Of a stretch of DNA of 64,000 nucleotides, positions 1-64,000 are shown piece by piece. Numbering within the stretch: the stretch's first letter is position 1; each line of letters starts with the position of its first letter. The position numbers and the translations under genes were made by a program. The notes below the pieces were generated by a model that saw only the letters and a list, made by a program, of their open reading frames with translations, was not told the origin of the DNA and did not search any database. The DNA is taken from NCBI RefSeq assembly GCF_000013865.1, contig NC_007948.1, positions 806,001-870,000 on the forward strand, given 5' to 3'. The DNA comes from Polaromonas sp. JS666 (GTDB taxonomy: Bacteria > Pseudomonadota > Gammaproteobacteria > Burkholderiales > Burkholderiaceae_C).

Positions 1-336
1 GCTGAGATGGATGCCCTGCTGTCTGATATCAATCAGGCCGGACTGGGGCGCAGCCTGCAGTTTGAGTTGTTTCGCCCGGGTCAGGTGAGCGTCAGGGAGT
101 ATTACGCGGAATTGCCGATTGCGGTGCGCGTGTCGGGGCGCTATCACGATCTTGGCGCGTTTGCGGCGGATATTGCCAATCTGTCCCGTATCGTCACCCT
201 GAACAATCTGAGTATCCTGCCGGCCAAGGATGGCAATCTGACAATGGATACCACGGCCAAGACTTTCCGTTACCTCGACGGTGACGAGGTGGCCTTGCAG
301 CGCAAGAGCGCTCCCGCCAAGGGGGCCAAGAAATGA
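1..336 (+). CDS. pilO: Type IV pilus inner-membrane alignment protein PilO, 3' part
   Basis: The reading frame is open from the first base, so this is the C-terminal end (111 codons) of a gene that begins upstream of the window. The segment matches the periplasmic ferredoxin-like domain of PilO, with the family-type pattern SLQFELFRPG followed by YYAELPIAVRVSGRYHDLGAF. PilO pairs with PilN and links the cytoplasmic PilM ring to the lipoprotein PilP and the secretin PilQ. Its stop codon overlaps the pilP start in an ATGA arrangement, so the two are translationally coupled. The N-terminal membrane helix and coiled coil lie outside the window. Confidence 0.9.
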   Translation, partial: AEMDALLSDINQAGLGRSLQFELFRPGQVSVREYYAELPIAVRVSGRYHDLGAFAADIANLSRIVTLNNLSILPAKDGNLTMDTTAKTFRYLDGDEVALQRKSAPAKGAKK

Positions 337-884
337 GACTCAATCGCCCTGCATTGATCGTCAGTTTGACGCTGGTTTTTCTCGGAATGGCCGGTTGCAG
401 TTCTTCCGAACAGGAAGAACTGCAGCAGTGGATGGTGGATCAGCGAAACGCAACCAAGCCCAAGGTTGATCCTTTGCCGGAGCCCACCAAGTTCACGCCG
501 CAAGCCTATAACCAGGAAGGTTCAATAGAGCCTTTCAGCAACCAGAAACTGACACAGGCCTTGAAGCGCGAATCCAATCGGGGGACGGCCAACGCGGCCC
601 TGGTAGCCCCTGAGCTAAGCCGGCGCAAAGAACCGCTGGAGTCGTCCCCTCTGGACGCCGTGGTCATGGTCGGCAGCCTGATCAAGGTCGGCTTGCCTGT
701 GGCACTGGTGCGGGTCGACAACCTCATTTACCAAGTCCGTGCGGGTAACTATCTGGGCCAGAACTACGGCCGTATTACCAAGGTGACCGAAACAAGTATT
801 GCCCTGCGGGAAATCGTGCAGGACGCGGCGGGCGAATGGATAGAGCGGCCAGCGACATTACAGTTATTAGAGGGATCAAAATGA
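333..884 (+). CDS. pilP: Type IV pilus assembly lipoprotein PilP
   Basis: This 183-residue protein starts with a short hydrophobic signal ending in the lipobox LGMAGC, with the lipidated cysteine at residue 22. A low-complexity linker (about 23-85) precedes the beta-rich PilP domain (about 85-180, with VGLPVALVRVDNLIYQVRAG and NYGRITKV). PilP is an inner-membrane lipoprotein that joins the PilN/PilO dimer to the N0 domain of PilQ. It overlaps pilO upstream and pilQ downstream, each by an ATGA junction, so pilO-P-Q read as one operon. Length and order are normal for betaproteobacteria. Confidence 0.94.
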   Translation: MRLNRPALIVSLTLVFLGMAGCSSSEQEELQQWMVDQRNATKPKVDPLPEPTKFTPQAYNQEGSIEPFSNQKLTQALKRESNRGTANAALVAPELSRRKEPLESSPLDAVVMVGSLIKVGLPVALVRVDNLIYQVRAGNYLGQNYGRITKVTETSIALREIVQDAAGEWIERPATLQLLEGSK

Positions 885-3034
885 ACAAGCAGACATTGGC
901 ATCAAAGGCAGGGGCGATGCGAGGCGGCCTGCAACGTTTGCTTGGATGCGTGCTGCGTGGCGCTTCCCTGAGTGTGGCGCTGATGGCGGGCGCGCTGCCC
1001 TCCATGGCGCAGGCGCAAAATGCCATCCAGTCCCTTTCGGGCTCGGTGCAGGGCGGCGCGGAAGTGATCCGCATTGATCTGGCCGAACCACTTGCGGCCG
1101 TACCCACGGGCTTCAGTATCCAGGCGCCTGCGCGCATCGCGCTTGACTTCCCGGGTGTCAGCAATTCCATGGGACGCTCTGCGGTCGACCTCAACCTCGG
1201 AAATCTGCGCTCCGCGAACGTGGTGCAGGCGGGGGAGCGGACGCGGGTTGTGCTCAATCTGAAGGCGCCCACGGCCTACAAGGCCGAGATACAGGGCAAA
1301 TCCTTGCTGATCACCCTGGAGCCGGCGACTTTGGCCGCGCCCTCTGCGGCGGCGACGCCGGTGTTTGCCGAGAGCCGCAATCGCGACGTCCTGCCGCTCA
1401 AGGATATCGATTTCCGCCGTGGCGCGGACAGCGCGGGGCGCGTGGTTGTGGACCTTGCCAACAACCAGGTCGGCGTGGATATTCGCCAGCAGGGCCAGAC
1501 CCTGGTGGTCGAGTTCCTGAAAACGGCTCTGCCCGAGGGCTTGCGCCGTCGTCTGGATGTGGCTGATTTCGGCACACCGATCCAGACTGTCACCACGTTC
1601 CAGACCGGTGACAAAGTGCGAATGGTCGTGGAGCCCAGAGGCACATGGGAGCACAGTGCCTACCAAAGCGACAACCAGTTCGTGCTGGAAGTGCGTCCGC
1701 AGAAACTCGACCCCAACAAGCTCAGTCAGGGCCCTGGCTACACCGGTGAGAAGCTGTCCCTGAATTTCCAGAATATTGAACTCCGCTCGCTGCTGCAAGT
1801 TATTGCGGACTTCACCAACTTCAATATCGTTACCTCCGATACCGTGACAGGTTCCGTGACGCTACGCTTGAAAGACGTTCCCTGGGATCAGGCGCTGGAC
1901 ATTATTTTGCAGGCCAAGGGATTGGGCATGCGTAAAACGGGCAATGTCTTGCTGATCGCCCCCAAGGACGAGCTTGCAGCGAAGGACAAGCAGGACCACG
2001 AGTCAAGAAATGCCATCCAGAGCCTGGAAGCGCTCCGTACCCAGGACTTCAAGCTGAACTATGCGAAGGCGACAGACATCGCCGCGGGATTGTTGGGCAG
2101 CAGTGGCCCAGGTGCCACCAAGATCCTGTCGGCCCGGGGTAGCGTGATCTCGGAATCGCGTACCAATCAACTGTTTGTGACCGACATACCGGCCAAACTT
2201 GAGCAGGTTCAGGCTTTGATTGCCAAACTGGATATTCCCGTACGCCAGGTGCTGATCGAGGCGCGCATCGTTGAGGCATCGGACACTTTCGGTAAATCGT
2301 TGGGTGTCAGGCTAGGCGGGCGGCCATTCACCTTGAACGGAAACCGCAACGCCATGTTTGGCGCCACCTACATCGCGCCGGACATTACGGCTACATCAGG
2401 AGCAGTTCGTGGGCAGAACTTTGGAACGACTGCGGGCGACTTTGTGCAGTTGCCTGGCGTCGGGCAGAATGGCTACCCGGCATCCACTTTCGCTATCTCC
2501 CTGTTTAACTCTTCGGTGACAAGGTTGTTAAATCTCGAGATTTCGGCGGCAGAAGCTGACGGAAAAGGAAAAATCGTGTCCAGTCCCCGCATCGTGACGG
2601 CGGACCAGGTCAAGGCGCTGATCGAGCAGGGTACTGAATTGCCCTATCAGCAGGCAACCTCCAGCGGCGCGACCTCGATTGCCTTCCGCAAGGCCAACCT
2701 GAAGCTCGAGGTAACCCCTCAGATCACGCCAGAGGGAAACATCATCCTGAATGTGGATGTCAACAAGGACAGTGTGGGCCGGGCCACGGCCAACGGTTTT
2801 GCCATCGACACCAAGCACATCCAGACGCAGGTGTTGGTGGAAAACGGCGGCACGGTGGTGATCGGTGGCATTTTTGAGCAGAACGACAGGGAAGATGAGA
2901 CCAAGGTTCCCCTGCTGGGCGACTTGCCGGCCATTGGCAACCTGTTCAAAACCAAAACCCGTACGGCCAGCAAGTCTGAACTGCTGGTGTTCATCACCCC
3001 CAAGATGCTGACGAACGGGGCTGCGCTGCGCTGA
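881..3034 (+). CDS. pilQ: Type IV pilus outer-membrane secretin PilQ
   Basis: The start is the ATG overlapping the pilP stop (ATGA). This gives 717 residues and places a signal peptide at 1-45, cut near SMAQA. An earlier in-frame codon at 836 would lie deep inside pilP and is not needed. Two AMIN peptidoglycan-binding regions follow (about 50-130 and 165-260), then the secretin N0/STN domain (about 290-360, SLNFQNIELRSLLQVIADF). The secretin core runs from VLIEARIVEA (about residue 456) to the terminal LLVFITPKML. PilQ forms the gated outer-membrane channel through which the pilus fibre leaves the cell. It is the last gene of the pil operon and is followed by a hairpin terminator. Confidence 0.95.
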   Translation: MNKQTLASKAGAMRGGLQRLLGCVLRGASLSVALMAGALPSMAQAQNAIQSLSGSVQGGAEVIRIDLAEPLAAVPTGFSIQAPARIALDFPGVSNSMGRSAVDLNLGNLRSANVVQAGERTRVVLNLKAPTAYKAEIQGKSLLITLEPATLAAPSAAATPVFAESRNRDVLPLKDIDFRRGADSAGRVVVDLANNQVGVDIRQQGQTLVVEFLKTALPEGLRRRLDVADFGTPIQTVTTFQTGDKVRMVVEPRGTWEHSAYQSDNQFVLEVRPQKLDPNKLSQGPGYTGEKLSLNFQNIELRSLLQVIADFTNFNIVTSDTVTGSVTLRLKDVPWDQALDIILQAKGLGMRKTGNVLLIAPKDELAAKDKQDHESRNAIQSLEALRTQDFKLNYAKATDIAAGLLGSSGPGATKILSARGSVISESRTNQLFVTDIPAKLEQVQALIAKLDIPVRQVLIEARIVEASDTFGKSLGVRLGGRPFTLNGNRNAMFGATYIAPDITATSGAVRGQNFGTTAGDFVQLPGVGQNGYPASTFAISLFNSSVTRLLNLEISAAEADGKGKIVSSPRIVTADQVKALIEQGTELPYQQATSSGATSIAFRKANLKLEVTPQITPEGNIILNVDVNKDSVGRATANGFAIDTKHIQTQVLVENGGTVVIGGIFEQNDREDETKVPLLGDLPAIGNLFKTKTRTASKSELLVFITPKMLTNGAALR

Positions 3035-3080
3035 GAGTGTCCACCCTGGACGCGCCAATAAAACGTAAAGTCGCTTGAGA

Positions 3081-3128
3081 AGAAAAGCTGGCATCGCCCG
3101 GGCGGATGTCAGCTTTTCTCTTTGTTGC
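3081..3128 (+). terminator. Rho-independent terminator after pilQ
   Basis: A long near-perfect stem (arms about 3081-3099 and 3101-3119, AGAAAAGCTGGCATC against GGATGTCAGCTTTTCT with one wobble and one bulge) is closed by a GC-rich tip. A pyrimidine-rich tail, TCTCTTTG, follows. It lies 46 bases after the pilQ stop and ends the pil operon. An in-frame ATG at 3075 lies at the edge of this hairpin, which argues against it as the aroK start. Confidence 0.85.
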
Positions 3129-3191
3129 ACGCCCCGATTTCGGGGGTGTTTTCATTCTGATGCCCGCGGCGCTGGCATACTGCGTATCCAA

Positions 3192-3731
3192 GTGAATGCA
3201 AACCTGTTGAAAATAGCCTGTGTGGGCCTGCCGGGATCGGGAAAGTCCACGGTGGGCAGGCAGCTTGCCCGCAGGCTGGGTTTGCCATTCGTTGATTCAG
3301 ACCAGGTCATAGAGCAGCGTATCGGCTGCTCCATTCGCGAGTTTTTTGAGCGTGAGGGCGAGGCTTCATTCCGTGATCTTGAACAGCTGGTCATCGATGA
3401 GTTGACCCAAGGAGGGGCCTGTGTGCTCTCCACCGGCGGCGGTAGCGTGCTCCGCCCTGTGAACCGCGAGCATTTGCGGGGGCGGGCGCAGGTCGTATAT
3501 TTGCATTCGGCGCCGGAAGAGGTTTTTCGGCGCTTGCGGCATGACCAGAACCGGCCGCTGCTTCAGGTCGCTGATCCACTGGCCCGATTGCGCGATCTTT
3601 ACATCGCACGCGATCCGCTGTATCGGGAAACCGCCCAATTCGTGATTGAAACCGGCCGTCCTTCGGTGTCCACCCTGGTGAACATGATCCTCATGCAGCT
3701 GGAACTGGCGGGCGTGGTTCCTGCGCCTTAG
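3192..3731 (+). CDS. aroK: Shikimate kinase
   Basis: AroK phosphorylates shikimate at the 3-hydroxyl with ATP, the fifth step of chorismate synthesis, in the cytosol. The chosen GTG start gives 179 residues, the family size, with the P-loop GLPGSGKST at residues 12-20, the substrate-binding VDSD shortly after, and the STGGGSVLR loop around 84-92. An upstream in-frame ATG (3075) would add about 39 unrelated residues encoded by the pilQ terminator hairpin, so I reject it. A TTG at 3207 is the remaining alternative start. aroB follows 95 bases downstream, the usual aroKB pair next to pilMNOPQ in proteobacteria. Confidence 0.9.
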
Positions 3732-3826
3732 CCTGGTGTCACCTGCCAGGCTCGGGCTGCTGCGGTAACGAAGCAATGACCGGGAGAGACCCCCAAGGAT
3801 CGTGGAGTGCCTCTACACTTGCGCTT

Positions 3827-4942
3827 ATGCAAGCAAACACTTCCCCTGCTGTGGCGCGGGTTCATATCCATCTGGCCGAGCGCAGCTATCCGATAGTCAT
3901 CGGTGCGGGCCTGCTGGGCAGTGCGTCGACCTACGAGCAATTGCCCAAGGCCACGACGGCGCTTATCGTCTCCAATACCACTGTCGCTCCCCTCTATGCG
4001 GCTCCGCTCGCCCACGCCCTCCGAACGCGCTACCAGAAGGTCTTGCAGGTGACCTTGCCCGATGGCGAGGACCATAAAGACTGGCCCACGCTACAGCTGA
4101 TTTTTGACGCGCTGCTGGGAAATGGTTGTGATCGTAAAACCGTGCTGTTTGCGCTGGGCGGTGGGGTCGTCGGCGACATGACGGGTTTTGCCGCCGCAAG
4201 CTACATGCGCGGCGTGCCCTTCGTGCAGGTGCCTACAACCCTGCTGGCCCAGGTGGATTCATCGGTAGGCGGCAAGACAGCCATCAACCACCCACTGGGG
4301 AAAAACATGATCGGCGCGTTCTATCAGCCGCTCCAGGTCGTGTGCGACCTGGACGCTCTCGCCACGCTGCCGCCGCGCGAACTGAGCGCGGGCCTGGCCG
4401 AGATCATCAAATACGGGCCGATCGCCGACATGGTGTTTCTCGACTGGATTGAAGGCCACCTCGAGGCCTTGATGAGCAAGGACCCGGCCGCACTGGCGCA
4501 TGCCATTCAGCGCAGCTGCGAGATCAAGGCCTGGGTGGTGGGGCAGGACGAACGCGAATCCGGCTTGCGGGCGATCTTGAATTTCGGCCACACTTTTGGC
4601 CACGCGATTGAGTCGGGGCTGGGCTATGGGGTGTGGCTGCACGGCGAGGGCGTGGGCTGCGGCATGGTGATGGCGGCGCATTTGTCACAGCGCCTGGGCT
4701 TGGTCGACATGGCTTTTGTCGATCGCCTGACAGGACTTGTCCTGCGTGCCGGCCTGCCCGTCAAGGGGCCTGTGCTGTCCGCCACTGACAATGCCGGCCG
4801 TTATCTGGAGCTGATGCGCGTCGATAAAAAATCCGAGGCCGGTGAAATCCGCTTCGTGGTGATTGATGGGCCTGGCAAGGCGGCGGTGCGTGGCGCACCC
4901 GATGCGCTGGTGCGCGAAGTCATCGATGCCTGTTGTGCGTGA
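3827..4942 (+). CDS. aroB: 3-dehydroquinate synthase
   Basis: AroB converts DAHP to 3-dehydroquinate using NAD and a divalent metal, the second step of the shikimate pathway. The ATG chosen gives 371 residues, close to the family length. An upstream ATG at 3776 adds 17 atypical residues. The NAD-binding [11 protein letters not shown] (about 111-121), the segment [18 protein letters not shown], and the metal-ligand motif HTFGHAIE (about 254) are all present. It lies downstream of aroK in the same orientation and upstream of dgt, and the three are probably co-transcribed. Confidence 0.93.
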
Positions 4943-5008
4943 TGGGCGATGGGGCCGGTAAATGTTGCCGATTTCATGAAGGCTGGAAGCTGTCTGGATG
5001 AGTGAGTC

Positions 5009-6208
5009 ATGAGTGCTGCGGCCTATGCTTGTGATCCGGCGCTGTCGCGCGGCCGGCGCTACCCCGAGCCTGCGGCGCCGACGCGCTCCGAGTTCCAGCG
5101 CGACCGCGACCGGATTGTGCATTCCACGGCGTTTCGCCGCCTGGTCTATAAAACTCAGGTATTTCTGAACCACGAGGGCGATCTCTTCCGCACGCGCCTG
5201 ACCCATTCGCTGGAGGTCGCGCAGTTGGGGCGCTCGATCGCCCGTACCCTGCGGCTCAACGAAGATCTGGTCGAGGCGATCGCCCTGGCGCACGACCTGG
5301 GTCATACGCCGTTCGGCCATGCCGGCCAGGATGCGCTGAACCAATGCCTGAAGGCCCACAACCCACAGAGCGCCGGCTTCGAGCACAACCTGCAGAGCCT
5401 GCGGGTTGTGGACACGCTGGAAGAGCGCTATCCCGCCTACAACGGTCTGAACCTGACGTTTGAGACACGCGAAGGGATTTTGAAGCACTGTTCAAGGCGC
5501 AACGCCCGCCAGATCGAGGCGCGTGAGCCCGGTGGCGTCGCCCGGCGCTTCATCTCGCCGGCCTCCATGGAGCCCCGATGGCTGCAGCCCAGCCTGGAAG
5601 CCCAGCTGGCCAATCTTGCGGATGAAATTGCCTACAACGCCCACGATATCGATGATGGGGTCCGTTCAGGCTTGCTCACCCTGGAGCAACTCGAGGAGGT
5701 GGCGCTGTTCAGCCAGTTTCGCCGCGAGACAGGTCTGGCGCATCCGGGCCTGCTGGGTCGCCGCCTCCTGTTTGAAGCCATACGGCGCATGCTCAGTGCG
5801 CAGGTCTACGACGTCATTGAGGCGACGCGGACAGCCTTGCAGGCCGCCGCGCCGGCTGACGTGGAGGCGGTGCGCCAGCATCCCCCGCTGGTCTGTTTTA
5901 CCGATGAAATGGCGGCGCAGTCCGCCTCCCTCAAACGATTCCTGCTGCAAAATTTATACCGGCATCCACAGGTGGTGCACACCACCCAGGCGGCCCAGCA
6001 AGTGGTTCGCGATTTGTTCGAGGCGTATATGGCCGACCCGGCGCAGATGCCGCAGGCGCATATCGACCGTGCAGCCGGGATTGACATGCCCCATTCCGCC
6101 GGCGCAAAAGCCGAACGTGTGGTGGCTGATTACATCGCCGGCATGACGGATCGCTTCGCCGCCAGGGAACATGAGCGTCTCAAAGGGCGTGCCATTTTTC
6201 CGGTGTGA
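5009..6208 (+). CDS. dgt: Deoxyguanosinetriphosphate triphosphohydrolase-like protein
   Basis: A 399-residue HD-superfamily phosphohydrolase. The metal-binding pattern is visible as THSLEVAQ (His about 66) and HDLGHTPFGHAG (His-Asp at 95-96), with a later Asp in YNAHDIDDG. Members release tripolyphosphate from dNTPs and so tune the dNTP pool. This is the shorter, non-E. coli type, whose substrate may be broader than dGTP. The ATG at 5009 is used because an ATG at 4998 runs into a stop after four codons. It follows aroB by 66 bases. Confidence 0.88.
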   Translation: MSAAAYACDPALSRGRRYPEPAAPTRSEFQRDRDRIVHSTAFRRLVYKTQVFLNHEGDLFRTRLTHSLEVAQLGRSIARTLRLNEDLVEAIALAHDLGHTPFGHAGQDALNQCLKAHNPQSAGFEHNLQSLRVVDTLEERYPAYNGLNLTFETREGILKHCSRRNARQIEAREPGGVARRFISPASMEPRWLQPSLEAQLANLADEIAYNAHDIDDGVRSGLLTLEQLEEVALFSQFRRETGLAHPGLLGRRLLFEAIRRMLSAQVYDVIEATRTALQAAAPADVEAVRQHPPLVCFTDEMAAQSASLKRFLLQNLYRHPQVVHTTQAAQQVVRDLFEAYMADPAQMPQAHIDRAAGIDMPHSAGAKAERVVADYIAGMTDRFAAREHERLKGRAIFPV

Positions 6209-6437
6209 CAGCACTTCTTCAGGCCGCTGCCCAGCCGGGCAGGCAGATTCGATAGCCCGTTGTCGGCGAGGACGCCGCGAAGTACACGCATAGCCTTATG
6301 TCGTGACGGCATTGAGCGGGCCGGCTTTGGATGCTTTCCCGCATTACGCTGCACCGGTGGCCAAATTTGTGGCGGGCATCCGTTGCAGCGCAGGCATCAA
6401 ACCTGCTTGGTTGCCTCGTATCTCGAAAGGTGTTGTG

Positions 6438-7589
6438 ATGGTTCCCAATCGGCGTCAATTAATTCTGGGTAGCGTGTGCGCGGGTGCCTTGGTGGCAAGT
6501 CCCGCGCTTCGGGCACAAACTGCCAAAACTGCGCGCAGGGTGGTCGTGGGCCAGTCCGTGCCGCTGACGGGCGCGGCAGACCAGATCGGGCTGGCTTACC
6601 TCAACGGCGCGAAAATTTGCTTCGATGCCATCAATGCGAAAAACGGTGCGGGCGGCTACAAGATCGACGTCAAGGCGCTGGATGATGGCTACGACCCTGC
6701 CAGAGCTGCCAACAATGCCAGGCAGCTGATGGATCAAGGCGTTGACGCGCTGTTCGGTTTTGCCGGCACGGCCAGTTGCGATGCCGCCTTTGCCGTGGCA
6801 AAGCCGGCGGGGGCCCTGTTTTTTGCCCCCTTTGCCGCCTCCGATGCGCTGCATGATCCTGCCCTCGGCAATGTGTTCCATGTGCGGCCAGCCCTGGCGG
6901 ATGAGGCTTACAAGGTGGTGCGCCACTGTGCCACGCTGAACCAGGACCGCATCGCCGTGTTTGCCGAAGACGATGCCATGGGGCGCGCTGGCCTGGCTGC
7001 CATCAAGCAGGCGCTGGTCGACCTCAAGCGTCCACCGATCGTGGCCAGTGCGCTGTCGCCGGTCAATAGCGACAAGGTTGATGCGGCAGTGGCCCAGCTG
7101 CTCAAGGCAGAGCCCCAAGCCATCATACAGGTCAGCCTCTTCAATTCATCGGCCGCCTTCATCCGCAAAATGCGCCGGGCCGGCTATGGCGGCCAGTTCC
7201 TGAATTTTTCGGTGGTCGGCATAGACCCGCTTTTCAGTGCGCTGGGCAAAGAGATTGGCGGCATCGTCATTTCACAGGTGGTGCCTTCGCCGCGCAGCAC
7301 CGGCACACCCATCATCAAGGAATACCTGGACGTGCTGAACCAGACCGACCAGACGCCCAGTTACGAAAGCGTGGAGGGCTACATCGCTGCCCGCACATTT
7401 GCCGAAGGCGTGCGCCGCAGTGTCTCGGGCGGTGGCAGGCCGGACCGTCCTGGCCTGCAAAAAGCCTTTGAATCCATGACGGACTATGACGTGGGTGGTT
7501 TTCGTATCAACCTGCGCGCCAAAAAGTATGAGTCCGTGCGTGCGATAGACCTGGTCAGCATCACGCCGGACGGCAAGGTCATTCGGTAA
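6438..7589 (+). CDS. Periplasmic ABC-type substrate-binding protein (branched-chain amino-acid family)
   Basis: A 383-residue type 1 periplasmic binding protein of the LivJ/LivK (Peripla_BP_6) class. The phrase VVVGQSVPLTGAADQIGLAY opens the mature domain and LNGAKICFDAINAKNGAGG follows, as in this family. The start is set by AAGG about ten bases before the ATG. An ATG at 6303 would place 45 extra residues before a clear signal sequence. The signal begins NRRQLILGS and ends SPALRA, a twin-arginine-like leader, so export may use the Tat system found at 31.6-33.3 kb. No permease or ATPase genes are adjacent, so its partners must lie elsewhere. The ligand cannot be told from sequence. Confidence 0.85.
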   Translation: MVPNRRQLILGSVCAGALVASPALRAQTAKTARRVVVGQSVPLTGAADQIGLAYLNGAKICFDAINAKNGAGGYKIDVKALDDGYDPARAANNARQLMDQGVDALFGFAGTASCDAAFAVAKPAGALFFAPFAASDALHDPALGNVFHVRPALADEAYKVVRHCATLNQDRIAVFAEDDAMGRAGLAAIKQALVDLKRPPIVASALSPVNSDKVDAAVAQLLKAEPQAIIQVSLFNSSAAFIRKMRRAGYGGQFLNFSVVGIDPLFSALGKEIGGIVISQVVPSPRSTGTPIIKEYLDVLNQTDQTPSYESVEGYIAARTFAEGVRRSVSGGGRPDRPGLQKAFESMTDYDVGGFRINLRAKKYESVRAIDLVSITPDGKVIR

Positions 7590-7662
7590 CGCCCCGAAGG
7601 GGGAAGGGGGCTGCAAGCCCTGGTGATCAACATGGGATCCGGGATCTCCGGAGTCGTATTGA

Positions 7663-7679
7663 GGGTCAGATTCCAATTA
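7663..7679 (+). repeat. Left terminal inverted repeat of the RAYT unit
   Basis: Seventeen bases, GGGTCAGATTCCAATTA, ending 30 bases before the transposase start codon. It pairs perfectly with the right copy at 8492-8508. Confidence 0.85.
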
Positions 7680-7709
7680 TCATGATGCACAACTCCAGAC
7701 ACTTCTCCC

Positions 7710-8408
7710 ATGGCCCGTCTTCCCCGTCTCACGCTTGCCGGCTATCCCCATCACATTCTTCAGCGCGGCAACAACCAGCAGGCCATTTTTTCATCGGTGG
7801 CCGATTACCAGACGCTGCTGGCCCTGCTGGAAGAAAACGCCCGCAAATTTGGCGTGGCACTGCACGCCTATGTCTTGATGGGCAATCATTTCCATTTGCT
7901 GGCGACTCCGGCAAGCGCCGATGGCTTGCCCCAGATGATGCAGGCTGTGGGCCGGCGTTATGTACGCTATTTCAATGACAGCCAGGGACGCACCGGAACC
8001 CTGTGGGAAGGGCGTTACCGCTCGACCCTGATAGAGGCCGAGCGCTATCTGCTGCCCTGCATGGCCTATATCGACCTCAGTCCGGTACGGGCTGGGGTGG
8101 CAGGGGACCCCAAAGACTACCCCTGGTCTAGCCATGGCCATTACGCCGGTTTGCGGGCCGACAGGCTCGTGACGCCCCATCCGCTATTCTGGGCTCTGGG
8201 CAACACGCCGTTTGGGCGTGAAGTGGCTTACGCCGAATTGGTGCGCGAGGGCATCTCATCGGCGCAGCACGATGCACTGACCCGGTCAGTCCTCGGTGGC
8301 TGGGTGCTTGGAGGGGAGGGCTTTGTGGCTGACGTGCAAAAGCGGACCGAGCGCCGGGTTCAGAAAAACCGGGCCGGACGCCCACCCGGCAGGCCTGTAC
8401 CCCGCTGA
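7710..8408 (+). CDS. REP-associated tyrosine transposase (Y1_Tnp family)
   Basis: A 232-residue HUH-superfamily protein related to IS200/IS605 TnpA. It begins with the family opening MARLPRLTLAGYPHHILQRG and carries the metal-binding HFH at residues 60-62 (GNHFHLLATP). The downstream box YIDLSPVRAG has Tyr120 as the likely nucleophile, and most relatives have Asn where this has Ser. A basic tail (about 205-232, rich in Arg/Lys/Pro) could bind DNA. Such enzymes are usually single-copy chromosomal genes that act on REP-like palindromes and do not behave as ordinary insertion sequences. The reading frame is intact. Confidence 0.9.
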   Translation: MARLPRLTLAGYPHHILQRGNNQQAIFSSVADYQTLLALLEENARKFGVALHAYVLMGNHFHLLATPASADGLPQMMQAVGRRYVRYFNDSQGRTGTLWEGRYRSTLIEAERYLLPCMAYIDLSPVRAGVAGDPKDYPWSSHGHYAGLRADRLVTPHPLFWALGNTPFGREVAYAELVREGISSAQHDALTRSVLGGWVLGGEGFVADVQKRTERRVQKNRAGRPPGRPVPR

Positions 8409-8491
8409 GCGCCGCCATGTCCACTTTTGAGGTGCTTTTCGGATGATTTTAATGTGTCCCTAATTACATTTAGATATACTTCTTTGGGATT

Positions 8492-8508
8492 TAATTGGAA
8501 TCTGACCC
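8492..8508 (-). repeat. Right terminal inverted repeat of the RAYT unit
   Basis: Exact reverse complement of the left repeat. It lies 83 bases after the transposase stop codon, and the C run extends by one further base (8509). Confidence 0.85.
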
Positions 8509-8520
8509 CATTTAAAGTGC

Positions 8521-8549
8521 TTGGCATTGTTGTTGCAGTGCACTATGCT
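8521..8549 (+). promoter_or_regulatory. Putative sigma-70 promoter of gltBD
   Basis: TTGGCA (8521-8526) and TATGCT (8544-8549) are separated by exactly 17 bases and match the -35 and -10 consensus at five and four positions. Transcription would start near 8556, leaving a leader of about 85 bases before the gltB ATG. It begins 12 bases after the RAYT right repeat. This is a prediction from sequence only. Confidence 0.5.
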
Positions 8550-8640
8550 CTCAATCCCTGCAAAAAATTATGAACCTTGCGGAGGAGACGGTGCATGCCT
8601 GTCGCACGCCGCTCTTTTCCCACACCGACGAGGAATTGCC

Positions 8641-13383
<4,743 letters not shown>

Positions 13384-13439
13384 GGCCTGATCGCAGCAAA
13401 CTTGTACTCATCACGATAACGGAACCGACAGGACTGATC

Positions 13440-14906
13440 ATGGGAAAAATCACCGGCTTCATGGAATACCAGCGCATCGAGGAGGGCTACAAGCCTGTGC
13501 CCGAGCGCCTGAAAAACTACAAGGAGTTTGTCATCGGGCTGAACGATGCGCAGGCCGGCAAACAGGCGGCACGCTGCATGGACTGCGGCACGCCCTTTTG
13601 CAACAGCGGCTGCCCGGTCAACAACATCATTCCCGATTTCAATGACATGGTGTTTCGTGCCGACTGGAAAAACGCGATCGACACGTTGCACAGCACCAAC
13701 AACTTTCCGGAGTTCACCGGCCGCATCTGCCCCGCGCCCTGCGAGGCTGCCTGCGTGCTGAATGTGAACAACGATCCGGTCGGCATCAAATCGATCGAGC
13801 ATGCCATCATCGACCGTGCCTGGTCCGAAGGCTGGGTCAAGCCCGAGTTGCCCAAGCACAAAACCGGCAAAAAGGTGGCGGTGGTGGGCTCCGGCCCTGC
13901 CGGCATGGCCGCGGCACAGCAGCTGGCGCGCGCCGGCCATGATGTCACGCTGTTTGAGAAAAACGACCGTATCGGCGGCTTGCTGCGCTACGGCATTCCC
14001 GACTTCAAGATGGAGAAAATCCATATTGACCGCCGCGTCGAGCAGATGCGGGCCGAGGGTGTCACTTTCCGCGCCGGCGTGATGATCGGCAGCCTGCCCA
14101 AGGATTCCAAAGTCACGAACTGGGCCAAGGAAACGATATCGGCCGAGCAGTTGCAAAAGGACTTTGAGGCCATCATCCTGACGGGCGGCGCCGAGCAGTC
14201 GCGCGATTTGCCTGTGCCTGGCCGGGATCTGGACGGCGTGCATTTCGCCATGGAGTTCCTGCCGCAGCAGAACAAGATCAACGCGGGTGACAAGGTCAAG
14301 GGCCAGATCAGGGCCGACGGCAAGCATGTCATCGTGATTGGAGGCGGCGACACCGGGTCCGACTGCGTCGGCACCAGCAATCGCCACGGTGCGGCCAGCG
14401 TGACCCAGTTTGAACTGATGCCGCAGCCCCCCGAAGAGGAAAACCGCCCCATGACCTGGCCGTACTGGCCGATCAAGCTACGCACCAGTTCCAGCCACGA
14501 AGAAGGCTGCGAGCGCGAGTTCGCGATCTCCACCAAGGAGTTGATGGGGGAAAAAGGCAAGGTCACCGGCCTGAAAACCGTTCGCGTCGAATGGAAGGAT
14601 GGCAGGATGGTCGAGGTGCCGGGGTCGGAGCAGACGCTCAAGGCCGACCTGGTGCTCCTGGCCATGGGCTTTGTCTCGCCGGTCGCTTCGGTCCTGGAGG
14701 CTTTCGGCGTCGAGAAAGACAACCGCGGCAACGCCAAGGCGGGCACTGACTTCACGGGCGGCTATGCCACCAATGTGCCCAAGGTGTTTGCGGCCGGCGA
14801 CATCCGGCGCGGCCAAAGCCTGGTCGTGTGGGCGATTCGCGAAGGCCGCCAGGCCGCGCGCGCGGTCGACGAGTTCCTGATGGGTTACAGCGACTTGCCG
14901 CGCTAA
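13440..14906 (+). CDS. gltD: Glutamate synthase small subunit
   Basis: This 488-residue flavoprotein passes electrons from NADPH through FAD and 4Fe-4S clusters to GltB. The N-terminal cysteine cluster is visible as [14 protein letters not shown] (from Cys46), and further cysteines occur in CPAPCEAAC. The FAD Rossmann motif is VGSGPAG (about 150) and the NADPH motif is GGGDTGSD (about 301). It ends with the family-typical [20 protein letters not shown]. It is the second gene of the gltBD operon. Confidence 0.96.
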
Positions 14907-15288
14907 CTCATCAACGCCATCAATGGACCCTCGGGAATACGCTCCGGGGGCGGTTGAGGAAGACCCAGTGGAGCGTCGGCTGAATGGCAAGGCGTTGCAT
15001 TGAGACCACTGTTTCGTGTGTGGCGGATGAGTCTGGAAGAGTCCGACGTGCCGGCGGGGGATCCCAAGCGTTCTCATTGCTACTAAAATAGTAGCAACAA
15101 ACCCTTGTGATTTGTGGTTTGGATGGTATTTTCAACAGATGTTCTGCGGCGTGGCGCGGCAACCTATCCCGATCCCGTCTCCGGCAGGCCGCCAAGTGGC
15201 CGGCATGCGGCGGCCAATACAGGACAAACCCCGTATCATTAGGGCATTCCCTAGCACTGCCGACGCGCTCGTTGGCCTTTTCTTTTTC
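14907..15288. other. Intergenic region between gltD and mlaF (382 bp)
   Basis: I see no convincing gene here. It holds one perfect short palindrome (15077-15097). An in-frame upstream extension of mlaF is open from 15112, but the translated product (MWFGWYFQQMF...) does not resemble the family. A weak promoter-like pair, TTGTGA then TATTTT about 16 bases later (near 15105-15132), could serve the mla operon, but I place little weight on it. Confidence 0.5.
15077..15097. repeat. Short palindrome, GCTA...TAGC family (copy 1)
   Basis: TTGCTACTA and TAGTAGCAA form perfect 9-base arms around AAA. It resembles the shorter palindromes at 24057, 36602 and 54059. The tail is not T-rich enough to make a clear terminator. 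Confidence 0.6.
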
Positions 15289-16137
15289 ATGGCCGACATT
15301 TCCGCTTCATCGCTGGTTGAGTTCAAGGATGTGACCTTTTCCTATCCAGGCTCCGCAGGGGATCGGGTCATCCTTGACCGGGTCACCCTGTCGGTGCCGC
15401 GGGGCAAGGTCACGGCGCTGATGGGTGCTTCGGGCGGCGGCAAGACCACCGTGTTGCGCCTGATCGGCGGACAGCAAAAAGCCAGTCAGGGCGAGGTCCT
15501 GTTCGACGGCAAAAGCATTGACCGGTTGGCGCAGTCCGAACTCTATGAGGCCAGGCGCCGCATGGGCATGCTGTTCCAGTTTGGTGCGCTGTTCACGGAT
15601 TTGAGCGTGTTTGACAATGTCGCCTTTCCCTTGCGTGAACATACTGCGCTGAATGACGAATTGATTCGGGACATCGTGCTGATGAAGCTCAATGCGGTGG
15701 GACTGCGCGGTGCGCGCGATCTGATGCCCAGCGAAGTTTCCGGAGGAATGGCCCGGCGTGTGGCGTTGGCGCGCGCCATCGTGCTCGACCCCGAACTCAT
15801 CATGTATGACGAGCCCTTTGCCGGACTGGACCCCATTTCTCTGGGCACGGCAGCACAGCTGATTCGCCAGCTCAACGACACGCTGGGGATCACCAGCATT
15901 GTGGTGTCCCACGACCTGGAAGAAACCTTTCACATCGCCGACAAGGTCATCATCCTGGCCAATGGCGGCATTGCCGCAGAGGGCACGCCCGACGAGGTCC
16001 GCAATTCCACCGACCCGCTGGTCCATCAGTTTGTCAACGCACAGAGCGAAGGTCCCGTGAAATTCCATTACCCCGGCCCGGACGTCGCCACCGATTTCGG
16101 ACGGCAGGCTACAGCACGCCGGAGGGCTCGCTCATGA
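15289..16137 (+). CDS. mlaF: Phospholipid ABC transporter ATP-binding protein MlaF
   Basis: The 282-residue ATPase powers the MlaFEDB complex in the inner membrane, which moves phospholipids between the inner membrane and the outer-membrane pathway to preserve lipid asymmetry. Walker A is GASGGGKTT (46-54), the signature is VSGGMARRVALARA, Walker B is LIMYDEPFAGLDP, and the switch His is in VSHDLEE. I chose the ATG giving MADISASSLVEFKDV, because the upstream extension is unlike the family. It overlaps mlaE by four bases. Confidence 0.93.
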   Translation: MADISASSLVEFKDVTFSYPGSAGDRVILDRVTLSVPRGKVTALMGASGGGKTTVLRLIGGQQKASQGEVLFDGKSIDRLAQSELYEARRRMGMLFQFGALFTDLSVFDNVAFPLREHTALNDELIRDIVLMKLNAVGLRGARDLMPSEVSGGMARRVALARAIVLDPELIMYDEPFAGLDPISLGTAAQLIRQLNDTLGITSIVVSHDLEETFHIADKVIILANGGIAAEGTPDEVRNSTDPLVHQFVNAQSEGPVKFHYPGPDVATDFGRQATARRRARS

Positions 16138-16928
16138 GCCCTTACAGCCCCGTCCGCATGCTTTCCAATCTGGGTTTCGGCACGCGCAGCCAGCTGGCCG
16201 AGCTTGGCCATGCCGCGCGCCTGATGTCGCGCCTGCTGGCGCTGACGGGTCCGGCGCTGGCCCGTTTTGGCCTGGTGCGTGACCAGATTTTCTTTCTCGG
16301 CAATTATTCGCTGGCCATCATCACGGTATCCGGTCTTTTTGTGGGTTTTGTGCTCGGCCTGCAGGGCTACTACACGCTGCAGCGTTATGGCTCCTCGGAG
16401 GCCCTGGGCTTGCTGGTGGCGCTTAGCCTGGTGCGAGAACTGGGCCCTGTGGTCACGGCCTTGCTGTTTGCCGGCCGTGCCGGTACCTCGCTGACTGCAG
16501 AAATCGGCCTGATGAAAGCTGGTGAACAGCTATCGGCCATGGAAATGATGGCCGTTGATCCGGTGCGTCGCATCCTCGCGCCCCGGTTCTGGGGTGGGGT
16601 GATCGCCATGCCGCTGCTGGCTGCGGTATTCAGTGCTGTCGGCATCATCGGGGGCTGGGTGGTCGGCGTGGTGATGATCGGTGTCGATGCGGGTTCTTTC
16701 TGGAGCCAGATGCAGGCCGGCGTGGATGTCTGGCGCGACGTTGGCAACGGTGTGATCAAAAGTTTTGTATTTGGTGTGACTGTCACTTTTGTGGCGCTGC
16801 ACCAGGGGTTTGAAGCGCAACCTACGCCGGAAGGCGTGTCGCGCGCCACCACCCGCACCGTGGTGGTGGCGTCGCTGGCTGTGCTTGGACTGGACTTCTT
16901 GTTGACCGCCTGGATGTTCAGCCTTTAA
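16134..16928 (+). CDS. mlaE: Phospholipid ABC transporter permease MlaE
   Basis: A 264-residue integral membrane protein with the MlaE/YrbE pattern: an amphipathic N-terminus, a first hydrophobic span near 60-85, and the conserved LVRELGPVVTALLFAGRAG segment followed by TAEIGLMKAGEQLSAMEMM. Further spans lie near 150-185 and 240-262. Two copies form the membrane core of the Mla transporter. Its start lies within the end of mlaF (ATGAGC), showing translational coupling. Confidence 0.94.
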   Translation: MSPYSPVRMLSNLGFGTRSQLAELGHAARLMSRLLALTGPALARFGLVRDQIFFLGNYSLAIITVSGLFVGFVLGLQGYYTLQRYGSSEALGLLVALSLVRELGPVVTALLFAGRAGTSLTAEIGLMKAGEQLSAMEMMAVDPVRRILAPRFWGGVIAMPLLAAVFSAVGIIGGWVVGVVMIGVDAGSFWSQMQAGVDVWRDVGNGVIKSFVFGVTVTFVALHQGFEAQPTPEGVSRATTRTVVVASLAVLGLDFLLTAWMFSL

Positions 16929-17011
16929 GGCGGGACGCGCACCTTATGAATCCAACCATGCGAAAATTCATCCCCTTTGCCGGCGCAGGTTTGGGTCATT
17001 GAAGGAAAAAA

Positions 17012-17518
17012 ATGCAACGTTCAAAAAACGACGTGTGGGTTGGACTGTTTGTCCTGATCGGTGGCGCCGCCATGCTGTTTCTGGCGCTCAAATCGGCCAA
17101 CCTGCTGACCCTGAGTTTTGACACCTCATACCGCGTTACGGCAAAGTTCGACAATATTGGTGGTCTCAAACCACGCGCGGCCGTGAAAAGTGCGGGCGTT
17201 GTTGTCGGCCGGGTTGAAAATATCACTTTTGACGACAAGTCCTACCAGGCCAGTGTTCATCTGGCCATGGAAAGCCGCTATGCCTTTCCCAAGGACAGTT
17301 CGCTGAAAATACTGACCAGCGGTTTGCTGGGCGAGCAATACATCGGCGTGGAGGCCGGTGGGGATGAGAAAAACCTGGCGGCGGGGGATGTGATCAAGCA
17401 GACCCAGTCAGCCGTGGTGCTTGAAAGTCTGATCAGCCAGTTTTTGTATAGCAAAGCGGCGGACAGCAGTTCTGGATCAGGGGCTGCGCCGTCACCAGGG
17501 ACGCCAGAAAAAAAATGA
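17012..17518 (+). CDS. mlaD: Phospholipid transport substrate-binding protein MlaD (MCE domain)
   Basis: A 168-residue protein anchored by one N-terminal helix (about 9-28) and carrying a single MCE domain (about 38-115; YRVTAKFDNIGGLKPRAAVK, SGLLGEQYIGVEAGG). A hydrophobic helix follows near 135-148 and the tail is Ser/Ala/Pro/Lys-rich. MlaD hexamers form the periplasmic ring that hands lipid between MlaFE and MlaC. AAGGA precedes the ATG. The stop overlaps the mlaA start in ATGA. Confidence 0.93.
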   Translation: MQRSKNDVWVGLFVLIGGAAMLFLALKSANLLTLSFDTSYRVTAKFDNIGGLKPRAAVKSAGVVVGRVENITFDDKSYQASVHLAMESRYAFPKDSSLKILTSGLLGEQYIGVEAGGDEKNLAAGDVIKQTQSAVVLESLISQFLYSKAADSSSGSGAAPSPGTPEKK

Positions 17519-18315
17519 CGACGCGAACGATATCAACGACACAAAACACGATGAAGCGGTCCCTGTGGTGGGCGGCTGCAGCCTTGGCGCTGGCGCTGCT
17601 GCAGGGTTGCGCAACCGGACCGAATGCCAACCCGGCCGATCCACTGGAGCCGTTCAACCGGGCGATGTTCAACTTCAACGACGGTGTCGACCGCGCCCTC
17701 GTCAAGCCGGTAGCGACAGCTTACCGGGACGTCACACCCGCGCCCATCCGCACCGCCGTCAACAGTTTTTTTGGCAATATTTCCGATGTCTGGTCGATGG
17801 TCAACAATGTGCTGCAGGCCAAGCCTGTAGAGGCCACCGACAGCCTTTTCCGCATCACGGTCAATACATTGTGGGGCCTGGGCGGTATTTTTGATGTGGC
17901 CAGCGACTTGGGGATTCCCAAGCACAGCGAGGATTTTGGCCAGACCCTGGGATATTGGGGTGTCGCCTCCGGTCCCTATGTGGTGCTGCCACTGCTGGGG
18001 CCCTCCACCGTGCGCGATTCCGTGGGCTCGCTGGTGGATGTGCAGGGAGATCTGGTGAGCCGGACGAATGATGTATCGGTGCGCAACTCCATGATCGTGC
18101 TGCGCGCGGTGGATCTGCGGGCCAACCTGCTGGGCACGGGCGCCCTGCTGGACGAGGCTGCGCTTGATAGATACAGTTTTGCTCGTGATGTCTATCTGCA
18201 GCGCCGTCGCAGCCTGATTCGCGGTGCGGCAGCCGAGACAGAAGAGCGCTACGACCTGCCAGAGGCCCCGGCGGCGCAGTCATCCAATGCATCTGCTTCG
18301 GCGCCTGCCAATTAG
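17515..18315 (+). CDS. mlaA: Outer-membrane lipoprotein MlaA (VacJ)
   Basis: A 266-residue lipoprotein of the VacJ family. The lipobox LLQGC lies after a hydrophobic stretch, and the mature protein opens with NPADPLEPFNRAMFNFND, diagnostic for MlaA. MlaA sits as a ring in the outer membrane and extracts misplaced outer-leaflet phospholipid for MlaC. Translation may begin at the coupled ATG at 17515 or at ATG 17551 (MKRSLWW), which would give a more usual signal length. E. coli keeps mlaA apart, but here it sits between mlaD and mlaC, a layout common in betaproteobacteria. Confidence 0.92.
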   Translation: MTTRTISTTQNTMKRSLWWAAAALALALLQGCATGPNANPADPLEPFNRAMFNFNDGVDRALVKPVATAYRDVTPAPIRTAVNSFFGNISDVWSMVNNVLQAKPVEATDSLFRITVNTLWGLGGIFDVASDLGIPKHSEDFGQTLGYWGVASGPYVVLPLLGPSTVRDSVGSLVDVQGDLVSRTNDVSVRNSMIVLRAVDLRANLLGTGALLDEAALDRYSFARDVYLQRRRSLIRGAAAETEERYDLPEAPAAQSSNASASAPAN

Positions 18316-18336
18316 AGGGAAAAAGAGAAAGAGCCT

Positions 18337-18355
18337 TTGTAAACAAAATTTACAA
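18337..18355. promoter_or_regulatory. AT-rich inverted repeat between mlaA and mlaC
   Basis: TTGTAAA and TTTACAA form perfect 7-base arms around CAAAA, inside a 177-bp gap in an otherwise tightly packed operon. It could be an operator or a small processing hairpin. It lacks the GC-rich stem of a terminator. No regulator can be named from the sequence. Confidence 0.4.
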
Positions 18356-18492
18356 GACTGCTGTACAACTTCACCCTTAGCCCCGAACAAACCCGGAAAA
18401 TAGCCGTTGAATCACTGTTTGGCAGAAGTGGATATGCATGAATTGCCGTGCAGATCGCTGTCAGGCACGTGTTTCGTTACCGAAGGAAAACC

Positions 18493-19128
18493 ATGAACCG
18501 TAGAACCCTTGGCCAACTGTTGACCGCCACCCTCAGCCTGGCTCTGCTCACGTCTGCTTCTTTCGTTCGCGCTGCCGACGAAGCCCCTGATGCGCTGATC
18601 AAACGCGTCTCGACAGAGGTACTGGACAGCATCAAGGCTGACAAGTCCGTGCAGGCCGGCGACATGAGCAAGGTGATCTCGCTGGTTGACAGCAAGATCA
18701 TGCCCAATGTGAACTTCACGCGCATGACGGCCTCCGCCGTCGGGCGCAACTGGCGCCAGGCCACCCCCGAGCAGAAAGCCCGTCTGCAGGACGAATTCAA
18801 GATCTTGCTGATCCGCACCTATTCCGGTGCCCTGTCTCAGGTCAGGGATCAGACGCTCAGCGTCAAGCCCTTGCGCGCAGAAGCGGCCGATACCGAGGTG
18901 ACCGTGCGCACGGAAGTGCTTGGACGCGGCGACCCGATTCAGCTGGACTACCGCATGGAAAAAACCGCTTCCGGCTGGAAAATTTATGACCTCAACGTCC
19001 TCGGCGTGTGGCTGGTGGAAACCTATCGCACCCAGTTCGCCCAGGAAATCAGCGCCAAGGGCGTGGATGGGCTGATCGCGTCGCTGGCCCAGCGCAACAA
19101 GTCCAACGCAAGCGAGAAGAAGTCCTGA
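18493..19128 (+). CDS. mlaC: Periplasmic phospholipid-binding protein MlaC
   Basis: A 211-residue ABC transporter auxiliary protein that shuttles phospholipids across the periplasm between MlaA and MlaD. The start follows AAGGAAAACC. An in-frame GTG at 18448 has no such site. The leader MNRRTLGQLL...SFVRA has a twin-arginine look and would be cut near residue 27. The mature part has the family core NFTRMTASAVGRNWRQATPEQ and YRMEKTASGWKIYDLNVLG. Confidence 0.93.
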   Translation: MNRRTLGQLLTATLSLALLTSASFVRAADEAPDALIKRVSTEVLDSIKADKSVQAGDMSKVISLVDSKIMPNVNFTRMTASAVGRNWRQATPEQKARLQDEFKILLIRTYSGALSQVRDQTLSVKPLRAEAADTEVTVRTEVLGRGDPIQLDYRMEKTASGWKIYDLNVLGVWLVETYRTQFAQEISAKGVDGLIASLAQRNKSNASEKKS

Positions 19129-19130
19129 AC

Positions 19131-19412
19131 GTGTCATCCGCCATGGTGACCCTGCCTGCCGTGCTGACGCATGCCGTGGCCGCTGGGTTCACGGACGGCC
19201 TGAAGCAGGCCGTCCTGTCCCAGCCGGGGGAAGTGGTGGCCGACGCCAGTGCGCTGCAGGAGTTTGACTCTTCGGCACTGGCGGTATTGCTGGCTTGCCG
19301 GCGCGAGGCGCTGGCCGCCGGCAAGGCGTTCGCGGTGCGCGGCGCGCCTGCGCGGCTGGGCCAGCTGGCCCGGCTTTACGGCGTAGCAGACCTGATTCCT
19401 GCCGCAGCCTGA
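19131..19412 (+). CDS. mlaB: STAS-domain protein MlaB
   Basis: A short cytosolic STAS protein (93 residues from GTG 19131, 89 from ATG 19143) that binds MlaF and is needed for transporter activity. The conserved STAS loop is seen in VVADASALQEFDSSALAVLL, with the DSSA pattern intact. It begins two bases after the mlaC stop. I prefer the GTG because of this tight spacing, but the ATG is nearly as likely. It ends the mla operon and is followed at once by a large inverted repeat. Confidence 0.88.
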   Translation: MSSAMVTLPAVLTHAVAAGFTDGLKQAVLSQPGEVVADASALQEFDSSALAVLLACRREALAAGKAFAVRGAPARLGQLARLYGVADLIPAAA

Positions 19413-19514
19413 TTCCATTTCCAAATCAAACGTGCACTTTGTCGGCCCGCCTTGCCGTGCTATAGCACTGTCTGCGGCGAGCCTTCGCGTTCACGCTTGA
19501 TTTGGAAACGGAAT
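19412..19514. repeat. Large inverted repeat after mlaB (23-bp arms)
   Basis: Arms at 19412-19434 and 19492-19514 match at 21 of 23 positions: ATTCC-TTTCCAAATCAA-CGTG with A/G differences at two sites. A 57-base GC-rich loop separates them. The left arm starts on the last base of the mlaB stop codon. It has no T tail, so it may act as an RNA 3'-end stabiliser or may be a remnant of a small mobile palindrome. Confidence 0.7.
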
Positions 19515-19617
19515 GAGGCCGGGTTTTCCGGTTTTCTGCGGGTGCTTCGTGCACCGCGCGGGGCCTTCCACCGGTCGGGCGTCTGAAAAAAGCATCAGCC
19601 CTTAAAATGAGGGGCTC

Positions 19618-20577
19618 ATGCCAGCTATTTCATTCCAGTCCGTCTCCAAAACCTACTCATCCGCGCGAAATCAGACCGGCCCTGTGGTGCGGGCGCTTGA
19701 CAATGTGAGCTTTGACATCCAGCAAGGTGAGTTTTTTGGTTTGCTGGGTCCCAACGGGGCTGGAAAGACCACACTTATCAGCATTCTGGCTGGCCTCTCG
19801 CGGGCCAGCAGCGGTACTGTCAAGGTGCATGACTGCGATGTCGTGACCGATTACGCCAATGCGCGGCGCAAGCTCGGCGTCGTGCCGCAGGAACTGGTGT
19901 TTGACCCCTTTTTCACGGTGCGGGAAGCGCTGCGCATCCAGTCGGGCTATTTCGGCATCAAGCATAACGACGCCTGGATTGACGAGCTGCTGGCCAGCCT
20001 CGGACTGGCCGACAAGGCCAATGCCAATATGCGTCAGCTGTCGGGCGGCATGAAGCGCCGTGTGCTGGTGGCGCAGGCCCTGGTCCACAAGCCGCCGGTG
20101 ATCGTGCTCGACGAGCCTACGGCCGGGGTTGACGTGGAGCTGCGCCAGACCCTCTGGCAATTCATCGCCAAACTCAACAGGCAGGGCTCCACCGTGTTGC
20201 TGACCACGCACTACCTGGAAGAGGCCGAGGCTCTGTGCAGCCGCATCGCCATGCTCAAGCAGGGGCGGGTGGTGGCGCTGGCGCCGACCTCGGAGCTGCT
20301 CGAGGCGGCCTCGTCAAATGTCCTGCGCTTCAAGATTGACAGCGAGTTGCCGCCGCAACTGGCGAGCCAGGCCAGAATCACCGGCCGCATCGTGCAGTTT
20401 CCGGCCAACAGCGCCCATGAAATCGAACAATACCTGGCGGCCATTCGCCAGGCCGGGCTGGTGGCCCACGATGTGGAGATACGCAAGGCCGACCTCGAAG
20501 ATGTGTTTCTCGATGTGATGGCAGAAAAAGTCGTGGAAGAGCCTGTCGAACTGAGCCTGACGGGAGTCGCAACATGA
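19618..20577 (+). CDS. ABC transporter ATP-binding protein (YadG-like, ABC-2 exporter)
   Basis: A 319-residue ATPase of the DrrA/CcmA/YadG group. Walker A is GPNGAGKTT (44-52), the signature LSGGMKRRVLVAQALVH starts near 141, and Walker B is VIVLDEPTAGVD. A C-terminal region of about 90 residues after the nucleotide-binding domain is usual for ABC-2 exporters. Its partner permease follows after a repeat. In betaproteobacteria this pair commonly lies between the mla genes and murA. The substrate is unknown. Confidence 0.88.
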   Translation: MPAISFQSVSKTYSSARNQTGPVVRALDNVSFDIQQGEFFGLLGPNGAGKTTLISILAGLSRASSGTVKVHDCDVVTDYANARRKLGVVPQELVFDPFFTVREALRIQSGYFGIKHNDAWIDELLASLGLADKANANMRQLSGGMKRRVLVAQALVHKPPVIVLDEPTAGVDVELRQTLWQFIAKLNRQGSTVLLTTHYLEEAEALCSRIAMLKQGRVVALAPTSELLEAASSNVLRFKIDSELPPQLASQARITGRIVQFPANSAHEIEQYLAAIRQAGLVAHDVEIRKADLEDVFLDVMAEKVVEEPVELSLTGVAT

Positions 20578-20614
20578 ACACCATGAGAGGCGAAGCGTCT
20601 CGCAAGCCGCGGCC

Positions 20615-20758
20615 TGCATGGCCTCGGGAGCTACACGCAGTGAGCGGCCATGGGGGCTCTCCAACCCAGCAGGGGCCGCGGAACCGGCTTTGCCGGGCCG
20701 CAGGCGCAGCGGCCCCCTCGGGGGGCAGCGCAGTACACGCAGTGACAAGCGTGGGGGC
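20615..20758 (-). repeat. Intergenic palindromic repeat, copy A (reverse orientation, 144 bp)
   Basis: Reading on the minus strand, this copy begins GCCCCCACGCTTG, CACTGCGTGT, GCGCTGCCCCCC and includes the hairpin CCGGCAAAGCCGG. It continues into a second, diverged CCCCCA edge and CTCACTGCGTGTAGCTC. It almost exactly mirrors copy B at 21528-21671, and the two bracket the permease gene. Its GTGGGGGC edge ends six bases before the permease start codon. Confidence 0.85.
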
Positions 20759-20764
20759 CTCAAT

Positions 20765-21520
20765 ATGACCGGCTGGCAAACCCTTTTTTACAAGGAAGTC
20801 CTGCGCTTCTGGAAGGTCGGCTTCCAGACGGTGGGCGCGCCGGTGCTGACCGCGGTGCTCTACATGCTGATTTTTGGCCACGTGCTGCAGGACCAGGTGA
20901 AGGTGTACGACCAGGTGAGTTACACCGCCTTTCTGGTGCCTGGCCTGGTGATGATGAGCGTGCTGCAAAACGCCTTCGCCAACAGCTCGTCGTCGCTGAT
21001 CCAGAGCAAGATCATGGGCAGCCTGGTGTTTGTGCTGCTGACACCGCTGTCGCACTGGCACTGGTTTTTTGCCTATGTGGGCTCGTCGATCGCACGCGGC
21101 CTGCTGGTGGGCATGGGCGTGTTTGCCGTCACCGTTTTTTTTGGTCAGCCCGGCTTTGTGGCGCCGTGGTGGATCGTGCTGTTTTCGGTGCTGGGCGCGG
21201 CCATGCTGGGTGCCCTGGGTGTGATCGCGGGGCTATGGTCTGAAAAATTTGACCAGATGGCGGCTTTCCAGAATTTCGTCATCATGCCCATGACTTTCCT
21301 GAGCGGCGTGTTTTACTCGATCCATTCACTGCCGCCGTTCTGGCAAAAGGTCAGCCACCTGAACCCGTTCTTTTACATGATTGACGGTTTCCGCTACGGA
21401 TTTTTCGGGGTCAGCGATGTGTCGCCCTGGCTGAGTCTGGGCATCGTGCTGGTTGCGCTGGCCATCGTCAGTGCTGTCGCGGTCAATATGCTGCGCACCG
21501 GCTACAAAATCAGGCACTAG
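20765..21520 (+). CDS. ABC-2 type permease (YadH-like)
   Basis: A 251-residue membrane protein with about six hydrophobic spans and the ABC-2 signature region GLWSEKFDQMAAFQNFVIMPMTFLSGVFY (central part of the second half), followed by FWQKVSHLNPFFYMIDGFRYG. It forms an exporter with the upstream ATPase. The frame is open upstream to 20618, but that part is translated repeat, so I use ATG 20765. The nearest purine-rich stretch before it is the GGGGG edge of the repeat. The gene is flanked by inverted 144-bp repeats. Confidence 0.88.
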   Translation: MTGWQTLFYKEVLRFWKVGFQTVGAPVLTAVLYMLIFGHVLQDQVKVYDQVSYTAFLVPGLVMMSVLQNAFANSSSSLIQSKIMGSLVFVLLTPLSHWHWFFAYVGSSIARGLLVGMGVFAVTVFFGQPGFVAPWWIVLFSVLGAAMLGALGVIAGLWSEKFDQMAAFQNFVIMPMTFLSGVFYSIHSLPPFWQKVSHLNPFFYMIDGFRYGFFGVSDVSPWLSLGIVLVALAIVSAVAVNMLRTGYKIRH

Positions 21521-21527
21521 AAATATG

Positions 21528-21671
21528 GCCCCCACGCTTTTCACTTCGTGTAATGCGCTGCCCCCCGAGGGGGCCGCTGCGCCTGCGGTCTGGCAAAGCC
21601 AGTCCCGCGGCCCCTGCTGGGATGAAGAGCGCCCACGCTTGCTCACTGCGTGTAGCTCTCGAGGCCTTGCA
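21528..21671 (+). repeat. Intergenic palindromic repeat, copy B (forward, 144 bp)
   Basis: Begins seven bases after the permease stop with GCCCCCACGC, then CACTTCGTGT, GCGCTGCCCCCC and the imperfect hairpin CTGGCAAAGCCAG. It ends in a second partial edge, GCCCACGCTTG then CTCACTGCGTGTAGCTC. By eye it pairs over nearly its full length with copy A in inverted orientation, 769 bases apart. Confidence 0.85.
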
Positions 21672-21698
21672 CTGCGAACTCTTTTTTGAAACCTTGTT

Positions 21699-21956
21699 AT
21701 GACCAGCGAAGAACTCCAAACCATCATTGCCGCAGGCCTGCCCTGTGAACACATCGAGCTCTCGGGCGACGGCCGGCACTGGTATGCCACTATTGTTTCC
21801 AGTGCGTTCGAGGGCCTGCGCCTGATCCAGCGTCACCAGCGCGTGTATGCGACGCTGGGCGGGCGCCTGCAGACCGATGAAGTGCATGCGCTGTCCATGA
21901 AAACCTACACGCCCGCGGAGTGGGCGGCCAACAACGCAAACCAAGCAGCAGACTGA
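21699..21956 (+). CDS. BolA family protein (IbaG/YrbA-like)
   Basis: An 85-residue BolA-fold protein with a predicted class-II KH-like core. GDGRHWYATIVSSAFEGL is the conserved segment with the family histidine, followed by RHQRVYATLGG and the C-terminal HALSMKTYTP. Such proteins act with monothiol glutaredoxins in iron-sulphur handling, and a GrxD gene is present at 63.3-63.6 kb. It sits just before murA, the same neighbourhood as E. coli ibaG. It ends six bases before the murA start. Confidence 0.88.
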   Translation: MTSEELQTIIAAGLPCEHIELSGDGRHWYATIVSSAFEGLRLIQRHQRVYATLGGRLQTDEVHALSMKTYTPAEWAANNANQAAD

Positions 21957-21962
21957 CAACGC

Positions 21963-23237
21963 ATGGACAAACTACTCATCAAGGGCGGCAGATCGCTCGC
22001 CGGCACCGTCGATATCTCGGGCGCCAAGAATGCCGCCCTCCCGGAACTGTGCGCGGCGCTGCTCACGGCCGACACTGTGACGCTGGAGAACGTGCCGCGC
22101 CTGCAGGACGTGGCCACCATGCTCAAGCTGATCCGCAACATGGGCGTGGAAGCCGAACGCGGCACCCATGCGCCGGGAACCGTCACCCTCCATGCCGGCG
22201 CCTTGAGCTCGCCCGAAGCGCCCTATGAATTGGTGAAGACCATGCGCGCCTCCGTGCTGGCGCTGGGCCCGCTGCTGGCGCGCTTTGGCGAAGCCACGGT
22301 GTCGCTGCCCGGTGGCTGCGCCATTGGCTCGCGGCCGGTAGACCAGCACATCAAGGGCCTGCAGGCCATGGGCGCCGAGATCGTGGTCGAGCACGGCTAC
22401 ATGATTGCCAAACTTCCTGCGGGTCAAAAGCGCCTCAAGGGTGTCAGCATCACCACCGACATGGTGACCGTCACCGGCACGGAAAACTTCCTGATGGCCG
22501 CCAGCCTGGCCGAAGGCGAAACGATTCTGGAAAACGCCGCGCAGGAGCCCGAGATCGGCGACCTGGCTGACATGCTCATCAAGATGGGCGCGAAGATCGA
22601 AGGCCACGGCACGCGCCGCATCCGCATCCAGGGCGTGGAGCGCCTGCATGGCTGTACCCACCAGGTGGTGGCCGACCGCATTGAAACCGGCACCTTTCTG
22701 TGCGCGGTGGCCGCGGCGGGCGGCGATGTGGTGCTCCGGCATGGCCGGGCCGACCACCTCGATGCGGTCATCGACAAGCTGCGCGAAGCGGGCGCCACCA
22801 TCACGGCCGGCGAGGGATTCATCCGCATCCAGGCGCAGGGCCGCATGAAGGCCCAGTCCTTCCGTACCACGGAATATCCGGGTTTTCCCACCGACATGCA
22901 GGCCCAGTTCATGGCGCTCAACGCCATTGCACAGGGCAGCAGCACGGTCACCGAAACGATTTTTGAAAACCGCTTCATGCACGTCAACGAGATGGTGCGC
23001 CTGGGTGCGAAGATCCAGATCGAAGGCAAGGCGGCCGTCATGGAAGGCGTTGAAAAACTTTCGGGCGCCACCGTCATGGCCACCGATCTGCGGGCTTCCG
23101 CCAGCCTGGTGATTGCCGGCCTGGTGGCCGAAGGCGAAACCCTGGTGGACCGGATTTACCACCTGGACCGCGGCTACGACCAGATGGAGGCCAAATTGCG
23201 CGGCATCGGTGCAGACATAGAACGGGTAAGGGCATGA
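21963..23237 (+). CDS. murA: UDP-N-acetylglucosamine 1-carboxyvinyltransferase
   Basis: MurA joins enolpyruvate from PEP to UDP-GlcNAc, the first committed step of peptidoglycan synthesis. The 424-residue protein has the normal length. The catalytic cysteine is Cys119 in [15 protein letters not shown], so fosfomycin sensitivity would be expected. [17 protein letters not shown] and the closing [17 protein letters not shown] are family motifs. The stop codon is directly followed by a palindromic repeat (copy C). Confidence 0.96.
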
Positions 23238-23320
23238 GCCCCCACGCTTGTCGCTTCGCGTACTACGCTGCCCCCCGAGGGGGCCGCCCGCCTGCAGTCC
23301 GGCGAAGCCGGCCCTGCGGC
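23238..23320 (+). repeat. Intergenic palindromic repeat, copy C (forward)
   Basis: GCCCCCACGCTTGTC starts at the first base after the murA stop. It continues with GCTTCGCGTA, ACGCTGCCCCCC, and CCGGCGAAGCCGG, and becomes diverged or truncated after about 83 bases. Same family as copies A, B, D and H. Confidence 0.8.
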
Positions 23321-23405
23321 TTGAACTTGGCAAGGCGGGACGATGCTGTCGCCCATCGGCTTTTTTGCGTCCCTTTTCTTGTCCCTTTTCTTTGAAGGCA
23401 TCACC

Positions 23406-24044
23406 GTGATCACGCTCGCACTTTCCAAAGGCCGCATCTTCGACGACATCCTGCCGCTGCTCAGAAGCGCCGGGATCGAAGTGCTCGACGACCCTGAAAA
23501 ATCACGCAAGCTGATCCTGCGGACCAACCAGCCCGATCTGCGCGTGGTACTGGTGCGTGCCACCGATGTGCCGACCTATGTGCAGTATGGCGGCGCGGAC
23601 ATTGGCGTGGTTGGCAAGGACACTCTGCTGGAGTCCGGCAGCCAGGGCCTGTACCAGCCGCTGGACCTGCAAATCGCCCGGTGCCGCATCAGCGTGGCCG
23701 TGCGCGAAGGTTTTGACTATGCGGCTGCCGTGAAGCAGGGCTCGCGGCTGAAAGTGGCGACCAAGTACGTGGCCATTGCCCGCGACTTCTTTGCCTCCAA
23801 GGGTGTGCACGTCGACCTGATCAAGCTTTACGGCAGCATGGAGCTGGCGCCGCTCACCGGCCTGGCCGACGCCATCGTCGACCTGGTTTCCACCGGCAGC
23901 ACGCTCAAGGCCAACCACCTGATCGAGGTCGAGCGCATCATGGACATCAGCTCGCACCTGGTGGTCAACCAGACCGCCCTCAAACTCAAGCAGGCGCCCA
24001 TCCGCAGGCTGATTGACGCCTTGTCCTTGGCCATCACGCAATAG
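23406..24044 (+). CDS. hisG: ATP phosphoribosyltransferase, short form
   Basis: HisG condenses ATP and PRPP in the first step of histidine synthesis. The GTG start gives [18 protein letters not shown] at the N-terminus and 212 residues, the short form that lacks the C-terminal regulatory domain and works as a complex with HisZ. An upstream ATG (23343) adds 21 hydrophobic residues foreign to the family. Conserved pieces include [12 protein letters not shown] and [18 protein letters not shown]. No hisZ is present in this window. Confidence 0.93.
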
Positions 24045-24056
24045 TCCGCAAAGAAT

Positions 24057-24073
24057 GCTATGAATTTAGTAGC
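24057..24073. repeat. Short GCTA...TAGC palindrome overlapping the hisD start (copy 2)
   Basis: GCTATGAATTTAGTAGC spans the end of the hisG-hisD gap and the first hisD codons. The A of the outer GCTA is the first base of the start codon. Only the outer four bases and the inner AATT are symmetric, so this is a weaker member of the family. Confidence 0.4.
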
Positions 24074-25403
24074 CAACCCCGTACGCCTTTCGACCGCTTC
24101 CAGCACATTCGATGCTGAATTCAAGGCGCGCCTGCACTGGTCTGCCGATACCGATGCGGCCATCGAACAGCGGGTGGCTGACATCCTCCTGGACGTGCAG
24201 CGGCGCGGCGATACGGCTGTGCTCGAGTACACCGCGCGTTTTGACGGCCTGAGCGTCTCGGCCATGAGTGCGCTGGAGCTCAGCCAGGCCGAGCTGAAGG
24301 CCGCGTTTGATGCGATTCCTGCCGCCCAGCGCGCTGCCTTGCAGGCTGCGGCCCGCCGGGTGCGCAGCTACCACGAGGCCCAGAAGAAGGCCAATGGTGA
24401 AGGCTGGAGCTACCGTGATGAAGACGGCACCCTGCTCGGCCAGAAGGTCACACCGCTGGACCGCGTCGGCATCTATGTGCCGGGTGGCAAGGCGGCTTAC
24501 CCCTCATCGGTGCTGATGAACGCCATTCCGGCCCACGTGGCCGGTGTGGGCGAAATCATCATGGTGGTGCCCACACCCAAGGGCGAGAAGAACCCGCTGG
24601 TTCTGGCCGCTGCCTATGTGGCCGGCGTGACGCGCGCCTTCACCATTGGCGGCGCGCAGGCCGTGGCTGCGCTGGCCTACGGTACCTCGACCATTCCCGC
24701 GGTCGACAAGATCACCGGCCCCGGCAATGCCTACGTGGCCGCGGCCAAGCGCCGCGTCTTCGGCACGGTGGGCATCGACATGATTGCCGGCCCTTCCGAA
24801 ATCCTGGTGCTGGCCGACGGCAGCACCCCCGTCGACTGGGTGGCCATGGATTTGTTCAGCCAGGCCGAGCACGATGAACTGGCGCAAAGCATTTTGCTGT
24901 GTCCGGATGCGGCCTACATCGACCAGGTGCACGAGGCCCTCAACCGCCTGCTGCCTGCCATGCCGCGCGCCGAGATCATTGCCAAATCGCTCAACGGCCG
25001 GGGTGTGCTGATCCATACCCGCAGCATGGAAGAGGCCTGCGCCCTCAGCAACCGCATTGCGCCCGAGCACCTGGAAGTCTCCAGCAGCCAGCCGCATGAA
25101 TGGGAGCCGCTGCTCAAGCACGCCGGCGCCATCTTCCTCGGCGCCTACACCAGCGAGTCGCTGGGCGACTACTGCGCCGGCCCCAACCACGTGCTGCCCA
25201 CCAGCGGCACGGCACGCTTTTCCAGCCCGCTGGGCGTGTATGACTTCCAGAAACGCTCCAGCCTGATCGAAGTGAGCGAGCAGGGTGCCCAGACACTGGG
25301 CAGGATTGCCGCTGAACTGGCCTACGGCGAAGGTCTGCAGGCGCATGCCCGCGCCGCCGAGATGCGCCTGCACACCGTACCCGATATGAAAGTGACCAAA
25401 TGA
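24060..25403 (+). CDS. hisD: Histidinol dehydrogenase
   Basis: HisD oxidises histidinol twice with NAD to give histidine, using a zinc ion. The 447-residue protein shows [36 protein letters not shown], the zinc-site region [10 protein letters not shown], and the closing [12 protein letters not shown]. Its first codons (MNLVAN) coincide with a short palindrome also seen in non-coding places. It overlaps hisC by four bases. Confidence 0.95.
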
Positions 25404-26476
25404 CCGCGCTGGACCCGAAGTTCAAACAGCTGATTCGCCAGGACGTGCAGTCCATGCATGCCTATGCCATTCAGGACTCCGTTGGCATGGTCAAGCTCGA
25501 TGCAATGGAGAACCCGTATCGGCTGCCGGCCGCGTTGCAGGCCCATCTCGGGCAGCGGCTGGGCGCGCTGGCGCTGAATCGCTACCCTGACGGCCGCGTC
25601 AACGACCTGCGCCAGGCCCTGGCAGACTACGCCCGGATGCCAGAAGGCTTTGACATCATGCTGGGCAACGGCTCGGACGAGCTGATTTCGCTGCTGGCCA
25701 TGGCCTGCGACGTGCCGGGCGGCTCCATCCTGGCGCCGCTGCCGGGCTTTGTGATGTACGGCATGAGCGCACAGCTGCAGGGCCTCAAGTTCACGGGTGT
25801 GCCGCTCACGGCTGACTTTGAGCTCGACGAAGCCGCCATGCTGGCCGCCATCGCCGAGCACCGGCCGTCCATCATTTACCTGGCCTACCCGAACAACCCC
25901 ACCGCCAACCTGTGGGACGATACCGTCATTGAGAAAATCATCACCGCAGCGCCCGGTCTGGTGGTGATGGACGAGGCCTACCAGCCGTTTTCCAGCAAAA
26001 GCTATATCGACCGCATTGCCAGGCACAGCCATGTGCTGCTGATGCGCACCCTCAGCAAGTTTGGGCTGGCCGGCGTGCGCATTGGCTACATGATGGGCCC
26101 GAAGGCCCTGATTGCCGAGATCGACAAGGTGCGCCCGCCCTACAACATCAGTGTGCTCAATTACGAGTGCGCGCTGTTTGCGCTGGAGCACCGGGAAGTG
26201 TTCGCCGAGCAGGCCGCGGCCGTGGTCGCGCAGCGCACCATGCTGCTGGACGCGCTGGCGGCCATGAAGGGCGTCAAGGCCTGGAAAAGCGACGCCAACA
26301 TGATCCTGGTGCGGGTCCCGGATGCGGCCAAAACCTTTGAAGGCATGAAGTCGCGCCATGTGCTGGTCAAAAACGTTTCTAAAATGCATCCATTGCTGGC
26401 CAATTGTTTGCGCCTGACCGTCGGCACCGCGGACGAGAATACGCAAATGCTGGCGGCGCTTGAAAAATCCCTATGA
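25400..26476 (+). CDS. hisC: Histidinol-phosphate aminotransferase
   Basis: A 358-residue fold-type I PLP enzyme that converts imidazole acetol-phosphate to histidinol-phosphate. The Schiff-base lysine is Lys220 in TLSKFGLAG. The cofactor and substrate segments [10 protein letters not shown] and [10 protein letters not shown] are present. It overlaps hisD upstream and hisB downstream by four bases each, so hisD-C-B are tightly coupled. Confidence 0.94.
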
Positions 26477-27093
26477 CCACCCCTTCCACTGCTCCGACCC
26501 CGGCCCCGCGCAAGGCGGAAGTCTCGCGCAACACCGCCGAGACCCAGATCACCGTCAAGCTCAACCTGGACGGCACGGGCAAAGCCAGCCTGTCGACGGG
26601 CATCGGCTTTTTCGACCACATGCTGGACCAGATCGCCCGCCACGGCCTGATCGACCTGGACATCCAGGCCAAGGGCGACCTGCACATTGATGGCCACCAC
26701 ACGGTGGAAGACGTCGGCATCACCTTCGGACAGGCCGTGGCCCAGGCCGTCGGCGACAAAAAAGGCCTGCGCCGCTATGGCCACGCCTATGTGCCGCTGG
26801 ACGAGGCCCTATCGCGCGTGGTGATCGATTTCTCGGGCCGCCCCGGCCTGGAAATGCATGTGCCCTTCAAGAGCGGCATGATAGGTACCTTTGACAGCCA
26901 GCTCGCCTATGAATTCTTCCAGGGTTTTGCCAACCATGCGTTTGTGACGCTGCACATTGACAACCTGCGTGGCGACAACGCCCATCATCAGGCCGAAACC
27001 GTGTTCAAGGCGTTTGCGCGGGCGCTGCGCATGGCGCTGGAAATCGACCCGCGGTCGGCAGGCGTGATTCCGTCGACCAAGGGCTCGCTGTAG
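26473..27093 (+). CDS. hisB: Imidazoleglycerol-phosphate dehydratase
   Basis: A 206-residue monofunctional IGPD, unlike the fused HisB of enterobacteria. The duplicated metal-binding patterns are [15 protein letters not shown] with [11 protein letters not shown], and later [24 protein letters not shown]. It ends with the typical IPSTKGSL. A 98-bp gap separates it from hisH, the longest repeat-free gap in the his run. Confidence 0.95.
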
Positions 27094-27191
27094 GTGCCGG
27101 TGCGCCATGGATGGACCGTTCCCCGTTTTGGGTTTTCTGCCCCGCTAGAATGGACGTCAATAGCTCCTGAGTCCGTAGCAAATATCGATGA

Positions 27192-27863
27192 ATGTCTAAT
27201 GTGAAAAGAGTGGCGGTCGTCGACTACGGCTCGGGCAACCTGCGTTCGGTGTCACAAGCTGTTCAGCATGTGTCTCAGGGCAGCGGCTATGAGGTGTTGG
27301 TCACCTCGCGCGCGCAGGACGTGCTGGACGCCGAGCGTGTGGTGCTGCCCGGCCAGGGGGCCATGCCTGACTGCATGCGGGCGCTGTCTGAATCCGGCCT
27401 GAAGGATGCGGTATTGCATGCCGCCGCGAACAAACCCCTGTTCGGCGTGTGTGTGGGCATGCAGATGCTGCTGGACCGCAGTCACGAGGGGGTCGCCGGC
27501 ATCGCAACGCCCGGCCTGGGCCTGATTCCCGGCGAGGTCGTCAAGTTCGACCTGGCCGGGCAGATCCAGCCCGATGGCAGCCGCTACAAGGTGCCGCAAA
27601 TGGGCTGGAACCAGGTGTGGCGGCCTGCCTCGATCCAGCACCCGATCTGGGCTGGCGTGCCGGACGGTGCCTATTTTTACTTCGTGCACAGCTTTTATGC
27701 CCGTCCGTCGGATGCGCGCCACATCGCCGGAGAGGCGGACTATGGCGGGCGCTTTACGGCGGCAATTGCACGCGATAATATTTTTGCCACCCAGTTCCAC
27801 CCCGAGAAAAGCGCCGACCACGGACTGGCCCTGTACCGCAATTTCCTGCACTGGAAGCCCTGA
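27192..27863 (+). CDS. hisH: Imidazole glycerol phosphate synthase, glutaminase subunit
   Basis: HisH hydrolyses glutamine and channels ammonia to HisF. The 223-residue class-I amidotransferase has the nucleophile Cys87 in [10 protein letters not shown] and the His/Glu pair in ATQFHPEKS. An overlapping ATG at 27188 is out of frame. The upstream gap has a weak GCTC...GTAGC palindrome-like stretch, about 27161-27181. Confidence 0.94.
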
Positions 27864-27943
27864 AGGCCGCCGGGCAGCAGGGCGACTCATCATAATTTCC
27901 AGCTCTTTGTTAACCCCGCCACCTGTTTTCCTCTTACCGCAAC

Positions 27944-28684
27944 ATGCTACTTATTCCCGCGATTGACCTGAAAGATGGTCACTGCGTTCGCCTCAAACAG
28001 GGCGACATGGATCAATCCACCATCTTCAGCGAAGACCCGGCGGCCATGGCGCGCAGCTGGGTCGACAAGGGCGCACGCCGCCTGCATCTGGTGGACCTGA
28101 ACGGCGCCTTTGCCGGCAAGCCGAAAAACGAGGCCGCCATCAAGAAAATCCTGGCCGAAGTCGGCAGCGAGATCGATGTGCAACTGGGCGGCGGTATTCG
28201 CGATCTCGACACCATAGAGCGTTATCTGGACGCCGGCCTGCGCTACGTGATCATCGGAACGGCCGCGGTCAAGAACCCCGGCTTCCTGCAGGATGCCTGC
28301 ACTGCCTTTGGCGGCCACATCATCGTCGGCCTGGATGCCAAGGATGGCAAGGTTGCTACCGATGGCTGGAGCAAGCTCACCGGCCACGAAGTGATCGACC
28401 TGGGCAAGAAATTCCAGGACTACGGCGTCGAGTCCATCATCTATACCGACATCGGCCGCGACGGCATGCTCAGCGGCATCAACATTGAAGCAACTGTCAG
28501 GCTCGCGCAGGCGCTGACCATTCCGGTGATCGCCTCCGGCGGCCTGTCAAACATGGCCGACATTGAAGCGCTGTGCGACGTTGAAGAAGAAGGCGTTGAA
28601 GGCGTGATCTGCGGCCGCTCCATTTACAGCGGCGATCTGGATTTTGCCGCAGCGCAGGCAAGAGCTGATGAGCTGAACGGATGA
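27944..28684 (+). CDS. hisA: Phosphoribosylformimino-5-aminoimidazole carboxamide ribotide isomerase
   Basis: A 246-residue (beta-alpha)8 barrel with two phosphate-binding halves. The catalytic Asp8 lies in [12 protein letters not shown], and the second catalytic Asp in [13 protein letters not shown]. It performs the Amadori rearrangement of ProFAR. It is followed by repeat copy D, which separates it from hisF. Confidence 0.95.
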
Positions 28685-28751
28685 GCGCAGCTGCAACGAG
28701 TGGCAGGTTGTGCAGAGGGGCTGTAGTGGACGCGCATGACGGTTTAGTATT

Positions 28752-28845
28752 CCAGCCAGGGCCGCGGAACCGGCTTCGCCGGGCCGCAGGCGCAGCGGCC
28801 CCCTCGGGGGGCAGGGCGCCACACGAAGTGGGCAACCGTGGGGGC
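28752..28845 (-). repeat. Intergenic palindromic repeat, copy D (reverse)
   Basis: On the minus strand it reads GCCCCCACGG, CACTTCGTGT, CCTGCCCCCC and CCGGCGAAGCCGG, ending near CCTGGCTGG. The GTGGGGGC edge finishes two bases before the hisF start codon. Same orientation relative to the downstream gene as copy A. Confidence 0.85.
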
Positions 28846-28847
28846 TT

Positions 28848-29627
28848 ATGTTAGCCAAACGAATCATCCCTTGCCTGGACGTCACCGGCGGCCGTGTGGT
28901 CAAGGGCGTCAACTTTGTCGAGTTGCGTGATGCCGGCGACCCGGTGGAAATTGCCGCGCGCTACAACGAGCAGGGTGCAGACGAGCTGACTTTTCTGGAC
29001 ATCACGGCCACCAGCGATGGGCGCGACCTGATTTTGCACATCATCGAGGCGGTGGCCTCACAGGTGTTCATTCCGCTCACCGTGGGCGGCGGTGTGCGCA
29101 CGGTGGAAGACGTGCGGCGCCTGCTCAATGCCGGGGCTGACAAGACCAGCTTCAACTCGGCCGCGCTGGCCAATCCGCAGGTGATTGAAGACGCCTCGGC
29201 CAAATACGGCGCGCAGTGCATCGTGGTGGCGATTGACGCCAAGCGACGCAGCGAGGAAGACGCCAGAACGCGCGGCGCCGGCTGGGACGTCTACAGCCAC
29301 GGCGGGCGCAAGAACACCGGGCTGGACGCCGTGGCCTGGGCCACCGAGATGGCGCGGCGCGGTGCCGGCGAGATCCTGCTGACCAGCATGGACCGCGACG
29401 GCACCAAGTCGGGGTTTGACCTGGCCCTGACCCGTGCGGTCAGCGACGCCGTCGATGTGCCGGTGATTGCCTCGGGCGGCGTTGGCAACCTGGACCATCT
29501 GGCCGATGGCATCCAGCTGGGTGGCGCTGACGCGGTGCTGGCGGCCAGCATTTTCCACTATGGTGAATACACGGTGCAGCAGGCCAAGCAGCACATGGCC
29601 AGGCGCGGCATCCCGGTCAGAATGTGA
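28848..29627 (+). CDS. hisF: Imidazole glycerol phosphate synthase, cyclase subunit
   Basis: A 259-residue barrel that forms imidazole glycerol phosphate and AICAR using ammonia from HisH. Catalytic Asp11 is in [14 protein letters not shown], and the other Asp is in [13 protein letters not shown]. The only purine-rich sequence near the ATG is the GTGGGGGC edge of repeat copy D, two to nine bases away, so the repeat seems to overlap the ribosome-binding region. Confidence 0.95.
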
Positions 29628-29727
29628 CGCAGCCCCGCAGGCTTCGCGCACTGCGTGTCGCTACACCTTCCCCCTGCCGGGGCGACATCTGCGGTCCGGC
29701 CAAGCCGGCCCCGCGATGTCCTGGCCT
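29628..29727 (+). repeat. Intergenic palindromic repeat, copy E (diverged, forward)
   Basis: Starts directly after the hisF stop with GCAGCCCCGCAGGCTTCGC, then CACTGCGTGTCGCT, CTTCCCCCTGCCGGGG and GTCCGGCCAAGCCGGCC. The order of hairpins is that of the main family, but sequence identity is lower, so this is a divergent member. Confidence 0.65.
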
Positions 29728-29781
29728 GGAGGGTTTTGTGTTGCAATCGCCTGAAGTATTCAAATCCCCGACAATAGACCC

Positions 29782-30171
29782 ATGAACTGGTTAGACGAAG
29801 TCAGCTGGGATGAAAAAGGCCTGATCCCGGTCATCGCGCAGGAAGCTTCCAGCGGCGATGTGCTCATGTTCGCCTGGATGAACCGCGAGGCACTGCAAAA
29901 GACCGCCGAGCTGGGGCAGGCGGTTTACTACAGCCGCTCGCGCGGGCGCCTGTGGCACAAAGGTGAAGAATCGGGCCACCTCCAGACCGTGCACGAAATT
30001 CGGCTCGACTGCGACAACGACGTGGTTTTGCTCAAGGTGACGCAACTCGGCCACGAGCCCGGCATTGCCTGCCACACCGGCCGCCACAGCTGCTTTTTTC
30101 ACCTCTACAAAGACGGCCAGTGGGTCGTGACCGAGCCGGTCTTGAAAGATCCCGGCAGCATCTACAAATAG
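29782..30171 (+). CDS. hisI: Phosphoribosyl-AMP cyclohydrolase
   Basis: A 129-residue monofunctional HisI that opens the purine ring of PR-AMP. Metal and catalytic residues sit in [12 protein letters not shown] and [14 protein letters not shown], and [18 protein letters not shown] is the conserved core. The phosphohydrolase step is encoded separately by hisE, 23 bases downstream. Confidence 0.95.
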
Positions 30172-30194
30172 CCTCAGCCTTACCGGTAACGCGC

Positions 30195-30578
30195 ATGTCC
30201 TCCAACGACTCCCTCCAGCGCCTGGCGCAGATCATTGAAAGCCGCAAGCCGGCCAACGGCGGCGACCCTGGCACCAGCTATGTGGCGCGCCTGTTGCACC
30301 GGGGCCCGGACGCCTTCCTGAAAAAAATTGGCGAAGAAGCCACCGAGACCGTGATGGCCGCCAAGGATTTGGACCATGGCGGCCCGACCCCGGAGTTGCG
30401 GGCCAAGCTGGTCGGCGAGGTGGCTGACCTGTGGTTTCACAGCCTGATCGCGCTGGCCCATTACGGCCTGCAGCCTGCCGACGTCATCGCTGAACTGGAG
30501 CGCCGCGAGGGCACCAGCGGCATCGAGGAAAAAGCGCTGCGCAAGGTGCAAAATCGGGATGCGGCTGAAAAGTCCTGA
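30195..30578 (+). CDS. hisE: Phosphoribosyl-ATP pyrophosphohydrolase
   Basis: A 127-residue all-helical MazG-like enzyme that splits pyrophosphate from PR-ATP. The core [15 protein letters not shown] and the acidic [14 protein letters not shown] carry the metal-binding Glu and Asp residues. The ATG at 30195 is used. An in-frame upstream start at 30120 would lie inside hisI. It completes the his set in this window apart from a HisZ partner. Confidence 0.94.
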
Positions 30579-30627
30579 ATTTTTCCCGGCATTTCCCGCC
30601 GCCTTTCCTGCTGACTGGAGCCCCACT

Positions 30628-30978
30628 TTGGAAACCGATCTGGCCGAATTTGAAATCAAGAGCAGCGGTGACCGCCTCTTCATGCATGTGCTGTATGGCC
30701 TGCACACACTGGCCTGGTTCAGCGGCGGCGTGTTTGCGGTCATCGCGCTCATTGCCAACTACATCCGGCGGGCCGACGAGACGGATGCGCTCTATATCGA
30801 CCACCACAACTACATGATCCGCACATTCTGGTGGACGCTGCTGTGGCTGGTCCTGCTGTCGCCCTTGTGGCTGCTGTTGTTTTTGCCCGGCGCGATCGCT
30901 TATGGCATTGTCTGGCTCTGGTACCTGTACCGCTGCATCAAGGGCTGGATGCGCTTTAACAGCCAGCGGCCGTCCTGA
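30628..30978 (+). CDS. Small integral membrane protein, DUF4870-like
   Basis: With a TTG start after a TGGAG site the product has 116 residues (ETDLAEFEIKSSGDRLFMHV). An ATG at 30559, overlapping hisE, would add 23 residues rich in Phe and Pro. Three hydrophobic stretches are visible (about 30-50, 70-90 and 90-108 in the short form). The pattern HVLYGLHTLAWF...IANYIRR resembles DUF4870 membrane proteins. Its function is unknown. It lies between hisE and the HIT gene, the usual place in this lineage. Confidence 0.75.
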   Translation: METDLAEFEIKSSGDRLFMHVLYGLHTLAWFSGGVFAVIALIANYIRRADETDALYIDHHNYMIRTFWWTLLWLVLLSPLWLLLFLPGAIAYGIVWLWYLYRCIKGWMRFNSQRPS

Positions 30979-31030
30979 TTCCGGCCGCAGTGCCTTTCCA
31001 AAAAACCTTTCCTGACCCATCAACGACCGC

Positions 31031-31390
31031 ATGAGCCACTCTGACAACTGCATTTTCTGCAAAATTGCCGCAGGCGCCATTCCCAGCCGCAAGGTGTATG
31101 AAGACGACGAACTGTTCGCCTTTCATGACATCCACCCCTGGGCGCCGGTGCATTTCCTCATCATCCCCAAGGCGCATATCCCGTCCATGGCGCAGGTGGG
31201 GCCTGAGCATGAAGGGGTGCTGGGACGCATGATGGTGCTGGCGCCGCGGCTGGCACTGGAGCTGGGCTGCAACCCCTATCCTGCGGGCGGTTTCCGCATC
31301 CTGACCAACACGGGCGCCGAAGGGGGCCAGGAAGTCCATCACCTGCATTTCCATGTGATCGGCGGGCCCCGGCCCTGGCTCAAGGGGTAG
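31031..31390 (+). CDS. HIT-family (histidine triad) nucleotide-binding protein
   Basis: A 119-residue Hint-type hydrolase or transferase. It starts with CIFCKIAAGAIPSRKVYEDD and ends with the histidine triad HHLHFHVIGG near residues 103-109. Such proteins hydrolyse adenosine phosphoramidates, but the physiological substrate in bacteria is unclear. It lies in the his-tat run, as in other betaproteobacteria. Confidence 0.92.
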   Translation: MSHSDNCIFCKIAAGAIPSRKVYEDDELFAFHDIHPWAPVHFLIIPKAHIPSMAQVGPEHEGVLGRMMVLAPRLALELGCNPYPAGGFRILTNTGAEGGQEVHHLHFHVIGGPRPWLKG

Positions 31391-31599
31391 CCAGGGTAAG
31401 TGAGAAAATGCAGGCGGGCCGGCCAACTTGGGGCACGCCGTTTGGAACCTCGCCGGCGACGCGGTCTCTAACCCGCAGGTCAATGTGTGTAATAGGTGTC
31501 CGGGCAGGTGGGGCCTTTAGAATCACTACAGTTGTCTGCAAATCGGCCTGCAAGCCGGTAAACGCAGCAAACCCCGCAATTACAGATTAGGAGCGAACT

Positions 31600-31851
31600 A
31601 TGGGTTCATTTTCCATTTGGCACTGGTTGATCGTGCTGTTGATCGTGGTCATGGTGTTTGGCACCAAGAAACTCAAAAACATGGGCAGCGACCTTGGTAG
31701 CGCCGTCAAGGGCTTCAAGGATGGCATGAAAGACGGCGGGCAGTCCGCAGCCGCCACGGACGACAAGCCTGCGGCCCCTGCTGGGCAGGTTACCAACGCC
31801 CAGGCGTCTGACAAAACCACGATTGACGTGGAAGCCCGGCAAAAGTCCTGA
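31600..31851 (+). CDS. tatA: Sec-independent translocase subunit TatA
   Basis: An 83-residue protein with one N-terminal transmembrane helix (about 4-21, [15 protein letters not shown]), the hinge [14 protein letters not shown], an amphipathic helix (about 22-45) and a polar tail. TatA polymerises to let folded twin-arginine proteins cross the inner membrane. AGGAGCG precedes the ATG. Upstream lies a 209-bp gap, so tatABC may have its own promoter. Confidence 0.94.
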
Positions 31852-31861
31852 AGAATGTTGA

Positions 31862-31950
31862 TCCCCTACGCTTGCGCTTCCCATGCCGCGCTGCCCCCGG
31901 GGCGGCGCTACCTCTTGGGCGGCCGGGCGGCAAGTCTGGCCTTGTCGTTT
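31862..31950 (+). repeat. Intergenic palindromic repeat, copy F (diverged, forward)
   Basis: CCCCTACGCTTGCGCTTC, GCGCTGCCCCCGGGG and a later GGCAAGTCTGGCC follow the order of the main family. It starts about ten bases after the tatA stop and fills most of the tatA-tatB gap. Divergence is marked, so assignment rests on architecture. Confidence 0.6.
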
Positions 31951-31958
31951 GACGCCGC

Positions 31959-32441
31959 ATGATTGATCTTGGCGTCTCCAAAATTGCGTTGATCGGTGCG
32001 GTGGCGCTGATTGTGATCGGCCCGGAAAAGCTGCCGCGCGTGGCGCGCACGGTGGGCACGCTGCTGGGCAAGGCGCAGCGCTATGTGGCCGATGTCAAGC
32101 AGGAGGTCAACCGGTCCATGGAGCTCGACGAGCTCAAGAAAATGAAAGACACGGTGGAGGGCGCGGCACGCGACGTCGAGACCTCGATCCAGACCAGTGC
32201 CAGTGATTTTGAAAAGTCATGGTCTGACGCCACGGGGAGCGATGCATCAACCGCAACTGACGAGTTGCCCGGCATGGTGGTCTTTCCCGAATACAAGCAT
32301 CCGAAAAAGAACTGGCGGCTTAAAACCGGCGCTACCCCGCAGTGGTACAAGGCTCGCTCCGGCGTGCGGACCAAGGCGCAGTCTGGCGCCGCCCGCGTGG
32401 CACGTTTTCGCCCGCAGTCGGGGCGCTCCTCCTCTTTTTGA
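31959..32441 (+). CDS. tatB: Sec-independent translocase subunit TatB
   Basis: A 160-residue TatB with an N-terminal helix ([20 protein letters not shown]) containing the conserved Glu after GP ([12 protein letters not shown]), then a long amphipathic helix and a basic, Arg/Ser-rich C-terminus. With TatC it forms the receptor for twin-arginine signals. It overlaps no neighbour; tatC follows after 63 bases. Confidence 0.93.
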
Positions 32442-32504
32442 TCGTTCCGGTCTTCCTTTCTTTCCGCGCACTCCGGCGCCCTCCATCCAGCGCAAACTCC
32501 CTTC

Positions 32505-33305
32505 ATGAGCGACCCCAACACCGACAAACCCGACGAACTCGCAGGGACCGAACAGCCTTTTGTGCAGCACCTCATGGAGTTGCGCGACCGGATGATCAAG
32601 GCGGTGATTGCGATCGGCATCGCCGCCGCCGTCCTGGCGCTGTTTCCAGGACCCAGCGCGCTCTATGACTTGTTGGCTGCGCCGCTGGTGGCCACGCTGC
32701 CCAAGGGGGCGACGCTGATTGCCACCAATGTCATCTCGCCGTTTGTGGTGCCGATCAAGATACTGTTCATGGCCGCGTTCATGATTGCGTTGCCGGTGGT
32801 GCTCTACCAAGTGTGGGCGTTCGTCGCACCAGGCCTGTACTCGCACGAGAAAAAGCTGATCATGCCGCTGGTCATCTCAAGCACCCTGCTGTTTTTCATT
32901 GGCGTGGCGTTTTGCTACTACTTTGTCTTTGGCCAGGTGTTTCGCTTCATCCAGAGTTTTGCACCCAAGTCCATCACCGCCGCACCTGACATTGAGGAAT
33001 ACCTCAATTTCGTGCTGGGCATGTTCCTGGCCTTTGGCCTGGCTTTCGAGGTGCCCATCGCCGTGATCCTGCTGGTGCGCATGGGCGTGCTCACCGTGGC
33101 TCAGTTGCGCGAGTATCGCGGCTATTTCTGGGTGATTGCCGCCATTGGCACGGCCCTGGTCACGCCGCCTGATGCGGGCTCGATGATCATGCTGCTGATG
33201 GTGGTGGGCGGCTTGTATGAAGTGGGTATTCTGGCCGCGCAGGTGTTTGTCAAGCACACCAAGGCCCCCGATACCGACAGCGAAACGGAAGCGGCCAAGC
33301 CCTGA
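32505..33305 (+). CDS. tatC: Sec-independent translocase subunit TatC
   Basis: A 266-residue membrane protein with six hydrophobic spans. The N-terminal segment FVQHLMELRDRMIKAVI carries the conserved Glu and Arg of the signal-recognition site, and the loop motif FVAPGLYSHEKKLIMP is typical. It converges with the degQ-like gene on the other strand, 42 bases away. Confidence 0.95.
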   Translation: MSDPNTDKPDELAGTEQPFVQHLMELRDRMIKAVIAIGIAAAVLALFPGPSALYDLLAAPLVATLPKGATLIATNVISPFVVPIKILFMAAFMIALPVVLYQVWAFVAPGLYSHEKKLIMPLVISSTLLFFIGVAFCYYFVFGQVFRFIQSFAPKSITAAPDIEEYLNFVLGMFLAFGLAFEVPIAVILLVRMGVLTVAQLREYRGYFWVIAAIGTALVTPPDAGSMIMLLMVVGGLYEVGILAAQVFVKHTKAPDTDSETEAAKP

Positions 33306-33347
33306 GGTTGCGCGCCGGCCCCCGCCAACCCCGGCGCATTGATCCCC

Positions 33348-34502
33348 TCAGCGCTGCACCCTGGGCCGCTGGCGCTTGCCGGGTGTGACCGCAATGTCGG
33401 TCTGGCGATCCCGGCGCCATACGGTCAGGGGGGCCGGCGTGCCGGGCTTCAGCGCGGCTACGGCGGTCAGCAGTTGGCTCACATTGCTCACGGACTTGCC
33501 GTTGACCGCGGTGATCACGTCGCCGGGCTGGATGCCCGCCTGCGCGGCCGGGCCGTTTTGCAGCACGCCGATGATGATCACGCCGCCATCCTTCAGCGCC
33601 GCGGGCTTGATATTGAAGGTCTCAGCCAGTTCGGCATTGAGCTCCTGCGGTTCCACGCCAATCCAGCCGCGCGTGACCTGCCCGTCTTTCACGATCCCCT
33701 CAAGCACCTGCTTGGCCGTGGACACCGGGATGGCAAAGCCGATGCCCATGGAGCCGCCCGAGCGCGAGTAAATGGCGGTGTTGATGCCCATCAGGTGGCC
33801 GTTCACGTCGACCAGCGCCCCGCCTGAATTGCCGGGGTTGATGGCCGCATCGGTCTGGATGAAGTTCTCGAAGGTGTTGATGCCGAGCTGGTTGCGCCCG
33901 AGTGCGCTCACGATGCCACCCGTCACGGTCTGGCCCACGCCGAAAGGGTTGCCTATGGCCAGCACCGGGTCGCCTATTTGCAGTGCGTCGGAGTTGCCCA
34001 GGACAATGACGGGCAGCTTGTCCAGGTTGATCTTGAGAATGGCCAGGTCGGTGTCGGGGTCGGTGCCTATCACCTGGGCCTTGGCCTTGCGCGTATCGTT
34101 GAGGATGACCTCGATCTCGTCAGCGCCTTCGACCACATGGTTGTTGGTCAGGATATAGCCGGTGGCGCTGATGATGACCCCGCTGCCCAGGCCGCCCTGG
34201 GGTTCGCTGCGGCCCTGGTCGCCGAAGAAAAACTTGAACCACGGATCGTCGGCATGCGGGTTATTGACGGCGGCCTTGCTGGTGTTGATGCTGACCACCG
34301 CCGCCGAGGCGATTTTCGCGGCCGAACTGAAGGTGCCGGCCGGTCTTGGACCGAGTTGCACGCTGCTGGCCGGTGCTTCGATCACGGAAACCCCGCCGAT
34401 CGACGAGGTCCCCAGCCACTGCGGCTGGAGCGTTGCCACGACAAAATAGGCGGCCACCAGAACAGTGACGGTCTGGGAAAACAGGAGCCAGGTGCGCTTC
34501 AT
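33348..34502 (-). CDS. Periplasmic serine protease, DegQ/DegS-like with one PDZ domain
   Basis: The 384-residue protein has an uncleaved-looking N-terminal helix (about 8-25), a trypsin-like domain with triad His122 (LTNNHVV), Asp152 (DTDLAIL) and Ser226 (NPGNSGGAL), and a single PDZ domain (about 280-370, GPAAQAGIQPGDVITAVNGK). One PDZ plus a membrane anchor suggests a DegS-like or single-PDZ HtrA. Such proteins degrade or sense misfolded envelope proteins. Transcribed opposite to tatC and divergent from the Nif3-like gene. Confidence 0.9.
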   Translation of the reverse strand: MKRTWLLFSQTVTVLVAAYFVVATLQPQWLGTSSIGGVSVIEAPASSVQLGPRPAGTFSSAAKIASAAVVSINTSKAAVNNPHADDPWFKFFFGDQGRSEPQGGLGSGVIISATGYILTNNHVVEGADEIEVILNDTRKAKAQVIGTDPDTDLAILKINLDKLPVIVLGNSDALQIGDPVLAIGNPFGVGQTVTGGIVSALGRNQLGINTFENFIQTDAAINPGNSGGALVDVNGHLMGINTAIYSRSGGSMGIGFAIPVSTAKQVLEGIVKDGQVTRGWIGVEPQELNAELAETFNIKPAALKDGGVIIIGVLQNGPAAQAGIQPGDVITAVNGKSVSNVSQLLTAVAALKPGTPAPLTVWRRDRQTDIAVTPGKRQRPRVQR

Positions 34503-34724
34503 GGGTACAAAGGGGGTTGGGGGTAGTGAGCGGAGTGTGTCAAGGCCAAATTATTTGCAGACCGGGGCAAGTGGGCGCTGCATCAACCATATTGTCCCTC
34601 AAGCCGGAATTTCCAGGGCTTATTCGGCGGCCGTTTTTGGCGTCACCGGGCGGGGGGGCCTACGCGTGGTCTGGCATGACCCGGACGAAATGCCTGTCCG
34701 TCCACTAGCTGAGACAATCAGGCC

Positions 34725-35486
34725 ATGAGCACCACCCGACAGGATTTGCTGCAGGCCTTCGATACGCTGCTGCAGCCCGCGCGTTTCAAGGACTACGGCC
34801 CCAACGGCCTGCAGGTCGAGGGGCGGGCGCAGATTGGCAAAATCGTCTCGGGCGTCACGGCCAGCCGCGCGCTGATCGAGGCCGCCATTGCGGAGCAGGC
34901 CGATGCCCTGTTTGTGCACCATGGCCTGTTCTGGCGGGGCCAGGATGGCCGGGTCACGGGCTGGATGAAGCAGCGCCTGGCCTTGCTGCTGGCCCACGAC
35001 ATCAACCTGTTCGCCTACCACCTGCCGCTGGATGCGCACCCCGAGCTGGGCAACAATGCGCAGCTCGGTGCCCGGCTCGGCTTGCAGGCGACGGCCCGGT
35101 TCGGCGAGCAGGACCTGGGCTTTATGGGTGGGCGGGCCGATGGCGGCAGCTTTGCCAGCGCGTATGCCCTGGCCGAGCACGTCAAAAAGGTGGTGAATCG
35201 GCCCGTCGTTATTGAAGGTCGGCCGCACGATGCCATAAAAAACATAGCATGGTGCAGCGGCGGTGCACAGGGCTACTTTGAAGCCGCGATTGCGGCGGGC
35301 GCCGACGCCTTCATCACGGGCGAGATTTCCGAGCCGCAGGCCCACTACGCGCGGGAGATGGGTGTGGCCTTCATCGCCTGTGGCCACCATGCCTCCGAGC
35401 GCTACGGTGCGCCGGCTGTGGCTGCTCAGGTGGCAGCGCAACTGGGCCTGGCCCACCAGTTCATTGATATCGATAACCCGGCCTGA
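34725..35486 (+). CDS. Nif3-like dinuclear metal-centre protein (YbgI family)
   Basis: A 253-residue member of the Nif3/YbgI family with the metal-binding motifs LFVHHGLFW near the N-terminus and CGHHASERYG near the C-terminus. The family has been linked to GTP cyclohydrolase-like folds and hydrolase activity, but its role is unsettled. Its promoter must lie in the 222-bp gap shared with the divergent protease gene. Confidence 0.88.
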   Translation: MSTTRQDLLQAFDTLLQPARFKDYGPNGLQVEGRAQIGKIVSGVTASRALIEAAIAEQADALFVHHGLFWRGQDGRVTGWMKQRLALLLAHDINLFAYHLPLDAHPELGNNAQLGARLGLQATARFGEQDLGFMGGRADGGSFASAYALAEHVKKVVNRPVVIEGRPHDAIKNIAWCSGGAQGYFEAAIAAGADAFITGEISEPQAHYAREMGVAFIACGHHASERYGAPAVAAQVAAQLGLAHQFIDIDNPA

Positions 35487-35520
35487 TTATTTGCCCGAGT
35501 CCTCCCCCTCAACAACCCTC

Positions 35521-36567
35521 ATGCATAACAAGCCCCTGCTCATCACGATGGGCGATGCCGCCGGCATCGGCCCGGAAATCATCGCCAGGGCGTTTGGCGA
35601 ATCGCCCATCGAGATGGCTGGTTGCGTGGTGGTCGGCGATGTGGCCACACTGCGCCGTGCCGCGGCACTGGTGGCTTCACCCCTGGCCTTGCCGGTGGCT
35701 GAGTTCGCGGAACTGGCCGACGCGGCCTCCGTGCCGCCGCATTGCATTGGTGTGCTGCAAAAATGTGAGCTGGATACGCCCGTACCTTTTGGACAGGTGA
35801 GTGCTCTGGCTGGAAAAGCTGCGGCCGATTGCATTGTCTGGGCGGCCCGCGCGGTGCTGGCGGGTGAGGCGGCCGGCATGGTGACGGCGCCCATTCACAA
35901 GGAGGCGCTGGCCGCGGCCGGCGGCTGGGCAGCGAATTTCCCGGGCCACACCGAACTGCTGCAGGCCGAGGCCGCGGCCTTCCTGGGCAAGCCGGTGCGC
36001 GAGGTGCCGGTGCGCATGATGCTGGCCAACAACGAGCTGAAAACCGTGCTGGTGAGCATTCACCTGTCGCTCAGGCGCGCCATCGAGGCTGTGACCTATG
36101 ACAACGTGCTGCAAACCCTGCGTATTGCGCACCGGGCGATAGGCGCCAGCCTGGGGCGGGCTCCCCGCATCGCCGTGGCGGGGCTGAATCCGCATGCCGG
36201 CGAAGGAGGCCTGTTCGGCGACGAGGAGCAGGCCATCATTGCGCCAGCCATCGCGGCCGCCCGTGCGGAGGGTCTGGAGGTGAGCGGTCCCTTCGCCCCG
36301 GATACCGTCTTCATGCGGGCCCGCCACACGCCGGCCAAGCCCGGCGAGTTTGATGTGGTGGTCGCCATGTACCACGACCAGGGATTGATTCCGGTGAAGT
36401 ACCTCGGGGTGGAGCAGGGCGTGAATGTGACGCTGGGGCTGCCACTGGTGCGCACCAGCCCGGATCACGGCACGGCTTTTGACATCGCCGGGCGCGGCGT
36501 GGCCGATGCGTCCAGCCTGCTGGCAGCCATCCGCATGGCAAAAAAACTGGCCCCTTCAAGGGGGTAA
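35521..36567 (+). CDS. pdxA: 4-hydroxythreonine-4-phosphate dehydrogenase
   Basis: PdxA oxidises 4-phosphohydroxy-threonine with NAD in pyridoxal phosphate synthesis. The ATG at 35521 gives 348 residues and the family start LLITMGDAAGIGPEI. The frame stays open upstream into the Nif3 gene, but that part is a shadow. Metal-binding histidines appear in FPGHTELL and AMYHDQGLIPVK, and the end DHGTAFDIAGRG is typical. In many proteobacteria pdxA lies beside ksgA and surA, so its position here is different. Confidence 0.94.
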   Translation: MHNKPLLITMGDAAGIGPEIIARAFGESPIEMAGCVVVGDVATLRRAAALVASPLALPVAEFAELADAASVPPHCIGVLQKCELDTPVPFGQVSALAGKAAADCIVWAARAVLAGEAAGMVTAPIHKEALAAAGGWAANFPGHTELLQAEAAAFLGKPVREVPVRMMLANNELKTVLVSIHLSLRRAIEAVTYDNVLQTLRIAHRAIGASLGRAPRIAVAGLNPHAGEGGLFGDEEQAIIAPAIAAARAEGLEVSGPFAPDTVFMRARHTPAKPGEFDVVVAMYHDQGLIPVKYLGVEQGVNVTLGLPLVRTSPDHGTAFDIAGRGVADASSLLAAIRMAKKLAPSRG

Positions 36568-36601
36568 AAATCCTGCAGGCCAACAGGTATGGGCGAAATA
36601 A

Positions 36602-36618
36602 GCTATTAAATCAATAGC
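36602..36618. repeat. Short GCTA...TAGC palindrome (copy 3)
   Basis: GCTATT and AATAGC around AAATC, a perfect six-base-arm palindrome 34 bases after pdxA. It is followed by AATCGCCA, the same eight bases that follow the palindrome at 54059-54075, which suggests common origin. Confidence 0.55.
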
Positions 36619-36633
36619 AATCGCCATGTCTTC

Positions 36634-36732
36634 GCAAGCGGGGGGCGCCGGTCTGGCTTTGCCAGCCGGCAGGCGCCGTCCCCTGTAGGGGAGAGGCCCG
36701 CTACACGAAGTGAGCGAGCCACAGGGGGGTGC
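36634..36732 (-). repeat. Intergenic palindromic repeat, copy G (diverged, reverse)
   Basis: On the minus strand it reads GCACCCCCCTGTGGCTC, CTCACTTCGTGTAGC, CTCCCCTACAGGGGA and GGCTGGCAAAGCCAG. The CCCCC edge touches the base after the mscL stop codon (mscL is on the minus strand), the same edge-to-stop arrangement as copies B, C and H. Confidence 0.75.
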
Positions 36733-37161
36733 TTATTTCTTCAGGCTGTCGCGAATTTCGCGCAGCAGCATGACGTCTTCGGGTGGTGTTGCGGGCGCCG
36801 CAGGCTGGGTCTCCTGGCGGCGTTTGAGCCGGTTGATCTGCTTGATCATCAGGAAAATGATGAAGGCCAGGATGGCAAAGTTGACGGCGACGGTGATGAA
36901 GTTGCCATAGGCAAGCACCGGTACGCCGGCCTTTTTCAGGGCGTCCAGCGTCATGGCGGTGCCCGGCGGCACGCTGCCCATCACCACAAACAGGTTGGAA
37001 AAATCCAGCTTGCCTACCACGGCACCCACGACCGGCATGATCAGGTCACCCACCACGGATTCGACAATCTTGCTGAACGCCGCGCCTATGATCACGCCCA
37101 CTGCCAGATCGATCACATTGCCCTTGACCGCAAATTCCCTGAATTCCTGCATCATTCCCAT
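36733..37161 (-). CDS. mscL: Large-conductance mechanosensitive channel
   Basis: MscL opens under extreme membrane tension to release solutes during osmotic downshock. The 142-residue form starting [15 protein letters not shown] is the family N-terminus. An upstream ATG at 37188 adds nine residues. Two transmembrane helices are visible ([18 protein letters not shown] and [18 protein letters not shown]), followed by the basic/acidic C-terminal bundle. Transcribed divergently from petABC. Confidence 0.95.
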
Positions 37162-37351
37162 GTGCAACTCCTGTTGTTGGTGAATCATTGCTGACCGCCC
37201 CTCGTGAGTGTCGAAAAGTCATTATGAAGGCTGGATCGGATGCTCGACGCGGTATCTTGCGATTGGCCTGAAAGAGCGCTCGCCCTGCCTGGCAACCTGC
37301 GCCGAAACACGCCCGGCACTGGCGGCAGCCAGCCGAGTCAGGCGGCCCGCC

Positions 37352-37381
37352 TTGAAAAACGCGTTCGCGCTCCGCTACAAT
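37352..37381 (+). promoter_or_regulatory. Putative sigma-70 promoter of petABC
   Basis: TTGAAA (37352-37357) and TACAAT (37376-37381) with an 18-base spacer, ending about 50 bases before the petA start. Both hexamers match the consensus at five and four or more positions. It lies in the 271-bp divergent gap with mscL. Prediction only. Confidence 0.5.
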
Positions 37382-37432
37382 TACGGGTTGACCCCACTAT
37401 GCCTTTTTCAAGCCAGTTCTTGAAGGACTCTC

Positions 37433-38059
37433 ATGACCCAAGCAAGCGTGAACGCAGTGCCGCACGGCGCTCCTGTAGATAAAGATAAAAGAAACTGGCT
37501 CGTGGCCACGGCCGTTGCAGGCACCGCTGGCGCTGCCGCTGTCGCCGTTCCCTTTGTGAGCAGTTTTCAACCGTCCGAGCGTGCCAAGGCCGCCGGTGCG
37601 GCTGTCGAAGTTGATATTTCCGGCATCAAGCCCGGCGAGAAAATCACGGTCGAGTGGCGCGGCAAACCGGTGTGGATTGTCAAGCGCACGCCCGAGCAGC
37701 TCGCCTCCCTGCCCAAAGTCGATGCACTGCTGGCCGACCCCAAGTCCGAGCGCAAGCCGGATGAGTTGACCCCCAAATACGCTCGCAACGAAACCCGTTC
37801 CATCAAGCCCGAAACGCTGGTAGTGGTGGGCATCTGCTCGCACCTGGGCTGCTCGCCGTCCGACAAGTTCCTGCCGGGCGCCCAGCCCTCGCTGCCTGAC
37901 GACTGGGCGGGCGGCTTCCTCTGCCCCTGCCATGGCTCCACCTTCGACATCGCCGGCCGCGTCTACAAAAACAAGCCCGCTCCCGATAACCTGGAAGTGC
38001 CTCCGCACATGTACCTGTCAGATACCCGGCTGCTGATTGGTGAAGACAAAAAGGCCTGA
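37433..38059 (+). CDS. petA: Ubiquinol-cytochrome c reductase iron-sulfur subunit (Rieske)
   Basis: The 208-residue Rieske protein carries electrons from ubiquinol to cytochrome c1 in the bc1 complex. The 2Fe-2S ligands are Cys135 and His137 (CSHLGC) with Cys164 and His167 (CPCHGS). Cys140 and Cys166 would form the stabilising disulfide. A single N-terminal helix (about 21-44) anchors it. The region before the helix reads DKDKRNWLVA, with KR where Tat signals usually have RR. It is the first gene of petABC. Confidence 0.95.
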   Translation: MTQASVNAVPHGAPVDKDKRNWLVATAVAGTAGAAAVAVPFVSSFQPSERAKAAGAAVEVDISGIKPGEKITVEWRGKPVWIVKRTPEQLASLPKVDALLADPKSERKPDELTPKYARNETRSIKPETLVVVGICSHLGCSPSDKFLPGAQPSLPDDWAGGFLCPCHGSTFDIAGRVYKNKPAPDNLEVPPHMYLSDTRLLIGEDKKA

Positions 38060-38184
38060 AGGCTGATCAATCCTTCCAAAGACCCTGCCGAAAGCGCTTG
38101 AAAATTGCTGGCCATTCTGCCAAATGGAATGCCCGGGCCTGATTCAGGCGATCGACAAAGAACCCCACCGAACCAGGATCAGTG

Positions 38185-39585
38185 ATGGCTGAATTCAAAG
38201 AAATTTCCCCCGATGCCCCCCTCGCTGCCAAGGCGATGGCCTGGGTTGACAACCGTTTTCCCGCCAGCAAGCTCTACAAAGAGCACATGAGCGAGTATTA
38301 CGCGCCGAAGAACTTCAACTTCTGGTACATCTTTGGCTCGCTGGCCATGCTGGTGCTGGTGATCCAGATCGTCACCGGTATTTTCCTGACCATGCACTAC
38401 AAGCCGGATGCGGCACTGGCGTTTGGCTCGGTCGAATACATCATGCGGGACGTGCCTTGGGGCTGGTTGATCCGCTACATGCACTCCACCGGTGCCTCGG
38501 CGTTCTTTGTCGTGGTCTACCTGCACATGTTCCGCGGCCTGATCTACGGCAGCTACCGCAAGCCGCGCGAGCTGATCTGGATTTTCGGCTGCGCAATTTT
38601 CCTCTGCTTGATGGCCGAAGCGTTCATGGGCTACCTGTTGCCGTGGGGCCAGATGAGTTACTGGGGCGCCCAGGTGATCGTCAACCTGTTTGCCGCCATT
38701 CCCTTCATTGGTCCCGATCTGGCGCTGCTGATTCGCGGCGACTATGTGGTGGGCGATGCCACGCTGAACCGTTTCTTTGCCTTCCACGTGATTGCCGTGC
38801 CGCTGGTCCTGCTGGGCCTGGTCGCCGCGCACATCATCGCGCTGCATGAAGTGGGCTCCAACAACCCCGACGGCGTGGAGATCAAGGCCACCAAGGGAGC
38901 GGATGGTCATCCGCTGGACGGCATTCCCTTCCATCCCTACTACACCGTGCACGACATTTTTGGTGTTTGCCTGTTCCTGATGGTGTTCACCGCCATCGTT
39001 TTCCTGGCACCGGAATTCGGCGGCTATTTCCTCGAATACAACAAGTTCATCCCGGCTGATCCGCTCAAGACGCCCGCGCACATCGCACCTGTCTGGTATT
39101 TCACTCCGTACTACTCCATGCTGCGTGCGATTACCAGCGAGATGATGTATGCGCTCATCGCCTGCGTGGTCGGCGCTGCGGCCCTGAGCGTGGTCAAGTT
39201 CAAGATGCCTGTGTTGCTCAAGGCGGTCATCGTGGGCGCGGCCCTGGTGGTGTCGGTGCTGATGCTGTCGATCGATGCCAAGTTCTGGGGCGTGATGGTC
39301 ATGGGTGGCGCTGTTGTCATCCTGTTCTTCCTGCCGTGGCTGGACCACAGCGAAGTCAAGTCCATCCGCTACCGCCCAAGCTGGAACAAGATCCTCTATG
39401 GCGTGTTCGTGGTCAACTTCCTGGTGCTCGGTTACCTGGGCGTGCAGCCACCGTCACCGGTCGGCGAGCGCGTGTCGCAGATCGGCACCCTGTTCTACTT
39501 CGGCTTCTTCCTGCTGATGCCCTGGTGGAGCCGGCTGGGTACCTTCAAGCCCGTGCCCAACCGCGTGACTTTTGCTGCCCACTGA
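38185..39585 (+). CDS. petB: Cytochrome b subunit of the bc1 complex
   Basis: A 466-residue cytochrome b with eight or more hydrophobic spans. Heme-ligand histidines sit in the helix RYMHSTGASAFFVVVYLHMF and in the matching helix with HVIAVPLVLLGLVAAH. The quinol-site PEWY-like motif is present as APVWYFTPYYSML. ATG 38185 is used. A GTG directly before it is also in frame. The C-terminal extra helices after 400 are usual for bacterial forms. Confidence 0.95.
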   Translation: MAEFKEISPDAPLAAKAMAWVDNRFPASKLYKEHMSEYYAPKNFNFWYIFGSLAMLVLVIQIVTGIFLTMHYKPDAALAFGSVEYIMRDVPWGWLIRYMHSTGASAFFVVVYLHMFRGLIYGSYRKPRELIWIFGCAIFLCLMAEAFMGYLLPWGQMSYWGAQVIVNLFAAIPFIGPDLALLIRGDYVVGDATLNRFFAFHVIAVPLVLLGLVAAHIIALHEVGSNNPDGVEIKATKGADGHPLDGIPFHPYYTVHDIFGVCLFLMVFTAIVFLAPEFGGYFLEYNKFIPADPLKTPAHIAPVWYFTPYYSMLRAITSEMMYALIACVVGAAALSVVKFKMPVLLKAVIVGAALVVSVLMLSIDAKFWGVMVMGGAVVILFFLPWLDHSEVKSIRYRPSWNKILYGVFVVNFLVLGYLGVQPPSPVGERVSQIGTLFYFGFFLLMPWWSRLGTFKPVPNRVTFAAH

Positions 39586-39602
39586 GCTGGAAAGTTGTAA
39601 CA

Positions 39603-40370
39603 ATGAAAAAACTGATTTCTAACGCGATTTTTGCCCTGATCACGGCGGTGGGCCTGATGGCCGGCGCACAGGCTTCGGAAGGTGGCATGGCCTGGGACAA
39701 GGCGCCCGGCAAGGTCAACGACATGGCCACCCTGCAGAGCGGCGCCAGGCTGTTTGTCAATTACTGCCTGAGTTGCCATTCGGCCGCCTACATGCGTTAC
39801 AACCGCCTCACGGACATCGGTCTGAGCGAGCAGCAGATCAAGGACAACCTGCTGTTCACCACTGAAAAAGTCGGTGAAACCATGAAGGCCGCGATCGACC
39901 CGAAACAGGCCAAGGACTGGTTCGGCGGCAACCCGCCAGACTTGAGCGTGATTGCGCGCTCGCGCTCCGGGGCAAATGGCACCGGTGCCGACTATCTCTA
40001 CACCTACCTGCGCACCTACTACCGCGACGAGACCAAGGCTACGGGCTGGAACAACCTGGCTTTCCCCAGTGTGAGCATGCCGCATGTGCTGTGGGAGCTG
40101 CAGGGCGAGCGCAAGCCGGTCTACCTGGAGAAGGAAGAGCACGGCCACAAGGTATCCATCTTCAAGGGCTGGCAGCAGGTCACGCCCGGCACCATGACGC
40201 CGTTGCAATATGACCAGGCCATGGGCGACCTGGTGGGCTTCCTGCAATGGATGAGCGAACCGGTCCAGAACACGCGCGTTCGTGTGGGCGTGTGGGTGCT
40301 GATTTTCCTTCTTGGCATGACCTTTATCGCCTGGTGCCTGAATGCGGCGTTCTGGAAAGATATCAAGTAA
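39603..40370 (+). CDS. petC: Cytochrome c1 of the bc1 complex
   Basis: A 255-residue protein with a Sec signal (1-24, ending GAQA), one heme c site CLSCH (Cys55, Cys58, His59), and a probable axial Met in AFPSVSMPHVLWEL. One C-terminal membrane anchor (VGVWVLIFLLGMTFIAW) follows. The in-frame region upstream (from 39336) is a shadow of petB. The operon ends with a terminator. Confidence 0.94.
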   Translation: MKKLISNAIFALITAVGLMAGAQASEGGMAWDKAPGKVNDMATLQSGARLFVNYCLSCHSAAYMRYNRLTDIGLSEQQIKDNLLFTTEKVGETMKAAIDPKQAKDWFGGNPPDLSVIARSRSGANGTGADYLYTYLRTYYRDETKATGWNNLAFPSVSMPHVLWELQGERKPVYLEKEEHGHKVSIFKGWQQVTPGTMTPLQYDQAMGDLVGFLQWMSEPVQNTRVRVGVWVLIFLLGMTFIAWCLNAAFWKDIK

Positions 40371-40413
40371 TTTCTCGCCGGGCCATGCGCTTTGCTGCGT
40401 GCCGGCATCTTCG

Positions 40414-40461
40414 GAGTGGAAGGTTCTAAGTTTTGATTCTTAGCCTCCACTCTTTTGTTTT
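40414..40461 (+). terminator. Rho-independent terminator after petC
   Basis: GAGTGGAAGGTTCTAAG pairs with CTTAGCCTCCACTC with small bulges around a TTTTGATT loop, and is followed at once by TTTTGTTTT. It separates petABC from sspAB. Confidence 0.75.
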
Positions 40462-40476
40462 CAGGAGTTCCGAATC

Positions 40477-41088
40477 ATGATGGTCCTTTATTCAGGCACG
40501 ACCTGCCCCTTCTCGCACCGCTGCCGTTTTGTGTTGTTTGAAAAAGGCATGGACTTCGAAATCCGCGACGTCGACCTCTACAACAAACCGGAAGACATCA
40601 ATGTGATGAACCCTTACGGCCAGGTTCCGATTCTGGTCGAGCGGGACCTGATCCTGTACGAGTCGAACATCATCAACGAGTACATCGACGAGCGCTTCCC
40701 GCATCCGCAGCTGATGCCCGGCGACCCGGTCGACCGCGCGCGTGTTCGCCTGTTCCTGCTGAACTTTGAGAAAGAGCTGTTTGTGCATGTCAGCACGCTG
40801 GAATCGCGCGCCTCCAAGGGCAACGAGAAGGCGCTGGAAAAAGCCCGTTCGCACATCCGCGACCGCCTGACGCAGCTGGCTCCGATCTTCCTGAAGAACA
40901 AGTTCATGCTCGGCGACAACTTCTCCATGCTGGACGTGGCGATTGCGCCGCTGCTCTGGCGCCTGGACTACTACGATATCGACCTGTCAAAAAATGCAGC
41001 GCCGCTGCTCAAGTATGCCGAACGCATTTTTTCGCGCCCGGCCTATATTGAAGCGCTGACGCCCTCCGAGAAGGTCATGAGAAAATAA
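40477..41088 (+). CDS. sspA: Stringent starvation protein A homologue (GST fold)
   Basis: A 203-residue glutathione-S-transferase-fold protein. The N-terminus MVLYSGTTCPFSHRCRFVLFE and the cis-Pro region NPYGQVPILVERDL are as in SspA, which binds RNA polymerase and affects stress and virulence genes. The place between petABC and sspB supports the assignment over a general GST. AGGAG precedes the double ATG start. Repeat copy H follows. Confidence 0.92.
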   Translation: MMVLYSGTTCPFSHRCRFVLFEKGMDFEIRDVDLYNKPEDINVMNPYGQVPILVERDLILYESNIINEYIDERFPHPQLMPGDPVDRARVRLFLLNFEKELFVHVSTLESRASKGNEKALEKARSHIRDRLTQLAPIFLKNKFMLGDNFSMLDVAIAPLLWRLDYYDIDLSKNAAPLLKYAERIFSRPAYIEALTPSEKVMRK

Positions 41089-41090
41089 TG

Positions 41091-41181
41091 GCCCCCACGC
41101 TTGCCACTTCGTGTGCTGCGCTGCCCCCTGGGGGGGCGCTGCGCCTGCGGCCCGGCAAAGCCGGTTCCGCGGCCCTTGCTA
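41091..41181 (+). repeat. Intergenic palindromic repeat, copy H (forward)
   Basis: GCCCCCACGCTTGCC begins two bases after the sspA stop, then CACTTCGTGT, GCGCTGCCCCCT, GGGGGGGCGCTGCG and CCGGCAAAGCCGG, ending near CGCGGCCCTTGCT. A close match to copies A, B and D. It fills most of the sspA-sspB gap. Confidence 0.85.
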
Positions 41182-41238
41182 GTGAGGACGGCGCCGTTTT
41201 GAATACCGCGCGGGTCCAGATCTAAGTTGGCTGATCTG

Positions 41239-41796
41239 ATGAACGCACCGGATTCTTCGTCGACCCGCCCGTACCTGATACGGGCCCTGTACGAATGGTG
41301 TACCGACAACGGCCTCACGCCCTATGTGGCGGTGGCGGTGGACGAAACCGTGCAGGTACCGCGCGAGTACGTCAAGAACAATGAGATCGTGCTCAACATC
41401 AGCTTTGATGCGACCAGCTCGCTCAAACTGGGCAATGACTTTATCGAATTCAAGGCGCGTTTTGCCGGCAGCGCCCGCGAGATCATCGTTCCTATCACCC
41501 ATGTGATTGCCATCTATGCCCGTGAAAATGGGCAGGGCATGGCGTTTCCCATGGTGGCATCTCCACCGGCATCGTCGGCAGGTCCTGCGGGTGGTGTGGA
41601 GGCTGCTGCAGCTGTGACTGACATGTCTGCTCCGGCCGATGCATCAGGGTTGGCAGGCGCGGGTGAGGGGGTGGACAGCAAGATCATGCAACTGGTCCCC
41701 GACAGTGTGCCCGAGGCTGGCGATCCCGGCCCTGATTCCCCCGAGCCCCCGAAGTCACCGCCGCGCACGCGTCCGTCACTCAAGCGCGTCAAGTAA
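41239..41796 (+). CDS. sspB: ClpXP specificity-enhancing factor SspB
   Basis: SspB delivers ssrA-tagged proteins to the ClpXP protease. The 185-residue protein has the substrate-binding domain (about 8-108: TRPYLIRALYEWCTDNGLTPY, IVLNISFDATSSLKLGNDFIEF), a flexible Ala/Pro/Gly linker, and a short basic tail (SLKRVK) that would dock on ClpX. ATG 41239 is preferred. A TTG at 41227 adds four residues. The stop codon lies inside the -10-like TAAAAT before tRNA-Thr. Confidence 0.92.
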   Translation: MNAPDSSSTRPYLIRALYEWCTDNGLTPYVAVAVDETVQVPREYVKNNEIVLNISFDATSSLKLGNDFIEFKARFAGSAREIIVPITHVIAIYARENGQGMAFPMVASPPASSAGPAGGVEAAAAVTDMSAPADASGLAGAGEGVDSKIMQLVPDSVPEAGDPGPDSPEPPKSPPRTRPSLKRVK

Positions 41797-41807
41797 AATA
41801 GTTTTGT

Positions 41808-41883
41808 GCCGCTTTAGCTCAGTTGGTAGAGCAACCGCCTTGTAAGCGGTAGGTCGTCAGTTCGATTCCGACAAGCGGCACCA
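41808..41883 (+). tRNA. tRNA-Thr (anticodon TGT)
   Basis: A complete 76-base cloverleaf with acceptor stem GCCGCTT/AAGCGGC, D-arm AGCTCAGTTGGTAGAGC, anticodon loop CTTGTAA with TGT at 41841-41843, and T-arm with GTTCGATTC. The CCA end is encoded. A TAAAAT lies eight bases upstream as a possible -10 box. Confidence 0.97.
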
Positions 41884-42006
41884 TTTCTCAGCGCATCTTT
41901 GCCATCCCATACTTCATGGGTGTTTGGCGCTACGGATTGAGTAGCGACTGGCAAACCAATCATCGGGCCAGCGGCGCGGAGCCTCCGCTGTGGACGTACG
42001 CAGCTA

Positions 42007-42324
42007 CTACTTTTTGGCTATTAGTATCTTCAGCCGAATTGAGGTAACCTTCCAACCTTTGCCCAGCAGGCGAGCCTGGATGAGCGGGAGTAGCTGACGG
42101 ATTTTCGCGGCGGCTGCGTTGCCGCTCACCAGCAGGCACCAACTTTCTCCCTCAATCGGTCCGGCCTTGACGGCAGGACGCAGGGCCTCCGGAATCAGCG
42201 ATTCGATCTCCTTGAGTCTGTCGTTGGACTCACGGACGAGTTCGGTCAACCGCGCCAGGGACGGAGAATTCCCGGCGGCCTGGTGGATGGTGAGGGTCGG
42301 GGGAAGGCGCCGGATGGAGTTCAC
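42007..42324 (-). CDS. DUF721 protein, DciA-like
   Basis: A 105-residue protein of the DUF721 family, which includes DciA, the replicative helicase loader/operator found where DnaC is absent. Its N-terminal half has a KH-like pattern and the second half LLVSGNAAAAKIRQLLPLIQA. It lies divergent from the M23 peptidase and secA, a position typical of DUF721 genes in proteobacteria. The role as DciA is inferred from family. Confidence 0.8.
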   Translation of the reverse strand: MNSIRRLPPTLTIHQAAGNSPSLARLTELVRESNDRLKEIESLIPEALRPAVKAGPIEGESWCLLVSGNAAAAKIRQLLPLIQARLLGKGWKVTSIRLKILIAKK

Positions 42325-42376
42325 GTAGGGCGGGCTCTGGCCCGGTCAGTGCAAGCATTGAAAGAGGTAGACACAA

Positions 42377-43360
42377 GTGCATTTGATTATCACGGATGCG
42401 TGGCTGGCCAACAGCCGGGCCATCTATTTAAGTGGCACAAAGCTGATTCTGGCGGGCTTGGTTGCCGCATTGGCCCTCATGCTGGTTGCCGCCGGTCTGT
42501 ACCACTGGGTGTTTCTCAAGGGGGCCCGTGAAGGCTGGCCCGTGATTGGATCGCTGGTGAAGCTGGTGGTCAAGGACGAGTTCGATCAGCGCGATCGCTT
42601 TTTGCGCGAGAACCTCGACGTGATGGCCAGGCGGCTGGGTGAAATGCAGGCCAAGGTGATGCAGCTCGAGGCACTGGGTGAGCGGGTCTCGGGGCTGGCC
42701 GGCGTGAACCCTGGCGAGATCAGGACCGTTCCTGGCAGCGGCGGCGCGCTGGTGTCCGGGCATTCGCTCACGATGGAAGAGCTCCAGGCCACGCTGGCCG
42801 ACCTCGACAAGCTGACCGACCAGAGGGTGGACCTGATGACCGTGATGGAGTCGCGCCTCTTTGACCAGAAGATCAAGAAAATGATGGTGCCGACGCAGGA
42901 GCCGGTGGCCGGCGGTCAACTCGGCTCGTCCTTTGGCTGGCGCATTGATCCCTTCAATGGACGGTCTGCGCTGCATACCGGCCTGGACTTTCCGTCAGAT
43001 CCGGGTACGGCGATTCTGGCGGCTGCTGGTGGTGTGGTCGTGACGCAGGAATATCACCCGGCCTACGGCAACATGGTGGAAGTGGACCATGGCAATGAGC
43101 TGGTCACGCGCTATGCGCATGCATCGCGGGTGCTGGTCAAAAAGGGCGATCTGGTCAAGCGCGGGCAGAAGATCGCGGAAGTGGGCGCCACGGGGCGCTC
43201 CACCGGGCCGCACCTGCATTTCGAGGTTTTGGTCCAGGGTGTTTTTCAGGATCCGCAGAAATTCCTGACTGCCGGGCAGAAATTACCCAGGCTTGCAGTG
43301 GCCGCAGCAGCCGTGCGGCCGCAGCCTGCGACGGTCCTGCGACAAGCCCCCGCGAACTAG
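42377..43360 (+). CDS. M23-family metallopeptidase, membrane-anchored
   Basis: A 327-residue protein starting at GTG after AAAGAGG. One transmembrane helix (about 21-46) is followed by a coiled-coil region (about 68-165) and a LytM/M23 domain (about 180-300). The zinc ligands appear in SALHTGLDF and GPHLHFEV, and GSSFGWRIDPFNG is the family lead-in. It probably cuts peptidoglycan peptide bridges or activates amidases. It lies between the DUF721 gene and secA, a conserved location. Confidence 0.9.
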   Translation: MHLIITDAWLANSRAIYLSGTKLILAGLVAALALMLVAAGLYHWVFLKGAREGWPVIGSLVKLVVKDEFDQRDRFLRENLDVMARRLGEMQAKVMQLEALGERVSGLAGVNPGEIRTVPGSGGALVSGHSLTMEELQATLADLDKLTDQRVDLMTVMESRLFDQKIKKMMVPTQEPVAGGQLGSSFGWRIDPFNGRSALHTGLDFPSDPGTAILAAAGGVVVTQEYHPAYGNMVEVDHGNELVTRYAHASRVLVKKGDLVKRGQKIAEVGATGRSTGPHLHFEVLVQGVFQDPQKFLTAGQKLPRLAVAAAAVRPQPATVLRQAPAN

Positions 43361-43451
43361 CTGCTCCGGCAGCGCTAAAATCAGCGGTTTGTGCACAGTT
43401 GAACTAACTGGTAGCGCCCACACCTAAGTTCCGTATTCACTAAGGGATTTT

Positions 43452-43488
43452 GGCCGCCTTGCCCGCTCACGGGAGTGTCAAGGCGGCC
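43452..43488 (+). promoter_or_regulatory. Hairpin directly upstream of the secA start codon
   Basis: GGCCGCCTTG (43452-43461) and CAAGGCGGCC (43479-43488) form a perfect 10-base stem with a 17-base loop. The right arm ends eight bases before the secA ATG, and the only Shine-Dalgarno-like sequence, AAGG, is inside that arm. No T-run follows, so it is unlikely to be a terminator. Confidence 0.6.
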
Positions 43489-43496
43489 TCGCATTT

Positions 43497-46262
<2,766 letters not shown>

Positions 46263-46318
46263 AGCCGTCTGTGTTGAGTCCCTCTGTGTCGAACGACTAG
46301 TCTTCTGGAGTCAAGAAC

Positions 46319-47560
46319 ATGCCCGTCAATCTACTGGCGACCCCTGCGGCGGACCTGTACCCTGTGCCCGGCGTGCGCTGGGGCATCACCGAAGCAGGCA
46401 TACGCAAGGCCAACCGCAAGGATCTGGCTGTGCTGCTGCTGGATGAGGGGTCCTCGGTAGGCGCCGTCTTCACGCAAAACAGGTTTTGTGCGGCGCCCGT
46501 GCAGATCTGCCGCGAGCACCTTGCCAAGAACGCGGGGCAAAGCCTGGGCATCCGCGCCATGCTGATCAACACCGGCAATGCCAACGCCGGTACCGGCGAG
46601 GACGGCCTGAACCGTGCGCTGGCCAGCTGCATTGCACTGGCCCGCGAACTCAATCTGGCGCCCGAACAGATCCTGCCGTTTTCAACCGGCGTGATCATGG
46701 AACCGCTGCCGCACGACCGCATTGCCGCTGGCCTGCCCGCCGCGCTGGCGGACGCCAGGTCCGACAACTGGGCGAATGCGGCCGAGGCCATCATGACCAC
46801 CGATACGGTGGCCAAGGCATTCTCCACCAGGCTCGTGATCGGCGGCGCAGAAGTCACCATCACTGGCATCAGCAAGGGCGCCGGCATGATCCGGCCCAAC
46901 ATGGCGACCATGCTGGGCTTCATGGCCACCAATGCCTGCGTGTCGCAAACCTTGATGGCCCAACTGGCACGCGAACTCGCCGAGGGTTCGTTCAACCGCG
47001 TCACGGTGGATGGCGACACGTCGACCAACGACTCCTTTGTGGTCGTGGCCACCAATCAGGCCAGCCACCCGCCCATCACGTCGCTGGACAGCGCAGACGG
47101 CCAGGCTCTGCGTGCCGCCATGCTGGACATCGCCAGAAAACTGGCGCAGGCCATTGTCCGCGACGGCGAGGGGGCGACCAAATTCATCACGGTGCAGATC
47201 GAGGGCGGAAAAACCGGCGAGGAATGCCGCAAGGTGGCCTACGCCATCGCCCACTCGCCGCTGGTCAAGACGGCATTTTTTGCCAGCGACCCCAACCTCG
47301 GCCGCATTCTGGCGGCCGTGGGCTATGCCGGCATTGACGACCTCGACCAGACCCGGATCGACCTGTACCTGGACGATGTGCTGGTGGCCAAAAATGGCGG
47401 TCGGCACGTGGACTACGTCGAGGCAGACGGCCAGCGGGTGATGAAGCAAAGCGAGATCACGGTGCGCGTGGGACTGGGCCGTGGCGAGGCCCAGGATACC
47501 GTCTGGACCTGCGACCTCTCCTACGACTACGTCAAGATCAACGCTGATTACCGCAGCTAA
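46319..47560 (+). CDS. argJ: Bifunctional ornithine acetyltransferase / N-acetylglutamate synthase
   Basis: ArgJ recycles the acetyl group from N-acetylornithine to glutamate, and many forms also use acetyl-CoA. The 413-residue precursor self-cleaves before Thr197 in [10 protein letters not shown] to give two subunits. [14 protein letters not shown] and [12 protein letters not shown] are conserved. It lies 56 bases after secA. Confidence 0.95.
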
Positions 47561-47581
47561 AGCAACCGGGGCTATAGAAGC

Positions 47582-48457
47582 ATGAACGAGCAGTTTGAAC
47601 GCCTGATGGCGCGGGTAGAGTCCCTGGTCACGCGCATTGAATCGGTTTTGCCGCAACCGCTGCAGGCGCCCGACTGGCAGGCGTCAGTCGCCTACCGCTA
47701 CCGCAAGCGCAGCTCGGGCCACGGCTCGCTCGAGCCTGTCAGGCACCTGGGCGCGATGCGCCTGGCCGACCTGAAGGAAATCGAGGACCAGAAGGAAAAA
47801 ATCCGCCGCAACACCGAGCAGTTCGTCAACGGCAAGCCTGCCAACAATGTGCTGTTGACGGGCGCACGAGGCACCGGCAAGTCGTCGCTGATCAAGGCCT
47901 GCCTGAACGAATATTCGGCCCGCGGATTGCGGCTGATTGAAGTCGACAAGGCCGACCTGATGGACTTGCCGGACATTGTGGACGTGGTGTCCGAATTGCC
48001 CGAGAAGTTCATCGTGTTTTGTGACGACCTCAGCTTTGAGGAGGGCGAGCCCGGTTACAAGGCGCTCAAGTCCATCCTCGACGGATCGGTCGCAGCGGCC
48101 ACGCCGAATGTGCTGATTTATGCGACCAGCAACCGGCGCCATCTGCTGCCCGAGTACATGACGGAAAACCTCACCTACACGCACAGCGAGGATGGCGAGG
48201 TTCACCCCGGCGAGGTGGTGGAAGAAAAGATTTCGCTCTCCGAGCGCTTCGGCCTGTGGGTCAGTTTTTACCCGTTTACCCAGGACGAATACCTCACGAT
48301 CGTGGCCCAGTGGTTGTCGTCGTTCGGCGTGGATGCGCAGGCCATCGAGGCAGCCCGGCCGGCATCGCTGGTATGGGCGCTGGAGCGCGGCTCGCGCAGC
48401 GGCCGTGTGGCTTACCAGTTTGCGCGTGACTACGCTGGCCAGCATCCCGGCGCTTGA
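47582..48457 (+). CDS. AAA+ ATPase of the DUF815 family
   Basis: A 291-residue P-loop ATPase. The N-terminal helical segment (1-85) precedes Walker A LLTGARGTGKSSL (about 93-103), Walker B-like KFIVFCDDLSFEEGE, and the sensor region YATSNRRHLLP. DUF815 proteins are widespread but have no firm function. It lies 21 bases after argJ and overlaps or abuts mutT, so the three are probably co-transcribed. Confidence 0.85.
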   Translation: MNEQFERLMARVESLVTRIESVLPQPLQAPDWQASVAYRYRKRSSGHGSLEPVRHLGAMRLADLKEIEDQKEKIRRNTEQFVNGKPANNVLLTGARGTGKSSLIKACLNEYSARGLRLIEVDKADLMDLPDIVDVVSELPEKFIVFCDDLSFEEGEPGYKALKSILDGSVAAATPNVLIYATSNRRHLLPEYMTENLTYTHSEDGEVHPGEVVEEKISLSERFGLWVSFYPFTQDEYLTIVAQWLSSFGVDAQAIEAARPASLVWALERGSRSGRVAYQFARDYAGQHPGA

Positions 48458-48462
48458 GCAGC

Positions 48463-48963
48463 ATGACCGCGCAGATTCTCGTGGCCGATGCCGGCCGGCC
48501 CCGTGAGGGCGGTGCGGATCGCCAGGTGATCGATGTGGCCGTAGGGGTTCTGGTGCAGCCCGGCGGCGACTTTCTGCTGACCTCGCGCCCGCCCGGCAAG
48601 GTCTACGAAGGCTATTGGGAGTTTCCCGGCGGCAAGCTGGAGCAGGGCGAGAGTGTCGAGCAGGCGCTGCGCCGCGAACTGCAGGAAGAGATCGGTATCA
48701 CCATCGGCGCCGTGCATCCGTGGAAGGTTGAAATGGTGGACTACCCCCATGCGCTGGTCAGGCTCAACTTCTGCAAGGTGTTTGAGTGGACGGGTGAACT
48801 GCACATGCACGAGGGGCAGTCGTTCGCCTGGCAGTCATTGCCGGTCACCGTGCAGCCGGTGTTGCCCGGCACGGTTCCGGTGCTAGCTTGGTTTGCCGAA
48901 GAGCGGGGCTTTTCGGGCGCGACGCGCTGGTCGCCGGCCCAACCCGGTTTGCTCTCTAATTGA
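48463..48963 (+). CDS. mutT: Nudix hydrolase, MutT-like (8-oxo-dGTPase)
   Basis: A 166-residue protein with the Nudix box at about 57-79 (GGKLEQGES ... RELQEEIGI) and the MutT-like lead VAVGVLVQPGG. MutT removes 8-oxo-dGTP. The ATG at 48463 lies five bases after the upstream stop. A TTG at 48454 overlaps that stop and would add three residues. The gene symbol is a family-level call. Confidence 0.85.
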   Translation: MTAQILVADAGRPREGGADRQVIDVAVGVLVQPGGDFLLTSRPPGKVYEGYWEFPGGKLEQGESVEQALRRELQEEIGITIGAVHPWKVEMVDYPHALVRLNFCKVFEWTGELHMHEGQSFAWQSLPVTVQPVLPGTVPVLAWFAEERGFSGATRWSPAQPGLLSN

Positions 48964-49020
48964 TAGCTGTAAACCGGGAGCTCATTCGGGTTCTGGCTTG
49001 TTTTATGCGCGAAAGCGGTT

Positions 49021-49677
49021 TCAGCCGCTGAATTCCCACTGTTTGCTCGCACCCATCACCGCGTTCGGGTAGGGCGCCTTGCCGCGCGAGCCGTTGTAGC
49101 GGCCCAGGCCCAAGAACAGATCGCCGCGTTCCCGGTCCAGGTAATGGCGAAGGATGACGCAGCCGAAGCGCAAATTGGTCTGCATGTGAAAGAGCTTGGA
49201 CGGATCGCCGTCTCCAATCACGCGTGTCCAGAAGGGCATGACCTGCATGTAACCGCGCGCGCCCACGTTACTCACGGCGAACTTGCGGAAATTGCTTTCG
49301 ACCTGGATCAGGCCGAGGACCAGCGTGACGTCCAGCCCGGCGCGTTTGCTCTCATACCAGGCGGTTTGCAGGAACTCCTTGCGGATTTGCCACTCGGGGT
49401 TTTTCTTTCTCAGGCGATCGCTCATGGCGCCCAGCCAGCGCAGATACGCCAGCCGGCTTTCGGTGTCCTTGAACTCCGGCACCGGGGGGGCCTGGTTGGC
49501 GACGGCCGAGCTCAGTGCCGATCGGACCGAGTCCATCAATGGCTCTTCAATCTGGGCGCCGGCGCTCGCCTGCTCTGAAAATAAGAACGGAATGCACGCG
49601 GCAGACAGGGACTGCAGGCACCTTCTTCTTGAAAATTGCCTGAGGGCCGTTGCAGACGCGATGCCGGGCGCTGTCAC
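49021..49677 (-). CDS. Lytic transglycosylase, SLT domain (possible Tat export)
   Basis: A 218-residue SLT-type protein with the likely catalytic Glu127 in IQVESNF and the following [12 protein letters not shown]. It starts at a GTG overlapping the proS stop (GTGA). The N-terminus contains [16 protein letters not shown], a twin-arginine-like leader ended near EQASA. It probably cleaves peptidoglycan glycan strands. Coupling to proS is common in Burkholderiales but functionally obscure. Confidence 0.87.
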
Positions 49678-51416
49678 AGGGCCAGTTTCCCCTTGAGAAA
49701 GTCCAGCGCAGTGGCTGCATCGACCTTGCTGGAGGCGGCGTCACGCCGGTGCTGGTATTCAAGCTGGCCTTCTTTCAGGCCACGGTCGCCAATGGTGACG
49801 CGGTGCGGCACGCCGATCAGCTCCCAGTCGGCAAACATCGCGCCGGGGCGCTCGCCGCGGTCATCGAGGATCACGTCCACGCCGGCGGCGAGGAGTTCGC
49901 CATAGAGCTTGTCGGCGGCGGCCTTTACGTCGGCGAAGCGGTCCGGGCTGATGGGGCAAATTACCACCGTGAACGGGGCAATGGCGTCGGGCCAGATGAT
50001 GCCGCGCTCGTCGTGGTTTTGCTCGATGGCGGCAGCGGGCAGGCGTGTGATGCCGATGCCGTAGCAGCCCATTTCCAGGAACTGCGGCTTGCCGTTTTCG
50101 TCCAGGAAGGTGGCATTCATGGCCTGGCTGTATTTGGTGCCGAGGTAGAACACATGGCCCACCTCAATGCCGCGCTCAATGGCCAGCACGCCCTTGCCGT
50201 CGGGCGAGGGGTTGCCCGCGACCACGTTGCGCAGGTCGGCCACCAGCTCGGGTTCAGCAAGATCGCGTCCCCAGTTCACGCCGGTGATGTGGAAATCAAT
50301 CTCGTTGGCGCCGCACACCCAGTCGCTCAGTGCAGCCACCTCACGGTCAACCACCAACTTCACCGGTTTTTGAAGGTTCAGGGGCCCCAGGTAGCCGGGC
50401 TTGCAGCCAAAGTGCTCCTCGATTTCTGGCAGGGTGGCAAAGCGGAACCCTGCGAGGCCGGGTACCTTGCCGACCTTGACTTCATTCATGTCATGGTCGC
50501 CGCGCAACAATAGCAGCCAGATCTGTGTCTTGATGATCTTGCCGGCTTCGTCGGTCTGGTCGGTGGCCAGCACCAGGGATTTGACGGTCGTTTCCAGCGG
50601 AATGCCCAGCAACTGGGCTACGTCGGCGCAGGTCGCCTTGTCCGGTGTGGCCGTCTTGACCATGGCCTGCGATGCAGCCTTGCGGTCGCACTGCGGCGGC
50701 AGCGCTTCGGCTTTTTCCATATTGGCCGCATAGTCGCTGCCGGGGCAGTAGACGATGGCGTCTTCGCCGGTGGCGGCGATCACCTGGAATTCTTCGCTCA
50801 GGTCGCCGCCAATCGCGCCGCTGTCGGCGGCCACGGCGCGGTAGGTGAGGCCAAAGCGGTCAAAAATCCGCCGGTAGGCCTGCGCCATGATCTGGTAGCT
50901 GGCCTTGGCGCTGGCCTGGTCGCGGTCAAAGCTGTAGGCGTCTTTCATGGTGAATTCGCGCCCGCGCATCAGGCCAAAACGCGGCCGGCGCTCGTCGCGG
51001 AATTTGGTCTGGATCTGGTACAGGTTCTTCGGCAGCTGTTTGTAGCTCTTGATGTCCTGGCGCATCACATCGGTGATGACTTCCTCGCTGGTCGGCTGTA
51101 CCACGAAATCCCGGCCATGGCGGTCCTTGATGCGCAGCAGTTCGGGTCCCATTTTTTCAAACCGGCCGGTCTCCTGCCAGAATTCGGCCGGCTGGATCAC
51201 CGGCATGGTCATTTCCACGGCGCCGGCGCGGTTCATTTCCTCACGAACGATGGCCTCGACCTTGCGGATGACACGCAAACCCATGGGCATGTAGCTGTAT
51301 ATGCCGGCACCGAGCTTTTTGATCATACCGGCGCGCATCATGAGCTGGTGGCTGACGATCTCCGCATCCGCAGGGGCTTCCTTGAGGGTGGAAATGAAGA
51401 ACTGGGAGGCTTTCAT
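49674..51416 (-). CDS. proS: Prolyl-tRNA synthetase, bacterial type
   Basis: A 580-residue class II synthetase that charges tRNA-Pro. The N-terminal core shows [15 protein letters not shown], motif 2 with [20 protein letters not shown], and the large inserted editing domain (about 230-390) that removes Ala-tRNA-Pro. The C-terminal anticodon-binding domain follows with [21 protein letters not shown] tRNA-Pro gene lies about 5.7 kb away. Confidence 0.96.
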
Positions 51417-51530
51417 GGGCTATTTTTCTGGAATTCTGCGTTGGAAGGGGGCTGGAGCCCGGCCGTGCGCTTGGCGCTGGCGCCTTCGCTGTGCATAATG
51501 GACTCAGTTTAAAAAATTTGAGGTTTGATT

Positions 51531-52250
51531 ATGCTTGACCGGGATGGCTTTAGGCCTAACGTCGGCATCATCTTGCTCAACCAGAGAAGTCAGGTATTTT
51601 GGGGCAAACGTATCCGTACCCACTCGTGGCAGTTTCCGCAGGGTGGCATTGATCGGGGCGAAAATCCCGAACAGGCCATGTACCGCGAATTGCATGAGGA
51701 AGTGGGGCTGTTGCCACAGCATGTTCATGTGCTGGCCCGTACCCGAGATTGGTTGCGCTATGAGGTGCCTGACCGGTTTATCCGCCGCGATGCGCGCGGA
51801 CATTACAAAGGCCAGAAGCAGATATGGTTCCTGCTGCAGCTGGTCGGTTACGACTGGAACCTGAACCTGCGCGCGACAGATCATCCCGAGTTTGACGCCT
51901 GGCGCTGGAACGACTACTGGGTGCCGCTCGACGTCGTGGTGGAGTTCAAGCGCGGCGTATACGAGATGGCGCTGACCGAACTGGCGCGCTTTGTGCCTCG
52001 GGTCGATCCACGCTCCGCTCCACGGCCTGATTCCCGGCCCGACCATCGCAACCGCTACCTGCGCGGCGGCGTGCATCTGCGTGATCAAATGGCGGGCCAA
52101 GCCGGCGAAGCCAATCCCCATCCGGCCAACAGCATGACATACAGCTACACGGCCAGATTGGGCGCCTCGTTTGAATTGCCCCCTGGCGCCACCTTTGAAC
52201 CCGATCCGCAGACCAGCCTGGGCGCGGATCCTTCGCCCCCCAAAACATGA
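51531..52250 (+). CDS. rppH: RNA pyrophosphohydrolase
   Basis: RppH removes pyrophosphate from the 5' end of mRNA and so starts 5'-end-dependent decay. The Nudix box is at 38-60 ([20 protein letters not shown]). The start [15 protein letters not shown] is typical. At 239 residues it has a C-terminal tail of about 65 residues beyond the usual core, rich in Pro, Asp and His. A TTG at 51525 is in frame but ATG 51531 fits the family. Confidence 0.93.
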
Positions 52251-52768
52251 CTTTCAAACCGGCCGCTGCGGCCCGCCTTTCTTGTGTAGCGCTTGCGCTG
52301 GCTTTCAGTTGCGCGGTCTCGGCCCAGAGCGCCACGGATGACCCGGACTGGAAGGAGTCGGAGGCTCCGCCACCTCCGGCATTCGATGCGGGCAAGCTGG
52401 TTACTTTCGATGTGTCACCCAATTCCTCGCTGGTCTTCGGCGTTGATCCCGCGACTATCCGCATTTCCAACAGCGACGGCCTTGTGCGCTATGTGATGGT
52501 GGCGACCAGCGCGAGTGGTGCGCGCAACGTGATGTACGAAGGCATACGCTGCGCTACCGGGGAATACAAGACCTACGCGCGATACTCGCCCGATGGCCGC
52601 TGGACCCCGGTGGCCAATGCGGAGTGGCGCTCCATGTTCGGAAACATGCCGTCCAAGCATGTTTTGCGGTTCGCCAAGGCCGGCGCATGCGACAACGCCG
52701 CACCGGCGCCTTCAGTCACCGTCCTGATAAGCCGGCTGAAAAGTCCGAATTTCAGGATCTCGGAATAG
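52247..52768 (+). CDS. CNP1-like exported protein
   Basis: A 173-residue protein with a Sec signal (1-26, ending CAVSA) and a domain matching the CNP1-like family ([47 protein letters not shown]). The family was named from a Neisseria cryptic protein and has no firm function. It starts within the rppH stop (ATGA), so the two are translationally coupled. Confidence 0.8.
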
Positions 52769-52875
52769 CACACCGTACCCTGTCGTGCGGGGGCATCGCC
52801 CGGTCGTATGGGGTCGGGAGGACTGGTTGCTCCGGTGCACCTTTCGATGCCGGCGGTGCTCTGCCTTTCGGATAG

Positions 52876-54012
52876 CTACCGCGTGAGCACGAGGTTGGTC
52901 CGGTGGACCATTTCAGGCTCGCCGGTGTAGCCCAGAAGTCTTTCGAATTCCGAAGACGCCTTGCGGCAAATCAGCCGTGCCTCCGAACTCGAATAGTTGG
53001 CCAGGCCCCGCGCAATTTCGGCGCCTTCGGCGTCCCGGATGGCAATCACGTCGCCCCGTGAAAAGTCGCCGTCCACCCTGGTCATGCCGATGGGCAGCAG
53101 GCTCTTGCCTTCATCGCGCACCTTGCTGACGGCCCCCGCGTCGACGGCAACCGAGCCGCGCATTTGCAGGTGATCGGCCATCCATTGCTTGCGGGCCTGT
53201 ATCTTCTGGGTTTGCGCGACCAGCAGCGTGCCGATGGCCTCGCCCTGCGTCAGCCGGATCAGTGCCTGCGGCTCGCGGCCCCAGGCAATGACCGTCGATG
53301 CGCCGGAGCCCGCCGCGCGTTTGGCCGCCAGGATTTTCGTGATCATGCCGCCCTTGCCAATGCTCGAGCCGGCGCCGCCGGCCATGGCTTCCAGTGCGGC
53401 ATCGCCGGCCTTCGCTTCGTGCACAAAGCGGGCGGCCGGGTCCTTGCGCGGGTCGGCGGTGTAAAGGCCCTTCTGGTCGGTCAGGATGACCAGCGCGTCA
53501 GCTTCGACAAGGTTGGCGACCAGCGCGCCCAGGGTGTCGTTGTCGCCAAACTTGATCTCGTCGTTGACGACGGTGTCGTTCTCGTTGATGACCGGCACCA
53601 CGCCCAACTGCAGCAAGGCCAGCAGGGTGGAGCGCGCGTTGAGGTAACGCTCCCGGTCGGCCAGGTCGGCATGCGTGAGCAGGACCTGCGCGCTGCCGAT
53701 GCCGTTCTCCCGCAGCTTGCTCTCATACACCTGGGCCAGCCCCATCTGGCCGACGGCGGCGGCGGCCTGCAACTCGTGGATGGCTTTGGGGCGGGCCGTC
53801 CAGCCCAGGCGCTTCATGCCTTCGGCGATGGCGCCGCTGCTCACCATGATGACTTCACGCCCATCCTTGACCAGCGCGGCCAGCTGTTCGCACCACAGGC
53901 CGATGGCGTCCGCGTCCAGTCCGCGGCCTTCATTGGTGACCAGGCTGGAGCCCACCTTGACCACAATGCGTCTGGCGTTGCGCAGGACGGGAGAGCCTGT
54001 CTTTTCTTGCAT
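52876..54012 (-). CDS. proB: Glutamate 5-kinase
   Basis: The first enzyme of proline synthesis phosphorylates glutamate. The 378-residue protein has an amino-acid-kinase domain (1 to about 260; [32 protein letters not shown]) and a C-terminal PUA domain (about 285-365). It lies downstream of obgE in the same direction, the usual rplU-rpmA-obgE-proB order of betaproteobacteria. Confidence 0.95.
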
Positions 54013-54058
54013 TTTAGATATTTTTCAGGCTCTAGTCCAATGAATACGAGGGTAAGAA

Positions 54059-54075
54059 GCTATCATATATGTAGC
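54059..54075. repeat. Short GCTA...TAGC palindrome (copy 4)
   Basis: GCTATCATATATGTAGC with inner palindrome CATATATG, in the proB-obgE gap. It shares the flanks AAG and AATCGCCA with copy 3 at 36602-36618. Confidence 0.55.
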
Positions 54076-54124
54076 AATCGCCACTTCCGCACTTGCTGCG
54101 GATTTGGCAAAAAAAAACGAAGGG

Positions 54125-55210
54125 TCAGGGCGTCTCAGGCGATTCCGGAGGCAGCGGGACAAAGCGCGGGTCGACTTCTTCCACGGGTTGCTCGCTTTTC
54201 TGGACCTGCTTGACGTGCTGGTAGATCGTCTTGATCAGGTGTTCGCAGCCTTCGCGCGTGAGTGCCGAAATCTCGAACACAGGGCCCTTGAACTTGAAGC
54301 GTTTGACGAAATCCTTGACGATGGCTGCGCGCTTGTCTGCGTCCACCATGTCGAGCTTGTTCAGCACCAGCCAGCGCGGCTTTTCGTAGAGCGCTTCGTC
54401 GTATTTCTTGAGCTCGCGCACGATGGCTTTGGCCTGCGCCACCGGGTCCACGCCTTCGTCAAAAGGCGCCAGGTCCACGATGTGCAGCAGCAGCCGGGTG
54501 CGCTGCAGGTGCCGAAGGAAGAGATGTCCCAGGCCAGCACCTTCGGAGGCACCTTCAATCAGGCCGGGCAGGTCGGCCACCACAAAGCTTTGCTCGGGTC
54601 CCACCCGCACCACGCCCAGGTTGGGGTGAAGCGTGGTGAAAGGGTAGTCGGCGATGCGGGGGCGGGCGTTGGAGACTGCCGAAATAAAGGTGGATTTTCC
54701 GGCATTGGGCATGCCGAGCAGGCCCACGTCGGCCAGTACCTTGAGCTCCAGTTTGAGGTTTTTTCGCTCGCCGGGCCAGCCAGGCGTTTTGCTGCGGGGC
54801 GCGCGGTTGGTCGAGCTTTTGAAGCGCAGGTTGCCGAAACCGCCGTCTCCGCCCTTGGCGATCAGGACCTGCTCGCCCGGCACCAGCAGCTCAAAAAGGA
54901 CCTCGCCGGTCTCGGCGTCGGTCAGGATGGTGCCCACCGGCATCTTCAGGATGATGTCATCGCCTTTGGCGCCGAACATGTCCGAGCCCATGCCGTGCTG
55001 GCCGTTGCGGGCCTCGTGGCGCCGCGAAAAGCGGAAATCCACCAGCGTGTTGAGGTTGACATCCGCCACCGCGTACACATGGCCGCCGCGCCCGCCGTCG
55101 CCGCCGTTCGGGCCGCCGAACTCTTTGTACTTTTCGTGGCTGAACGAGACGCAGCCACTCCCGCCATCGCCGGCGGCAATGTCAATAAAGGCTTCGTCAA
55201 CAAATTTCAT
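54125..55210 (-). CDS. obgE: GTPase Obg
   Basis: A 361-residue GTPase involved in 50S ribosome assembly and stress control. The glycine-rich Obg fold occupies 1-158 ([32 protein letters not shown]). The G domain follows with G1 GMPNAGKST (166-174), G3 [10 protein letters not shown] and G4 NKLD. It lies 118 bases downstream of rpmA, with a terminator between. Confidence 0.96.
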
Positions 55211-55260
55211 GATGGAATGCTGCGGTTAAAACAGGTACGTTAGAGGCCGGAGATCAAGTT

Positions 55261-55293
55261 TACAAACAAAAAAGCCCCGACAAGTCGGGGCTT
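55261..55293 (-). terminator. Rho-independent terminator after rplU-rpmA
   Basis: Read on the minus strand, AAGCCCCGAC and GTCGGGGCTT make a ten-base stem with a two-base loop, followed by TTTTGTTTG. It follows rpmA by 35 bases and precedes obgE, so obgE must rely on read-through or its own promoter. Confidence 0.88.
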
Positions 55294-55328
55294 CGTTTCA
55301 GTCGAAGTGACTTATCGAAGTGATCAGC

Positions 55329-55586
55329 TCAGGCTGGGGTCACATTCACGGTGTGCTTGTTCAGTGCACCCTTGACGGAGAAGGATACCGCGCCGTCAAC
55401 AAGCGCAAACAGGGTGTGGTCCTTGCCGATGCCGACATTGACGCCTGGGTGGAACTTGGTGCCGCGCTGGCGCACGATGATGCTGCCAGCGTTGATCACT
55501 TCACCGCCAAATTTCTTGACGCCCAGCATCTTGGGCTGCGAATCGCGCCCGTTTCGCGTAGAGCCGCCGCCTTTTTTCTGTGCCAT
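55329..55586 (-). CDS. rpmA: 50S ribosomal protein L27
   Basis: An 85-residue L27 near the peptidyl-transferase centre. The N-terminus [18 protein letters not shown] and [19 protein letters not shown] are conserved. No leader for cleavage, as found in Firmicutes, is present. It follows rplU. Confidence 0.97.
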
Positions 55587-55624
55587 TTTTCAATACTCCT
55601 TGGTGAGTCCTGGTACTTCTGTGC

Positions 55625-55936
55625 TTAACCGACGATGGCGCCGATTTGCAGTTCGGTGAAGTTTTGCCGGTGACCCTGGCGTTTCTGGTAGTGCTTGCGA
55701 CGGCGCATTTTGAAAATGCGCACTTTGTCGTGCCTGCCATGAGACAGCACCGTGACTGTGACAGTCGCGCCGGACACCAAGGGCGTACCAACCTTGATTG
55801 CGCTGCCTTCTCCGACAGCCAATACCTGGTCAATAACGATCTCTTGGCCTACGTCCGCAGCAATCTGTTCTACTTTAATTTTTTCTCCAGCAGCAACTTT
55901 GTATTGTTTGCCACCGGTTTTTATGACCGCGTACAT
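55625..55936 (-). CDS. rplU: 50S ribosomal protein L21
   Basis: A 103-residue L21 from the start [18 protein letters not shown], the normal form. A start at 55996 adds 20 unrelated residues and would overlap the promoter. [21 protein letters not shown] is the conserved basic C-terminal part. First gene of the operon. Confidence 0.96.
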
Positions 55937-55986
55937 GTGAGACCTCGTAAATTGAGTTCTGCGGACGGATTTCCACAGAGCCCGAG

Positions 55987-56015
55987 ATTCTAGCACGGCC
56001 TGCCAAAAATGGCCA
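55987..56015 (-). promoter_or_regulatory. Putative promoter of rplU-rpmA
   Basis: On the minus strand TAGAAT (55987-55992) is preceded after 17 bases by TGGCCA (56010-56015), a weak -35. This gives a leader of about 45 bases. Prediction only. Confidence 0.4.
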
Positions 56016-56078
56016 GGCCGGCGGTTTTGCGGCTATTTCGCCGGGGGGGCAACCGGCCGCCGGGGATGGGGTGCTTTC

Positions 56079-56084
56079 TATAAT
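56079..56084 (+). promoter_or_regulatory. Perfect -10 box upstream of the polyprenyl synthase gene
   Basis: TATAAT, 29 bases before the TTG start. No good -35 is seen 17 bases earlier in the GC-rich sequence, so an activator or atypical promoter is possible. Confidence 0.35.
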
Positions 56085-56113
56085 CTGCCCAAACTTTACG
56101 TCTGGACCGCCTT

Positions 56114-57097
56114 TTGTCTGCCAATTCCTCAAGCACCGCCGCCGCCCTTGCCCTGATTGCCGACGACATGCGTGGAATGGACGCGGTGATCGAGCGCCGG
56201 CTGAAATCGGACGTGCCACTGGTCAGCCAAGTGTCGCAATATATCGTGGCGGCCGGCGGCAAGCGCCTGCGGCCCGCCCTGCTGCTTCTGATGTGTGGTG
56301 CTCTGGGTTATCGCGGCGATCAGCGCTACAACCTGGCGGCGGTGGTGGAGTTCATCCACACCGCCACCTTGCTGCATGATGACGTGGTGGATGAGTCCAC
56401 GCTGCGCCGCGGCCGAGCCACGGCCAACGAGGCCTTCGGCAACCCTGCGAGCGTGCTGGTCGGGGATTTTCTATATTCCCGCGCCTTCCAGATGATGGTG
56501 GAGGCCGGGGACATGCGCGTCATGCAGACACTCGCGGAGGCCACCAATGTGATTGCCGAGGGCGAAGTGCTGCAGCTGATGAACATGCATGACGCCACGC
56601 TGTCAGAGGACGGTTACCTGCGGGTGATCCGTTCCAAGACGGCCAAGCTGTTCGAGGCCAGCGCCCGTCTGGCGGCATTGCTGGCGCAGTCCCCCCCGCC
56701 CGTGGAGCAAAGCTGCGCCGATTATGGACAGGCGCTGGGCACCGCTTTCCAGGTGATTGACGATGTGCTGGACTATGACGGCGATGTATCGGAAATGGGG
56801 AAAAACCTGGGGGACGACCTGCGCGAAGGCAAGACGACGCTGCCGCTCATCATTGCGATGCAGCGATGCACCGAACTTGAGCGTGCCGTGATCCGGCGGG
56901 CCATTGAAACAGGCGGAACGGACCAGATGCCGCAGATCATTGCCATCGTGCAACAAACGGGAGCCCTGCAGGCAACACGGGACGCGGCCGCCGCGGAGGC
57001 CCAGCGCGCGCTGGATGCCTTGCAAGTATTGCCCCAAAACCCTTACAGTAATGCCTTGGGGCATCTGGCATCTCAACTGCTGCAGAGACGCTCCTGA
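56114..57097 (+). CDS. ispB: Octaprenyl-diphosphate synthase-type polyprenyl synthase
   Basis: A 327-residue trans-prenyltransferase that makes the ubiquinone side chain. First aspartate-rich motif DDVVD at 89-93 with RRGRAT after it, and the second, DDVLDYDGD, near 215. A TTG start is used, because the in-frame ATG 18 codons later would remove a conserved N-terminal helix. It is divergent from rplU-rpmA, the arrangement common in proteobacteria. Chain length cannot be proven from sequence. Confidence 0.9.
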   Translation: MSANSSSTAAALALIADDMRGMDAVIERRLKSDVPLVSQVSQYIVAAGGKRLRPALLLLMCGALGYRGDQRYNLAAVVEFIHTATLLHDDVVDESTLRRGRATANEAFGNPASVLVGDFLYSRAFQMMVEAGDMRVMQTLAEATNVIAEGEVLQLMNMHDATLSEDGYLRVIRSKTAKLFEASARLAALLAQSPPPVEQSCADYGQALGTAFQVIDDVLDYDGDVSEMGKNLGDDLREGKTTLPLIIAMQRCTELERAVIRRAIETGGTDQMPQIIAIVQQTGALQATRDAAAAEAQRALDALQVLPQNPYSNALGHLASQLLQRRS

Positions 57098-57110
57098 CGG
57101 TTTGTGAAGG

Positions 57111-57187
57111 CGGGGTGTAGCTTAGCCTGGTAGAGCGCTACGTTCGGGACGTAGAGGCCGGAGGTTCGAATCCTCTCACCCCGACCA
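57111..57187 (+). tRNA. tRNA-Pro (anticodon CGG)
   Basis: A complete 77-base cloverleaf with acceptor CGGGGTG/CACCCCG, anticodon loop TTCGGGA with CGG at 57145-57147, T-arm GGTTCGAATCC, and encoded CCA. It lies 13 bases after the polyprenyl synthase and is followed by a T-rich stretch. Confidence 0.97.
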
Positions 57188-57323
57188 GATTCTTTTTTCG
57201 GTTTTTACCGAGTGTGCGTTTCTCCGCACAGTTGCAACGCTTTGGGGTGGGGCGGGGGTGTTTTCGATTTACACCTTGTTATCTATCGACGATGATACCC
57301 ATTTGGGCTAATTTCAAAGATTC

Positions 57324-59060
57324 ATGGCCGCTGTCGATACTGCTATCAACGAACCGCCCGCCTTGGCATTGCCCGGATTGGGCCGGGCATTGGTGGTGGC
57401 AGGCAAGCTGGGCCAGAAGGCCGCTGAAGACATTTTTCGCAAGGCCCAAAGCGGGCGCACCAGCTTCATTGCCGAGCTGACCGGTTCAGGCGCCGTGTCT
57501 GCGTTTGACCTGGCGCACACGATGTCCATCGCGTTCGCCGCGCCTTTGCTCGATCTGGAGGCCATCGACGTCCAGCGTTTGCCCAAAGGCCTGCTCGACA
57601 CCAAGATTTGCACGACTTACCGCATTGTCGTGCTGAGCAAGCGCAATAACCGCCTGATCGTCGCAACGGCAGATCCCTCTGACCAGGAAGCGGCGGAAAA
57701 GATCAAGTTTTCCACCCAGATGGGTGTGGACTGGGTGATTGCCGAGTATGACAAGCTGTCCAAACTGGTGGAGGCGTCGAGTACCACGGCTGCCGAGGCC
57801 ATGGAGAGCATCATCGGCGATGATTTCGAGTTCGATGAATCTTCGGTGGATTCAGGCGCTGCTGAAGACAGCGATGCCAGCGTCTCTGAAGTCGAAGATG
57901 CACCGGTCGTCAAATTTCTCCAGAAGATGCTGCTCGATGCCTTCAGCATGCGGGCCTCTGATTTGCACTTTGAGCCGTTCGAGCACACCTACCGTGTCCG
58001 TTTCCGGATCGACGGCGAATTGCGCGAAATTGCTTCGCCGCCCGTGGCCATCAAGGAAAAACTCGCGGCACGTATCAAGGTGATCTCCAAGCTGGATATC
58101 TCGGAAAAGCGGGTGCCGCAGGATGGCAAGATGAAGCTCAAGATCGGCCCTGACCGCGTGATCGATTTTCGGGTCAGCACCTTGCCCACCATGTACGGTG
58201 AAAAGGTCGTGATCCGTATTCTGGACCCGAGCAGTGCCAAACTGGGTATTGACGCGCTGGGTTACGAGCCGGTTGAGAAGGAGCGCTTGCTGGCGGCCAT
58301 CCAGCGGCCCTATGGCATGGTGCTGGTGACCGGCCCGACCGGCTCCGGCAAGACAGTGTCGCTGTACACCTGCCTGAATATCCTGAACAAGCCGGGCGTC
58401 AACATTGCCACGGCTGAAGACCCTGCCGAGATCACCTTGCCAGGCGTCAACCAGGTCAGCATGAACGACAAGGCGGGCATGACTTTCTCTGTCGCGCTCA
58501 AGGCCTTTTTGCGTCAGGATCCGGACATCATCATGGTGGGTGAGATCCGCGACATCGAAACCGCCGACATCGCGATCAAGGCGGCCCAGACCGGCCACAT
58601 GGTCATGTCAACGCTGCATACCAACGACGCGCCAACCACCTTGACCCGCATGCGCAATATGGGCATTGCGCCCTTCAATATTGCATCGAGCGTGATCCTG
58701 ATCACGGCGCAGCGGCTGGCGCGGCGCCTGTGTGTTAACTGCAAGGCGCCCGCAGATATTCCGCGCGAAACCTTGCTGGAGGCAGGATTCAAGGAAGAAG
58801 AAGTCGATGGTTCCTGGACGCCATATCGCCCGGTGGGCTGTTCCATGTGTACAAATGGTTACAAGGGTCGCGTTGGCATCTACCAGGTCATGCCTATTTC
58901 CGAAGAGATCCAGCGGATAGTGTTGCGCGACGGCAGCGCCCTTGAGATTGCGGCGCAGGCAGAAGCTGAGGGTGTCAGGAGTTTGCGCCAGTCCGGCCTG
59001 TCTAAAGTTAAACTCGGCACGACCTCCCTGGAAGAGGTTTTGGGTTGCACCAATGTCTAA
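57324..59060 (+). CDS. pilB: Type IV pilus extension ATPase PilB
   Basis: A 578-residue hexameric ATPase that powers pilus extension. It has an N-terminal T2SSE_N domain (about 30-150), then the core with Walker A GPTGSGKT (337-344), Walker B-like IMVGEIRD (about 404), a His box with MSTLHTNDAPTT, and a zinc-type tetracysteine (CVNC near 470, CSMC near 506). It is the first gene of pilB-C-D. Confidence 0.95.
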   Translation: MAAVDTAINEPPALALPGLGRALVVAGKLGQKAAEDIFRKAQSGRTSFIAELTGSGAVSAFDLAHTMSIAFAAPLLDLEAIDVQRLPKGLLDTKICTTYRIVVLSKRNNRLIVATADPSDQEAAEKIKFSTQMGVDWVIAEYDKLSKLVEASSTTAAEAMESIIGDDFEFDESSVDSGAAEDSDASVSEVEDAPVVKFLQKMLLDAFSMRASDLHFEPFEHTYRVRFRIDGELREIASPPVAIKEKLAARIKVISKLDISEKRVPQDGKMKLKIGPDRVIDFRVSTLPTMYGEKVVIRILDPSSAKLGIDALGYEPVEKERLLAAIQRPYGMVLVTGPTGSGKTVSLYTCLNILNKPGVNIATAEDPAEITLPGVNQVSMNDKAGMTFSVALKAFLRQDPDIIMVGEIRDIETADIAIKAAQTGHMVMSTLHTNDAPTTLTRMRNMGIAPFNIASSVILITAQRLARRLCVNCKAPADIPRETLLEAGFKEEEVDGSWTPYRPVGCSMCTNGYKGRVGIYQVMPISEEIQRIVLRDGSALEIAAQAEAEGVRSLRQSGLSKVKLGTTSLEEVLGCTNV

Positions 59061-59141
59061 TGGGCGTGCAAAGTTGAACACACTGGTGAGTGACTGTGGC
59101 GACGGGGTGGCCTGAGGCCATCCATACAACGAGAAAACATC

Positions 59142-60359
59142 ATGGCAACTGCAGTATCCAAAGGCGTCAAGGAATTTGTTTTCGAGTGGGAGGGCAAGGA
59201 CCGGGGGGGTAAACCGGTCCGTGGCGAGATCCGTGCCTCTGGCGAGAACCAGGTCAAGTCTTCCTTGCGCCGGCAGGGTGTGTTGCCCACCAAAATCAAG
59301 AAGCGCAGCATGCGCTCGGGCAAGGCCATCAAGCCCAAGGATATTGCCATTTTCACCCGCCAGCTCGCCACGATGATGAAGGCGGGTGTGCCCCTGTTGC
59401 AGTCATTTGACATCGTCGGTCGCGGCAACCCCAACGGCAGCGTGACCAAACTGCTCAATGATGTACGCACCGATGTGGAAACCGGGACTTCGCTGAGCGC
59501 TGCGTTTCGCAAATATCCGCTGTATTTCAATGCGCTGTATTGCAACCTTGTCGAGGCCGGTGAAGCCGCCGGTATTCTTGAGTCCCTGCTGGATCGCCTG
59601 GCGGTCTACATGGAAAAGACCGAGGCCATCAAGTCAAAAATCAAGTCCGCCCTGATGTACCCGATCTCGGTGGTTGTGGTGGCCTTTGTGGTGGTGGCGG
59701 TGATCATGATTTTTGTGATCCCGGCCTTCAAGGAGGTGTTTACCTCGTTTGGTGCCGATTTGCCGGCACCCACGCTGTTTGTGATAGCCGTCAGCGAGTT
59801 CTTCGTGGCTTACTGGTGGCTGATTTTTGGAGGCATTGGTGGCTCCCTGTATTTTTTCATGCAGGCGTGGAAGCGCAACGAAAAGATGCAGAAGTTCATG
59901 GACCGGCTCCTGCTCAAGGTGCCCGTGTTTGGGCCCCTCATTGAAAAGTCATGTATTGCCCGCTGGACCCGTACGCTCTCCACCATGTTTGCGGCCGGCG
60001 TGCCGCTCGTGGAGGCGCTGGATTCCGTGGGAGGCGCATCCGGCAATTCGCTCTATGCTGATGCCACGGAAAAAATCCAGCAGGAAGTTTCCACCGGCAC
60101 CAGCCTGACGGCGGCGATGGGCAATGCCAACCTGTTTCCCACCATGGTGCTGCAGATGTGCGCCATCGGTGAGGAGTCCGGCTCGGTCGACCACATGCTG
60201 GGCAAGGCCGCCGATTTCTATGAGGCGGAAGTCGATGAAATGGTGGCCGGCCTGTCCAGCCTGATGGAGCCTATCATCATCGTGTTTCTGGGCACGTTGA
60301 TTGGCGGTATCGTGGTTTCCATGTACCTGCCCATTTTCAAGCTGGGTCAAGTCGTTTAA
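59142..60359 (+). CDS. pilC: Type IV pilus inner-membrane platform protein PilC
   Basis: A 405-residue GspF-family protein with two cytoplasmic helical domains (FTRQLATMMKAGVPLLQSFD and ARWTRTLSTMFAAGVPLVEALD) and three or four membrane spans. It sits under the pilus and transmits motor action from PilB. The TAATG junction couples it to pilD. Confidence 0.95.
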   Translation: MATAVSKGVKEFVFEWEGKDRGGKPVRGEIRASGENQVKSSLRRQGVLPTKIKKRSMRSGKAIKPKDIAIFTRQLATMMKAGVPLLQSFDIVGRGNPNGSVTKLLNDVRTDVETGTSLSAAFRKYPLYFNALYCNLVEAGEAAGILESLLDRLAVYMEKTEAIKSKIKSALMYPISVVVVAFVVVAVIMIFVIPAFKEVFTSFGADLPAPTLFVIAVSEFFVAYWWLIFGGIGGSLYFFMQAWKRNEKMQKFMDRLLLKVPVFGPLIEKSCIARWTRTLSTMFAAGVPLVEALDSVGGASGNSLYADATEKIQQEVSTGTSLTAAMGNANLFPTMVLQMCAIGEESGSVDHMLGKAADFYEAEVDEMVAGLSSLMEPIIIVFLGTLIGGIVVSMYLPIFKLGQVV

Positions 60360-61216
60360 TGCCGACGGGATTGGGTTTGGGGCCGGAGTTTGAGGCGCTG
60401 CTGGCCGGATTTTTTGGCCTGCTGATCGGCAGCTTCCTGAACGTCGTCATCTACCGCCTGCCCAAAATGATGGAGCGGCAGTGGGCGCAGGAGTGCGCCG
60501 ACCTGGCCGGAAAATCCGTGGAGCCCGGAGAAAAATTCAATTTGGTGGCACCGCGGTCGCGCTGCTCCAATTGCGGCCATGTCATTCGCTGGTACGAGAA
60601 CATCCCGGTGGCGAGCTACCTGTTCCTCCGCGGGAAATGCTCCATGTGCAGCGCCCCCTACGGCGTGCGCTATCCCATCGTGGAGGCGATCACCGGCGCC
60701 CTATTTTTCTTTTGCGCATGGCGTTGGGGCTGGTCGCTCGCTGCGCTGGTCTGGTGCGGATTTTCGGCAGCGCTGCTGGTGCTGGCACTGATTGATTGGG
60801 ACACGACCTTGCTGCCGGACGACATCACCTTGCCCTTGCTGTGGGCTGGATTGATCGTGGCGGCGCTGCAGTGGAATCCGGCCGTGAATCTGTACAGTGC
60901 CCTGTGGGGTGCGATTGCCGGTTATCTCTCGCTCTGGCTGGTGTACTGGGCCTTCAAACTGGTGACCGGAAAAGAAGGCATGGGTTACGGCGACTTCAAA
61001 CTGTTTGCCGCACTGGGTGCCTGGTTTGGCTGGCAGGCGCTGATTCCGATGATCCTGATGGCATCCATCATTGGCGCCATCATTGGCATTGCGCTGAAGT
61101 TTTCCAGCGGACTGCGCGAGGGCGGTTACGTGCCGTTTGGCCCTTTCCTGGCGGGTGCGGGATTTACCGCCATGGTGTTCGGGCCTCAATCGATTCTGCA
61201 GTTTGTGGGTTTGTGA
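60359..61216 (+). CDS. pilD: Prepilin leader peptidase / N-methyltransferase PilD
   Basis: A 285-residue membrane aspartyl protease that trims and methylates prepilins and pseudopilins. The tetracysteine metal site is Cys69, Cys72, Cys94 and Cys97. The catalytic aspartates are in LIDWDT (146/148) and GMGYGDFKLF (212). Eight hydrophobic spans are visible. The start overlaps the pilC stop by one base. Confidence 0.95.
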   Translation: MPTGLGLGPEFEALLAGFFGLLIGSFLNVVIYRLPKMMERQWAQECADLAGKSVEPGEKFNLVAPRSRCSNCGHVIRWYENIPVASYLFLRGKCSMCSAPYGVRYPIVEAITGALFFFCAWRWGWSLAALVWCGFSAALLVLALIDWDTTLLPDDITLPLLWAGLIVAALQWNPAVNLYSALWGAIAGYLSLWLVYWAFKLVTGKEGMGYGDFKLFAALGAWFGWQALIPMILMASIIGAIIGIALKFSSGLREGGYVPFGPFLAGAGFTAMVFGPQSILQFVGL

Positions 61217-61220
61217 TGCC

Positions 61221-61844
61221 ATGCCCTTCGCAGCCCAGCGTATCGGACTGACTGGCGGCATAGGCAGCGGCAAGAGTACGGTGGCCCGCCTGCTGGTGGG
61301 ACGGGGCGCAACGCTGGTCGATGCAGACGCCATCGCCCGTCAGGTGACGGCGCCTGGAGGCGCTGCCATCAACGAAATCGCCCGCCAGTTTGGAAGCGCC
61401 GCCCTCACGGCCAGCGGGGCCATGGACCGTGACCGGATGCGTCTGCTTGCCTTCAACGACCCGGCAGTCAGGCGGCAGCTGGAGGCCATCATCCACCCCT
61501 TGGTGAGCCAGGAAAGCTCGCGGCAGTACAGCCAAGCCGCGCAGGCGGGCAGTTCATGCATCGTTTTTGATATTCCCTTGCTGGTCGAGTCGGGGCGCTG
61601 GCGGCAGCAGCTGGACCGGGTTCTGGTGGTGGACTGCAGCGAAGCCACCCAGATCGCCCGGGTCATGGCCCGCGAACTCGGGCGCAGCGGCTGGACGCGT
61701 GAAGTTGTTGAAAAAATAATCGATGGGCAGGCCAGCCGCGCGCAGCGGCTGGGGGCAGCCGATATCTGCATCTATAACGATGGCCTGTCTCTTGAAGCCC
61801 TTGGCTTGCAGGTGGCACAGCTTGCAAGCCGCTTCGGGCTATGA
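61221..61844 (+). CDS. coaE: Dephospho-CoA kinase
   Basis: CoaE performs the last step of coenzyme A synthesis. The 207-residue protein has the P-loop GGIGSGKST at 12-20 and the conserved LVDADAIARQV and FDIPLLVESGRW. The frame is open into pilD upstream, but ATG 61221 is the family start, four bases after the pilD stop. coaE-zapD-yacG after pilD is conserved in proteobacteria. Confidence 0.95.
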   Translation: MPFAAQRIGLTGGIGSGKSTVARLLVGRGATLVDADAIARQVTAPGGAAINEIARQFGSAALTASGAMDRDRMRLLAFNDPAVRRQLEAIIHPLVSQESSRQYSQAAQAGSSCIVFDIPLLVESGRWRQQLDRVLVVDCSEATQIARVMARELGRSGWTREVVEKIIDGQASRAQRLGAADICIYNDGLSLEALGLQVAQLASRFGL

Positions 61845-61887
61845 TGCGCAGACAAGCATTCCCCATGAAGTTGACGAAAATAGCGCT

Positions 61888-62643
61888 GTGATTCTTTACG
61901 AGTATCCTTTTAACGAACGCATACGCACCTATTTGCGCCTGGAGCATCTGTTCCGCCGCCTGGGTGAACTGGTGGAACGGGAAAGTCCGACGGATCATCA
62001 CTATGCCATCACGACCATATTCGAAATCATGGATGTGGGTGCCCGGGCGGATCTGAAAACCGACGTGCTCAAGGATCTCGAGAAGCAGAAGCATGTTCTC
62101 AACGGTTACCGCGGCAACCCGGCCATTTCTGAAGCGGTGCTTGATGAAGTCACGGGGCAGCTTGAGGGCTGCTTTGCAGCCCTGAACAATCTCCCGGGCA
62201 AGGCAGGGCATTCGTTGACCGAGAACGACTGGCTCATGAGCATACGCAGCCGTGTCGGTATTCCGGGCGGAACCTGCGAGTTTGACCTTCCGGCCTACTA
62301 TGCATGGCAGCATCTGGGCTCCGCCACACGCCAGCACGACTTGCAGCGCTGGGTGGCACCGCTCGTGCCGCTGGCTGAATCCATACGCGTGCTGCTGACG
62401 CTATTGCGTGACTCCGGCGCGCCGCAGAAGGTGGTGGCACCGGGTGGGCAGTACCAGCAGACCCTGCCGCAAGGGCGCACCTTCCAGTTGCTGCGTCTGC
62501 GCATCGACCCCGCCAAGGGGCTGATTCCCGAAATCAGTGGCAACCGCCTGATCGTTTCGGTTCGACTGATGCGCCACGAGAGCGATGACAGGCTGCATGC
62601 GAGCACCGACGATTCGACGTTTGAATTGACCCTTTGCTCCTGA
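61888..62643 (+). CDS. zapD: Cell division protein ZapD
   Basis: ZapD (YacF) crosslinks FtsZ filaments. A GTG start gives 251 residues beginning ILYEYPFNERIRTYLRLEHL, exactly the family start. The longer frame from 61723 overlaps coaE. GLIPEISGNRLIVSVR is a conserved C-terminal segment. The gene is in the coaE-zapD-yacG cluster, as in E. coli. Confidence 0.92.
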   Translation: MILYEYPFNERIRTYLRLEHLFRRLGELVERESPTDHHYAITTIFEIMDVGARADLKTDVLKDLEKQKHVLNGYRGNPAISEAVLDEVTGQLEGCFAALNNLPGKAGHSLTENDWLMSIRSRVGIPGGTCEFDLPAYYAWQHLGSATRQHDLQRWVAPLVPLAESIRVLLTLLRDSGAPQKVVAPGGQYQQTLPQGRTFQLLRLRIDPAKGLIPEISGNRLIVSVRLMRHESDDRLHASTDDSTFELTLCS

Positions 62644-62675
62644 GCGCCTGATTTCCAGCAGAACCGTTTGAGGCC

Positions 62676-62891
62676 ATGTCAGCCATGAATGAAGACTCAA
62701 GGCCCGTCAAGCGGGTGGCATGCCCCGGTTGCGGCGGCGAAAGCATCTATGCGCCGAGCAATCCTTTCCGGCCCTTTTGCAGCGAGCGCTGCAAAAACCT
62801 CGATTTGGGCGCCTGGGCCAGCGAGGAGTTCCGCATGCCGGCTGACACCCCGCCCGATGATGAAAACTACGGCGACCCCAAGCTGCAATGA
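62676..62891 (+). CDS. yacG: DNA gyrase inhibitor YacG (zinc protein)
   Basis: A 71-residue protein with a four-cysteine zinc site (Cys16, Cys19, Cys35, Cys39; ACPGCGGES and [14 protein letters not shown]) and an acidic tail. E. coli YacG binds gyrase GyrB and blocks DNA binding. A second in-frame ATG three codons later is an alternative start. Confidence 0.92.
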
Positions 62892-62909
62892 GTGTTTAAG
62901 CAGCTGACA

Positions 62910-62957
62910 GAGTTCAGCCGGAGTTCAGCCGCATCCGGAAAATCAAAAGATCAAAAG
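62910..62957. repeat. Tandem short repeats before the small secreted-protein gene
   Basis: GAGTTCAGCCG is repeated twice without spacer (62910-62931), followed by ATCAAAAG twice (62942-62957). Together they fill the leader of the next gene and look like slippage products. Confidence 0.7.
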
Positions 62958-62985
62958 ATCAACAAGCAGGAAAAGGGGAGAGGAA

Positions 62986-63261
62986 ATGAAGAAGTCCGTT
63001 TTCGGGGCTGTACATGCCCTGCTGGTGGTTGCCGCGCTGGTGCAGGGCACCGCTCATGTGCAGGCTACCGAGGCCGCACAAACCGCGACGCAGTCTGAAA
63101 AGGCCAAGCCCGGCAAAAAGCCGGCCAAACCTCAAGCCCGCGCCAGCAAGGTCAAGTTCATGCCCGGATCCGAAGAGACGGTCAGCCAGCGCGTGGCTCG
63201 CCTGAAGCGCGAATGCAAAGGGGCGGTGAACGCGGGTGCCTGCGAAGGCTATACGCGTTAA
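62986..63261 (+). CDS. Small exported hypothetical protein
   Basis: A 91-residue protein with a Sec signal (1-27, ending HVQA), an Ala/Lys/Pro-rich basic stretch (28-55), and a short C-terminal motif with two cysteines (RLKRECKGAVNAGACEGYTR) that may pair. GGGGAGAGGA is a strong ribosome-binding site. I do not recognise a function. The C-terminal motif looks conserved rather than random. Confidence 0.7.
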   Translation: MKKSVFGAVHALLVVAALVQGTAHVQATEAAQTATQSEKAKPGKKPAKPQARASKVKFMPGSEETVSQRVARLKRECKGAVNAGACEGYTR

Positions 63262-63313
63262 CCGCGTGCCTGGCTCGCTGCGGTCGGGCCAGGGGGCAAT
63301 AACGAATCAGCTC

Positions 63314-63643
63314 TCAGGCGGTGGGCGTTCCCAGCACCTGCTGGAGTTCGCCGTTCTGGTACATCTCCATCATGATGTCCGAACCGCCAATGAACTCGCC
63401 CTTCACATACAGCTGGGGAATGGTGGGCCAATTGCTGTATTCCTTGATGCCGTGGCGGATTTCCTCGTCTTCCAGCACGTTCACCGTCACAGGCTTGTTC
63501 ACCCCGCAGGCTTTCAGCACCTGGATGGCGCGGCCTGAAAAGCCGCACATCGGGAACTGGGCCGTGCCTTTCATAAACAGGACGACGTCGCTGGATTTGA
63601 CGATCTGGTCAATGCGTTGCTGGGTGGTGTCGGTAGTGCTCAT
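63314..63643 (-). CDS. grxD: Monothiol glutaredoxin, Grx4 type
   Basis: A 109-residue CGFS glutaredoxin (Cys33 in FPMCGFSGRA) with the glutathione-binding WPTIPQLYVKGEFIGGSDI. It carries and delivers Fe-S clusters together with BolA-type proteins. It is transcribed in the same direction as the neighbouring prmC, 189 bases downstream of it. Confidence 0.95.
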   Translation of the reverse strand: MSTTDTTQQRIDQIVKSSDVVLFMKGTAQFPMCGFSGRAIQVLKACGVNKPVTVNVLEDEEIRHGIKEYSNWPTIPQLYVKGEFIGGSDIMMEMYQNGELQQVLGTPTA

Positions 63644-63832
63644 GGTGAAATCCTTTTGGAATGGGCGCTCAGAGCCCGTGCGGGGTCGAAAAACAGAGGT
63701 TTTCGGCCGGGTCGTTCTTCAATAGATGGAATCTGGCAATCAGAATTCAACTATTTGATTATCCCGCTGTTTGAGGCCCGGTGCTCGGGTGCTACTGGTC
63801 CGTCCGGACCTGCCGAACTCCACGCGGGATAC

Positions 63833-64000
63833 TTAACCCGGCCATTGACCGCCCGAGCAGCGTGCGATGCCGGCCAGGTCCAGCCGGCTCTGGACCTGTG
63901 CGAAGCCCCGCTCGCGCAGGAGACCGCGTACCGCAGCCGCCTGGTCATAGCCGTGCTCCAGCAGCAGCCAGCCGCCGGGCGCCAGGTGTTCGGGCGCCTT
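63833..64000 (-). CDS. prmC: Peptide chain release factor N5-glutamine methyltransferase PrmC, 3' end
   Basis: The last 55 codons are inside the window and the gene starts beyond it. The segment HLAPGGWLLLEHGYDQAAAV and the end SRLDLAGIARCSGGQWPG match the C-terminus of HemK/PrmC, which methylates the GGQ glutamine of RF1 and RF2. The catalytic NPPY is outside. prmC next to grxD is a usual neighbourhood. Confidence 0.85.
   Translation of the reverse strand, partial: KAPEHLAPGGWLLLEHGYDQAAAVRGLLRERGFAQVQSRLDLAGIARCSGGQWPG

Follow-up and report, generated by a model that had tools for sequence, protein, structure and literature searches.

Hairpin-forming repeats with one end set at gene boundaries in Polaromonas sp. 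JS666

Why should the same end of an intergenic repeat lie, copy after copy, within a few bases of a codon that opens or closes a gene? The question is raised by a 64,000-nucleotide stretch of Polaromonas sp. JS666 (the window; contig NC_007948.1, positions 806,001 to 870,000), in which a sequence-only reading had noticed eight multi-hairpin repeats with a C-rich edge (Table 1). All eight are real, in that each outscores all of 300 dinucleotide shuffles when aligned with one or both of the two consensus sequences of the family. The five held to be close matches are just that, with type I scores of 122 to 184 against shuffle maxima of 49 to 54, and copies A and B are inverted-repeat partners (89% over 145 nt). 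A common order of hairpins had been proposed for E, F and G. Copies E and G are eroded type I units (scores of 63 against a shuffle maximum of 45 and of 74 against 41, respectively); F lacks the full order, since it fits type II (63 against a shuffle maximum of 41) slightly better than type I (58 against 51). Our profile search recovered 7 of the 8 copies, with matches at 20668-20755 for A and 29648-29716 for E, and missed F. Since A, D and G are on the minus strand, their C-rich edge is at the high coordinate. As had been claimed, that edge lies near a codon in all eight copies, 0 to 10 bp from a stop or start when eroded heads are extrapolated, and the codon faced is a stop in six and a start in two. 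The further claim that every gap lies in or next to co-directional or operonic genes needs correcting at copy G, whose gap is convergent.

Table 1. Repeat copies and candidate mobiliser gene in the window
Feature	Coordinates	Strand	Description
Copy A	20615..20759	-	Type I plus partial second unit; edge at 20759, 6 bp before start of next gene
Copy B	21528..21671	+	Type I plus partial second unit; head 7 bp after stop
Copy C	23238..23327	+	Type I; head directly after stop of murA-like gene
Copy D	28752..28845	-	Type I; edge at 28845, 2 bp before start
Copy E	29628..29718	+	Eroded type I; extrapolated edge 7 bp from stop
Copy F	31862..31930	+	Degenerate, closest to type II; 10 bp after stop ending at 31851
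Copy G	36634..36727	-	Eroded type I between convergent genes; head, by extrapolation, 5 bp from stop
Copy H	41091..41181	+	Type I; head 2 bp after stop
Y1_Tnp (RAYT-like) gene	7713..8408	+	Candidate mobiliser only; PF01797, 34.9 bits

A sample of 2.464 Mb of the host genome holds 132 clusters of this repeat. Units are about 80 to 102 bp long (81 bp by hand count, and about 102 bp). Their constant head consists of GCCCCCACG and a covarying hairpin, and their tail is one of two alternatives, type I or type II. Whole units occur in the host far above chance frequency. At up to 2 mismatches the 12-base edge GCCCCCACGCTT is not in excess within the window (11 against 13.1 in shuffles); each of the three remaining motifs is more frequent there than in any of 100 shuffles. 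Tandem arrays with a spacing of about 102 bp occur, 16 of 65 groups in the first 1.264 Mb of the host being multi-unit and 12 of these 16 keeping to a single strand, and the presence or absence of copies differs between related species. Matches to the host sample in the record Polaromonas sp. JS666 UNC47MFTsu3.1 were confined to repeats.

Such a description recalls the beta-proteobacterial repeat element (BRE) of Hot et al., described in 2011. According to the available portions of that account (PMC3110155), BRE is about 90 bp long, occurs in multiple copies in Bordetella, Polaromonas sp. JS666, Delftia and others, is found in tandem and mostly between genes, with some repeats overlapping ORF ends by a few bases and some within coding sequences, and differs in repeat number among strains. 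By description, not by sequence, the window family is alike: it is a multi-copy family of the 90-bp class in betaproteobacteria including Polaromonas, it forms tandem arrays, and it is mainly intergenic with some copies inside coding sequences. We regard the eight window copies as very probably BRE. Neither head polarity nor stop-codon anchoring is described in the same portions of the account (PMC3110155), nor do these give a target motif, covariation in the hairpins or an analysis of reading frames. Elsewhere, an Rfam scan of positions 20000-42000 returned no family at the repeats, a plasmid collection yielded a single matching record (61 of 145 bases at 85%), and a rough order-wide tally, with at most three candidates scored per genome and many matches near the E-value limit, gave 22 of 300 genomes with matches. 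A reversed control pattern had 0 matches in 13 other genomes.

For placement, the 37 of 132 host clusters without an anchored head were left out, and gene calls came from our own codon-usage script. The other 95 heads comprise 19 within genes and 76 between them, and of the latter 51 face a stop and 25 a start. The GCCCCCACG edge falls from -5 to +14 bp of the stop in 50 of the 51 stop-facing heads, against a null expectation of 14% unweighted, 17% when weighted by the target motif considered below, and 17 to 20% depending on the motif threshold. The median distance to the gene end in these copies is 5 bp for the head and 89 bp for the tail; moreover, in the convergent gaps of the host it is the head that is anchored in 11 of 11, where the null is 15 to 29% as long as more than 100 points remain. 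Start-facing heads are scattered, only 8 of 25 lying within the same interval. At loci of other Comamonadaceae the head is anchored at a stop in 30 of 33, that is, in 11 of 11 with Polaromonas titles (some sharing their junction with a host copy) and 19 of 22 with other titles. The suggestion that the edge is oriented and non-random with respect to gene ends is borne out in both sets, and beyond the window its distances remain far from those of the motif-weighted control. Orientation by replication strand (42 leading against 53 lagging heads, with 56% of genes leading, p 0.02) is too weak an effect to use. Stop-adjacent and in-gene placement has already been reported for REP elements, which the window family resembles in this.

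Anchoring of this kind might be only apparent, if insertion were random, coding inserts were purged, and what survived were heads in short ancestral gaps and tails padded by further modules. By our own reading, the gap at 7 of the 8 window sites is no longer than about 60 bp in one or more relatives, and by eye the tail sides often carry further modules. However, only about 7% of the points open to intergenic insertion fall in gaps of 60 bp or less (8% for co-directional and 10% for convergent gaps). Insertion at random would thus be expected to strike long gaps in most cases, and we judge plain retention to be improbable.

What lies directly 5′ of the head is a C-poor, AT/purine-rich stretch, roughly RAATRTG. 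Among host heads 65 of 95 have no C in the last six upstream bases; among other heads the count is 38 of 84, and of host hexamers 9% are free of C. This motif was rejected as the sole cause of stop anchoring, the motif-weighted null being 17%. In relatives, junctions are found empty, mostly tight and often overlapping, with independent insertions. At murA/hisG, the site of copy C, an ATGA stop/start overlap without a repeat is present in 3 of 3 relatives (a comparison that covers murA at 11 of 26 loci); at hisA/hisF, the site of copy D, genome G024 has a 7-bp gap and G019 and G014 have copies in the opposite orientation; and copy H is shared with G014 and absent from G024 and G019. No clear case of target-site duplication was seen at these junctions, and exact tail ends are variable; TGA or ATG is doubled at some of them, yet is needed there as stop or start.

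The more familiar answer is selection at the RNA level, whereby hairpins after a stop would shield 3′ ends, cause attenuation or stall ribosomes at termination, and only stop copies would be kept. Liang et al. reportedly found in 2015 that an E. coli REP right after a stop stalls the terminating ribosome. Of 58 heads in co-directional gaps, 40 are turned toward the stop upstream (p 0.005), and in Bordetella pertussis a BRE gives rise to an 80-nucleotide transcript, BprJ1 (PMC3110155). The pairs of the head hairpin covary in 236 of 263 copies (105/119, 85/94 and 46/50), cells that are not independent events because the copies are related, and an RNAalifold consensus of 68 distinct type I units contains 1460 Watson-Crick pairs, 7 G.U, 3 A.C and 26 other mismatches, with few informative cells, so that the direct count of the head hairpin tells more. 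There, intermediates are G.T in 15 cases and A.C in 3, an excess that counts for an RNA role and points to the C-first strand as the one that folds; RNA and single-stranded DNA both fit. Covariation would, however, be no less likely if mobility depended on the hairpin. Moreover, several copies are eroded, some are absent from related species where the orthologous junctions are empty, and the copies inside genes, which run in both orientations, would have no such 3′-end or RNA role. As to timing, heads whose nearest paralogue has at least 95% identity are at stops in 32 of 45 cases, against 18 of 50 below 95%, and anchoring is complete in the 32 of 32 close-paralogue copies that face stops, nearest-paralogue identity being a rough proxy for youth that gene conversion could distort. 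Slow selection of this sort therefore seems to us rather unlikely as the cause of the anchoring.

Of the two causes that the sequence-only reading had offered, insertion targeted to gene boundaries is thus favored, because close-paralogue copies are already at stops, because the junctions of relatives are empty and often overlapping, and because a C-poor target lies 5′ of the edge; an RNA-level function is possible. The best explanation, to which we give a probability of about 0.6, is that these are non-autonomous, hairpin-forming mobile repeats, most likely BRE, which insert preferentially at gene boundaries. A transposition-like step would join the head 3′ of the C-poor target, mostly at tight junctions, and insertions inside genes would survive only if frame and stop codons permit. 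Repeats are in fact found in frame inside unrelated protein genes, mostly in one peptide frame per strand, the MoaE insert being present in 4 of 27 genus genomes with a strong match. In this they resemble, by description, the palindromic elements of Rickettsia, about 150 bp long and likewise in frame in unrelated genes (PMC10969869, PMC3733652, available portions), but the lineage is another and most window-family copies are intergenic. It is a tentative extension that the machinery recognizes translation boundaries as such (stops, or start-like NTG in a C-poor context), with the same end toward the gene and in-gene inserts tolerated mostly in one peptide frame. That the repeats are translated mini-genes, begun by an ATG-like triplet before the head, is barely credible: TG adjoins the head in 20 of the 51 stop-facing copies and is missing from the other 31. 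This reading was rejected, since head length differs by single bases among copies (by eye) and no frame is kept.

Machinery of the single-strand-DNA (HUH/Y1) type would fit both the hairpin and the one-sided target, as a candidate only. The window carries one such gene (Table 1), the single Y1_Tnp match in the host, and in a REP/RAYT system a resident Y1 transposase would mobilize the repeats, as proposed for TnpA-REP. Of 31 genus genomes 30 have the gene, 22 of them with one match and 8 with two or three; it also occurs in 12 of 13 named repeat-bearing genomes and lies 13-14 kb from murA in seven genomes (G000, G004, G013, G014, G015, G019 and G024). The imperfect hairpin of the repeats also speaks for such a system. 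But its score against NF047646 (REP_Tyr_transpos), 68.1 bits, is under the cut-off of 80, the gene is also present where repeat matches are few, and in one draft Curvibacter genome 6 heads occur with no Y1_Tnp match. The mostly single-copy Y1 gene is as in REPs with a RAYT. No repeat adjoins it at any of 13 loci within 1.5-kb flanks on each side, and the flanks of the window gene are free of repeats over the same distance; a tnpA-REP gene, by contrast, lies right next to the repeats it belongs with. GTAG/CGTC-tagged REPs, moreover, are 20-40 bp long with a terminal tag (PMC3733652, available portions), whereas the window family has units of 80-102 bp, two hairpin modules and a head stem with no constant tag, the bases at the hairpin foot varying with their partners in ten Watson-Crick combinations. 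IS200/IS605 ends and TnpA-REP substrates are strand-specific hairpins, some bulged, cleaved beside the palindrome (PMC8266576, available portions); the strand-specific hairpin is shared, but in the loci examined, unlike IS200/IS605, the repeats have no adjoining transposase gene. Mobilization by the resident enzyme is accordingly doubtful. A 2024 review lists MITEs in Polaromonas, citing the 2008 JS666 genome paper (PMC10969869, available portions).

Why REP-like repeats crowd stop codons is an old question, and its usual answer is RNA function. Here the family is large and polymorphic and its anchoring is near-complete, polar and present in close-paralogue copies, so that insertion and selection can be separated experimentally. 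The in-gene copies join the Rickettsia and REP repeats as a natural system for the conversion of repeats into protein segments. If the machinery does recognize translation boundaries as such, integration directed by stop codons would represent a novel form of target selection.

Profile searches of 2.464 Mb of the host chromosome (six blocks of 400 kb each, together with the window, C1:806001-870000; the host genome, G000, is 5.9 Mb in three replicons) returned 132 repeat clusters, about 54 per Mb. Of the seven sampled pieces, the window is the densest, holding 7 clusters in its 64 kb. All eight copies picked out by the sequence-only reading, A to H, are real. The unit begins with GCCCCCACG, then comes a hairpin (the two forming the constant C-rich head), then CTGCCCCCCGAGGGGGC, and then one of two alternative tails: type I, GCGCCTGCGG.CYGGCRAAGCCRG..CCGCGG, with a tandem period of about 102 bp, or type II, TGAACTTGCTTGGGGCGGCCC, with a period of 81 bp in one array by hand count. 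By eye, tails are followed by more modules, such as CTCGAGGCCTTGCAGGCCGCGGCTCGCGAGACGCTTCGCCTCTGTCG and GGAGCCGCAGGCTCC (L001-L030, host blocks; a window example is tabulated), and the repeats resemble mosaics, with blocks beyond those of the type I/II scheme. Loci L252-L255, from another family of the order, carry a hairpin head that is related but not the same, CCCCCGAAGCGC.TGCG.GCGCTTCCCCC.

Window coordinates of the repeat copies and of the candidate mobiliser gene
Feature	Position	Strand
Repeat copies A-H	20615..41181	
Example of additional tail modules	20580-20630	
Y1_Tnp gene, the only host match	7713-8408	+

The first hairpin follows the pattern NN-CRC-loop-GYG-T-N'N', in which the single unpaired T is built into the search pattern and thus present by construction. 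NN and N'N' are Watson-Crick paired in 105 of 119 host-sample copies, in 85 of 94 in the named loci, and in 46 of 50 in genus relatives (a few of these 50 heads are counted twice, since some loci overlap), with shuffled-partner means of 24.3, 14.7, and 10.7, respectively, and ten distinct Watson-Crick dinucleotide combinations occur. The non-Watson-Crick cells comprise 15 G.T, 3 A.C, and 18 other mismatches, and the excess of G.T over A.C (p = 0.0075) suggests folding of the C-first strand.

An anchored head was available for 95 of the 132 host clusters, and the other 37 were left out of the counts. Seventy-six of these heads are intergenic; 51 face a stop codon, from which all but one are -5 to +14 bp away, the median distance being 5 bp on the head side versus 89 bp on the tail side. 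In element-free gaps, only 14% of the possible insertion points fall near a stop, rising to 17% under weighting by a target motif learned solely from heads not facing stops and to 17-20% at motif thresholds with over 1000 points. The earlier proposal that the C-rich edge is placed non-randomly at gene ends is strongly supported in the host sample. Heads in convergent gaps necessarily point toward a stop, and there 11/11 lie within 12 bp while tails reach hundreds of bp (motif-threshold null, 17-29% where >100 points remain). The 25 start-facing intergenic heads are spread more widely (median 37), with 8 within -5 to +14 bp, and in co-directional gaps it is the upstream stop that the head faces in 40 of 58 cases (p = 0.005).

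Directly 5' of the head lies a C-poor, A/T/G-rich stretch, about RAATRTG. The last six upstream bases lack C in 65 of 95 host heads, versus 9% of host hexamers, in 38 of 84 named-genome heads among the matches listed, and in 17 of 45 intragenic heads pooled from both sets (the named set again among the matches listed). This tendency is common to stop-facing, start-facing, and intragenic copies, if weakest in the last, and it therefore belongs to insertion and not to stop codons alone. By the motif-weighted null in host element-free gaps, a C-poor target by itself does not account for stop anchoring.

A pattern scan of named genomes gave a second set of at least 120 stretches, 80 of them as loci. 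Titles among the matches listed are Comamonadaceae genera (Variovorax, Ramlibacter, Polaromonas, Rhodoferax, Curvibacter, Acidovorax, and others), the remainder being assemblies named to a higher rank only. Among these listed matches, 55 of 84 heads are intergenic, 26 are inside called genes, and 3 are too near a locus end; 30 of 33 stop-facing heads lie within -5 to +14 bp, split as 11/11 under Polaromonas titles and 19/22 under others. By eye, some Polaromonas loci, e.g., L266 and L281, coincide with junctions that hold a copy in the host, so 19/22 is the more independent figure. Four stretches in G162 and G261 (one genus, another family) and one in G318 begin less than about 20 bases from a stop triplet, as read by eye without gene calling. 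L334, titled Polaromonas sp. JS666 UNC47MFTsu3.1, matches the host sample only in repeats; its strain label, or the assignment of the host to JS666, may be wrong.

Relatives show empty sites (murA, hisA, petC, and similar names are provisional, assigned from sequence and gene order). The murA|hisG junction is an ATGA stop/start overlap without a repeat in relatives G024, G019, and G014; of 10 relatives read at this junction, 8 are empty, and the same point holds a copy in G002 and a head fragment in G008. The hisA|hisF gap is 7 bp in G024. In the host it holds a copy whose head is at the hisF start; the copies in G019 and G014 face the other way, head at the hisA stop, and G014 has another at the start. 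This one tight junction therefore appears to have been hit independently more than once. At a petC-like gene, a copy is common to the host and G014 and absent from G024 and G019. On our reading of the relatives' junctions, the gap is about 60 bp or less in at least one relative at 7 of 8 window sites, and such gaps make up only 6.7% of host intergenic insertion points; alternatively, short gaps could reflect later shrinkage by deletion in the relatives.

Stop anchoring could also arise by slow selective removal of misplaced copies, in which case young copies should be more scattered. If copies whose first 80 bp are ≥95% identical to those of another sampled copy are taken as young, the young ones are no more scattered: 32 of 45 such copies in the host sample are at stops, versus 18 of 50 less similar ones, and among stop-facing heads, 32/32 and 18/19, respectively, are near the stop. 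Fast selection or gene conversion could blur this contrast.

PMC3110155 describes BRE, a beta-proteobacterial repeat element, as about 90 bp, tandem, and mostly intergenic, with the highest count, 29, in Polaromonas sp. JS666; on this description, the present family is very probably BRE. MITEs in Polaromonas, for which a 2024 review (PMC10969869) cites the 2008 JS666 genome paper, may be the same repeats. According to PMC3733652, REPs of the GTAG and CGTC types are found near the 3' ends of upstream ORFs, and some inside ORFs, so stop proximity and in-gene copies, both shared with the present family, were already known for REP-like repeats. No fixed-head polar anchoring, C-poor target, young-copy test, or frame bias was found in the accessible parts of the BRE and REP literature, and no further papers on the present family were found in literature whose coverage excludes most subscription journals.

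The Y1_Tnp gene is a candidate mobiliser, no more. The family is present in 30 of 31 genus genomes, 8 of which give two or three matches, and in 12 of 13 named genomes that bear the repeat; it also occurs in genomes where repeat matches are few, and none of 13 Y1_Tnp loci examined held a repeat. Its distance from murA is 13-14 kb in seven species of the genus, so it looks vertically inherited, like a housekeeping gene.

Copies inside genes, counted in the host as 21 gene overlaps including two unanchored copies, favor particular frames. Sense inserts encode APTL in 10/10, and antisense inserts end in ...SVGA or SVGV in 9 of 11 (one lacks the head, one is in the other frame over the head). Among the matches listed, the named set keeps the same two frames in 22 of 26, with the other open frame in 4 (p = 0.0005 versus equal use, for copies that are not independent); some called genes, e.g., L319, may be spurious ORFs through arrays. 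On our reading, the type II consensus has stops in one frame per strand, so purging explains part of the bias; the rest could stem from peptides being milder or from insertion having a phase. A Pfam scan covered 10 of the 21 insert-bearing proteins. A single domain match spans the insert in RrnaAD, Lyase_aromatic, and MFS_1, and there are two matching stretches in MoaE, APH, and PhzC-PhzF; in an oxidoreductase and an M20 peptidase, the matched domains do not include the insert, the match ends before it in a LysR regulator, and HisKA is cut short in a kinase. Of 27 genus genomes with a strong MoaE match, 4 have the insert; the remaining 23 have a main match beginning at residue 71-85, past the insert, and many also have a separate earlier match. 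Three empty sequences read RDRNDGL.V.. where the insert form has RDRNM-[27 residues]. The same gene families seem to be hit in different species (L213, L274, L277, L278, L282, L286, L307, L325, L326), judging by motifs probably PEP carboxylase, acetoacetyl-CoA synthetase, M20 peptidase, APH-like kinase, and trpE, and there the copies often adjoin conserved motifs. Finally, 14 of 19 host intragenic copies, a small number, have the C-first strand in lagging orientation, and such a bias would fit single-strand transposition.
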